From a virus, in the IMG/VR virus record IMGVR_UViG_3300009159_000177, positions 1 to 34,216 of that record: a DNA stretch of 34,216 nt; one strand, given 5' to 3'. Shown here one piece after another: positions 1-34,216 of the stretch. The notes below the pieces were generated by a model, which was not told where the DNA came from, made no database searches, and saw only the letters and a list, made by a program, of their open reading frames with translations. A program made the position numbers and the translations under genes. Positions within the stretch are counted from its first letter, which is position 1; the number at the start of each line of letters is the position of its first letter.

Positions 1-1
1 A

Positions 2-493
2 GTAGGAAAAACTACTGTATATGAATTGTTAAAGAATGAATTACCACATTATGGATTCAAAAACGAATCAACAAGAACGGTTGGTAATTATGGATTTCCT
101 ATTAATGAAGCAGGTACTTCTGAAACACAATTAGCTATTTCTTCCTTTCATTTAGAAGCTCTATTAGAACCAGGAGATGTAATCTTAGATAGATGTTATT
201 TAGATTTATTAGTATATTCAGGTAATATGGAAAATTTATCTAATAGTGCATATAATTATATCTTAGATACTTGGTTAAGAGTTATGAATCAATATACACA
301 TTTTATTTACTTTCCTATTGAGTTTACATCAGTAGACGATGGAGTAAGAAGCGTAAACGAGGAATGGAGAACTAAAATTGATGCTGAATTCAAACATCAC
401 TTAATAGCAATAAAAAACTTAGGAGGAGATTATCTAACAGTATCAGGAAGTCCAAAGCAAAGAGTTGAACAAATATTAAACTATATAAAATAA
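2..493 (+). CDS. P-loop nucleotide kinase-like protein, 5' end missing
   Basis: The reading frame is open to the left edge of the window, so the start is outside. The first visible residues read VGKTT, the end of a Walker A P-loop, followed by a helix (VYELLKNEL). Further on, LDRCYLDLLVYS resembles the DR-containing segment of small nucleoside/nucleotide kinases and of AAA_28/NadR-like ATPases. I infer an ATP-dependent kinase or NTPase of that fold; substrate unknown. Its stop is one base before the queF start, so the two are probably co-transcribed and it might act in nucleotide metabolism. A TTG at 26 could be misread as a start, but the P-loop upstream argues against that. Confidence 0.6.
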   Translation, partial: VGKTTVYELLKNELPHYGFKNESTRTVGNYGFPINEAGTSETQLAISSFHLEALLEPGDVILDRCYLDLLVYSGNMENLSNSAYNYILDTWLRVMNQYTHFIYFPIEFTSVDDGVRSVNEEWRTKIDAEFKHHLIAIKNLGGDYLTVSGSPKQRVEQILNYIK

Positions 494-494
494 A

Positions 495-1421
495 ATGACA
501 CAAGAATTAAATCAAGCAGAAGTAGTTGCAATAGCAGGAAAGCATTTAGGGAAAGTAGGCGGAGAAGGGTATAAGGATACTTATGATCCGGGACTATTAG
601 TAGAAATTCCTAGATATTTAAACAGAGAAGCATATGGAATAGATGATAATAATCTTCCATTCGTAGGAGGAGATGCTTGGAATGCATATGAAGTATCAGC
701 AATTACTACAAAAGGACTTCCAGTAGCAGGGATGTTAAAAATTTGGTATCCAGCAGATTCAAAACTACACGTAGAGTCAAAGTCAATTAAATTATATTTA
801 AATTCATTCAATATGACTCCAATGGGAGATACAGATCATGAATGTATTGTAATTTTAAAAGATAGAGTTAGAAAGGACTTATCTGACTTACTTCAAACAA
901 AGGTAGAAGTTCAAATGTTTACTTCTGATTTTACTCCAACTTACTCCTTTAAGGGATATGCTGATTTAGGAGCATTAGTTGATTTAAATAAAATTGAATT
1001 TACCTCTTATCATTCAGATGCATCTCAATTAGGAACAGAAGAAGTATCAGATGATTTTGATATTGGAGCAATTAAAGTACAATCAAATCTTCTAAGATCA
1101 AATTGTAGAGTAACAAACCAGCCAGACTGGGGTGATGTATTTATTCATATTAAGCCAACAGTAGGAGTTGTTCCTGATTTAGAATCATTAGCAAAATATA
1201 TTGTAAGTCACAGGCAAGTAAGTCACTTCCATGAGGAAATTGCTGAAATGATTTATATGCACTTAAAAGAAGCTTATAATCCAGAAGAATTAATGGTAGC
1301 TTGTTTATATACAAGACGTGGAGGATTAGATATTAATCCAATTAGAGCCTCGCATAAAGAATTAATACCAGGATTCTTTACAGACATTAATTGTAGAATG
1401 GCAAAAACATTACGTCAATAA
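495..1421 (+). CDS. queF: QueF, NADPH-dependent 7-cyano-7-deazaguanine (preQ0) reductase, two-module type
   Basis: QueF reduces the nitrile of preQ0 to the amine preQ1 using NADPH, in the queuosine pathway. The 308 residues match the long, two T-fold form (E. coli-like) rather than the short Bacillus-like form. The ESKS substrate motif is at residues 94-97, followed by IKLYLNSF. The thioimide-forming cysteine lies in SNCRVTNQPDWGD (C204), with the partner Asp (D211) seven residues later, and HFHEE and TRRGG follow. All key residues are present, so it should be active. In phages, QueF belongs to deazaguanine pathways that put preQ1-like bases into DNA to resist restriction (known for some phages and haloviruses). 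The partner genes (queC/D/E, folE, dpdA) are not in this window. It lies between a kinase-like gene and a small unknown gene, overlapping the latter by one base. Confidence 0.93.
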   Translation: MTQELNQAEVVAIAGKHLGKVGGEGYKDTYDPGLLVEIPRYLNREAYGIDDNNLPFVGGDAWNAYEVSAITTKGLPVAGMLKIWYPADSKLHVESKSIKLYLNSFNMTPMGDTDHECIVILKDRVRKDLSDLLQTKVEVQMFTSDFTPTYSFKGYADLGALVDLNKIEFTSYHSDASQLGTEEVSDDFDIGAIKVQSNLLRSNCRVTNQPDWGDVFIHIKPTVGVVPDLESLAKYIVSHRQVSHFHEEIAEMIYMHLKEAYNPEELMVACLYTRRGGLDINPIRASHKELIPGFFTDINCRMAKTLRQ

Positions 1422-1714
1422 TGTTATCCAAAGCAGAAGCAAAAAGTCTAAGTCAAATGCGATTTAGGGTAATTGCAAAAAGAGAAGCTCCAGGAGATAG
1501 ATGGAGACTAGTAGATGAAAATCATAAACCTTCTGGAGAGATCATAGAAGGTTTAGTTGAGACTTTATCAGCTTATATGAGAAAGACTGGACATAAGGAA
1601 GGTTATAGATTAGAACCACTTAAGGGAGTTCTAATGGCAATTGAATGGGCAGAACCAGAACCGGAACTCCCTCCACCACCACCAAAAACATTTGACCTTT
1701 ACGGGGAATTTTAA
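1421..1714 (+). CDS. Small protein of unknown function with proline-rich tail
   Basis: I do not recognise this 97-aa protein. It starts in a TAATG overlap with the queF stop, so translation is likely coupled. The body is charged and probably helical (AEAKSLSQMRFRV, LSAYMRKTGHKEGY). The tail is acidic and then proline-rich (EPEPELPPPPPKTFD), typical of a flexible or protein-binding end. It closes the queF transcription unit: an intrinsic terminator fused to the polA promoter begins about ten bases after its stop. A role linked to QueF is possible by position only. Confidence 0.65.
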   Translation: MLSKAEAKSLSQMRFRVIAKREAPGDRWRLVDENHKPSGEIIEGLVETLSAYMRKTGHKEGYRLEPLKGVLMAIEWAEPEPELPPPPPKTFDLYGEF

Positions 1715-1720
1715 CACAAA

Positions 1721-1746
1721 AGAGTTGCTTAATTGCAGCTCTTTTC
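1721..1746 (+). terminator. Intrinsic terminator after the queF operon, fused to the polA promoter
   Basis: AGAGTTGC (1721-1728) and GCAGCTCT pair as an 8-bp stem with one G-U pair around the loop TTAATT, followed by a short T run. The TTG of the next promoter is part of the 5' arm. Confidence 0.75.
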
Positions 1747-1761
1747 ATATATTAAGATATA
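1725..1761 (+). promoter_or_regulatory. Bacteroidota-type promoter for polA
   Basis: TTG at 1725-1727, 20 bases, then TATATTAA at 1748-1755 followed by GATATA. Same architecture and identical spacing as nine other promoters here. It lies 18 bases before the polA ATG and supports that start. Confidence 0.8.
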
Positions 1762-1772
1762 TAAAATCAGTT

Positions 1773-4103
1773 ATGCAAATAGAAAAAAAATACTACCACG
1801 TTGACAATATCGAAATGGTCAACCTCCTTATCGAACATATAAACAATTCTGAAGTAATTGCCTATGATACTGAAACAACAGGTATAAATGTAAGAAAGGA
1901 TCAAATTGTAGGATGGTCTATATCAGGAGAAGAAGGAATAGGTTTTTATCTTCCAACTCAGAAATGGAATACAGAATTAAATCAATTAGAGGAATGTATC
2001 ATTGGCGGAAAAGGAGCACATGGTATTACTAAAAAGTTACTCCCGCTGCTTAAGGGTAAGAAACTAGTAATGCACAATGCTTCTTTTGACTGCCGTATTA
2101 CTAAAAACTATTACGGAGTATCTCTTTTAGAAGATCTTTGGGTAGATACAGCTCTACTTGTTCATACAGTACAGGAAGAAGGAGCCGGAATGGGAGTATT
2201 TGGATTAAAAGCATTAGCAATCTCTATTCAGAAAGAGATAGGACTTGATGTAGAAGAAGCAGCCAACAAAGAACAAGTAGAGTTAAAAGAATCAATTAAA
2301 GCAAACGGAGGATCAACTACAAAAGACCTCTATGAAATTTTCAAAGCAGATATGACAATTCTGTCTAAGTATGCTGCAGCCGATACAGATTTAACTCTCA
2401 GGGTCTGTAATCACTTCCTAAAAGTGTTAAAGGCAGAAGGATTAGAGAAGTTCTTCTTTGAAGAAGAAGTAATGCCTCTTTATAAAGAAGTAACTATTCC
2501 TATGGAAGAATTAGGAGTTGATTTAGATATTCCTCTTCTAGAAAAAACTAGAGATGAAATTACAAAAGATCTAGAAGAGAATAAGAATATAGTAATAAAA
2601 AGTATATTAGCAATTCCAGAAGCAAAGGAATGGATTGTTGATACTGCTCTAGGAACTTATCGACCTTCACATAAAGGTACTTGGGCTCAAAATTTAGTTA
2701 TGCTTCATGCTCTTCCTTTAGCAAGAAGTGCTGGTGGAAAGTATTCTTTAACTAAAAAAGCTATTGAAGAATTAGATGAAAGTAACGTAAAACAATTCCT
2801 ACTAACTGGTGATTTAAAATTACTAGATGAAATGGAAGTAGTTAGAATCTCTATGTCAATGTGGAAGGAAGAGAATGACGGAGAGTATTTGAATATACAA
2901 TCTAAGAAGCACTTAGGTGAAATTGCTTTTAAGTATATGGGAATTAAACCTCTTACTCAGACTAAAAAAGGTCAAGATCAATTCGATATGGATATGTTAG
3001 AGGAGTTATCTAAAACATATGAATGGGCTGAGAATTTACGTATCTACAATAAGCTTTTGAAGATTAAGTCAACTTATATAGATAGGTTCTTAGACAATCA
3101 AGAGGACGGGAAATACTACTTCTATTTCAAGCAGCACGGTACAGTATCAGGAAGATATGGATCAGATGCCCAGCAACTACCTAAACCAAAAGAAGAAGGA
3201 GAAGATGCACCAATTATTGTACATTATACAAATGTAGTAAGAGAGTTTTTAATTGCTGGAGAAGGTAGAAAGTTAATCGATAATGACTATACATCTTTAG
3301 AACCTCACTGCTTTGCTTCTGTAGCAGAAGATATTAACCTTCAAGAGATTTTTAATAATGGCTGGGACTTTTATTCTACAGTTGCTATTAGGACTGAGAA
3401 ATTAGATCAAAATAAAGTAAAGTATCCGAACGGTGTTTCTCCTGATACTAAGTCTCCTATCTTCTTAAAAAAGCTAGATCCAGTAAAAAGGAACCAAGCT
3501 AAAGCATATTCTTTAGGAATTGCATACGGAATGGAAGCATATGCATTAGCAAAGACTTTAAGTATATCTCAGAAAGAAGCAGATACTCTTGTAGCAGGGT
3601 ACCTAGATGGTTTTCCGCAGCTAAAAGAATGGAGAGTGAACTCTAGAAATCAAGTAAAAAAGTACGGGTTTATTCAGAATAAAGTAGGACGAATCAGACA
3701 CTTACCGAAAGTAAAGCAGATCTTCGATAAATATGGAGATCAAGTATTAGATTGGAGATTCAGAAAAGATTTAGAACAAAGATACGGTAAGGAAGCAGTA
3801 TTACAATTATATAGAGATTATAGAAATGGATTAAACAACTGCTTGAATTACCAATTACAATCACTAGCAGCAGCGGTTGTAAATAGAGCAGCAGTTCAGA
3901 TTAATAGAAAAGCAAAGGAGTTAGGAATAGATGCTAGAGTACAAGCGCAGATTCATGATCAGTTAATTATAAATGTAAGAGAGGATCAAGCAGAAATGTT
4001 TATGCCATATGTACAGGAGTTAATGGAAAATACAACAAAGCTTCCTGGAGTAACTTTAAAAGCACCCCCACAGATAGCAAACAATTTCGCAGAAGGTCAT
4101 TAG
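1773..4103 (+). CDS. polA: DNA polymerase I (family A) with 3'-5' exonuclease domain
   Basis: This is the replicative or repair polymerase of the phage: 776 aa, with an N-terminal DEDDy proofreading domain and a C-terminal family A polymerase, without a 5' nuclease domain. Exonuclease residues are D32 and E34 (DTETTG), N102/D106 (NASFD), and Y200/D204. Polymerase motif A is DYTSLEPH (D505), motif B RNQAKAYSLGIAYG, motif C IHDQ (H728, D729). Two positions are unusual. The O-helix residue equivalent to E. coli F762 is Leu (L581), and motif C has Gln where HDE is usual. The start at 1773 is chosen because the promoter and terminator lie between it and the preceding gene; an upstream in-frame extension to 1641 would run through both. 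Confidence 0.95.
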   Translation: MQIEKKYYHVDNIEMVNLLIEHINNSEVIAYDTETTGINVRKDQIVGWSISGEEGIGFYLPTQKWNTELNQLEECIIGGKGAHGITKKLLPLLKGKKLVMHNASFDCRITKNYYGVSLLEDLWVDTALLVHTVQEEGAGMGVFGLKALAISIQKEIGLDVEEAANKEQVELKESIKANGGSTTKDLYEIFKADMTILSKYAAADTDLTLRVCNHFLKVLKAEGLEKFFFEEEVMPLYKEVTIPMEELGVDLDIPLLEKTRDEITKDLEENKNIVIKSILAIPEAKEWIVDTALGTYRPSHKGTWAQNLVMLHALPLARSAGGKYSLTKKAIEELDESNVKQFLLTGDLKLLDEMEVVRISMSMWKEENDGEYLNIQSKKHLGEIAFKYMGIKPLTQTKKGQDQFDMDMLEELSKTYEWAENLRIYNKLLKIKSTYIDRFLDNQEDGKYYFYFKQHGTVSGRYGSDAQQLPKPKEEGEDAPIIVHYTNVVREFLIAGEGRKLIDNDYTSLEPHCFASVAEDINLQEIFNNGWDFYSTVAIRTEKLDQNKVKYPNGVSPDTKSPIFLKKLDPVKRNQAKAYSLGIAYGMEAYALAKTLSISQKEADTLVAGYLDGFPQLKEWRVNSRNQVKKYGFIQNKVGRIRHLPKVKQIFDKYGDQVLDWRFRKDLEQRYGKEAVLQLYRDYRNGLNNCLNYQLQSLAAAVVNRAAVQINRKAKELGIDARVQAQIHDQLIINVREDQAEMFMPYVQELMENTTKLPGVTLKAPPQIANNFAEGH

Positions 4104-4106
4104 AAG

Positions 4107-4138
4107 TTGTCTCCTGCACTATTTATTCGTATATTATA
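4107..4138 (+). promoter_or_regulatory. Promoter for groES-groEL
   Basis: TTG at 4107-4109, 20 bases, TATATTAT at 4130-4137. It lies in the 63-base gap between polA and groES. A leader of about 25-30 bases would precede the groES ATG. Confidence 0.7.
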
Positions 4139-4166
4139 AAAATAAGTTATTAATTAAATTAAGTTT

Positions 4167-6115
<1,949 letters not shown>

Positions 6116-6137
6116 TATTAATAATAAATAAAAAAAG

Positions 6138-6311
6138 ATGAACAAACAAGAGTTATTTGAAAAAATTGATGGGTTGTACCAAGAATTTGCCACACAGCAT
6201 AACGGAACAACTAAAAAGTCACAAGCCAATGCCCGTAAGTCAATCGGAGAGGTTAAAAAATTAATTACAGAGTATAGAAAAGCCTCAACAGAGGAAGGTA
6301 AAACCAAGTAA
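6138..6311 (+). CDS. Histone H1-like (Hc1-like) small basic protein
   Basis: A 57-aa lysine-rich protein that binds DNA if it follows its family. It begins MNKQELFEKIDGLYQEF and contains KKSQANARKSIGEVKKLI followed by EYRKASTEEGK. This pattern (ARK followed by an amphipathic helix ending in a basic RK-S segment) resembles the Hc1/histone H1-like proteins of Bacteroidota, which compact DNA. It follows groEL by 22 A-rich bases. The stop at 6309-6311 directly borders a GC-rich structured element. Possible roles are compaction of phage DNA or interference with host chromatin. Family assignment is by eye; identity is moderate. Confidence 0.6.
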   Translation: MNKQELFEKIDGLYQEFATQHNGTTKKSQANARKSIGEVKKLITEYRKASTEEGKTK

Positions 6312-6366
6312 CAGCCGGAAGGGGAGAGGGGCGCAAATCCCTCTCACCGAAGGTGACCGCGCAAAT
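6312..6366 (+). ncRNA. GC-rich structured RNA element of unknown class
   Basis: A 55-base stretch with about 64 percent G+C in a genome of roughly one third G+C. GAGAGGG (6324-6330) pairs perfectly with CCCTCTC (6339-6345) around an 8-base loop, GCGCAAAT. A second hairpin, TCACC-GAA-GGTGA (6344-6356), partly overlaps the first 3' arm, so the two may compete. The loop sequence GCGCAAAT recurs exactly at 6359-6366. No T run follows, so it is not an ordinary terminator. It lies between the H1-like gene and a membrane protein gene, ten bases before that ATG. Confidence 0.5.
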
Positions 6367-6376
6367 TTAAAAACAT

Positions 6377-6691
6377 ATGATAACAGTAATAGTAATTTTA
6401 GTAGCAGCATTAGCAATTGCAGGTTTATTAACCTACGCCTTTCACAAAAATGATAATGACCTTCCATTTATTGCTCCAACCTACACCAAAGAGGAACTAG
6501 ACAACATCAAACTAGTAGAGGAATTATACAACAAGGACTTAAGACCAGTTGTAGCCAAGAAAGTCAAGCCAGTAGTAGCCAAAGAACTTGAAGTTATTGA
6601 ACCAGAGTTACTAACAAAGGAAAGCAAACCAGAGTTTCCAATTGACAAGCCAGCAAAGAAAAAAAGAAAATATTATCCTAAAAAGAACTAA
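6377..6691 (+). CDS. Small single-pass membrane protein with basic tail
   Basis: I do not recognise the family. Residues 1-22 (ITVIVILVAALAIAGLLTYAF) form one clear transmembrane helix at the very N terminus. It is followed by a soluble part with a short repeat (RPVVAKKVK, KPVVAKELE), alternating acidic and basic residues, and a lysine-rich end (KPAKKKRKYYPKKN). The topology suggests inner-membrane anchoring with a cytoplasmic charged tail. Its start lies just after the GC-rich structured element, which could control its translation. Confidence 0.65.
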   Translation: MITVIVILVAALAIAGLLTYAFHKNDNDLPFIAPTYTKEELDNIKLVEELYNKDLRPVVAKKVKPVVAKELEVIEPELLTKESKPEFPIDKPAKKKRKYYPKKN

Positions 6692-6693
6692 TA

Positions 6694-6948
6694 ATGTCAG
6701 ATTCAATTACCAAATATCACGAGCTAGTGGATAAAGAGGCTTTACCTCTTCAATCCGAACATCAAAGGAGTATTGAGAGTATAGTTGAGATTCTACAAGC
6801 TTCTAAGAAAGCAAAACTAAGAGGTGCTTTGTTAAAACAGGTAGTAAAGATATCTCAAGAAGGACCTCACCTAACACCAGGTACTGTATTCCAAATAGCA
6901 GCCGATGTGGTAAAGGTAGATGAATTATGTAACTTACAAAAAAAGTAA
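6694..6948 (+). CDS. Small helical protein of unknown function
   Basis: An 84-aa protein without a family I can name. It looks almost entirely helical (SIESIVEILQASKKAKLRGALLKQVVKI), with a short break at GPHLTPGTVF. It starts two bases after the preceding stop and ends one base before the zinc-ribbon gene, so it sits in a tight operon with both. Confidence 0.6.
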   Translation: MSDSITKYHELVDKEALPLQSEHQRSIESIVEILQASKKAKLRGALLKQVVKISQEGPHLTPGTVFQIAADVVKVDELCNLQKK

Positions 6949-6949
6949 A

Positions 6950-7186
6950 ATGGAACAACAACCAAGAATGAACCTATCGATTGATCAAACTCTTCCGGTA
7001 GAGTGTGAAAAATGTTCAAAGACTTTCTTTGAAGAAGCTCTTCATATTAGAAAAGCAAGTGGAATTTTAACAGGTACAGGACAAACAACATATATGCCAA
7101 TACCAGTATTCGCGTGTAAGGCATGTGGTCATGTTAACACTGAGTTCCTTCCAAAGGAATTAAAAAGTTTGAACTCTGAGGAATAA
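6950..7186 (+). CDS. Small zinc-ribbon protein
   Basis: 78 aa starting at the ATG one base after the previous stop; an upstream in-frame start at 6920 would overlap the neighbour and is less likely. Two cysteine knuckles, CEKC near residue 20 and CKACGH near residue 60, are separated by about 36 residues and would bind one zinc ion. The segment between is GILTGTGQTTYMPIP. Small zinc ribbons of this layout occur in many phages without known function. It ends the unit; a strong terminator follows. Confidence 0.7.
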   Translation: MEQQPRMNLSIDQTLPVECEKCSKTFFEEALHIRKASGILTGTGQTTYMPIPVFACKACGHVNTEFLPKELKSLNSEE

Positions 7187-7210
7187 ATCAGACTTTGATT
7201 ATAAATTGAA

Positions 7211-7233
7211 AGAGGCTTTGTGCCTCTTTTTTT
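7211..7233 (+). terminator. Intrinsic terminator
   Basis: AGAGGC (7211-7216) pairs perfectly with GCCTCT (7222-7227) around TTTGT and is followed by seven T residues. It separates the chaperonin-to-zinc-ribbon genes from the lysis module. Confidence 0.85.
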
Positions 7234-7281
7234 GTGCCTAATTATACGAAAGAGTTACCAGAATATACGTTATAGAATTGG

Positions 7282-7317
7282 TTGTAGTTTATTAACTTAA
7301 TTAAATATTTACGTATG
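7282..7317 (+). promoter_or_regulatory. Possible weak promoter before the lysis module
   Basis: TTG at 7282-7284 is followed after 19 bases by AATATTTACGTATG, which matches the TATATTTAGGTATA block at 11 of 14 positions. Its last three bases are the ATG of the next gene. Spacing differs by one base from the other promoters, so this call is tentative. Confidence 0.35.
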
Positions 7318-7560
7318 GGATTTTTTAGCATTTTCAAGAAATCAAGTGATTATAACGAGAAAGTTATAATTGGATTTTTATCATTCGCAGTAATGGTTGC
7401 TGCTATTACAGTTGATCTTGTCTCAGGATACTTAGGCAAAGAATTAAAATTAAACGAATACATCTTTGATGCATTTATGTATATTACCTTAGGTAGTTTT
7501 CTTCCTGACGTAATTGAAAAGTTTGCTGGTTTTAGAGGAGGTAATAAATCTAGCGAATAA
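7315..7560 (+). CDS. Two-helix membrane protein, holin-like
   Basis: 81 aa with two transmembrane segments, roughly residues 17-38 (IIGFLSFAVMVAAITVDLVSGY) and 48-65 (YIFDAFMYITLGSFLPDVI), a short charged start and a hydrophilic end. No family is certain. Size, topology and position two genes before an endolysin suggest a holin or holin partner, the protein that opens the inner membrane at lysis. Confidence 0.6.
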   Translation: MGFFSIFKKSSDYNEKVIIGFLSFAVMVAAITVDLVSGYLGKELKLNEYIFDAFMYITLGSFLPDVIEKFAGFRGGNKSSE

Positions 7561-7566
7561 CATTAC

Positions 7567-7887
7567 ATGTTCTCAGAAGGTGGAATAGTAATGGTAGCAG
7601 GAATCCTGCTAGGGTTAGGTGTAATAGGCGCTTCGGTCTATTTTGTAAATAGGCTATTTGCAAGTCATACTCAAGAAATTTTAGTACGATTTATCTTATT
7701 AGTATTTACCTCACTTGTAGCACTATTTATAGTAGATAAGGTGATAGCATGGCAGGTAAAACTACTATCAGACGAACAGAACAGCCAATTATTTGATTTA
7801 ATAAAAACATTAGTACTTATGATATTTTCTTACTACTTCGGTACAAAAGAAGGTGTAGAGACTAACGGAGATAAAAATAAAAAATAA
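7567..7887 (+). CDS. Three-helix membrane protein, holin-like
   Basis: 106 aa with three predicted transmembrane helices at about residues 5-27, 39-60 and 75-93, and a hydrophilic charged C terminus (KEGVETNGDKNKK). This is the classic class I holin shape. The third helix ends SYYFGTKEG, a pattern seen in phage holin-type proteins. It lies immediately upstream of the endolysin gene. The neighbouring two-helix protein and the gene at 9013 are competing holin candidates, so one may be an antiholin. Confidence 0.6.
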   Translation: MFSEGGIVMVAGILLGLGVIGASVYFVNRLFASHTQEILVRFILLVFTSLVALFIVDKVIAWQVKLLSDEQNSQLFDLIKTLVLMIFSYYFGTKEGVETNGDKNKK

Positions 7888-7901
7888 GAAAAAACTAGAC
7901 A

Positions 7902-8513
7902 ATGAGTTTAAAAAGTTTACAAGAAAAAATTGGAGTAACAGCAGATGGTGCTTTTGGTCCAGGAACAATGAAAAAAGCAATGGAGTTTTATAAATTAACT
8001 CCAGTTAGAGCAGCACATTTCTTTGCTCAAACAGCACACGAAACAGGTGGATTTAAAACATTTTCGGAAAATCTAAACTACTCAGTAGATGGTCTTCAAA
8101 AAATATTTGGAAAATACTTTCCTGGTACTTTAGAAGAAAGTTATGCCAAACAACCTGAAAAGATTGCAAATAGAGTTTATGCCTCTAGAATGGGTAATGG
8201 TGATGAAAAATCAGGAGACGGATATAAATTCAGAGGAAGAGGTGCTCTTCAATTAACAGGTAAAGATAACTATACAGCTTTTGCTCAATACCTACAGAAA
8301 CCAGAAATAATAAAAACACCGGAATTAGTAGCAACAGTATATTCTTTTGAATCAGCAATGTTCTTCTTTGATAAAAATAAGCTTTGGTCAATTTGTGATC
8401 AAGGAGTTAATGATGCAGCTATATTAGCTCTTACAAAAAGAATTAATGGAGGTACTCATGGCTTAGAAGATAGAAATCAAAAAACTAAAAAGTATTACGA
8501 ATACGTAAAATAA
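7902..8513 (+). CDS. GH19-family endolysin (chitinase-like muramidase)
   Basis: 203 aa. The GH19 fold cuts glycan strands, in phages the host peptidoglycan. The catalytic segment AQTAHETGGF holds the presumed acid Glu (E47), with SENLNYS just after it. KFRGRGALQLTGKDNY and ALTKRINGG are typical of the phage GH19 lysin group. The first 30 residues (LQEKIGVTADGAFGPGTM) resemble a shortened peptidoglycan-binding repeat. No signal peptide, so export would depend on a holin, and two holin-like genes precede it. The length is normal for phage GH19 endolysins. Confidence 0.9.
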   Translation: MSLKSLQEKIGVTADGAFGPGTMKKAMEFYKLTPVRAAHFFAQTAHETGGFKTFSENLNYSVDGLQKIFGKYFPGTLEESYAKQPEKIANRVYASRMGNGDEKSGDGYKFRGRGALQLTGKDNYTAFAQYLQKPEIIKTPELVATVYSFESAMFFFDKNKLWSICDQGVNDAAILALTKRINGGTHGLEDRNQKTKKYYEYVK

Positions 8514-8520
8514 ATTTGTT

Positions 8521-9006
8521 ATGGAGAACTTTGACTTACGAAACTTTTTAATTGAAAATAAACTAACAGTAAATTCTAAACTTCTATCAGAACAGGAAGT
8601 AGATGAAGTAAATTGGAAAGGATTAGCAGCTGGTGCAGCTATGGCAATAGCCGGAGTAACAGGAGCAAGTGGTCAAATCAAACCAGAATATAAAGCCAAA
8701 ATTGATTCAATTCAAAAAGTACAAACACTTTCACCACAGCAGAAAAGAGCTGAGATACAAAAGATAGTTCAACTAAACCGTGGTGAAATTTCAGGTAAAA
8801 AGAGAGAAGATTTCTTACGTACAATGGCAGCAGCAGGCTTCACTGATGAGAAAGCATATTCAGAATATCTAGCAAAAAATGCTAAAAAGAAAAATGTAGG
8901 ATTAGATGGACTAGAAATAGGTAAAGCATGCAAAAGAGGAGATACAAAAGGTAGTTGTTCAACAGGAGCTACTATGGGTGGAGATTCATTAAAAGATAAT
9001 GACTAA
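8521..9006 (+). CDS. Possible virion protein with N-terminal sorting-like segment
   Basis: 161 aa, family unknown. The N terminus MENFDLRNFLIENKLT followed by NSKLLSEQEVDE looks like the short helical capsid-targeting segments of some T4-like head proteins, and LSE would fit a head-protease site (Leu/Ile-x-Glu). Residues 33-54 are Ala/Gly-rich and hydrophobic (LAAGAAMAIAGVTGASGQ), then a charged helical region, and a Cys-Gly-Ser end (CKRGDTKGSCSTGATMGG). The LAAGAAMAIAGVTGASG stretch could instead be a membrane segment. It sits between the endolysin and a holin-like gene, which could also mean a role in lysis. Confidence 0.5.
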   Translation: MENFDLRNFLIENKLTVNSKLLSEQEVDEVNWKGLAAGAAMAIAGVTGASGQIKPEYKAKIDSIQKVQTLSPQQKRAEIQKIVQLNRGEISGKKREDFLRTMAAAGFTDEKAYSEYLAKNAKKKNVGLDGLEIGKACKRGDTKGSCSTGATMGGDSLKDND

Positions 9007-9012
9007 GTTACT

Positions 9013-9432
9013 ATGAAAACAGGATTAATTATTACGCTATCAATGTCAACACTATTAGCCTTCGTAGGTACTTATTTTTTTAACTTAACTGCAGATAATA
9101 TAGAACAGTTCCTAGCAATAGGATTGGTTATCTTTGCTGATGGCTTCTTCGGTGTTTGGGCTGGAATGAAGAGAGAAGGATTTCAAACATTTAAAGCACT
9201 AAAGGTATTAAAGACTTTTGGTTTTTGGATGGTGATGCTTGCTTGTATTCTTTCAATTGAAAAAGGATTTAAAGGTACAGCCTGGTTGAGTGAAACAATT
9301 ATAGCACCATTCATGGTATTTCAATTAATCTCTGTATTAAAAAATGCTTCAATGGTAGGTATTGTAAAGAATGAATTACTTACACAAATATTAGATAAAC
9401 TAGATAAACACAAAGGAGATAGAGAGATATAA
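9013..9432 (+). CDS. Holin family protein (phage holin 4-like)
   Basis: 139 aa with about four hydrophobic segments: residues 4-24, 31-49 (FLAIGLVIFADGFFGVWAG), 66-83 (FGFWMVMLACILSIEKG) and 95-112. The Asp-containing second segment followed by MKREGFQTFKALKVLKTF resembles the phage_holin_4 (toxin secretion/phage lysis holin) family common in Bacteroidota and Firmicutes phages. The C terminus is helical and charged. It lies between the endolysin and the spanin-like pair, and overlaps neither. It is the best family-level holin match here. Confidence 0.7.
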   Translation: MKTGLIITLSMSTLLAFVGTYFFNLTADNIEQFLAIGLVIFADGFFGVWAGMKREGFQTFKALKVLKTFGFWMVMLACILSIEKGFKGTAWLSETIIAPFMVFQLISVLKNASMVGIVKNELLTQILDKLDKHKGDREI

Positions 9433-9433
9433 T

Positions 9434-9799
9434 ATGCAAGACGTTACACAAGGAAGAATACAGCAAATACTTTTAATCATTATAGCAGCTTTAGTAGCTT
9501 GGAACATTTTTACTACTAACAGTATTAGTACTGATGTTAAAGGGTATAAGGGAAAAATAGAATTGCTACAAACTAAAGTAGATTCAGCTAAAGTAGTTAA
9601 CCAACAAATTGGTATTAAGATAGACTCAGTAAAAACAACTGTAGTTTCTATTACAAAAGAAATACACCAAATAGATAAATCAATAACCATAATAAAAAAA
9701 CAAACAGATGAAAAGACTAATACTGTTGATAAGTTTTCTAATGCTGAGCTTGAATTCTTTTTCACAAATAGATACAACAAGGATATCGCTCCAAAGTAA
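9434..9799 (+). CDS. Inner-membrane spanin-like protein (Rz-like)
   Basis: 121 aa: one N-terminal transmembrane helix (residues 11-26, QILLIIIAALVAWNIF), then a long periplasmic coiled coil rich in Lys, Asp, Ser, Ile and Val in heptad-like spacing (VDSAKVVNQQIGIKIDSVK), and a conserved-looking end (NAELEFFFTNRYNKD). This is the layout of i-spanins, which fuse inner and outer membrane at the last step of Gram-negative lysis. The following gene starts inside it in another frame, as in Rz/Rz1 pairs. Function is inferred from architecture and location. Confidence 0.65.
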   Translation: MQDVTQGRIQQILLIIIAALVAWNIFTTNSISTDVKGYKGKIELLQTKVDSAKVVNQQIGIKIDSVKTTVVSITKEIHQIDKSITIIKKQTDEKTNTVDKFSNAELEFFFTNRYNKDIAPK

Positions 9800-10112
9800 T
9801 ATTGCTAGACTAGTTGCAAAAGATTTAATTCGATACGATGGGTGTGTACAAGAGTTAAAATTAACCCAAGAAAAAGTTATCAAGCTAGAGAGTAGAGAAG
9901 CTCAAAAAGATACTATTATTAAACTTTACTCAGAGAAAGATGAGAATAGTAAATATATAATTCATCAAAATGAATTACAAATAGGTCAGTATGAGCATAT
10001 GACTGACGATTTACAGAAAGAAATAAGAAGAGGAAGAACTAAAACTTTTGTATATAAGGTAGGAACCTTTTTAGGAATTCTCACAACGTCCTACTTATTA
10101 CTACTAAAATAA
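9708..10112 (+). CDS. Secreted coiled-coil protein, spanin partner-like, overlapping the Rz-like gene
   Basis: 134 aa. Starts 92 bases before the end of the preceding gene in a different frame. A signal peptide is clear: KR, then LILLISFLMLSLNSFSQ. There is no lipobox cysteine, so it is not a classical Rz1 lipoprotein. The middle is a charged coiled coil (VQELKLTQEKVIKLESREAQ), and the C terminus has a hydrophobic segment (VGTFLGILTTSYLLLL) that could anchor it. The overlap and position suggest it works with the upstream gene. A start further in is possible, but the signal peptide favours 9708. Confidence 0.6.
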   Translation: MKRLILLISFLMLSLNSFSQIDTTRISLQSNIARLVAKDLIRYDGCVQELKLTQEKVIKLESREAQKDTIIKLYSEKDENSKYIIHQNELQIGQYEHMTDDLQKEIRRGRTKTFVYKVGTFLGILTTSYLLLLK

Positions 10113-10121
10113 ATAAAAATC

Positions 10122-10147
10122 CAGGCTTGCTTTCGCAGGCCTTTTTT
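10122..10147 (+). terminator. Intrinsic terminator of the lysis module, fused to the next promoter
   Basis: GGCTTGC (10124-10130) pairs with GCAGGCC (one G-U pair) around TTTC, and six T residues follow. The TTG of the downstream promoter is inside the 5' arm. Confidence 0.8.
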
Positions 10148-10163
10148 ATTATATTATAGTTAT
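10127..10163 (+). promoter_or_regulatory. Promoter for the DUF3310-nuclease genes
   Basis: TTG at 10127-10129, 20 bases, TATATTAT at 10150-10157, then AGTTATATAA. It sits 20 bases before the ATG at 10178. Confidence 0.7.
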
Positions 10164-10177
10164 ATAAATGTTATAAT

Positions 10178-10447
10178 ATGAACGACAGAGAAGGAACTTT
10201 TACAATTGATAAAGACAATCCAAAGAAAGAATCAGTAAATCATCCAAATCACTACGGAGGAAAAGATAATCCTTACGAAGCAATAAAAGTTATTGAAGCT
10301 TGGGAGTTAGGATTCTGTTTAGGAAATACTATTAAGTATATTTCAAGAGCTGGAAAGAAAGACGAAACAATCCAAGAACTTGAAAAAGCTTTATGGTATT
10401 TAAAAAGAGAAATTAAAAACCTAAAAGATGGCAAAAAAGAATCTTAA
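10178..10447 (+). CDS. DUF3310 family protein
   Basis: 89 aa. The pattern NHPNHYGG, then YEAIKVIEAW, GNTIKYISRAGKK, and ELEKALWYLKREI is characteristic of DUF3310, a short helical family widespread in phages. The nucleotide kinase gp1.7 of phage T7 is, as far as I recall, related, but no kinase activity can be inferred here with confidence. The first 20 residues are a charged extension. Its last 20 bases overlap the nuclease gene start, so the two are translationally coupled. Confidence 0.8.
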   Translation: MNDREGTFTIDKDNPKKESVNHPNHYGGKDNPYEAIKVIEAWELGFCLGNTIKYISRAGKKDETIQELEKALWYLKREIKNLKDGKKES

Positions 10448-11363
10448 ACAATTACAGATCTTCAGAGACTATCAGCCTAAGGTTATTAATTACGAAATTG
10501 AAAAATCTATTTCATATTCACAGACTCTAGCATATAATACTTGTCCACACCAATGGGCATTAAGTTATATTAAAAAGCTTCAGGAATATAAACCTTCCAT
10601 TCATACTGTATTTGGTACAGCATTCCATGAAACACTTCAAGAATGGCTTACTGAATTATACGAAGGAACAGTTAAAAAGGCAATGGAGATGGATTTAGAT
10701 GCATTACTTCTTTCTAAAATGCAAACAGTATATGCAGAAGAGAAGGAAAGATATAGAGAGCATTTTTCTAGTTCTAACGAGTTATCTGAGTTTCATAATG
10801 ATGGTATTGAAATACTAAAGTACATTAAGAAGAAACGCTCTGCCTTCTTTGGAACCAAGTATATTAAGCTGGTTGGAGTAGAAATACCTTTACTACATAA
10901 AATATCTGAGAACATTTTTTTCAAAGGATATATTGATTTACTACTATATGATGAACAAGATGATAAGTATACCATTATAGATATTAAAACCTCAACATCA
11001 GGATGGAATCAATATGCTAAAAAGGATGATAAAAAGTTAGCACAACTACTTCTTTATAAAGAATTCCTAGCAAAACAATTTCAAATCGATGTAGAAAAAG
11101 TAGATGTGAAATACTTTATTGTAAAAAGAAAAGTACCTGCCGATCCTGAATATCCAGCAATGGGAAAAAGAGTACAGGAATTTATTCCACCTTCAGGTAA
11201 GATAAAAAGAGGTCAAGCAGGAAATGCATTAATGAAATTCATTCAAGATGCTTTTGATGATAAAGGCCAGTATATAGATAAAGAATATGATAAAGCTCCT
11301 TCCAAATCAAACTGTATGTTTTGTTCTTACAGAAATACAGAGCATTGTAATGCTAGTTTTTGA
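10428..11363 (+). CDS. PD-(D/E)XK nuclease with Fe-S cluster (RecB/Cas4/AddB-like)
   Basis: 311 aa. The family cuts DNA, often as a 5'-to-3' or ssDNA exonuclease, for recombination or end processing. Seen: TAFHETLQEW (H67), GYIDLLLYD (D170), TIIDIKTS (D185, K187), and AQLLLYKEFL (Q206), the RecB nuclease motif set. One cysteine near the N terminus (C39 in NTCPHQW) and a C-terminal CxxC...C (C296, C299, C307) would hold a [4Fe-4S] cluster as in AddB and Cas4. No CRISPR elements are near, so Cas4 function in adaptation is unlikely. A role in phage replication-recombination or host DNA breakdown is more probable. Confidence 0.88.
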   Translation: MAKKNLKQLQIFRDYQPKVINYEIEKSISYSQTLAYNTCPHQWALSYIKKLQEYKPSIHTVFGTAFHETLQEWLTELYEGTVKKAMEMDLDALLLSKMQTVYAEEKERYREHFSSSNELSEFHNDGIEILKYIKKKRSAFFGTKYIKLVGVEIPLLHKISENIFFKGYIDLLLYDEQDDKYTIIDIKTSTSGWNQYAKKDDKKLAQLLLYKEFLAKQFQIDVEKVDVKYFIVKRKVPADPEYPAMGKRVQEFIPPSGKIKRGQAGNALMKFIQDAFDDKGQYIDKEYDKAPSKSNCMFCSYRNTEHCNASF

Positions 11364-11402
11364 TTTTAGTATATATTTATATATAGTTAAACAAATATAA
11401 AT

Positions 11403-11585
11403 ATGGACACAAAAAAACTAACATCGGTTAAAGTGGAACAGGAATTGTTCCAAGAATTCAAAGAAGAATGTATAAGACATAAATTTTCTTTACAAAAGCT
11501 TGTAGACAGAGCAATTTTTTTATATCTTACAGAAGAAGAGTTTAAGAAGAAACTACATTCACAAACAAATATTAAATTAAAATAG
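11403..11585 (+). CDS. Ribbon-helix-helix (Arc/CopG-like) DNA-binding protein
   Basis: 60 aa. TSVKVEQELFQEFKEEC gives the beta strand plus first helix of a ribbon-helix-helix fold, and FSLQKLVDRAIFLYL gives the second helix. Such proteins dimerise and bind operators as repressors, sometimes as plasmid or phage regulators. No membrane or enzyme features. It stands alone before the glycan cluster, after a 39-base AT-rich gap, and could regulate that cluster. Confidence 0.7.
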   Translation: MDTKKLTSVKVEQELFQEFKEECIRHKFSLQKLVDRAIFLYLTEEEFKKKLHSQTNIKLK

Positions 11586-11589
11586 TTAC

Positions 11590-13029
11590 ATGAAAGACAA
11601 TTTTCGTTATGTAAAGAAAGAGGATCGGAAAAAGATTCTCTTGTTATGCGATGATATTAGGATGCATTCCGGTATCGCAACTATGGCCAGAGAAATAGTC
11701 GTAGGAACAGCTCACCACTTTAACTGGATTAATGTAGGTGCAGCAATCAATCATCCTGAAGCAGGAAAAGGAGTTGATATCTCAGCTGAAGTAAATACCT
11801 TTGCTGGATTAGATGATGCATGGGTAAGGGTGTTACCTTATAGTGGTTACGGTGATGCAATGCTTATTAGAACATTGATCACTCAAGAAAAGCCAGATGC
11901 AATTTTTATCTTTACAGATCCAAGATATTGGACTTGGTTATTTGAAATCGAAAGAGAGATTAGAAATCAAATTCCAATCCATTATTTAAATATTTGGGAT
12001 GATCTTCCAACTCCTCTTTATAATAAATCATACTATGAATCATGTGATTTATTAATGGCTATCTCAAAACAAACTAAAAATATCAATGAGATTGTTTTAG
12101 GGGAATCGGCTAAAGATAAAATTATCAAATATGTTCCTCATGGAATAAACGATAAACATTTCTTTCCAATTAGGGAAGGGCATGAGAATTTTGGATTGCT
12201 ACAGGAGTTTAGAAAGAAGATGTTTGGAGAAAAGGAAATTGACTTTGTAGTTGTTTTTAATTCTAGAAACATTAGAAGAAAATCTCCAGGAGATGTAATC
12301 TTATCTTATAAATTATTCTGTGATATGATTGGAGAAGAAAGATCGAAGAGATCTGCTCTTATAATGCATACACAGGCTGTAGATGAAAATGGAACAGATC
12401 TTTATGCAGTAAGAGAAGCTCTTTGTGATGAGAATGTAAATGTATTTTTCTCACAAGATAAATTAGATACACCGCAAATGAACCTACTCTACAATGTAGC
12501 TGATGTTGGAATGCTTATTACTTCAAATGAAGGATGGGGATTATCTTTAACTGAAACTATGATGGCCGGTAGAATGATTATTGCAAATGTAACTGGAGGA
12601 ATGCAAGATCAAATGAGATTTGAGCATGATGGTAAGTGGATTGACTTTACTCCTGACTTCCCTTCCAACCATAGAAAGACAGTTAAGGATTGTGGGGACT
12701 GGGCAGTGCCCGTATTTCCTTCAAACATATCATTAGTCGGTTCAGTTCCTACTCCTTACATCTTTGACGATAGATGTGCTCCTGAAGATGTAGCAAAAGC
12801 ATTATGTGATGTATATGATATGTCAAAAGAAGAAAGAGATGCAAAAGGATTATTAGCCAGAGAATGGGTAACATCAGACGAATCAGGAATGTCAGCAAGA
12901 CAGATGTGCGAGAATGTAATCGATGCAATGGAAGAATCGTTTGAGAAGTTCACACCAAGACCTAGATTCGAACTACATAAAATTATAGACAGACCAAAAA
13001 AACGTATAACACATAAATTAATATACTAG
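11590..13029 (+). CDS. GT-B (GT4-like) glycosyltransferase
   Basis: 479 aa. Family 4-type transferases move a sugar from a nucleotide sugar to an acceptor. N-terminal Rossmann half: KKILLLCDDIRMHSGIATMAREI. C-terminal half: VVFNSRNIRRKSPGDVI, then the donor-site segment SNEGWGLSLTETMMAGRMII near residues 311-331, an E-x7-E motif. The last 30 residues are basic (RPKKRITHKLIY). First gene of the glycan cluster. Substrate unknown; cytoplasmic. Confidence 0.85.
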   Translation: MKDNFRYVKKEDRKKILLLCDDIRMHSGIATMAREIVVGTAHHFNWINVGAAINHPEAGKGVDISAEVNTFAGLDDAWVRVLPYSGYGDAMLIRTLITQEKPDAIFIFTDPRYWTWLFEIEREIRNQIPIHYLNIWDDLPTPLYNKSYYESCDLLMAISKQTKNINEIVLGESAKDKIIKYVPHGINDKHFFPIREGHENFGLLQEFRKKMFGEKEIDFVVVFNSRNIRRKSPGDVILSYKLFCDMIGEERSKRSALIMHTQAVDENGTDLYAVREALCDENVNVFFSQDKLDTPQMNLLYNVADVGMLITSNEGWGLSLTETMMAGRMIIANVTGGMQDQMRFEHDGKWIDFTPDFPSNHRKTVKDCGDWAVPVFPSNISLVGSVPTPYIFDDRCAPEDVAKALCDVYDMSKEERDAKGLLAREWVTSDESGMSARQMCENVIDAMEESFEKFTPRPRFELHKIIDRPKKRITHKLIY

Positions 13030-13030
13030 T

Positions 13031-13549
13031 ATGGGACTAAGTTTTAAAACATATCAACATCAACTACAAGAGCAAGTTTCAATATACGATACACTAGAGG
13101 AGGTATTTGATGCAAAACCTTTCAAAACAACATTCATGTTTATTAAAGATGAGGATGATGTATACGTACCTCGCTTTAACGATCCTAAAGGAAATGCAAT
13201 TAATATACGCTTTTACCACGAAGGTAATGGATTATATACATTAGATTTTACGGTTAATGATACAAGTTACAAAAGTGATACTACAAAATATACGTTACTA
13301 GACTACACAACTCTACTTACTACTATTGCTCAAGCAGTAACACAGTTTCTAGAAAAATATAATCCTATAGGACTAGCATTATCAGGTACTAATGTATATG
13401 AAAAAATTGCTACTAAACCTCAAGCTGAAGGACAGAAGGATAGAATTTATAAATTTTTTATTTCACAAATAGAAGATAAAGGAAATTACATGGTAGACAA
13501 GTCTATAAAAGATGGAATTGCCTTAATGAGAAAATACAAACAAGATTAA
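13031..13549 (+). CDS. Hypothetical protein, mixed alpha/beta
   Basis: 172 aa, not recognised. The first half predicts beta strands (TTFMFIKDEDDVYVPRF, AINIRFYHEGNGLYTLDF) and the second half helices (LLTTIAQAVTQFLEKY, KDGIALMRKYK). No signal, membrane segment or metal motif. It lies between two glycosyltransferase genes with a one-base gap before it and 11 bases after, yet does not look like an enzyme of glycan synthesis. It could be a virion or accessory protein. Confidence 0.6.
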   Translation: MGLSFKTYQHQLQEQVSIYDTLEEVFDAKPFKTTFMFIKDEDDVYVPRFNDPKGNAINIRFYHEGNGLYTLDFTVNDTSYKSDTTKYTLLDYTTLLTTIAQAVTQFLEKYNPIGLALSGTNVYEKIATKPQAEGQKDRIYKFFISQIEDKGNYMVDKSIKDGIALMRKYKQD

Positions 13550-13560
13550 TATATTAAGTT

Positions 13561-14079
13561 ATGAGTAAACCTACATTAGTAGTAAGTTGCCCTATTGATA
13601 CTTATTCAGGGTATGGGGCAAGAGCAAGAGACTTTGTACAATCAATTATCGATTTAGATAAGTATGAAGTACAGATATTATCACAGAGATGGGGTAATAC
13701 AAGATTTGGATACTTACAAGATCATAGTAATGAATCTTTAGCATCTAGAATCATTCCTCAACTAACAGCACAACCAGACATCTGGATTCAGATTACAGTA
13801 CCAAATGAATTTCAAAAGGTAGGTAAGTACAACATCGGGGTAACAGCCGGTATTGAAACTACACTTTGTGATGGTACTTGGTTGGAAGGATGTAACAATA
13901 TGGATTTGGTTTTAGTTTCTTCTGAACATGCTAGAAAAGTATTTCAGGAAAGTAAATATAATGTACAAGACAATAGAACAGGACAAGTAACAGGTCATAT
14001 TGAATTACAGACTAAAATGGAAGTTCTATTTGAAGGAGCTGATTTAGATAAGTACTACAAAATAAATTGGGAAGATTAG
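13561..14079 (+). pseudogene. N-terminal half of a GT-B glycosyltransferase, separated from its C-terminal half
   Basis: 172 aa that read like the acceptor-binding half of a GT4-like enzyme: VVSCPIDTYSGYGARARDFV, then WIQITVPNEFQ, VTAGIETTLC, LVLVSSEHARKVF. It stops after FEGADLDKYYKI, where a complete enzyme would enter its donor-binding half. That half resumes at 14801, after an HNH endonuclease gene. The last residues (NWED) are probably insertion-derived. Gene splitting by a homing endonuclease is known in phage Aeh1 (nrdA split by mobE), where the two halves still assemble. Whether these halves do is unknown. Confidence 0.75.
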
Positions 14080-14112
14080 GTTGGTAGGTCATTGGGTTTT
14101 CTAAAAAAGATA

Positions 14113-14121
14113 CTATTTATA
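14113..14121 (+). promoter_or_regulatory. CTATTTATA motif before the HNH gene
   Basis: Exact CTATTTATA, 14 bases before the HNH ATG, within ACTATTTATAA. The same string precedes the genes at 27264 and 32809. Possibly a promoter of a second, perhaps late, class. Confidence 0.45.
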
Positions 14122-14135
14122 ATAAAGAAAATACA

Positions 14136-14789
14136 ATGAACTATCAAAGAATCTACGATCAGATAATTGATCGAGCAAGAAAGGAAAGTAGAAAGAAAGG
14201 TCAAGGAAGTTATTATGAAGCACATCATGTTATTCCAAAATGCTTAGGAGGAAGTAATGTGAAGGATAATATAGTTTTATTAACAGCAAGAGAGCACTTT
14301 GTATGTCACAAGTTGTTAGTAGAGATTTACCCTGATAATTACAGAATAGTTTTTGCATTTTGGTGTATGTGCGGAATGAGAAATGATCTCACAGAAGGAA
14401 AGAGGCACATACCTTCAACTAGAGATTATGAGCAAACTAGGTTATTAATGAGTAAACTAACAACAGGGATTCCAAAATCAGAAGAGCATAGGCAAAAAAA
14501 CTCGGATTCACATAAGGGTAGGACTCCCTGGAATAAGGGAAAAGTGCGTACAGAGCTTCATACACTAAATAACAAAATAGGTCAGAAAAACAGGAGAGAA
14601 GTTAATCAACTTACCTTAGAAGGAGAATTTGTAAAAACATGGGATAGTATTTCTGATGCAGCAAAGCATTATGGGATAGGAGTTTCACACTGCTTAATGG
14701 GTAGGCAAAAAGCAACTAAGGGGTATAGATGGCAGTACACAACACCAGAACCCCCAATGCAGAGAATAGGAGGAAAGTTAAAAAAATAA
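14136..14789 (+). CDS. HNH homing endonuclease with NUMOD DNA-binding modules
   Basis: 217 aa. The HNH site is visible as EAHHVIPKCLGGSN and DNIVLLTAREHFVCHKLL (H30/H31, N45, H54). Downstream is a NUMOD3-like segment, PKSEEHRQKNSDSHKG, and a NUMOD1-like helix-turn-helix, KTWDSISDAAKHYGIGVSHC. This module order is typical of phage freestanding homing endonucleases, which cut a site in an uninvaded allele and spread by repair. It lies exactly between the two halves of a glycosyltransferase gene and has its own CTATTTATA motif. Noncoding flanks total only about 70 bases, too few for a group I intron. Confidence 0.88.
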   Translation: MNYQRIYDQIIDRARKESRKKGQGSYYEAHHVIPKCLGGSNVKDNIVLLTAREHFVCHKLLVEIYPDNYRIVFAFWCMCGMRNDLTEGKRHIPSTRDYEQTRLLMSKLTTGIPKSEEHRQKNSDSHKGRTPWNKGKVRTELHTLNNKIGQKNRREVNQLTLEGEFVKTWDSISDAAKHYGIGVSHCLMGRQKATKGYRWQYTTPEPPMQRIGGKLKK

Positions 14790-14800
14790 AAATAGTTATT

Positions 14801-15601
14801 ATGAAAAAAGCAGATTCAAAAATCTACCAAGAATTATTACAAATACCAGAGGAGTTTCTATTTCTTACAATCGGACATTGGCTTCCTGGAGAAGTAGGGG
14901 AAGATAGAAAGAATATTGGATACACTATCAAAGCATTCTTAGAAACATTTAAGAATAAGCAGAAAGGAAAACGACCAGGACTTATTCTTAAAGTACAAGC
15001 AGGATCAGGAACTTCTATTATGGATAGAGAAACAGTACTTGATAAAATTGATGCAATAAGACAAACTGTAAAAGGAGATTTACCAAATGTATACCTACTA
15101 CATGGTGAAATGTCTGATGCAGAAGTAAATGAATTATATAACCATAGCAAAGTCAAGGCAATGATTACTTTAACTAAAGGAGAAGGATTTGGAAGACCAT
15201 TACTTGAATTTAGTTTAGTAAATAAGCCAATCATTGCAAGTGGATGGTCAGGTCAAGTTGATTTCTTAGATAAGGAATTTACTAAACTAATCGGAGGAAC
15301 TCTAACACCAGTACATCCTTCAGCAGCAATCGATAAGATGATCTTAAGAGAAAGTTCTTGGTTCACTCCAGATCCAATTGAAGTAGGAAGGGCTTTAAAA
15401 GAAGTATATGAGGATTATGACAAATGGAAAACTGCAGCTAAAAGACAAGGGCATAAGTCAAGAACACAGTTCTCATATGATAATATGAGAGAGACAGTAG
15501 GTACCCTTCTAACACAGTATGTACCTGAATTTCCAAAGCAAGTACAATTAAAACTACCTCAATTAAAGAAAATTGAATTACCTAAATTACAAAAAGTATA
15601 A
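14801..15601 (+). pseudogene. C-terminal half of the split GT-B glycosyltransferase
   Basis: 266 aa from the ATG at 14801; an in-frame start at 14729 lies inside the HNH gene and is less likely. It carries the donor-site half of a GT4-like enzyme: EEFLFLTIGHWLPGEVG, NVYLLHGEMSDAEVNELY, then TLTKGEGFGRPLLEFSLVNK (E-x7-E) and ASGWSGQVDFL. It lacks the N-terminal half, found at 13561. The tail is Lys/Leu/Pro-rich (KLPQLKKIELPKLQKV). It may still function with the other half in trans, so 'broken gene' is provisional. One-base overlap with the next gene. Confidence 0.75.
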
Positions 15602-16059
15602 TGGAAGAAAAAATGATAGACTGTCCACATTGTGGAGGTAATGCTTGTTATGAACAAGTAGTAACGGAAGAAGTAAAAACTAATTTCTGTTTCGGTTGTG
15701 GATTCACAACATCAACTATAATGGTTGAAGGAACAAAACCAGTATTAGATGCTTTAGAAACATCTCCGGAATTATATAAAGACCTTATGTTTATTGATGA
15801 GGATAAAAAAGTATGGTTTCCAGCCACAGTTACTCTTCCTGAGAAAGGAATGGTATTCTTAGATGGAACTTCTAAAGATAATTGGAAATGGTCTGCAGTC
15901 CAAGCTATAGAAATTACTGAGGAAGAAAAAAGTAAATATCCAGAAGGTCAAACTCATAAAATGGATACAAAAAATACTCAGATGTTTGATAAAAAAGATT
16001 TTATGGATGCATTAGATGCTATTAAATTCTTTGATGTATTAGTTGCAGAACAAGAATAG
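15601..16059 (+). CDS. Zinc-ribbon protein of unknown function
   Basis: 152 aa. CPHCGG (residues 8-13) and CFGCGF (about 30-35) form a four-cysteine zinc ribbon at the N terminus. The rest is soluble, with a WFPATVTLPEKGMVFLDG segment and acidic helical end. Similar zinc-ribbon hypotheticals are frequent in large marine T4-like phages. It begins on the last base of the preceding stop (one-base overlap) and sits inside the glycan cluster. Role unknown. Confidence 0.6.
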   Translation: MEEKMIDCPHCGGNACYEQVVTEEVKTNFCFGCGFTTSTIMVEGTKPVLDALETSPELYKDLMFIDEDKKVWFPATVTLPEKGMVFLDGTSKDNWKWSAVQAIEITEEEKSKYPEGQTHKMDTKNTQMFDKKDFMDALDAIKFFDVLVAEQE

Positions 16060-16080
16060 TTTTCGTATATTAATATAATG
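16043..16080 (+). promoter_or_regulatory. Promoter for the central glycan operon, giving a probably leaderless mRNA
   Basis: TTG at 16043-16045 (inside the upstream gene), 20 bases, TATATTAA at 16066-16073. The ATG follows at 16078, only four bases after the box. Confidence 0.7.
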
Positions 16081-16695
16081 AAGTTAAGTTATGCAATAAC
16101 AGTTTGTAATGAATTGGAGGAAGTGAAAAGACTAGTCAACTTCCTCCTTTCCAACAAACGAAAGGAAGATGAAATAGTAATCTTGTACGATACAGGCGGC
16201 AGTACCGAAGTTTACGATTACGTAGATAATGTAGATGAGATAATAAATGTATTTGTAATAAAAGATAAATTTCAAGGACACTTTGCTGATTGGAAGAATA
16301 AGTTCTTTAAGGTATGCTCAGGAGATTACATCTTTCAGATAGATGCTGATGAGATTCCTCACATTAACTTAATACAAAACCTTCCTACAATGTTACAATC
16401 TAACGATGTCGATATGGTTAGAGTACCTAGAGTTAACACTGTAGAAGGACTAACTCAAGAGCATATTGAGAAATGGGGATGGAATGTAAATGAAAAAGGA
16501 TGGGTGAACTGGGCCGATTGGCAAATGAGAATCTATAAGAATACTCCTCACATAAGATGGGTCAACAAAGTACACGAAGTACTAGAAGGATTTAAGATTC
16601 ATGGAATGCTTCCACCAGAAGAGGAATGGGCCCTATATCATCCAAAGACAATAGAGAGACAAGAAAAGCAAAATAATTACTATGACACACTCTAG
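16078..16695 (+). CDS. GT2-family glycosyltransferase
   Basis: 205 aa, a GT-A fold. Starts with LSYAITVCNELEEVKRLV, the common GT2 opening, then ILYDTGGST. The metal/nucleotide DxD is QIDADEI near residue 95. LYHPKTIERQEKQNNYYDTL closes the chain. Probably cytoplasmic; sugar unknown. It opens a run of overlapping genes and has its own promoter. Its 3' end overlaps the next gene by 14 bases. Confidence 0.8.
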   Translation: MKLSYAITVCNELEEVKRLVNFLLSNKRKEDEIVILYDTGGSTEVYDYVDNVDEIINVFVIKDKFQGHFADWKNKFFKVCSGDYIFQIDADEIPHINLIQNLPTMLQSNDVDMVRVPRVNTVEGLTQEHIEKWGWNVNEKGWVNWADWQMRIYKNTPHIRWVNKVHEVLEGFKIHGMLPPEEEWALYHPKTIERQEKQNNYYDTL

Positions 16696-17533
16696 TCCGT
16701 TAACACACTGTATATCAACATACAACAATCTACCTTACTTAAAACTAGCAGTACAGTCAGTAAGAAAAAATTCTTACTTCAAAGATGCTCCTTTTATTAT
16801 TCATGCAGAAAACTGTACAGACGGGACTAATGAATGGTTATTTGAGAATAGAGATAAGTATAACCTAACCTTACTAGTTGAGCCACAGACAATAATAACT
16901 AGAGGTATTGGAGGAGGAATGAATGTCTGTGCTGATCACGTAGAGACAGAATATATTAACTTTCTTCACTCAGATTTTTACGTAACTAAAGACTGGGATA
17001 TTGAATTATTAAGGATACATCAGACATATCCAGAAGAAAAACTATGGGTTAATTCATATAGAATAGAACCAAATATGTTTAACTCTCCTGAAAGACCTGG
17101 AACTTTATTAATAGGTAAGGATGCTTTTGGATGCTATCATGATACTTTCTTACCTCAAGCATTTGAGAATTGGATTACAGAGTTTAAAGAGATGAATGAC
17201 TACTTTGAGATACCAAAAGGAGAAGGAGTATCAGGATTAGTTAAGAAATCTGTATGGGATGAAGTAGGAGGTAATGATCCTAGATTTGCACCAACATCAT
17301 GGGACGATATGGATTTATTTCTCAGAATGCTACAGCATGGAGTTAGGTTCGTACTTCCATTCAGTTCAATTGTATGGCACTTTGGAGCAAGAGGTTCACA
17401 TAGATTAGAAGAAAACGAAGGTAAATCCTCTCAAAGACAGAAAGAAACAGAACAAAAAAATGCTATTAAGTGGTTGGAGAAGTGGAAAAAAATGCCTATA
17501 TTTGATCAATACGGAATGATAAAACAATTTTAA
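16682..17533 (+). CDS. GT2-family glycosyltransferase
   Basis: 283 aa. TLTHCISTYNN-like opening (LTHCISTYNNLPYLKLAVQSV), then ENCTDGTNEW, and the DxD-type site HSDFYVTKDWD. The C-terminal acceptor region holds RFAPTSWDDMDLFLRMLQHG and VWHFGARGSHR, typical of GT2 enzymes. It overlaps the preceding gene by 14 bases and precedes the next by two. Substrate unknown. Confidence 0.82.
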   Translation: MTHSSPLTHCISTYNNLPYLKLAVQSVRKNSYFKDAPFIIHAENCTDGTNEWLFENRDKYNLTLLVEPQTIITRGIGGGMNVCADHVETEYINFLHSDFYVTKDWDIELLRIHQTYPEEKLWVNSYRIEPNMFNSPERPGTLLIGKDAFGCYHDTFLPQAFENWITEFKEMNDYFEIPKGEGVSGLVKKSVWDEVGGNDPRFAPTSWDDMDLFLRMLQHGVRFVLPFSSIVWHFGARGSHRLEENEGKSSQRQKETEQKNAIKWLEKWKKMPIFDQYGMIKQF

Positions 17534-17535
17534 AA

Positions 17536-18333
17536 ATGAACAATTTTACACTATACTGTAAATCATATCAGAAAGATCTTAATAGAGTTATAAATCTTTC
17601 AGAATCTATACGAAAGTTTAACGCAGATAACATACCCTTTTATATTAGTGTACCTAAGTCTGATTTAGAATTATTTAGAAATAATTTAGATTCAAGCGTA
17701 ATAGTTCTTGAAGATGAAAGTCTATATACAGGTACAGCTCCTGGATGGATTCAACAGCAGATTGTAAAATCAAATTTCTGGAAATTAGGTTTAGCAAAAA
17801 ATTACCTCTGTATAGACTCAGATGCTTACTTTATAAGACCTTTTTATGTTACAGATTTTATGTACGATGAGAATACTCCGTATACTGTGATACATGAACA
17901 GAGAGAACTATTTACATGGACTTCTACAAAAGTAGTTGAGTTAGGATTTAACCCTAAGGTAAGCTTTATACAAGATAGGCAAAAGATAATGAACTTATTT
18001 AATAGAAGAGGTCGTCACTATGATTTTGGACCTTCACCAATACTATGGTCATCAGAAGTATGGAAGTCCTTAGAAGAAAATTACATAACACCTAACAATC
18101 TTTCTTTTAACAATTTATTAGAATACTCACAGTCTGAATTTAGCTGGTACGGAGAAGCTTTATTAGCTTTTAAGGCTATCGAGCTATACCCTATTGAACC
18201 TCTATTTAAAGTTTTTCACTATCCACAACAGTTAAATGAATATAAACAGCAGGGAATAACAGAAGCTATGATAGCAGATAATTACTTAGGTATAATTATG
18301 CAATCAAACTTTAATGCACCGTTAACATATTAG
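17536..18333 (+). CDS. Glycosyltransferase of the DUF6492 type
   Basis: 265 aa. YCKSYQKDLNRVINLSESI, PFYISVPKSDLELF, IQQQIVKSNFWKLGLAKNYL and CIDSDAYFIRPF follow the pattern of DUF6492, a putative GT-A glycosyltransferase family with a DSD metal site (about residues 94-96). GPSPILWSSEVW probably lines the acceptor pocket. Common in capsule and LPS gene clusters. The exact sugar cannot be read. Confidence 0.75.
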   Translation: MNNFTLYCKSYQKDLNRVINLSESIRKFNADNIPFYISVPKSDLELFRNNLDSSVIVLEDESLYTGTAPGWIQQQIVKSNFWKLGLAKNYLCIDSDAYFIRPFYVTDFMYDENTPYTVIHEQRELFTWTSTKVVELGFNPKVSFIQDRQKIMNLFNRRGRHYDFGPSPILWSSEVWKSLEENYITPNNLSFNNLLEYSQSEFSWYGEALLAFKAIELYPIEPLFKVFHYPQQLNEYKQQGITEAMIADNYLGIIMQSNFNAPLTY

Positions 18334-18335
18334 TT

Positions 18336-19193
18336 ATGCAAGAAATATTAGTAACAGGAGGAGCTGGGTTTGTTGGCTCTAACCTAGTAAAGAGGTTAAA
18401 AAAAGAAGGACATAAAGTTGCTGTACTAGATAATTATAGTGCTGGTTTACATGAAAATGAAATTGAAGGAGTGACTTATATTGAAGATCATACTAAAAAT
18501 ATAAGTAATCTAGAGTTACCTTTTATTCCTGATGTTATTTTTCACTTAGGAGAGTACTCTAGAATACATCCATCGTTTGAAGAATATGAAAGAGTTTGGC
18601 AATATAATACAGTAGGTACCTTTGAGGTATTAAACTTCTGTAAGAAGTATAATATAAAAATAGTTTATGCTGCTTCAAGCACTAGGTTTGCCAAAGAAGG
18701 AACAAATCATTCACCATACTCTTTAACAAAGTCTATGAGTATTGATCTAGTTAAAGCATTTGCTAAATGGTACGACGTACCTTACTCTATTTGTTATTTC
18801 TATAATGTATTTGGACCAGGGTATGATAGTAGTCCTGTACCGGGATATGAATCAGTTATTAGTGTATTTGAAAAGCAATATAAAGCAGGAATACCTATAA
18901 CAGTTTCAGGAGATGGACAACAGAGCAGAATGTTTACATATGTAGATGATATTGTAGATGGATTAATTAAGTCCTGGAAGTATGAAATAAATGATGAATT
19001 TGAACTAGGAAACCCTATAAAATCCTATACGATACTAGAGATAGCAAAAATGTTCTCGGATAATATCCAATTTGTAGTAGCACGTAAAGGAGATAGAACA
19101 GATAGTGTACTGCAAACGTACGATAAGACTTGTGAGAAACTAAAATGGTCTCCTACCATGACAGTAGAGGAATGGATTAATCTAATTAAGTAG
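18336..19193 (+). CDS. NAD-dependent sugar-nucleotide epimerase/dehydratase
   Basis: 285 aa, extended short-chain dehydrogenase. NAD-binding GGAGFVG (G8, G11, G14), the Asp at LDNYSAG for the adenosine ribose, catalytic Ser region AASSTR (S114-S115), and YSLTK (Y128, K132) are all intact. QSRMFTYVDDIVDG and FELGNPIKSYTI are typical of GalE/WbpP-like enzymes. It would convert a nucleotide sugar for the nearby transferases. The specific reaction (4-epimerase versus 4,6-dehydratase) is uncertain. Confidence 0.87.
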   Translation: MQEILVTGGAGFVGSNLVKRLKKEGHKVAVLDNYSAGLHENEIEGVTYIEDHTKNISNLELPFIPDVIFHLGEYSRIHPSFEEYERVWQYNTVGTFEVLNFCKKYNIKIVYAASSTRFAKEGTNHSPYSLTKSMSIDLVKAFAKWYDVPYSICYFYNVFGPGYDSSPVPGYESVISVFEKQYKAGIPITVSGDGQQSRMFTYVDDIVDGLIKSWKYEINDEFELGNPIKSYTILEIAKMFSDNIQFVVARKGDRTDSVLQTYDKTCEKLKWSPTMTVEEWINLIK

Positions 19194-19194
19194 T

Positions 19195-20517
19195 ATGACA
19201 ATAATATATCCGATAAACGGAAAGAATGAACGAATGGGGAGTTTATTTAACACTCCTAAACACCTACTACTGTATAAAGGAAAACAGATACTTAAATGCT
19301 CTATAGATAATATACAAAAAGAATATCCAGAAGCAAAAGTTGTAATACTTACAAATATATTTTACTCAGAAGCTATTACTCAACTAACCTCTTATAATCC
19401 TTCAGTAATAGTTGAAGTAGTTGGAAGTACAACCTCTCATGTAGAAACTTTAAGAAGTTCAAACTATATAAAGAGTGGTTCAGTATTGTTCGTAGATTGC
19501 GATATAGTTCCAGAAGCTCTTGGTATATTTGATAAAAAATATCCAACAGTATTTACATTTAAGAACAATACCGGACTACTAAATTATAGTAATTACCAAG
19601 TTGATAGTGGTAATAATATAATAAGTTGTAACGAAAAAGAAGAAATATTTGAAAATGCAGGAGCCGGTATTTACTACTTTCCGGGTATGGAAGAATTCCT
19701 AAACTACTCACAAGGATGTAAAAGCATTTCAGAGTGTATAGGTAGAATGTTACTTGATAACATAACTAGTAAAATTAATTCAACCAATACCATACATCGT
19801 TTTGGTACACTTCAAGATATTTACATAGACAACTTTTCATTTAGAGAGCCTGAAACTACAAACCTTAGTACCGGTTTTACAAATAATAAAGTATATAAAT
19901 CGAATAACTTAGTAATTAAAGAAGGAGATACAGTCTCAGATGAAAATAAATGGTATCTCTCCTATCAAAATAAGAAACATATACCAACTATTATAAGCTG
20001 TGAGCAAAATAAGTTAGTTATGGAGTTTATTAATAGAGATGCTGATGTAAATTTAGATGATATTTTTACATTAATAGAAGAGTATATGACCTATCCTAAG
20101 TTAAATGAGTTAACATACACTTCCTATATATCTAGAATAAAGTTTCATTTAGAAAAAAATACTAAGATTGGTAATGGAAGTAAGTTACTAACCTTGCTTG
20201 AGACTATCAATCTACCTGCAACATTTGCTCATGGAGACTTAAGCATTATGAATATAATCCCTACCAGGCTAGGATTAAAACTAATTGACCCACTTTACTC
20301 AGATACTAAATTTGGATGTTATGAATTAGATTTAGCAAAGCTATGCTTTAGTGTGAAGTATTATAAAAACGACTCAGCATCTTTCAACTACATTAAAGAC
20401 AAGTCAAATATCGATTACCTGGATATTTTAATTGCAGCAGAAGCTGTAAGAGTTTCTACATATAAAAGCGAGTATAGTTTTATTGCAGAGAATTTAATTA
20501 ATGAGTTGTATAATTAA
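19195..20517 (+). CDS. Fused sugar nucleotidyltransferase and APH-like kinase
   Basis: 440 aa with two domains. Residues 1-220 resemble nucleotidyltransferases: IIYPINGKNERMGSLF with K22 in TPKHLLLYKG, FVDCDIV as metal-binding DxD, and NAGAGIYYFP. Residues 225-440 are an aminoglycoside phosphotransferase/choline kinase-like fold: a Lys in VIKEGD (K242), AHGDLSIMN (H346, D348, N353) and LKLIDPLY (D365). A kinase plus NTP transferase would phosphorylate and then activate a sugar or small alcohol. Similar fusions occur in bacterial capsule loci. Product unknown. Confidence 0.78.
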   Translation: MTIIYPINGKNERMGSLFNTPKHLLLYKGKQILKCSIDNIQKEYPEAKVVILTNIFYSEAITQLTSYNPSVIVEVVGSTTSHVETLRSSNYIKSGSVLFVDCDIVPEALGIFDKKYPTVFTFKNNTGLLNYSNYQVDSGNNIISCNEKEEIFENAGAGIYYFPGMEEFLNYSQGCKSISECIGRMLLDNITSKINSTNTIHRFGTLQDIYIDNFSFREPETTNLSTGFTNNKVYKSNNLVIKEGDTVSDENKWYLSYQNKKHIPTIISCEQNKLVMEFINRDADVNLDDIFTLIEEYMTYPKLNELTYTSYISRIKFHLEKNTKIGNGSKLLTLLETINLPATFAHGDLSIMNIIPTRLGLKLIDPLYSDTKFGCYELDLAKLCFSVKYYKNDSASFNYIKDKSNIDYLDILIAAEAVRVSTYKSEYSFIAENLINELYN

Positions 20518-20542
20518 AAGAAAATACCTATATTAAAGTATG
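20506..20542 (+). promoter_or_regulatory. Promoter for the HAD-methyltransferase part of the glycan cluster, probably leaderless
   Basis: TTG at 20506-20508, 20 bases, TATATTAA at 20529-20536. The ATG is at 20540, only three bases after the box. Confidence 0.7.
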
Positions 20543-20893
20543 AGACCTAGAACAATATTCTGCGATATAGACGGAACTTTAATCAAACACGACCCACCAG
20601 AGGTATCTTTTAAGTCTGATTATAAAATGCAACCACTAGCCGGTACACTTACTAAACTTTTAGAGTGGGATAGATTAGGTTACAATATTATATTGACAAC
20701 AGGTAGGAGAGAAAGTCTACGTAGTATTACAGAAAAGCAACTTAATGAAGTAGGTATTTTTTATGATCAATTAATTATGGGAATAGGAGGAGGTTGTCGA
20801 TACTTAATTAATGATAATAAAGCTAACGGAGATATTACTGCTGTTGCTATTACGATAGAAAGAAATCAAGGAATAAATAACTTAAATATCTAA
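20540..20893 (+). CDS. HAD-superfamily phosphatase, small
   Basis: 117 aa. Motif I FCDIDGTL with nucleophile D9 and acid D11, motif II TTGR (T54), and a C-terminal YLINDNKANG in place of the usual metal-binding Asp pair. Probably a sugar-phosphate phosphatase, as is usual next to nucleotidyltransferase-kinase genes in capsule loci. No cap domain is visible; the length is short. It follows the fused kinase gene under a separate promoter. Confidence 0.78.
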   Translation: MRPRTIFCDIDGTLIKHDPPEVSFKSDYKMQPLAGTLTKLLEWDRLGYNIILTTGRRESLRSITEKQLNEVGIFYDQLIMGIGGGCRYLINDNKANGDITAVAITIERNQGINNLNI

Positions 20894-20896
20894 AAT

Positions 20897-21562
20897 ATGA
20901 AAATTGAAAATTATGGAGTTGCTTTTGAAGTTACAGAGAATCCAAAGTATACAAATTTCTGGAGAAGCCACTTCTGTGGAAACTGGGAGGTAGATACCTT
21001 TGAATTCTTAAGTAAGCATTTATCTTCGGAAAAGACTTTATTGGATATTGGCTCCTGGATTGGACCAATAGCACTACCAGCCGCACAAGTTACTAAACAA
21101 GTTATATGTTTTGAACCAGATCCGGTAGCACATGAAGAACTTGTAAAGAATATAGAATTAAATAAATATACTAATATTTTTTTAGAGAAAAAAGCAGTAT
21201 CCATTCACAAAAGTATCTGGTTAGGAGCTGATGAATTAGGAGAAAGTATTACAAGCGATAGCCGAAGTAAAGAGAATAGATTCGAAATAGGATGTATATC
21301 AGTTGAAGAAGTCTTTAAGAAATATAACTTAAAAGAAGAAGATGTATGTGCTATTAAAATTGATATTGAAGGTCACGAAGCAGAACTACTTCAAGATGAG
21401 TTTTTAATGAACTTAAATATCCCAATGCATATTTCACTTCATTTTGAATTTGCAGAAGATAGAGAACTTTTTGCACAAAAAATTTCTAAATTCTTAAAAA
21501 AGAAAAATATAGATATAACAAGACTTAATACTAATGCAAATATCTCTATAGAAGTTCTATGA
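20897..21562 (+). CDS. FkbM-family SAM-dependent methyltransferase
   Basis: 221 aa. SAM-binding LLDIGSWIGPIALPAA, FEPDPVAHEEL for the ribose, and AIKIDIEGHEAELLQD typical of FkbM enzymes, which O-methylate sugars. The C terminus is helical. It ends four bases into the next gene. Expected to methylate one of the glycan residues made by the surrounding transferases. Confidence 0.85.
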   Translation: MKIENYGVAFEVTENPKYTNFWRSHFCGNWEVDTFEFLSKHLSSEKTLLDIGSWIGPIALPAAQVTKQVICFEPDPVAHEELVKNIELNKYTNIFLEKKAVSIHKSIWLGADELGESITSDSRSKENRFEIGCISVEEVFKKYNLKEEDVCAIKIDIEGHEAELLQDEFLMNLNIPMHISLHFEFAEDRELFAQKISKFLKKKNIDITRLNTNANISIEVL

Positions 21563-22359
21563 GATCATGTATAGTTTTTGCAGTATCAATCTTCAATGAA
21601 GAGAAGTTAAACGTACTTACAGAATTTTTAGATACATTTAAGTTACATTTTTCGGACTGTGACATGTCTGTAGGAATTAATTACGGTTCTATAGAAGAAG
21701 TAGAGAGAGTATTAGCATCCTATGACTTACCTATCCAACATATAAGAATTACAGATAAAGATCTTTATACAGGATCAGATGCTGGTGCATATCAAGCAGC
21801 ACTGTCTTTGCTAAAAGCAAGTAACAAGCAGTACGATGTTTGCTGGTTTGCACATACTAAAGGAGCTGTAAATAATAGACCTGTAGAGAGAGGAATGTAC
21901 CTTTCAAATCTATTTAGAAATCGTATTCATATTGAAAACTTATTTCAACAGTATGACAAGTTAGGTAGCTATGCCCTTAGAGGAGTATCCAGAGGTGCAG
22001 GAGGAGATGCTTGGAGTACCTTTAATAGAGATCATCACATAGGTATTTGTTCTAATGAAGTTTTTAGTGATTTTAAATACACACACGTAAACTGGTCTTA
22101 TATAGAAACTATGTATGTTATAAATGGAAAAGTTGTACAAAGCTTTCTTGACAATACTTCTGAAAGTTACTATACTACTGCTATAAAAGAACCATGTTAC
22201 TTTGAAGTTATATTTCCATGGATAGTTGGAAGATGCGGATATTTTCCGTATATTAAACAAAGTGAATGTTTCTGGAGAGAGGCAGACCTGAGAAATATTA
22301 CACAGAGGTGGATAGATGAAAATAATCTATCAGAATTACAACCATACTTATCTATATGA
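21559..22359 (+). CDS. Putative glycosyltransferase, unclassified
   Basis: 266 aa. The opening SCIVFAVSIFNEEKLNVL resembles GT-A enzymes. A central AHTKGAVNNRPVERGMYL carries an HTKG segment seen in some LPS and rhamnan-type transferases. RGAGGDAWSTFNRDHHIG is also conserved-looking. No clean DxD is visible, so a non-catalytic role cannot be excluded. Starts four bases before the methyltransferase stop and ends four bases into the next gene. Confidence 0.5.
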   Translation: MRSCIVFAVSIFNEEKLNVLTEFLDTFKLHFSDCDMSVGINYGSIEEVERVLASYDLPIQHIRITDKDLYTGSDAGAYQAALSLLKASNKQYDVCWFAHTKGAVNNRPVERGMYLSNLFRNRIHIENLFQQYDKLGSYALRGVSRGAGGDAWSTFNRDHHIGICSNEVFSDFKYTHVNWSYIETMYVINGKVVQSFLDNTSESYYTTAIKEPCYFEVIFPWIVGRCGYFPYIKQSECFWREADLRNITQRWIDENNLSELQPYLSI

Positions 22360-23129
22360 AATTATTAGTATCACTTTCGTCTTACGGGACTAAGAATGTT
22401 AACTACTTAGAAAAAGTAATTGACGAGTTTGTTTCTTATAAGAATTATGATGTTACAGTTAGCTTGCATTGTACAGTGCCTTTAAGTCGTACCGATATAA
22501 AACAAGAGGTATACGATAATCCAAAGAACAATTGCCTTTTTCACAGAGAAGAATTTATTAGAGAAAAAGACAATTACGATTTATTTCTTTTTGCTGAGTA
22601 TGATATACTGATTAAGGAAGCAGTTATAGATACTTACCTTAAGTACGATAAAGTACTACCTATAGGTTACTGTGCAGGATTTTTAAGGTACGAGGATACT
22701 CCTGAAGATATGAAATACTATATAGATATTTGGCCTCACGCTCACGGAGGAGGTTATATTAAATCACACAATACCGTAGTTAATGGTAGAGAGTATTTCG
22801 TTTTAACTAATCCACATCAGGCATGTTATTTACTAACTAAGGAAAAGCTTAACTACGTTATAAATAATACACAGTATAACTTTCACGAGCTTAACGGATT
22901 AGGAATAGAATCAGCAGCATCAACAGTATTTTCAGATTGGAGCTACAGTCCTACTGGTATCATAAAAAAAGTATATCCGAAAAATAAACAAGACTTAGAA
23001 AATTTACAAGTACATCACACCCCGGATTGTCATGTAAATGAACCAGGAGTTAATACAGATCCACTTACATACCGTAATACATCGGCAACATTAGACATTT
23101 TAATAAGAGACGTAAATATACAAAACTAA
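22356..23129 (+). CDS. Putative GT-A glycosyltransferase
   Basis: 257 aa. KLLVSLSSYGTKNVNYLEKV opens as in GT-A proteins. DLFLFAEYDILI gives an acidic E-x-D metal-site candidate near residue 85. A His/Gly-rich segment (WPHAHGGGY) and VLTNPHQACYLLTKEKL follow. No family certain. Its location in an uninterrupted glycan operon supports a transferase. Confidence 0.55.
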   Translation: MKLLVSLSSYGTKNVNYLEKVIDEFVSYKNYDVTVSLHCTVPLSRTDIKQEVYDNPKNNCLFHREEFIREKDNYDLFLFAEYDILIKEAVIDTYLKYDKVLPIGYCAGFLRYEDTPEDMKYYIDIWPHAHGGGYIKSHNTVVNGREYFVLTNPHQACYLLTKEKLNYVINNTQYNFHELNGLGIESAASTVFSDWSYSPTGIIKKVYPKNKQDLENLQVHHTPDCHVNEPGVNTDPLTYRNTSATLDILIRDVNIQN

Positions 23130-23139
23130 ATTTAAAAAA

Positions 23140-23763
23140 ATGACAAAACTAAAAATTAACAAAGAGTTAGTAATTGATAAAAACAAAGTATTAACAGAGA
23201 GTATTGAAAGCCCTGATGGCTGGGTAGATTTTGCAAGAGGAGTACATGGTGAACATTATGGCTTACTTTGTTACCTTTCTACTAAATTTAATAATGCAAC
23301 TATTTTAGACTTAGGAACTTGGGCAGGATGGTCAGCTGTATCGATAGCTCAAAATCCTACCAACAAGATTATAACTTACGATATAGTAGATGAGCTAGGA
23401 AGATCTCAAAACGGTATATGTATTCAGGATAAGTTTAATACTTATTCAAATATAGAACGTAGAATGATTGATGCTAGAACAGAATCTGCTGAAGTAATAA
23501 ACTCAGCAGACTTAATCATATTAGATATCGATCCACATGATGGAATTCAAGAAACTGACTTTACAAATTACCTAGATCAGATAGGTTATGAAGGATTTGT
23601 AGTATGTGATGATGTGCATTTGAATGAAGGAATGAGAAGATGGTGGAGCAGTATTACATTACCTAAGTACGATCTTACAGATGTAGCACATAATAACTCT
23701 CAAGCAGGAACAGGACTTATCTGTTACGGAAAAGTAAAAGCTACAGTAATTGAATTAGAATAA
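23140..23763 (+). CDS. Class I SAM-dependent methyltransferase
   Basis: 207 aa. TILDLGTWAGWSAVSIA is the SAM-binding GxGxxG-like motif, KIITYDIVDELG the post-II acidic residue, and LIILDIDPHDG plus VVCDDVHLNEGMRRWW the remaining catalytic core, resembling the methyltransferase 24 type. Expected to methylate a sugar or carried group. Surrounded by glycosyltransferases. Separate from the FkbM gene and unrelated to it beyond the fold. Confidence 0.75.
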   Translation: MTKLKINKELVIDKNKVLTESIESPDGWVDFARGVHGEHYGLLCYLSTKFNNATILDLGTWAGWSAVSIAQNPTNKIITYDIVDELGRSQNGICIQDKFNTYSNIERRMIDARTESAEVINSADLIILDIDPHDGIQETDFTNYLDQIGYEGFVVCDDVHLNEGMRRWWSSITLPKYDLTDVAHNNSQAGTGLICYGKVKATVIELE

Positions 23764-23773
23764 GAATAAGTAT

Positions 23774-25363
23774 ATGAAAGTACTTTTTATATCAAAAGCA
23801 GACCTACCAGACTATCAAAGTGATATGATCTTTCATGGAGGCAGGTCTGTGCTTGGTTCCGATTTTGTAGACTGTAACAAATTATGGTACATGTACAAGG
23901 AAGATAAGGAACTATACTGGAACGATAGAGTACCGGAGAATGGTAAGAGTTACGGAAGAGGTTTTACTATGTGCGGTAAGCTAACAGAAGATAATATTGA
24001 TAGATCTGATATAGAAAGTAAGATCAAGTCTCACTTCTTTGATAAGATTATTTACGGATCATGTACAAGATGTACAGATTACCTAGATGTAGTCTTATCT
24101 AATTATAGTAAAAAAGATATTATATTTGTAGATGGAGAAGATGATCAGCAAATACGTCAACACTTTTTAGATAAAGGAATTTATTTTAAGAGAGAATTAA
24201 TACCGCAAGATCTCGATAAAGCCAATCCTCTATACTTTGCTATACCCGAAGAGCTTATCCTATCTGAAGTTCCACATAAAGTAAAAGAGTATGCAACTAT
24301 AATTCCTGGAGATTTATCTACATATATCTACGATGATGAAGAAAGTTACTATAAAGGATATCAGGAGTCTTACTTCGGAGTTACATTTAAAAAAGGAGGA
24401 TGGGATTGTTTGAGACATTATGAAATTATAATGAACGGATGCCTTCCATACTTTCCAGACTTAATGCAATGTCCTTCACATACTATGTTAAGCTTTCCTA
24501 AAAAGACAGTACTGGAGTATAGTACGAGGCTAGTAGCTGGAATATTAAAAGAAGAAGAATGTCTAACTTATACTAAGGTATTGTTACAGTATGCAAAAAA
24601 TAACTTAACAACTAAACACCTTTTTAATTATATAATAAAAGAAATACCTACTATGAAAGAAACATATATATTTATCTGCAGCTACAATCGCCTAGAGCCT
24701 CTAAAGATGTTAGTAAAAGCCTTAACACAGAGGGGTTATAAAAATATTGTTGTATTGGATAACGGTACAACCTACCAACCATTATTAGGTTGGTATAAGA
24801 CAGCAGAAGTGAAAGAAGTTTACTTCTGTGCAAACAACTATGGTCCAGAAGCTCTAGACTGTGTACGAAACTTCGAATCAGATTTCCAGCAAAAATACAA
24901 TCACATAGTATTGAACGAATACCACGTCTATACTGACAGCGATGTTGTACCTATTGACGAAGTTCCTCACGATTTTATAGATAATATGGTTGAGATGTGT
25001 AAGCAGTATGGAATACCAAAAATAGGATTGAGTTTAAAAATTGACGACTTACCTGACCATTTCGTATTAAAAAATAAAGTTGTATTACATGAGAGTAGCT
25101 TCTTTGAGCGAGAGTTTATAGAAGATGATAGATGTAGATTATACAAAGCTCCTGTAGATACAACCTTTGCAGTAAATGCCCCTGGGCTTGCTTGTGGGTA
25201 TAGTGATTATGCTTATAGAGCAGCAGGAACTTATTTTGCTAAACATATGCCTTGGTATTTTGATTCTAATAACCTACCTGTAGACGAAATCTACTACCTT
25301 GATCATATAACTGGGGTTCGTCCTCATTGGTCTAATTTACTAAAAGAAGTAATCAATAAATAG
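23774..25363 (+). CDS. Two-domain glycosyltransferase
   Basis: 529 aa. Residues 1-285 look like a GT-B-type or receptor-like half: IIYGSCTRCTDYL, KGGWDCLRHYEIIMNG, CLPYFPDLMQCPS. Residues 295-529 form a GT-A domain: ETYIFICSYNRLEPLKML, IVVLDNGTTY, YTDSDVVPI as the DxD, and a C-terminal YYLDHITGVRPHW. A linker with NYIIKEIPTMK separates them. Two activities on one chain would add consecutive sugars or tie synthesis to acceptor recognition. ATG codons inside the linker could also give a separate shorter product, but no promoter is evident there. Confidence 0.72.
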   Translation: MKVLFISKADLPDYQSDMIFHGGRSVLGSDFVDCNKLWYMYKEDKELYWNDRVPENGKSYGRGFTMCGKLTEDNIDRSDIESKIKSHFFDKIIYGSCTRCTDYLDVVLSNYSKKDIIFVDGEDDQQIRQHFLDKGIYFKRELIPQDLDKANPLYFAIPEELILSEVPHKVKEYATIIPGDLSTYIYDDEESYYKGYQESYFGVTFKKGGWDCLRHYEIIMNGCLPYFPDLMQCPSHTMLSFPKKTVLEYSTRLVAGILKEEECLTYTKVLLQYAKNNLTTKHLFNYIIKEIPTMKETYIFICSYNRLEPLKMLVKALTQRGYKNIVVLDNGTTYQPLLGWYKTAEVKEVYFCANNYGPEALDCVRNFESDFQQKYNHIVLNEYHVYTDSDVVPIDEVPHDFIDNMVEMCKQYGIPKIGLSLKIDDLPDHFVLKNKVVLHESSFFEREFIEDDRCRLYKAPVDTTFAVNAPGLACGYSDYAYRAAGTYFAKHMPWYFDSNNLPVDEIYYLDHITGVRPHWSNLLKEVINK

Positions 25364-25366
25364 TTT

Positions 25367-26092
25367 ATGTTAATAGCAACACTTAATCACAACTTACCTG
25401 ACCTTACTGATAATTTAGTTAATCAGTTAAAGAGAGATCCATATTTTAAATACTGTGAGTTAATGGTAGTAGATAATGGATCAAAAGAATCAATAGCTAA
25501 ATCAACAACACATCGACTAGAAGAAAATATTTTCTTTGGAGGAGGTTTCAATGTAGTATTGGATTACTTTCTAAATCAAACAGAACACGAATACTTATAC
25601 TTTCTTAACAACGATCTTATCTTTCACGGTCCATCCTTTATAACAACATCTCTAAGAGAAGCAAAAAAATCTGATGCAGCAGTCTACTCTCCTTCAGTTA
25701 TAAATGCTTCAATTGAACAATGTCACTGGAAGCAAATGTGGAACTGGGGTAAAGGACTAAGAGAAGTAAAGTGGGTTGATTTTCAATCACCACTTATACG
25801 TAGAGATATTCTAGAGAAGATTAGAATATTCCCTCAAGAACTTATTTATGGATGGGGATTAGATTTCTACACTGGGTGTATGACTACAAGATACAATCTT
25901 AAGACAGTAGTATCAGATACCAATACTATATGTCATTTAAACTCTCAAACATTTAAACAAAATAAGATTGATATAGGAGTTTCAGAATTTTGTAGAAATG
26001 CAGAAATAAATATGAATAATTACTTTAGTAATTCTAAATTTAATTCATTATATTTAGACTTAAGACAGTACGGAGAAAATTATATATTATGA
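25367..26092 (+). CDS. GT2-family glycosyltransferase
   Basis: 241 aa. LIATLNHNLPDLTDNLVNQL, then MVVDNGSKES and FLNNDLIFHG (NND metal-site region) give a GT2 core. WGWGLDFY-like (GWGLDFYTGCMT) defines the acceptor side. The C terminus is Asn/Tyr-rich. Three bases separate it from the preceding gene and it overlaps the next by four. Confidence 0.78.
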   Translation: MLIATLNHNLPDLTDNLVNQLKRDPYFKYCELMVVDNGSKESIAKSTTHRLEENIFFGGGFNVVLDYFLNQTEHEYLYFLNNDLIFHGPSFITTSLREAKKSDAAVYSPSVINASIEQCHWKQMWNWGKGLREVKWVDFQSPLIRRDILEKIRIFPQELIYGWGLDFYTGCMTTRYNLKTVVSDTNTICHLNSQTFKQNKIDIGVSEFCRNAEINMNNYFSNSKFNSLYLDLRQYGENYIL

Positions 26093-27243
26093 TTTCACTT
26101 ATAATCCCTAGTTATAATAACTTACAGCATTTACAAAATGTATACGCTTCAATACAGAAGCATGAACCTCAAGCAGAAGTAATTCTACTTGATGATGGCT
26201 CAACAGATGGTACCTGGGACTGGATACAACGACAAGATTGCATTAAATTTAGGAGTGACCAAAGAGTAGGGCATACAATTCTTTATGATAAAGGAATTGA
26301 ATTAGCCACAAATAATATAGTAGGAATACTTCATGCAGATATGATTGTAGGTCCTAATTACTCTAAAAATCTAATTAAACATCTTAAGACTGGTACTGTC
26401 GTTTGTGCAACTAGAATCGAACCTCCTCTTCATCCTGAAGGAAAAGAAAAGATCATTAGAGATTTTGGAATGGACTTTGATACTTTAGATGTGAATTCAT
26501 TTGAAGAATTTGTTAGAGATTTACAAGCAGTTGAAGGCGAGATTACAAAAGGAATGTTTGCTCCATGGTTACTTTACAAAAAAGATTTCCAAGCTATTGG
26601 AGGTCACGATCCATTATTTGCTCCGTTTCCATACGAAGATTCCGACATATTCCAAAGATGGATTTTAGCTGGGTATGAATTAATTCAATCTAGAGATGCA
26701 CTTGTATACCACTTAACCTGTAGAGGTCATAGGTGGAATGATCAAATAGGTAAAGATGATGAATATTATAAAGAAGTATCAAGCAAAGCAGCTAGGAACT
26801 ATTTACGAAAATGGGGAAATTGGATTGCTAACGATGAATACCAATGTCCAATTATAAAACCTAAATATAATATAGCATTTGCAGTCAAGCATGCTAATTT
26901 TCAAATTGTGGAAGCATTAGAACCTTGGTGCGATAGGCTGTATATTGAAGATAGTATGCAAGTGATTACAGATTCATATAGAGAGAAAGAACAATCTAAT
27001 ACTAAGTTTGATTTAACTAAAAGAGTTCTTACATTAGAGTATAATGATCCTAAAGGAGAAAATGATATCGTGGTTGAGTTTGATGCAAGAAACTTCTCCC
27101 ACCAATCATTCCAAGTAATTCAACAACTACCAGAAATAATAAAGCAAAGCGGAGAGGTTGGTGAGTTTGAATTAGATATATTTAAAATAACAATCTATTC
27201 AATGACAGAATATCAGAATGATTTAATTGTATGTAACAATTAA
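26089..27243 (+). CDS. GT2-family glycosyltransferase with C-terminal extension
   Basis: 384 aa. The GT-A domain covers about residues 1-230: SLIIPSYNNLQHLQNVY, LLDDGSTDGTWDW, and LHADMIVG (D-x-D-like HAD). APFPYEDSDIFQRWILAG and HRWNDQIG match phage GT2 enzymes. Residues 260-384 are an additional region (VKHANFQIVEALEPWCD, VVEFDARNFS) whose role I cannot assign. It closes the cluster; the CTATTTATA motif of the next gene begins right after its stop. Confidence 0.8.
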   Translation: MISLIIPSYNNLQHLQNVYASIQKHEPQAEVILLDDGSTDGTWDWIQRQDCIKFRSDQRVGHTILYDKGIELATNNIVGILHADMIVGPNYSKNLIKHLKTGTVVCATRIEPPLHPEGKEKIIRDFGMDFDTLDVNSFEEFVRDLQAVEGEITKGMFAPWLLYKKDFQAIGGHDPLFAPFPYEDSDIFQRWILAGYELIQSRDALVYHLTCRGHRWNDQIGKDDEYYKEVSSKAARNYLRKWGNWIANDEYQCPIIKPKYNIAFAVKHANFQIVEALEPWCDRLYIEDSMQVITDSYREKEQSNTKFDLTKRVLTLEYNDPKGENDIVVEFDARNFSHQSFQVIQQLPEIIKQSGEVGEFELDIFKITIYSMTEYQNDLIVCNN

Positions 27244-27252
27244 CTATTTATA
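27244..27252 (+). promoter_or_regulatory. CTATTTATA motif
   Basis: Exact CTATTTATA directly after the glycan cluster stop and 11 bases before the ATG of the next gene. Second copy of the putative late-type motif. Confidence 0.45.
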
Positions 27253-27263
27253 ACAAAAACAAT

Positions 27264-27611
27264 ATGTCACTAATAAACGAAATTAAACAAATACTTTCAG
27301 AAGTAACTACAGTAAACTTTCAAGGACAAAAATTTGTACTTAAAGTAGATGTAAATGAAGATCCAAATAAAAAAGGAATCAAAGTTCAATTCCTGCCAAC
27401 ACAATTTGACGGAATGTCAAAACAAAAGCAAGATGAACTTGCAATGGCTTTAGAAAGTAAATTGGATCAAGGGCTACAATCAATAGGAATGAAAGTAGAA
27501 AGAGATAGACAATTAAAAGATAAAACTATCATTGGATTTTTCATCTATATTGAATATGTAGATAAGATAATTAGACAAGCATTAGCACAATCAAGTCAAC
27601 CTCAAAAATAA
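27264..27611 (+). CDS. Small protein with head-targeting-like N terminus
   Basis: 115 aa, unrecognised. MSLINEIKQILSEVTT is an amphipathic helix ending in LSE, similar to capsid-targeting segments with a protease site (Leu/Ile-x-Glu). The rest is mixed beta/alpha (FVLKVDVNEDPNKKGIKVQF, TIIGFFIYIEYVDK) and fairly basic. It begins the region after the glycan genes under the CTATTTATA motif. I infer a possible head or internal virion protein. Confidence 0.55.
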   Translation: MSLINEIKQILSEVTTVNFQGQKFVLKVDVNEDPNKKGIKVQFLPTQFDGMSKQKQDELAMALESKLDQGLQSIGMKVERDRQLKDKTIIGFFIYIEYVDKIIRQALAQSSQPQK

Positions 27612-27617
27612 TTATAT

Positions 27618-27821
27618 ATGAAGTTCTGTTTTTACAGCAAGCAAGATCCTAAACAGGAAGCAATTGGTGCCTGCGAGGCATTATCATTACAAGAAGCAGT
27701 TAAGTTTTTTTCATTAACAAAAATGCTACCAATGGATCAATTTCAAATTCTATTCGGGGTAAAACAATTTACGTATGAAGAAGGAGCTAAAGGAAATAGT
27801 AAGCAATTGCTTACAGATTAA
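27618..27821 (+). CDS. Small hypothetical protein
   Basis: 67 aa, not recognised. CFYSKQDPKQEAIGACEALSLQEAVKFFS suggests a compact alpha/beta domain in which a cell or phage modulator could sit. Starts six bases after the preceding stop. The next gene begins within its last 47 bases if a further-upstream start is used, or 37 bases after it if the ATG at 27859 is used. Confidence 0.55.
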   Translation: MKFCFYSKQDPKQEAIGACEALSLQEAVKFFSLTKMLPMDQFQILFGVKQFTYEEGAKGNSKQLLTD

Positions 27822-27858
27822 TGTAACAATATCCCAGAAGGGATTAACTGGCAGTGTA

Positions 27859-28197
27859 ATGGAAAAGAAACTCTTTATCGAATCTATTCTCTTACTAAGG
27901 GAGATAGAAGACAGAAAGGACTTTATGGAGTCTGAACTTGGAGTTGATATGTCTGTATATGAGGAGAAGTTCTTACAGGTAATAGAAAATCTCTTTAGAA
28001 TGAACTACAATAAAGAGCAGATGGACCTTATCCAATACTACCTTTATAATATACCTACCGTAGATGATTACGACGGTAAAATAGATCTTTCAGATGGTAA
28101 GAGTGTAATTACAGTTAAGTTTGAAACACCGGAAGATGTTTATAATGTTATAACTTCTTTAAAAAAACCTGAAAGAAAGTTTGGTAGAAAGGAATAA
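27859..28197 (+). CDS. Small hypothetical acidic helical protein
   Basis: 112 aa from the ATG at 27859. An upstream in-frame ATG at 27775 would overlap the previous gene by 47 bases, so the shorter form is preferred; the longer one is not excluded. Helical and charged (LFIESILLLREIEDRKDFMESE, EEKFLQVIENLFRMNYNKEQM), with a short strand region (SVITVKFETPEDVYNV). Similar small proteins occur in marine T4-like phages without known roles. Its 3' end contains the TTG of the next promoter. Confidence 0.55.
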   Translation: MEKKLFIESILLLREIEDRKDFMESELGVDMSVYEEKFLQVIENLFRMNYNKEQMDLIQYYLYNIPTVDDYDGKIDLSDGKSVITVKFETPEDVYNVITSLKKPERKFGRKE

Positions 28198-28217
28198 AGT
28201 TCTTATATTTAGATATA
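28181..28217 (+). promoter_or_regulatory. Promoter for the zinc-finger gene
   Basis: TTG at 28181-28183, 20 bases, TATATTTA at 28204-28211, then GATATA. The leader ends AAGTTATG. Confidence 0.75.
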
Positions 28218-28237
28218 ATTAATAAACAAAATAAGTT

Positions 28238-28639
28238 ATGGAATTTGAAAAAATTAAATGTTCAAGATGTACAGGTGATATGCCTAAGCTAAGATTAGAT
28301 AACTACGGATATAATTTCTGTGTTAACTGCTCTGATGTTAAACCAAAGGTAGGTCGTATTAGAGTAATAGGAGAAGGAGATTATACTGTTACAGAAATGG
28401 ACATACTAGATCAAGACACTGCAAGGAAGCTCCAGGAACTAGAAAATATTTCAAGAGGGGTAAGGAATATTCCATTAGAAATTTTAAACTACGATGAAGA
28501 TGAAGTAACAGACAATGTTAGGACATTAGAAACTGTTGTTGAAAAAGTACTAGAGGATGACTTAGAAGTTATACTCGAAGATGTAGAAGAGGAAGAGGTC
28601 GATGTAGATGAAGTTGAGCTAGAAGACGAAGACGAGTAG
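28238..28639 (+). CDS. Zinc-finger protein with strongly acidic C terminus
   Basis: 133 aa. CSRCTGDMPKLRL (about residues 8-20) and CVNCSD (28-33) form a four-cysteine knuckle resembling DksA/TraR-type fingers, which modulate RNA polymerase. The last 40 residues are nearly all Asp, Glu and Val (LEDVEEEEVDVDEVELEDEDE), a DNA- or RNA-mimic type tail. I infer a regulator of transcription or a nucleic-acid mimic, with low certainty. Confidence 0.55.
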   Translation: MEFEKIKCSRCTGDMPKLRLDNYGYNFCVNCSDVKPKVGRIRVIGEGDYTVTEMDILDQDTARKLQELENISRGVRNIPLEILNYDEDEVTDNVRTLETVVEKVLEDDLEVILEDVEEEEVDVDEVELEDEDE

Positions 28640-29296
28640 ATGCCAAAAGCAAAATTTATATCAAAAGAAGATTGTCTTAGGGCAATGGATAATACTAGAA
28701 GTAACCGAGGAGCAGCTCGGTTTCTTCGTTGTAGCTTTGTTCATTATAAAAAGTATGCAAAGACTTATGTAAATGATGAAGGAATAACTTTGTGGGAGGC
28801 TCATAAAAATCAATCAGGAACAGGTATTCCTAAATACCTTCCTAACAAAGGCAAACAAGCACCTCTTAAGGAACTAATCGAAGGAAAGATATCAGTTGCT
28901 TCTTTTGAGCCAGCCAAAATTAAACAAAGATTAATTTATGAAGGGTACTTAAAAGAGGAATGTAGTCGATGTAGCTTCCATGAAGAGAGGTTATCAGATC
29001 ATAAAATACCTCTCATCCTTCAGTTTAAGGATAAGAACAAAGTAAACTATGAGCTAACTAATATAGAGCTTATGTGTTATAATTGTTCATTCCTATATTC
29101 AGTATCGCCAATTTCAGATAAACAAGTAATTGCTATGGAAGATTCTGTTGATAAGCAGGTAGTAGACTTTGATTGGGAAGTGGATGATGCAATGAAAGAG
29201 CATTTACAATCTCTCGGACTATGGAAAGAAGAGGTAAAGCCAGGTTCTGAGTATATATCTGAAGATTATAAACAGAATGTACATGAAAAAGAATAA
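28640..29296 (+). CDS. HNH-like nuclease or DNA-binding protein
   Basis: 218 aa. The N terminus contains an AT-hook-free helix-turn-helix-like region (NRGAARFLRCSFVHYKKYAK). The C-terminal half has CSRCSF (C108, C111), SDHKIPLIL (D120, H121), N136 in KVNYELTN and CYNC (C146, C149): an HNH/treble-clef zinc layout. The final HNH histidine is absent after CYNC (CSFLY), so it may have lost cleavage and only bind DNA. Starts on the base after the preceding stop. Confidence 0.6.
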   Translation: MPKAKFISKEDCLRAMDNTRSNRGAARFLRCSFVHYKKYAKTYVNDEGITLWEAHKNQSGTGIPKYLPNKGKQAPLKELIEGKISVASFEPAKIKQRLIYEGYLKEECSRCSFHEERLSDHKIPLILQFKDKNKVNYELTNIELMCYNCSFLYSVSPISDKQVIAMEDSVDKQVVDFDWEVDDAMKEHLQSLGLWKEEVKPGSEYISEDYKQNVHEKE

Positions 29297-29405
29297 GAGC
29301 CGGGAGAGACAAGTTGCTGACAAACTAGTAAAGCAGCATGAAACAAATGAGAAGTTAAAAGAGAAAACTATCTCAAATAATTTTTGGAAATTATTTAAAA
29401 AATAG
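29283..29405 (+). CDS. Short basic protein (40 aa)
   Basis: A 40-aa frame beginning 14 bases before the end of the preceding gene (ATG at 29283): KNKSRERQVADKLVKQHE, then KLKEKTISNNFWKLFKK. Highly basic and helical. The tight overlap and proper stop right before the next promoter make it a plausible small gene, although length alone is weak evidence. Confidence 0.45.
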   Translation: MKKNKSRERQVADKLVKQHETNEKLKEKTISNNFWKLFKK

Positions 29406-29442
29406 TTGCTCAATTGAATCTTTGTTCGTATATTTAGGTATA
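29406..29442 (+). promoter_or_regulatory. Promoter, best-matching copy
   Basis: TTG at 29406-29408, 20 bases, TATATTTA at 29429-29436, then GGTATA. Leader ends in AAGTTATG. Confidence 0.8.
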
Positions 29443-29454
29443 AGAAAATAAGTT

Positions 29455-29784
29455 ATGGCAGAGAAAAGAGGGCATACAGCAAAAAAACTTTACGATTTCA
29501 ATACCTCAGGAGTGTTAGAGGTATGTATCAAAGATAATTGGTACAGGGTAACTTCCAATGAATTTAGATCATTCGATGGAAATAGAAGAATAACCGAGCC
29601 AGTTAAACAGCCTGGTATAGGAGAGAGTATGTTTAATGTTCCTACGAAAACTTACGAATATAACGGTCCTGTATATGTTTTATTAACTAATCAGGAAGTA
29701 ATTAGGATGGATACGGAGACTATCGTAACTAATCCGTTTATGCCAAAAGTCGCAAAATCAATACCAAATAGTAACAGAATATGA
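29455..29784 (+). CDS. Hypothetical protein
   Basis: 109 aa, not recognised. Mostly beta (VLEVCIKDNWYRVTSNEF, YEYNGPVYVLLTNQEVIRMD), with no membrane segments, metal motifs or signal peptide. First gene after a clear promoter. It overlaps the next gene by four bases (ATGA), indicating coupling. Confidence 0.6.
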   Translation: MAEKRGHTAKKLYDFNTSGVLEVCIKDNWYRVTSNEFRSFDGNRRITEPVKQPGIGESMFNVPTKTYEYNGPVYVLLTNQEVIRMDTETIVTNPFMPKVAKSIPNSNRI

Positions 29785-30077
29785 AAAAATTACAGATTGA
29801 ATCATTAGTAGAATTAGAAACAATGTTTCGAGAAAAGACTATTGAGATGACAGATAACATTAAAGATAGCATACAGGAAGCAGTTACAACTAAGAAAAGA
29901 ATTGCTCAATTATTTGAAATACAAATGGAAGGAGTGGAAGGTAGTTTTGAAATCACTCTTCCAAAGAAAGAATGGATTATTGCTTTAGAAAATTGCTTAA
30001 GACATTACGAAGAATGGGAACATTCAGATGATGCAATTGATACTTTTTTACTAATTAAAAACTTAAAAGATGAATAA
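29781..30077 (+). CDS. Hypothetical helical protein
   Basis: 98 aa, acidic, largely helical (LVELETMFREKTIEMTDNIK, EAVTTKKRIAQLFEIQ) with a short strand pair (SFEITLPKKEW). Not recognised. Coupled to both neighbours (four-base overlap upstream, eight-base overlap downstream). Confidence 0.6.
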   Translation: MKKLQIESLVELETMFREKTIEMTDNIKDSIQEAVTTKKRIAQLFEIQMEGVEGSFEITLPKKEWIIALENCLRHYEEWEHSDDAIDTFLLIKNLKDE

Positions 30078-30318
30078 GCTAAGTAAGACCTTTACATGTG
30101 AGCATACAGGAATTAAAACCACTTACAACTATCAGAATAGTATAGTAAATGGAATTAAGTCAGTGGATATAGAATATCCAAAAGAGTATCTGGATGCTTT
30201 TAATAGAAAGGAGAAGCAACAAAGTACATTACCAAAGACAAAACAAATGTTCTTAAATCCTAAGACAGGAAAAGAAGTAGGATACTACAGAGCTAAGAAT
30301 TTAGGCCTTGTAAAATAA
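30070..30318 (+). CDS. Hypothetical protein
   Basis: 82 aa. Contains CEHTGIKTTYNYQNSIVNG and a basic C-terminal segment KTKQMFLNPKTGKEVGYYR. No known family. Overlaps the preceding gene by eight bases. The unit ends here before the next promoter at 30342. Confidence 0.55.
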   Translation: MNKLSKTFTCEHTGIKTTYNYQNSIVNGIKSVDIEYPKEYLDAFNRKEKQQSTLPKTKQMFLNPKTGKEVGYYRAKNLGLVK

Positions 30319-30341
30319 TTTAAAAAAAGTTACTAAAAAAG

Positions 30342-30378
30342 TTGCCTAACAAAGATATAGTTCGTATATTTAGGTATA
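30342..30378 (+). promoter_or_regulatory. Promoter for the DUF932 gene
   Basis: TTG at 30342-30344, 20 bases, TATATTTA at 30365-30372, then GGTATA. The leader ends TTAGTTATG. Confidence 0.8.
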
Positions 30379-30401
30379 TTAATCAATTAAAACAATTAGT
30401 T

Positions 30402-31226
30402 ATGTTATCAACATTCAACACAGGTTTAGATTCTTACCTTACCAAAGATCAAGTTAGAGCTTTAGCACCAGTAGCATTTGCTACAGAGCCAACAAGTAAC
30501 AAAGTAAGTGATAAGTACTTGCATGTTAACACAGAGACAATCATCGACGACTTAGCAAAGTTAGGATGGTTTCCAGTAACAGCCTCTCAAAGAAAGGCTA
30601 GAACGTCTGATAAGACGACAATCTTCTCCAAGCACATGGTATCATTTCAGAATCCAGATCTTATGATTAAAGGTAAGAATGGTGATGATGCTTTTCCAAG
30701 AATTATTTTAACTAACTCTCACGATGGATTTAATTCATTCCAGTTTAGAGTTGGTATATACAGAATAGTATGTTCAAATGGATTAGTAGTAGCTGATGAA
30801 GAATTCTCAGCATTTAGAATCCGTCACAAAGGATATACTTTTGTTGAATTGCAAGAGGTAATAATCCAAGCTGTTAAAGACCTTCCTAATAAGGTACAGA
30901 TCTTAAATCAAATGCAGTTAAGAGAACTAACTCCTGCAGAGCAAAGACAATTGGCTATCGATGCAATGCAATTGAGAACTAATAGAATCGATGCTGAATG
31001 GGATGAAGAAACTATCCAAGACGTTTTAACTCCTACTAGAGATGCTGATAAAGGAAATGATCTTTGGAAAGTATTTAATGTAATCCAAGAGAAAATTACT
31101 CAAGGAGGTTATTCAGCAGCATTAAATGGCGCTAAGGTAAGAAAAGTTCGTAAGATTAAATCTTTTGAGAAAGACTTAGAAGTTAATCAAAAGCTATTTA
31201 AATTAGCAACAGCATTGATTAATTAA
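30402..31226 (+). CDS. DUF932 family protein
   Basis: 274 aa starting at 30402; an apparent start at 30342 is the TTG of the promoter, not a codon in use. Features of DUF932 are visible: a region beginning KYLHVNTETIIDDLAKLGW, then ASQRKARTSDKTTIFSKH, FQFRVGIYRIVCSNGLVV, and a Lys/Arg-rich end. Members are found in phages and plasmids, and their function is not established. Overlaps the next gene by one base (TAATG). Confidence 0.75.
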   Translation: MLSTFNTGLDSYLTKDQVRALAPVAFATEPTSNKVSDKYLHVNTETIIDDLAKLGWFPVTASQRKARTSDKTTIFSKHMVSFQNPDLMIKGKNGDDAFPRIILTNSHDGFNSFQFRVGIYRIVCSNGLVVADEEFSAFRIRHKGYTFVELQEVIIQAVKDLPNKVQILNQMQLRELTPAEQRQLAIDAMQLRTNRIDAEWDEETIQDVLTPTRDADKGNDLWKVFNVIQEKITQGGYSAALNGAKVRKVRKIKSFEKDLEVNQKLFKLATALIN

Positions 31227-31465
31227 TGAATAGAGATCAATATATGCAAATGAGAAAGACCGGCCAATACGACCTTGGCTGGTTCTATCAATACTACCTA
31301 GAGAATAAGGATAAGGATAGAATGACTCCTCCCTTTGAAATATTTCATCAAGCGTTTAATATGTACTTCCAGATGAATGGAGTAGCAGTATTAAACTTTT
31401 TAGATAAGAAAATGGAAGTAACGAAAATAGAAAACGAACAAGGTGCTTTGCTGTATATTGACTAG
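31226..31465 (+). CDS. Hypothetical protein
   Basis: 79 aa, Tyr/Phe-rich helical segments (YMQMRKTGQYDLGWFYQYYL, FEIFHQAFNMYFQMNG). No motifs recognised. Translation is coupled to DUF932 by a one-base overlap. It probably extends that protein's function or is an accessory. Confidence 0.55.
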   Translation: MNRDQYMQMRKTGQYDLGWFYQYYLENKDKDRMTPPFEIFHQAFNMYFQMNGVAVLNFLDKKMEVTKIENEQGALLYID

Positions 31466-31487
31466 TTTATATAATTACAAGCTATTT

Positions 31488-31562
31488 ATGTTAAATAAAA
31501 AGGTACTCGTACTACCTGCAAAGAAACCTGGAGATTTTAGATTGACGCTACGTACGAGGTAG
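31488..31562 (+). CDS. Very short leader-like ORF (24 aa)
   Basis: ATG at 31488 after CTATTTAT, 24 codons, stop TAG at 31560-31562 inside a hairpin: LNKKVLVLPAKKPGDFRLTL. Too short to trust alone, but it lies in a structured 128-base gap before a homing endonuclease. It may be a leader peptide or the remnant of an invaded gene. Confidence 0.25.
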   Translation: MLNKKVLVLPAKKPGDFRLTLRTR

Positions 31563-31586
31563 CCCTTTCTAATTTCTCCTTTTTTT
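31530..31586 (+). terminator. Large terminator-like hairpin before the GIY-YIG gene
   Basis: GGAGATTTTAGA (31530-31541) pairs with TCTAATTTCTCC (31568-31579) with two mismatches and encloses GCTAC/GTAGC. Seven T residues follow. An alternative 7-bp pairing, CTCGTAC (31506-31512) with GTACGAG (31552-31558), would compete with it. Confidence 0.55.
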
Positions 31587-31593
31587 ATGTAGT

Positions 31594-32262
31594 ATGGTAG
31601 GAATTTATAAGATTACAAGTCCAAGTGGAAAGGTTTATATAGGGCAAAGTATTACCCTAGAAAAAAGGCAAAAGCAGTATAGTAGTATGGATAACTGCAA
31701 AGGCCAAACAAAATTCTATAACTCACTATTAAAGTATGGCTTCTCTGAGCATATCTTTGAAATTATAGAAGAGTGTGAGATGCCTTTACTGAACACTAGA
31801 GAGAGATATTGGCAGGACTTTTATAATGTGCTGGGAAAGAGTGGTCTCAATTGTAGACTTCAAAGTACAGAGGACAGGTCAGGGTACGTGAGTAACGAGA
31901 CTAAAGCAGCTATGAGAGAAGCTAGAATAGGAAAAAAACAATCAGAAGAAACTAAGCAAAAAATAGGAGAAAGGAATAGAGGACGAGAAGTGTCTGAGAC
32001 TGTTAGGAAGCAGATAAGTGAGTCTCTATCAGGAAGAGTAAGGAGCCCTTTTACAGAGGAGCATAAGCAGAATCTAAGTAAGGCAAGAAAAGGAGTACCA
32101 CTAACTCAAGCACAAAAAGATGCTCACAAAGGTCCTAGAGGTCCCCAAAAGAATCCAAGAGAAAAAGGATATACCCTAAGCGAAGAGCATAAAGCAAACT
32201 TGAAAGGTCCTAGAGGTCCTCAAAAAAATCCTAAAAGAAATAAGACAAAAGTTGTAAAATAA
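31594..32262 (+). CDS. GIY-YIG homing endonuclease with NUMOD3 repeats
   Basis: 222 aa. GIYKI (residues 3-7) and YIGQS (15-19) define the GIY-YIG nuclease core, with R25-containing KRQKQY and RERYWQDFYN (Glu and Asn) after it. The C-terminal half has several NUMOD3-like modules (SEETKQKIGERNRG, FTEEHKQNLSKARKG, LSEEHKANLKG) that bind DNA, with a repeated KGPRGPQKNP segment. This is the freestanding SegA/I-TevI-like type of phage endonuclease. It lies between genes and does not obviously split one. Confidence 0.88.
   Translation: MVGIYKITSPSGKVYIGQSITLEKRQKQYSSMDNCKGQTKFYNSLLKYGFSEHIFEIIEECEMPLLNTRERYWQDFYNVLGKSGLNCRLQSTEDRSGYVSNETKAAMREARIGKKQSEETKQKIGERNRGREVSETVRKQISESLSGRVRSPFTEEHKQNLSKARKGVPLTQAQKDAHKGPRGPQKNPREKGYTLSEEHKANLKGPRGPQKNPKRNKTKVVK
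32128..32231 (+). repeat. Pair of 29-base direct repeats inside the GIY-YIG gene
   Basis: Copies at 32128-32156 and 32203-32231, 75 bases apart (25 codons), encoding KGPRGPQKNP twice; they begin AAAGGTCCTAGAGGTCC and differ at only two bases. Probably a duplicated DNA-binding module. Confidence 0.75.
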
Positions 32263-32288
32263 AATATATTTCAGTATATTTAGATATA
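32252..32288 (+). promoter_or_regulatory. Promoter for the genes at 32316-32758
   Basis: TTG at 32252-32254 (inside the GIY-YIG gene end), 20 bases, TATATTTA at 32275-32282, then GATATA. Leader ends AAGTTATG. Confidence 0.75.
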
Positions 32289-32315
32289 GTAATATTAATT
32301 AAATAAAAGTAAGTT

Positions 32316-32555
32316 ATGGAAGGAACGATTCAAACAGCAAAAGAATTAGCAGGAAAGTTAAATGGTAATTACATTCAGGTAATTAAAAAGAACGGAAAGA
32401 CTCATGATAAACTCTATAAAGATCCTCAGAGAGCAATACGAGCAGTAGGAGGAGTTAATAATGTAAAATACTTAAGAGAAGTCCTTAAAGAGCAAGTTCA
32501 TGCAAAATATGTAGAAGTAGATTCATTAACCGGAACACCAGAAAACGAATTATAA
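32316..32555 (+). CDS. Small hypothetical protein
   Basis: 79 aa. TAKELAGKLNGNYIQVIKKNGKTHDKLYKDPQ and a helical end; basic, soluble, possibly nucleic-acid binding by its Lys/Asn content, which is weak evidence. First gene after a clear promoter. Two bases separate it from the next gene. Confidence 0.55.
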   Translation: MEGTIQTAKELAGKLNGNYIQVIKKNGKTHDKLYKDPQRAIRAVGGVNNVKYLREVLKEQVHAKYVEVDSLTGTPENEL

Positions 32556-32557
32556 TT

Positions 32558-32758
32558 ATGGAAAAATTGGGATTAGTATTAGCAGCTATAGGAGTAATAG
32601 CACTAACAGCGATTATATTAGCATGGCCAACTCAATGGCTTTGGAACAACGCTCTAGTGGGAGCAGTAGACGGTGTTCATAAAATTGGATTTTGGCAAGC
32701 ATTAGGAATTAATTTTCTATTTGGTATATTGTTTAAAAATTCAAATTCAAAAGATTAA
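32558..32758 (+). CDS. Small membrane protein
   Basis: 66 aa with one strong N-terminal helix (residues 4-22, LGLVLAAIGVIALTAIILA) and a second hydrophobic region (FWQALGINFLFGILF) with conserved-looking WPTQWLWN and FWQALG, a pattern common in small phage membrane proteins of unknown function. Short charged C terminus. Confidence 0.65.
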   Translation: MEKLGLVLAAIGVIALTAIILAWPTQWLWNNALVGAVDGVHKIGFWQALGINFLFGILFKNSNSKD

Positions 32759-32771
32759 TACAGGTAAATGC

Positions 32772-32798
32772 AGTAAAGGTACTTTAGTACCTTTTACT
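32772..32798 (+). terminator. Hairpin before the OmpA-like gene
   Basis: AGTAAAGGTACT pairs with AGTACCTTTTACT around two T residues with a single bulge, immediately before and overlapping CTATTTATA by two bases. The T run is short, so it may be a terminator or an RNA stability element. Confidence 0.55.
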
Positions 32799-32805
32799 AT
32801 TTATA
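32797..32805 (+). promoter_or_regulatory. CTATTTATA motif before the OmpA-like gene
   Basis: Third exact copy, three bases before the ATG at 32809. Overlaps the 3' end of the hairpin. Confidence 0.45.
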
Positions 32806-32808
32806 ATT

Positions 32809-34020
32809 ATGAAGGTAAATAAAGATCAAGCAAAAGATATACTAAAGAAGTTATCACCGGAGGAATTAGCTTTATATAAACAACTTAATGCTGAACTGAG
32901 CGGATTAAATGAAGCAAGTACTAGGTCTGCTTTAAGAAGTATTATAGGTAACTGGAAGACTTACTCTACAGCAATGCTTATGGCTATTATGATGAATTCA
33001 AATATGGCTAATGCAATCAATAGATATTCTCCTGATACTTATAATGCAATCAATACTGAGATCTCACAAGATACAGTTAAAGGAACTCCAGGACAAAGAG
33101 TAGCTACTTCAGTTGAGTTAGTACAAACATTCGGTAGTGGTAAAGCAGATGTAGATCAGAAAGCACTACAAGAACAAGTATCCGAGATTCAAAAATGGGT
33201 AAAGGATAATGATGGACGTAAGTTTAAAATAGTTATTACAGCAGGAGAGTCTCAAGTAACAAATCAAAGCGACTTCGGTAAGAAAGGTTCTTTAGCACAG
33301 TTTAGAGCAGAGGAAGTAAAAAGATTTCTATCAAGAAATATAAATGCTCCTATTGAAATTAATACTCAGGTAGGTAAAACACCCTACAAGAAAGGAGTAG
33401 ATGATCCTAAGGATATAAAATATCAAGAAGAACAATTTATTAGAATTGATATTGTAGTAGATGCTGAAGATGTTTGTAGCTTTAAACCTAACCAGCCAGG
33501 TGTACAAGGAACTGCAGCAAATGGATATGTAACCTTTAGTGATTTTATTTCTGGGGAAGGAGCTGTAGTTATAACTCCAGGACAAATTCCTGACAGACTT
33601 ACTATAGAAGATGCTAATGGAAACATAAAAGCAGATACAGGATATATAACAACAGAGAAGAGTAAATATTCAGCCAACTGGAAGTACGTTCCTGCCTATG
33701 TATTAGAGTTAACAAAGATACATCAGACAAAAGCTAAAGCAGTAACAGGAGCTAAGATCAAAATAATAAGAGTTAAGGATTATGAAGATCTTAAAACACA
33801 ACTATCAACAAGACCAGATGCTTCAATGATTGGAGATGAGATTGGTCCGGCACTTGCTCAATTAAAAAAGATGGTAGAGAACGGTGTTACTGAGTTTGTT
33901 ATCTATGATAATATGGGAGTAGGTACTGTAAAATTTAGTGAGAAGTCAGGAGATTTAAAAGCAATTGTATACTCTGCAGTAGGTAAAACAGGTTACCAGT
34001 TAAAAGGAGATTGCAAATAG
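32809..34020 (+). CDS. OmpA-like domain protein, possible virion or envelope protein
   Basis: 403 aa. The N terminus (KDQAKDILKKLSPEELALYK, then LNEASTRSA) is helical and ends in LNE, a possible head-protease site. A hydrophobic run, YSTAMLMAIMMNSNMANA, follows (about residues 52-69). Residues 120-225 resemble an OmpA C-terminal domain: a strand-helix with KFKIVITAGESQV, then AQFRAEEVKRFLSR, which binds peptidoglycan in bacteria. Residues 230-403 are mixed alpha/beta and unassigned. I infer a virion or lysis-linked protein that contacts the host wall. Confidence 0.6.
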   Translation: MKVNKDQAKDILKKLSPEELALYKQLNAELSGLNEASTRSALRSIIGNWKTYSTAMLMAIMMNSNMANAINRYSPDTYNAINTEISQDTVKGTPGQRVATSVELVQTFGSGKADVDQKALQEQVSEIQKWVKDNDGRKFKIVITAGESQVTNQSDFGKKGSLAQFRAEEVKRFLSRNINAPIEINTQVGKTPYKKGVDDPKDIKYQEEQFIRIDIVVDAEDVCSFKPNQPGVQGTAANGYVTFSDFISGEGAVVITPGQIPDRLTIEDANGNIKADTGYITTEKSKYSANWKYVPAYVLELTKIHQTKAKAVTGAKIKIIRVKDYEDLKTQLSTRPDASMIGDEIGPALAQLKKMVENGVTEFVIYDNMGVGTVKFSEKSGDLKAIVYSAVGKTGYQLKGDCK

Positions 34021-34050
34021 TATAAAAAAATACAGAAATAATTGTAAAAA

Positions 34051-34074
34051 GAGTTGCTAGCGCAGCTCTTTTTT
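34051..34074 (+). terminator. Intrinsic terminator fused to a promoter
   Basis: AGAGTTGC and GCAGCTCT pair around TAGC, followed by a T run. Stem arms are identical to those at 1721 except for the loop. Contains the TTG of the next promoter in its 5' arm. Confidence 0.8.
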
Positions 34075-34090
34075 CGTATCTTTAAGTATA
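34054..34090 (+). promoter_or_regulatory. Promoter for the last gene
   Basis: TTG at 34054-34056, 20 bases, TATCTTTA at 34077-34084, then AGTATA. The leader ends in AAGGTTATG. Confidence 0.75.
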
Positions 34091-34108
34091 ATTAAAAAGA
34101 TAAAGGTT

Positions 34109-34216
34109 ATGAAAAAAGTCTTATTAGGAGCTTTACTACTAGGAAGTCTAGTATGTACAGCACAACGAAATGCAGCTCTAGATCGTAGATATTTTTATCA
34201 TTGGGAATCTACTACT
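34109..34216 (+). CDS. Secreted protein, 3' end beyond window
   Basis: Only the first 36 codons are present. KKVLLGALLLGSLVCTAQ is a signal peptide. The Cys is at position -3 relative to a likely SPase I site (CTA then Q), not a clean lipobox. The rest reads RNAALDRRYFYHWESTT. Mature function unknown. Confidence 0.6.
   Translation, partial: MKKVLLGALLLGSLVCTAQRNAALDRRYFYHWESTT

Follow-up and report, generated by a model that had tools for sequence, protein, structure and literature searches.

The window analysed here is the whole 34,216-nt stretch of viral DNA, within which a GC-rich element of about 60 nt lies directly behind a chaperonin operon. The features of the locus, all on the + strand, are as follows:

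4475..6115, +, groEL (from the list of open reading frames), the penultimate gene of the operon ending at the element; the order groES, groEL, small gene, element is the same in Flavobacterium phage immuto
6138..6311, +, H1-like (Hc1-like) gene of 57 aa (from the list of open reading frames), with its stop codon TAA at 6309-6311 adjoining the element
6312..6368, +, the element, about 60 nt (match to covariance model R1 at 6309-6368, 61.2 bits)
6315..6322, +, P1, a mini-hairpin CC-GGAA-GG (from relatives at the H1 site)
6324..6345, +, P2, a 7-bp hairpin of GAGAGGG (6324-6330), loop GCGCAAAT and CCCTCTC (6339-6345), pairing a purine with a pyrimidine strand (from pairing in the copies)
6345..6355, +, P3, a hairpin CACC-GAA-GGTG with a C-G-closed GAA triloop, extending over 6344-6356 with a T-A pair added (from compensatory changes)
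6356..6368, +, conserved unpaired tail ACCGCGCAAATTT, consensus NCACGCGCRAAUU (from alignments)
6377..6691, +, downstream gene of 104 aa with an N-terminal hydrophobic stretch (from the list of open reading frames); its immuto relative is annotated as FliL-like

The H1-like gene scores 22.2 bits against Pfam Hc1 (PF07432), just below the cut-off of 23.5, and the place of the downstream 104-aa gene is taken by other genes or by a terminator in other phages. The earlier note had described the letters of the island accurately: 35 of the 55 bases at 6312-6366 are G or C, while the window overall has 32.8% GC, the loop word GCGCAAAT at 6331-6338 recurs at 6359-6366, TCACC (6344-6348), GAA and GGTGA (6352-6356) form a second hairpin beside the 7-bp one, and no T run follows the hairpins in the window sequence. 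Only six 55-mers in the whole window contain at least 35 G/C, with starts at 6307-6312, making this its GC-richest spot. By itself, without relatives, the island is not far beyond chance: its folding energy alone has a z of -1.5 to -1.8, with 16/200 and 8/200 shuffles folding equally well, and two or more GCGCAAAT words occurred in 2/100 shuffles. The element is regarded as real because of comparative evidence, namely its recurrence in relatives, and not because of single-sequence folding. That the region might be part of an unrecognised coding frame, which the earlier note gave as a ground for refutation, is not borne out in the window, where the TAA at 6309-6311 immediately precedes the element and a second TAA, at 6368-6370, closes the frame in which the downstream ATG lies. 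The upstream reading frame runs into the element in some other phages, and a coding tail (KRGRFS...) was considered on the basis of several such cases, but it was rejected as both frame and length vary.

A relative search with the 57-aa H1-like gene yielded 80 viral loci, at 64 of which the element was recognisable at the same site, and a search with its 3' half identified further copies at other sites in the same phages. Covariance model R1 found one to three copies in 24 of 27 phage records, including the cultured Flavobacterium phage immuto, and the element was present in all 20 of the further records to which the model was applied. A second search, in which only GGGGCG, the GAA loop and CNCGCGCRAAT were fixed and the stem letters were left free, recovered many more phages, with the stems CACC/GGTG, CGAC/GTCG, CTCC/GGAG, GCAC/GTGC, CGCC/GGCG and CCAC/GTGG. 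By our own count over the searches, the element occurs in approximately 117 distinct phage contigs in addition to immuto, with one to three copies per phage in genomes of 150-177 kb; one close relative (L019) has the H1 site without the element. Among 50,697 phage records, a substantial match was found only in immuto isolates, and 395 sampled Bacteroidota genomes gave no copy under stricter filters with no positive control among host genomes. Matches from a second pattern scan were mostly attributable to chance, and pattern matches in genome contigs also look like chance, with no model match at the 8 loci scored (L258, L260, L266, L273, L281, L287, L288, L291). No Rfam 15 family reached its curated gathering score at the loci of the window and 15 relatives, tRNAs aside, and the best sub-threshold scores were noise, in agreement with the earlier note, which could name no matching class. 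These comparisons indicate that the element belongs to a previously uncatalogued conserved structured family of Immutovirus-like phages, acting most likely as RNA, and we class this family as new but of a known kind, the structured cis-acting phage element.

The earlier note had proposed a structured element and had named compensatory stem changes, to be sought with a covariance model, as its support; such changes were found in relatives and support the base pairing of P3. MAFFT followed by RNAalifold gave no consensus structure because the G-rich strand misaligns, and P3 was therefore tested with a fixed structure. Over 88 distinct copies, 96.8% of cells were paired, 62 cells were double changes (shuffled mean 19), and the covariation score was 0.476, compared to 0.174 for shuffled and at most 0.101 for slid versions. 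The compensatory pairs comprise CACC/GGTG, CGAC/GTCG, CTCC/GGAG, CGCC/GGCG, GCAC/GTGC, CCAC/GTGG and AACC/GGTT; part of the rows in this set had been retrieved with a fixed CACC/GGTG stem, and the stem-free search agrees. The stem also changes at a single site, where L237 has CGAC/GTCG and L011 and L017 have CACC/GGTG with near-identical downstream flanks. The P3 stem measures 4-6 bp, and its GAA loop with the C-G closure is kept across copies, with TTT instead in L069 and L076. Almost all copies form P2, with a median of 9 bp over 90 copies and approximately 23% G-U pairs. Cognate P2 strands show no significantly better pairing than non-cognate ones because a purine tract faces a pyrimidine tract, and the cognate-strand test was not significant overall (p = 0.31; 0.13 without the H1 copies and 0.05 in a chosen subset), so that P2 is a likely but unproven hairpin. 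P1 (CC-GNNA-GG) is confined to the freshwater group and, within it, to the H1 site, where its loop always reads GNNA (GAGA, GGCA, GGAA, GAAA, GGGA).

The best-conserved unpaired part is the tail, which is nearly invariant in the alignments. Across the 160 kb of immuto, CACGCGC, CGCGCAAAT and GGGGGCG are confined to its two elements, at 42431-42494 and 64742-64794, and all three are retained in the second immuto copy, which has lost P3; P3 is thus dispensable at some sites. Two further proposals of the earlier note did not hold. Competing hairpins acting as a switch are contradicted by the arrangement of P2 and P3, which stand side by side across relatives and share at most two bases, 6344-6345. 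A pseudoknot through the loop copy is unsupported because many copies (L015, L102, L198, L203, L217, L224) have no GCG left in the P2 loop while the CACGCGC of the tail stays constant, with no co-change; judged by these alignments, the GCGCAAAT loop copy is coincidental.

Of 94 copies, 92 point in the direction of the genes around them. Both remaining copies are close to the end of a contig, and the one in L186 is in sense with the methyltransferase gene that precedes it. The upstream stop codon is found between -66 and +70 nt from the element start, most often directly before the element. Where H1 is absent, the element stands directly behind groEL (L185, L197, L222), and where a gene has been appended behind H1, it stands at the end of the longer operon, at 24134 in G033 (H1 at 23058-23222) and at 125312 in G034 (H1 at 124244). 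The control of the downstream gene suggested in the earlier note conflicts with this tracking of the upstream operon, and also with the marine relatives, in which the next feature is not a gene but a separate intrinsic terminator approximately 26 nt after the element. An intrinsic terminator lies within 90 nt downstream of 11 of 94 copies, nearly all at the end of the H1 operon, compared to 7 of 470 control windows. The window clade has no terminator after the element, and the ATG of the next gene (6377) follows only 8 nt on, so transcription must read through. At H1 sites without the element, an intrinsic terminator stands directly behind the H1-like gene in L065 and L082, while other cases have a different hairpin (L027, L028) or almost no gap. 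A frameshift or readthrough stimulator, which would need a fixed distance from a stop or slippery site and an open frame through the element, was rejected because the spacing between stop codon and element is inconstant, including spacers that differ in length among relatives. As a separate observation, five phages (L012, L016, L010, L031, L064) carry a second GC-rich hairpin (CACCCCACCCAAGGAGGGGGGAC and variants) at the H1 site, after the element and before the start codon that follows.

At the other recurrent site, elements bracket a module of a 182-aa protein, which has no Pfam or PHROG match, and/or an FkbM-like methyltransferase (L102, L195, L186, L244, L216, L213). The gene content of this module differs between phages that are approximately 95% identical outside it (L102 versus L244 and L216); for L102 and L244, the identity outside the module is 95.7% and homology ends within a few bases of the elements. 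One phage (L213) has both module genes with no element between them, and the module differences are therefore read as gene deletions and not as element-mediated swaps. In the modules with two elements, the elements are kept while the gene content changes. Two other sequence blocks were observed in these phages. A peptide-like block (PCSGHAFS, APCSAHAYASE, WCSYGGMPSPMAY, YSGLPSPKAYE), possibly another repeated sequence block, appears at the end of small, unrelated ORFs close to the bracketed module in L183, L186, L190, L194, L216, L220, L223, L225 and L234. In L084, L087, L106, L113, L143, L189 and immuto (64.8 kb), the tail is followed by another hairpin, CUCCCAACC...GGUUG-NN-GGAG, behind a gene ending in LTQEQIDSI and before the next gene, where it may extend the leader or the 3' region.

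We tentatively favour, as a quite possible reading, a cis-acting RNA element at the 3' end of a transcription unit that is bound by a factor and sets or protects the mRNA 3' end or its processing. The transcript would fold into adjacent P2 and P3 hairpins, with P1 as well at the window site, followed by the unpaired tail; an RNA-binding or processing factor of the host or the phage would recognise the GAA loop and the CACGCGCRAAUU tail, and the structure would then set or protect the mRNA 3' end as a block to 3'-5' decay and/or as a processing point. This would separate the handling of the groES-groEL-H1 message, and of a few further modules, from that of the sequence behind them. This reading is suggested by the conservation of the element, the covariation of P3, the placement at the last gene's stop codon and the tracking of the operon end, the sense orientation, and the enrichment of terminators downstream, including those of the marine relatives. 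The terminators that take the place of the element in L065 and L082 and the retention of module-flanking elements point the same way. Against it, a generic stabilising hairpin needs no invariant unpaired tail, the window clade requires read-through, and P3 is lost in the second immuto copy. With one to three copies per 150-177 kb genome, the element is therefore not a general mRNA-end device, and since most genes of these phages lie on one strand, its orientation could also reflect a polarity at the DNA level. A more specific form, which we consider possible but rather doubtful, is a mechanism dedicated to few transcripts, in which a phage or host protein would read the GAA triloop and the CACGCGCRAAUU tail and link the point where the chaperonin operon message ends with processing, antitermination or stability.

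There are several potential alternatives to a transcript-end element. Antitermination of the put or nut kind, with the nascent RNA binding RNA polymerase, by itself or together with a factor, and carrying it past a following terminator or Rho-sensitive junction, would account for the several sites at which an intrinsic terminator follows after approximately 26 nt, and the size, two-hairpin build and low copy number resemble HK022 put (PMC9378689). However, put is located near promoters at operon starts (PMC9378689), while this element is at operon ends, directly before the terminator it would have to disable, and most of its other sites have no terminator within 90 nt; we regard antitermination as unlikely. 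The marine arrangement of element and terminator also matches that of a small RNA carrying a terminator of its own, and a 3'-UTR-derived small RNA could pair with target RNAs through its exposed, nearly invariant CACGCGCRAAUU tail. This is improbable given that the window clade lacks the terminator, that some copies of the element lie within coding sequence, and that the rest of the immuto genome does not contain the complement GCGCGTG, which leaves no antisense partner within that phage.

A leader element, either a riboswitch or a protein-binding operator governing translation of the downstream gene, might be expected from the ORF starts located 13-33 nt past the tail in 37 of 94 copies and from conserved unpaired bases, which are typical of aptamers. 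Yet the downstream genes vary among phages, a terminator or no nearby gene follows at several sites, and the element tracks the end of the upstream operon, so that a leader switch fits poorly and has a very low probability in our estimate; the consistent 5' leader and alternating expression platform of a riboswitch are likewise missing, with no switching partner, alternative pairing or pseudoknot that covaries. It is also possible that the hairpin acts at the DNA level, as a site for recombination or replication or as the boundary of a mobile element or cassette. C-GNA-G is an unusually stable DNA loop, GCGAAGC being a sequence used in published work, and the C-GAA-G loop of the element would then act as a stable DNA mini-hairpin; the breaks in homology within a few bases of the elements where module content changes, and the close relative without the element at its H1 site, are compatible with such a role. 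The near-constant gene-sense orientation and stop-codon placement, the G-U pairs in P2, which suit RNA, the gene deletions indicated by L213, and the lack of copies in the 395 Bacteroidota genomes all weigh against it, and we give it just as little credence. The recognition hairpin of a diversity-generating retroelement, an N4-type hairpin promoter, an integron attC site and an HDV-like ribozyme were weighed and dropped, as there is no variable repeat, the immuto annotation includes no giant RNA polymerase, and the layout is wrong.

These findings describe a well-supported new structured element family in T4-related, chaperonin-encoding phages infecting Flavobacteriia, a group for whose gene regulation nothing was found in the literature searched. 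From its place at the last-gene end of a few operons, the element probably marks or protects the mRNA end, and a specific, putative binding partner is suggested by the conservation of its tail and triloop. If the dedicated mechanism were true, it would represent an RNA-protein regulatory switch of a new class among Bacteroidota phages. The two copies in the cultured Flavobacterium phage immuto make the function open to direct testing.

Among known systems, HK022 put is approximately 70 nt long, has two stem-loops, is present in two copies and acts on both intrinsic and Rho terminators (PMC9378689). Compared by description only, the present element is similarly phage-encoded, about 60-70 nt long (model length 61) and found in very few copies, with two adjacent stem-loops in P2 and P3, of which P2 is likely but unproven; unlike put, which is located near an early promoter upstream of the operon on which it acts, it comes after the final gene of the operon that precedes it. 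The read-through brought about by put involves contact with the beta' zinc-binding domain of RNA polymerase. The T4-type PeSLs, attributed to Arbiol et al. 2010 in Genome Biol Evol (cited in PMC4177764), are reportedly mobile regulatory cassettes in which a stem-loop is joined to an early promoter. The element shares with them short intergenic stem-loops at few sites in large T4-like phages with changing neighbouring gene content. It differs in that no promoter component was identified, in a consensus scan that does not cover flavobacterial or phage promoters, and in its conserved primary sequence (GGGGGCG, GAA loop, CACGCGC tail) and in module changes that look like deletions. Intrinsic terminator hairpins are likewise GC-rich and stand directly behind the last gene of an operon, but the element has no U tract, is accompanied by a separate terminator in several phages and carries a conserved unpaired tail, which sets it outside that class. 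REP/RIP-type palindromes stabilise mRNA 3' ends and number hundreds of copies; the element resembles them as a sense-oriented structured 3' element behind a gene, and is distinguished from them by its one to three copies per phage and its specific conserved tail and triloop.

Follow-up and report, generated by a model that had tools for sequence, protein, structure and literature searches.

The window analysed here, a 34,216-nucleotide stretch of viral DNA, is a 34-kb myovirus fragment related to Flavobacterium phage immuto. Between positions 11590 and 27243 it is syntenic with this known phage, and the listed open reading frames (ORFs) are long, all on one strand and tightly packed, far above chance expectation. 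The region encodes about ten glycosyltransferases (GTs), an SDR epimerase, a nucleotidyltransferase-kinase fusion, a HAD phosphatase and two methyltransferases. We compared it with the islands and records of 30 relatives. One of these is a complete genome of 160 kb and several others are contigs 139-183 kb long; several relatives, like the window itself, are fragments. Judged from these alignments, the region divides into two parts: (i) a fixed core, and (ii) a swappable module. This conserved-core/swappable-module architecture is new here and is our main point; the initial annotation could not see it.

Genes of the core and the module

The fixed core consists of four genes (two GT4s, a zinc-ribbon protein and one GT2) that are kept in 28-30 of the 30 relatives. 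The core interval contains the following features, with percentages giving identity to the named homologue:

11590..13029, + strand: core GT 1, gp181-like GT-B/GT4; 82% to immuto gp181; EX7E motif EGWGLSLTE
13031..13549, + strand: 172-aa ORF between two core GTs, no function assigned; absent from relatives
13561..14079, + strand: N-terminal half of core GT 2, gp180-like GT4; 81% to immuto gp180 residues 1-168
14136..14789, + strand: HNH/NUMOD homing endonuclease gene; NUMOD3 and HNH Pfam matches
14801..15601, + strand: C-terminal half of core GT 2, gp180-like; 79% to immuto gp180; catalytic EX7E motif EGFGRPLLE
15601..16059, + strand: core protein gp179, zinc-ribbon N-terminus; in 30/30 islands; Cys pairs conserved
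16078..16695, + strand: core GT 3, gp178-like GT2; Pfam GT2 E 6e-11, above cut-off; in 28/30 islands

Identity of the core to immuto is 82/80/75/61%. Profile similarity to GT4 enzymes and an EX7E motif were found for both gp181 and gp180. Core GT 1 matches Pfam below the cut-off (E 2e-5) and the PDB GT4 entry 3oy2 at E 2.7e-13, and the gp180-like pair matches the same GT4 entry at E 1e-5. The gp181-like protein has at least 588 relatives in IMG/VR. The model of gp179 is confident (AF2 pLDDT 91); its best PDB Z is 3.2, neither Foldseek nor VIA-align gave a usable PDB match, and the one confident match in BFVD is an uncharacterised phage protein. The DNA alignment with L083/L084 skips 13031-13544, within the 172-aa ORF, whose only match is a weak one to DUF6934. 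We note that three ORFs were left unmentioned in the initial annotation: the 172-aa ORF (13031-13549, non-GT), the HNH endonuclease (14136-14789) and the zinc-ribbon protein (15601-16059).

A scan of 84,980 genomes returned four core hits, all on contigs with genes of this phage group in the group's own order, and the core is known only from phages. It is partly common to a Microcystis phage and a Rhodothermus phage, and core genes are carried by G005, G012, G015, G016, Mel-JY01 and RM378.

The module and its right flank contain:

16682..17533, + strand: GT2; Pfam GT2 E 1e-8, above cut-off; 80% to L095
17536..18333, + strand: DUF6492 protein, probable GT-A; invariant DxD (DSD)
18336..19193, + strand: SDR nucleotide-sugar epimerase/dehydratase; E 1e-37; GGAGFVG, YSLTK
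19195..20517, + strand: nucleotidyltransferase fused to choline-kinase/APH-like kinase; weak profile matches; motif HGDLSIMN...LIDP
20540..20893, + strand: small HAD phosphatase; homologues in L088 and L097 modules
20897..21562, + strand: FkbM-family methyltransferase; TIGR01444 E 2e-19
21559..22359, + strand: GT-A fold glycosyltransferase, from AF2 model and structure comparison
22356..23129, + strand: probable GT-A glycosyltransferase, inferred; invariant ExD
23140..23763, + strand: SAM methyltransferase, Methyltransf_24-like; weak, E 2e-4; 47% to L106
23774..25363, + strand: probable two-domain GT, 529 aa, inferred; N part occurs by itself in L105, C part (containing YTDSD) in L206
25367..26092, + strand: GT2-like; Pfam E 1e-4, just below cut-off
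26089..27243, + strand: GT2, last module gene; Pfam E 3e-19, above cut-off
27264..27611, + strand: right anchor gp168, no function assigned, outside module; 27/30 islands; 75% to immuto

The initial annotation had counted ten GT genes of at least three folds. The count is borne out by Pfam, PDB profiles, AF2 and motifs when the split gp180-like gene is counted once, with two of the ten calls resting on motifs; among the folds, only GT-A and GT-B were seen. Its epimerase, kinase-nucleotidyltransferase (with weak profile support), HAD phosphatase and two methyltransferases all correspond to genes listed above, and its phrase "near-complete assembly line" is fair wording. The model of 21559-22359 aligns with ArnC at Z 11.6 (rmsd 3.9 over 161 residues) and with TarS at Z 11.2, at a moderate pLDDT of only 61. 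A pattern scan of IMG/VR found no relatives of 22356-23129. L085 carries the nucleotidyltransferase and kinase halves as separate adjacent genes; relatives of the fusion, sought as a guide to its substrate, were found neither in the 84,980-genome scan nor in a PDB search. We rejected the idea that the island is a compositional outlier (GC is 31-34% throughout), and promoter-like sites showed no excess (86 observed versus 85 in shuffles).

Module edges and exchange among sister phages

The module spans 10.5 kb, from the stop codon of the core GT2 gene (16695) to that of the last GT (27243). The initial annotation had proposed comparing gene order with relatives to find variable cassettes, and this comparison revealed the swapped module: DNA homology to sister phages ends at 16683-16694 and resumes at 27240. 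A comparison of immuto with L085 gave the same edges. Phage immuto (vB_FspM_immuto, NC_055915 gp181-gp169) has the same address, core genes and flanks, and differs in its module, which encodes aminotransferases, an annotated pilin-glycosylation-type protein and others. The region is annotated gene by gene in the immuto record, and we found no paper that treats it as an island.

Pairs of phages with 95.6-96.6% core identity have zero or one module gene in common at ≥50% identity. The 28 modules hold approximately 139 gene families, a total that still rises with each added locus. Families in other modules include SDRs, DegT aminotransferases, NeuB-type synthases, Gmd and fucose synthase (GDP-fucose enzymes), as well as NeuD-type acetyltransferases, GT2/8/10/11/17 and methyltransferases. 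Read together, these alignments indicate that sister phages replace the module as one block with exact edges.

Bacterial O-antigen and capsule loci likewise have constant flanks, between which the GT and nucleotide-sugar genes can be replaced; unlike them, the phage island lacks an initiating phosphoglycosyltransferase (PGT), Wzx, Wzy and ligase. The LPS clusters of P-SSM2-type cyanophages (PMC3037559, PMC7824862) are also alike: these lytic T4-like phages combine many sugar-production enzymes with several GTs, and the clusters are polymorphic between relatives. A fixed core with an exactly bounded module is not described for them in the passages of PMC3037559 and PMC7824862 that we consulted. 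No P-SSM2-type cyanophage yielded a homologue of gp180 or gp179, and for gp181 the only match was a weak one in Synechococcus phage S-CBS4.

Proposed function and competing explanations

Since the cyanophage genomes appeared, lytic phages have been known to carry large clusters of sugar genes, and opinion is divided on what these clusters serve (host LPS, packaging filler or virion). We hypothesize that the region is a phage glycan island, in which an invariant core builds a linker, a replaceable module supplies outer sugars, and virion proteins are glycosylated in the cytoplasm; we give this reading a probability of roughly 60%. Host and phage nucleotide sugars would be used directly in the cytoplasm of the infected cell. 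Before or during assembly, the core GTs would start a common stem on a soluble virion protein and lengthen it. The nucleotidyltransferase-kinase, HAD phosphatase and epimerase of the module would activate or convert special sugars, which its GTs (six or more) would add; the methyltransferases would then methylate the product, and lysis would free glycosylated particles. Recombination in the conserved flanks would swap the module, changing the glycan type while the linkage to the acceptor stays.

A more elaborate version is virion glycan-typing. In the cytoplasm, the phage-only linker machinery would prime a structural protein; it would accept interchangeable 10-20 kb modules (NeuB-type/nonulosonic-acid-like, fucose-type), so that near-identical phages would differ in coat. 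We hold this version tentatively, at a little short of even odds.

There are precedents for virion glycosylation. In mycobacteriophages (Che8, Rita), phage GTs have been linked to capsid and tail-tube glycans, according to Freeman 2023 as cited in PMC11256854 and PMC12619734. Phage-encoded GTs are present here too. The mycobacteriophages have a few GTs and an acceptor that has been shown, whereas the present phage has an island that would also activate, convert and methylate sugars, and its acceptor is presumed. In chloroviruses (PBCV-1), enzymes encoded by the virus, among them GTs and sugar methyltransferases, glycosylate the capsid protein in the cytoplasm; the glycan core is conserved and its decorations vary (PMC7826918). 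The best PDB match of core GTs 1 and 2 is chlorovirus B736L, the acceptor of which is itself not established (PMC9614988). Like chloroviruses, the phage encodes both GTs and methyltransferases, here with an FkbM methyltransferase gene beside GT genes, and a possible counterpart of the conserved core and variable decorations is seen at the gene level. A chlorovirus is a eukaryotic algal virus, unlike the present phage, and to our knowledge its glycosylation genes are not arranged as one swappable block.

The initial annotation saw no flippase, polymerase or ligase, and this holds across the 30 records. The initiating phosphoglycosyltransferase PF02397 was found in 0/30 records (9/14 control genomes were positive in the same search), the flippase PF01943 in 0/30 above cut-off (13/14 controls), and the polymerase/ligase PF04932 in 0/30 (9/14 controls). 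By a simple hydropathy rule, none of the 519 genes of the 30 islands encodes a multi-spanning membrane protein, including any GtrA/GtrB-like or membrane Gtr protein of a serotype-converting gtr cluster; the window's holin gives four segments. It has been proposed that P-SSM2-type clusters modify the host surface (PMC7824862). In that case phage enzymes would extend or alter lipid-linked LPS or capsule precursors, the host flippase and ligase would export them, and sister phages would be kept out. The island enzymes do resemble O-antigen enzymes, the modules vary as O-antigens do, and a phage without membrane genes of its own could still rely on the lipid carrier, flippase and ligase of its host. 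Nevertheless, we consider host-surface remodelling unlikely: PGT, flippase, polymerase/ligase and multi-spanning gtrA/gtrB-like protein are found in 0/30 islands, the immuto annotation contains no integrase or repressor, and one fixed set of core GTs would face many host precursor types.

The initial annotation had favoured a virion protein or phage DNA over a host polymer as target; the protein remains the acceptor that we favour and presume, and DNA fares poorly. The GTs could in principle build up oligosaccharide chains on modified bases in the phage DNA, since multi-GT DNA hypermodification occurs in other phages (Pyle 2024, as cited in PMC12619734) and the core GTs are soluble. The group, however, makes deazaguanine DNA, with FolE, QueD, QueE, QueC, DpdA and QueF among its modification genes, one of which lies in the window:

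495..1421, + strand: QueF-type 7-cyano-7-deazaguanine reductase; TIGR03138 E 2e-74

No dCMP/dUMP hydroxymethylase of the T-even type was identified; ten records searched for ThyA homologues have at most one each. The only ThyA-type enzyme of immuto has an ordinary thymidylate synthase as its best match, and the six core-gene carriers named above (6/10 records) have no ThyA homologue. Because the group encodes deazaguanine modification, and ThyA is ordinary by best match in immuto and absent from those six carriers, we regard a DNA target as quite improbable. Still less credible is that the region is a stuffer or transient cargo without selected function, an idea put forward for cyanophage LPS clusters (PMC3037559) and in keeping with the highly variable module content. 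Against it, virtually all relatives retain the core and anchors, at a dN/dS of ~0.06-0.2, and the module ORFs are open and tightly packed between exact edges.

We also sought an acceptor through Ser/Thr-rich stretches in immuto, where gp018 and a tail spike stand out; gp018 is not a universal acceptor, because it has a clear match in only 5 of the 13 genomes searched. With 30 aligned islands, a fixed core, exact edges and no membrane step, the disputed target becomes a testable question in the cultured phage immuto. Coated virions would imply capsule-like type switching in phages, which would affect adsorption, decoy binding and grazing. Soluble GTs and sugar enzymes could also be drawn from the core and modules.

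The split core glycosyltransferase

The HNH homing endonuclease gene is inserted between the two domains of core GT 2, at their linker, and splits the gene. The N-terminal half ends in a short non-homologous tail; a start at 14729 is possible for the C-terminal half, and 14801 is more likely. Because the homing endonuclease entered the linker, core GT 2 would be made as two polypeptides. Their Rossmann domains presumably join to form a single enzyme. Values of dN/dS for the N half (0.11-0.145) and the C half (0.06-0.13) are like those of intact neighbours, and this purifying selection might date from before the split. Elsewhere, gp180 loci are uninterrupted or merely truncated or frameshifted; apparent gp181/gp180 splits in L088 and L089 were left out, since they contain no insert and resemble frameshifts.

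Enzymes of the I-HmuI type (HNH/NUMOD) are often intron-borne, and the two reading frames here are compatible with splicing, so that the HNH gene could lie in a self-splicing intron and the halves be joined in the mRNA. We rejected this as the main reading and think it improbable. The HNH ORF takes up all but about 90 nt of the insert, which leaves too little for a group I core; the insert has no Rfam intron match and a folding z-score of -1.4; and related HNH genes stand free at other positions in other islands. The split of core GT 2 into two polypeptides has a parallel in Aeromonas phage Aeh1, where the HNH homing gene mobE likewise lies inside an enzyme gene, nrdA, and leaves two open halves (PMC2988022). 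Unlike in Aeh1, the enzyme split here is a GT-B glycosyltransferase, it is divided at the interdomain linker, and activity of the two halves is presumed. The split GT offers a natural test of building a GT-B enzyme from its two domains.

Gene content of the sugar region

The 34,216-base window is an IMG/VR virus record, and its gene order tracks that of Flavobacterium phage vB_FspM_immuto (immuto), a myovirus of 160 kb whose capsid genes are T4-like. The order common to both is:

QueF, DNA polymerase A, GroES/GroEL, endolysin, holin, DUF3310, PD-(D/E)XK nuclease, sugar region, HNH, DUF932

The phage-encoded GroES and GroEL (window 4167-6115) are kept in immuto and also occur on contigs L206 and L207, discussed below. 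Same-strand ORFs tightly fill the sugar region (11590-27243), and profile and structure searches backed most of the gene assignments of the initial annotation. Its ten glycosyltransferase genes hold if the broken gene is counted once, with 22356 and 23774 assigned by motifs alone; of the three or more folds it proposed, we saw GT-A and GT-B and no third. Support for the nucleotidyltransferase-kinase fusion came from weak profile matches, a clear kinase motif, and the presence in one relative of the two halves as separate adjoining genes.

Fixed core and replaceable module

We compared 30 islands (the window, immuto, and 28 IMG/VR relatives). The GT4 enzymes gp181 and gp180 and the zinc-ribbon protein gp179 (immuto numbering) were present in all 30, gp181 being frameshifted in one; 28 islands had the GT2 enzyme gp178 and 27 had the right anchor gp168. 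In two relatives, L088 and L089, gp181 and/or gp180 is broken without an insert, in what look like frameshifts or assembly errors. In the window, a 172-aa ORF at 13031-13549 sits between two core glycosyltransferases and has no relative in the islands examined. Both core GT4s have as best PDB match chlorovirus B736L, itself without an assigned acceptor (PMC9614988). The Cys pairs of gp179 are conserved and its predicted structure is confident (pLDDT 91), with no PDB match found; our guess is that it may be an adaptor linking the core glycosyltransferases to the acceptor.

Across 84,980 species genomes, the core gave four matches, all on contigs with this phage group's genes and order (L206-L209). 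These contigs lie inside four metagenome-assembled "genomes", one labelled Woesearchaeota, and are probably binning errors. Core parts are also present in Rhodothermus phage RM378 and in a cyanobacterial phage, where their order and the nuclease gene preceding them are as in the islands; the island core thus spans more than one host phylum:

Microcystis phage Mel-JY01 (PP395634), 12947-21265: nuclease-gp181-gp180-gp178-...-glycosyltransferase

Between gp178 and gp168, gene content varies across islands. L083, the phage nearest the window, matches it at 95.6% identity in gp181 but has only one of 14 module genes in common with it at ≥50% identity; at the same threshold immuto and L085 (95.8%) have one module gene in common and L105 and L107 (96.6%) have none. 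In DNA alignments, homology of the window extends to 16683 and returns at 27240 against L084, and extends to 16694 against L083; immuto and L085 break at the same two genes. We therefore take the module to begin at the stop codon of gp178 and to end at that of the last glycosyltransferase. The 28 modules hold approximately 139 gene families, a count still climbing with each locus added.

A sample of 116 module genes contained many SDR dehydratases/epimerases, GT2, GT10, GT11, and GT17 glycosyltransferases, DegT aminotransferases, NeuD-type acetyltransferases, GDP-mannose dehydratase, fucose synthase, acetolactate-synthase-like enzymes, and methyltransferases. In four modules there is a NeuB-family synthase, and others have GT8 and nucleotidyltransferase-HAD fusions. 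Enzymes of these kinds make up the repertoire of surface-polysaccharide loci. In L087 (14696-16548) and L096, acetaldehyde dehydrogenase and a DmpG-like aldolase lie beside an acetolactate-synthase-like enzyme, a set possibly serving a branched-chain sugar. No initiating phosphoglycosyltransferase, flippase, or polymerase/ligase was detected in the 30 records, in a search whose positive controls worked, and none of 519 island genes encodes a multi-spanning membrane protein by a rule that detects the holin.

Reports of sugar-gene clusters in T4-like phages (PMC3037559, PMC7824862) and of glycosylated phage virions (PMC11256854, PMC12619734) already exist. To our knowledge, and within the open-access library searched, the layout of fixed core and replaceable module with exact edges, in a phage group that has a cultured member, has no prior description.

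Glycan target

Direct transfer in the cytoplasm would require a soluble acceptor, for which the initial annotation had proposed a virion protein or phage DNA. Immuto encodes FolE, QueD, QueE, QueC, DpdA, and QueF, a complete deazaguanine DNA modification pathway:

NC_055915 (immuto) gp028, gp202, gp206, gp210, gp214, gp216: deazaguanine pathway genes
Window 495-1421: QueF

DpdA was found in 11 of the 15 records tested, two of these matches being distant (E 1e-8 to 1e-9); related phage records G005 and G013 have a very divergent DpdA only, and G014 has none. The best match of immuto ThyA is thymidylate synthase, and no ThyA homologue was found in several core carriers. Because of the deazaguanine genes, the ordinary ThyA, and its absence from these carriers, DNA is unlikely to be the acceptor, which leaves virion proteins, or host polymers reached via host membrane machinery. 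We prefer virion proteins as the putative acceptor, since the core stays the same from phage to phage and is known only from phages. Chlorovirus capsid glycans have a stem that stays constant and outer sugars that vary (PMC7826918), a plan to which we liken the island at the gene level. In the immuto thymidylate synthase (NC_055915 26884-28155), an extra stretch of ~100 residues splits the profile match.

The split glycosyltransferase gp180

In the window, an HNH/NUMOD gene interrupts gp180 after approximately residue 168, within the linker that joins its two Rossmann domains. In 62 of the 73 sequences with a gp180 match, gp180 is uninterrupted; among the others, the window alone carries the insert, and the remainder either stop at a contig end or are frameshifted with no insert. 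The non-coding part of the insert is just ~90 bases, with no Rfam intron match and no unusual RNA fold. Both halves have dN/dS of 0.06-0.145, similar to an intact neighbour, although this selection may predate the split. From its sequence, we read the split gp180 as putative genes in pieces, as in Aeh1 nrdA (PMC2988022). Nuclease genes are already known to lie at borders of phage-to-phage exchange (PMC10448857), and HNH genes related to the insert occupy other places in other islands.
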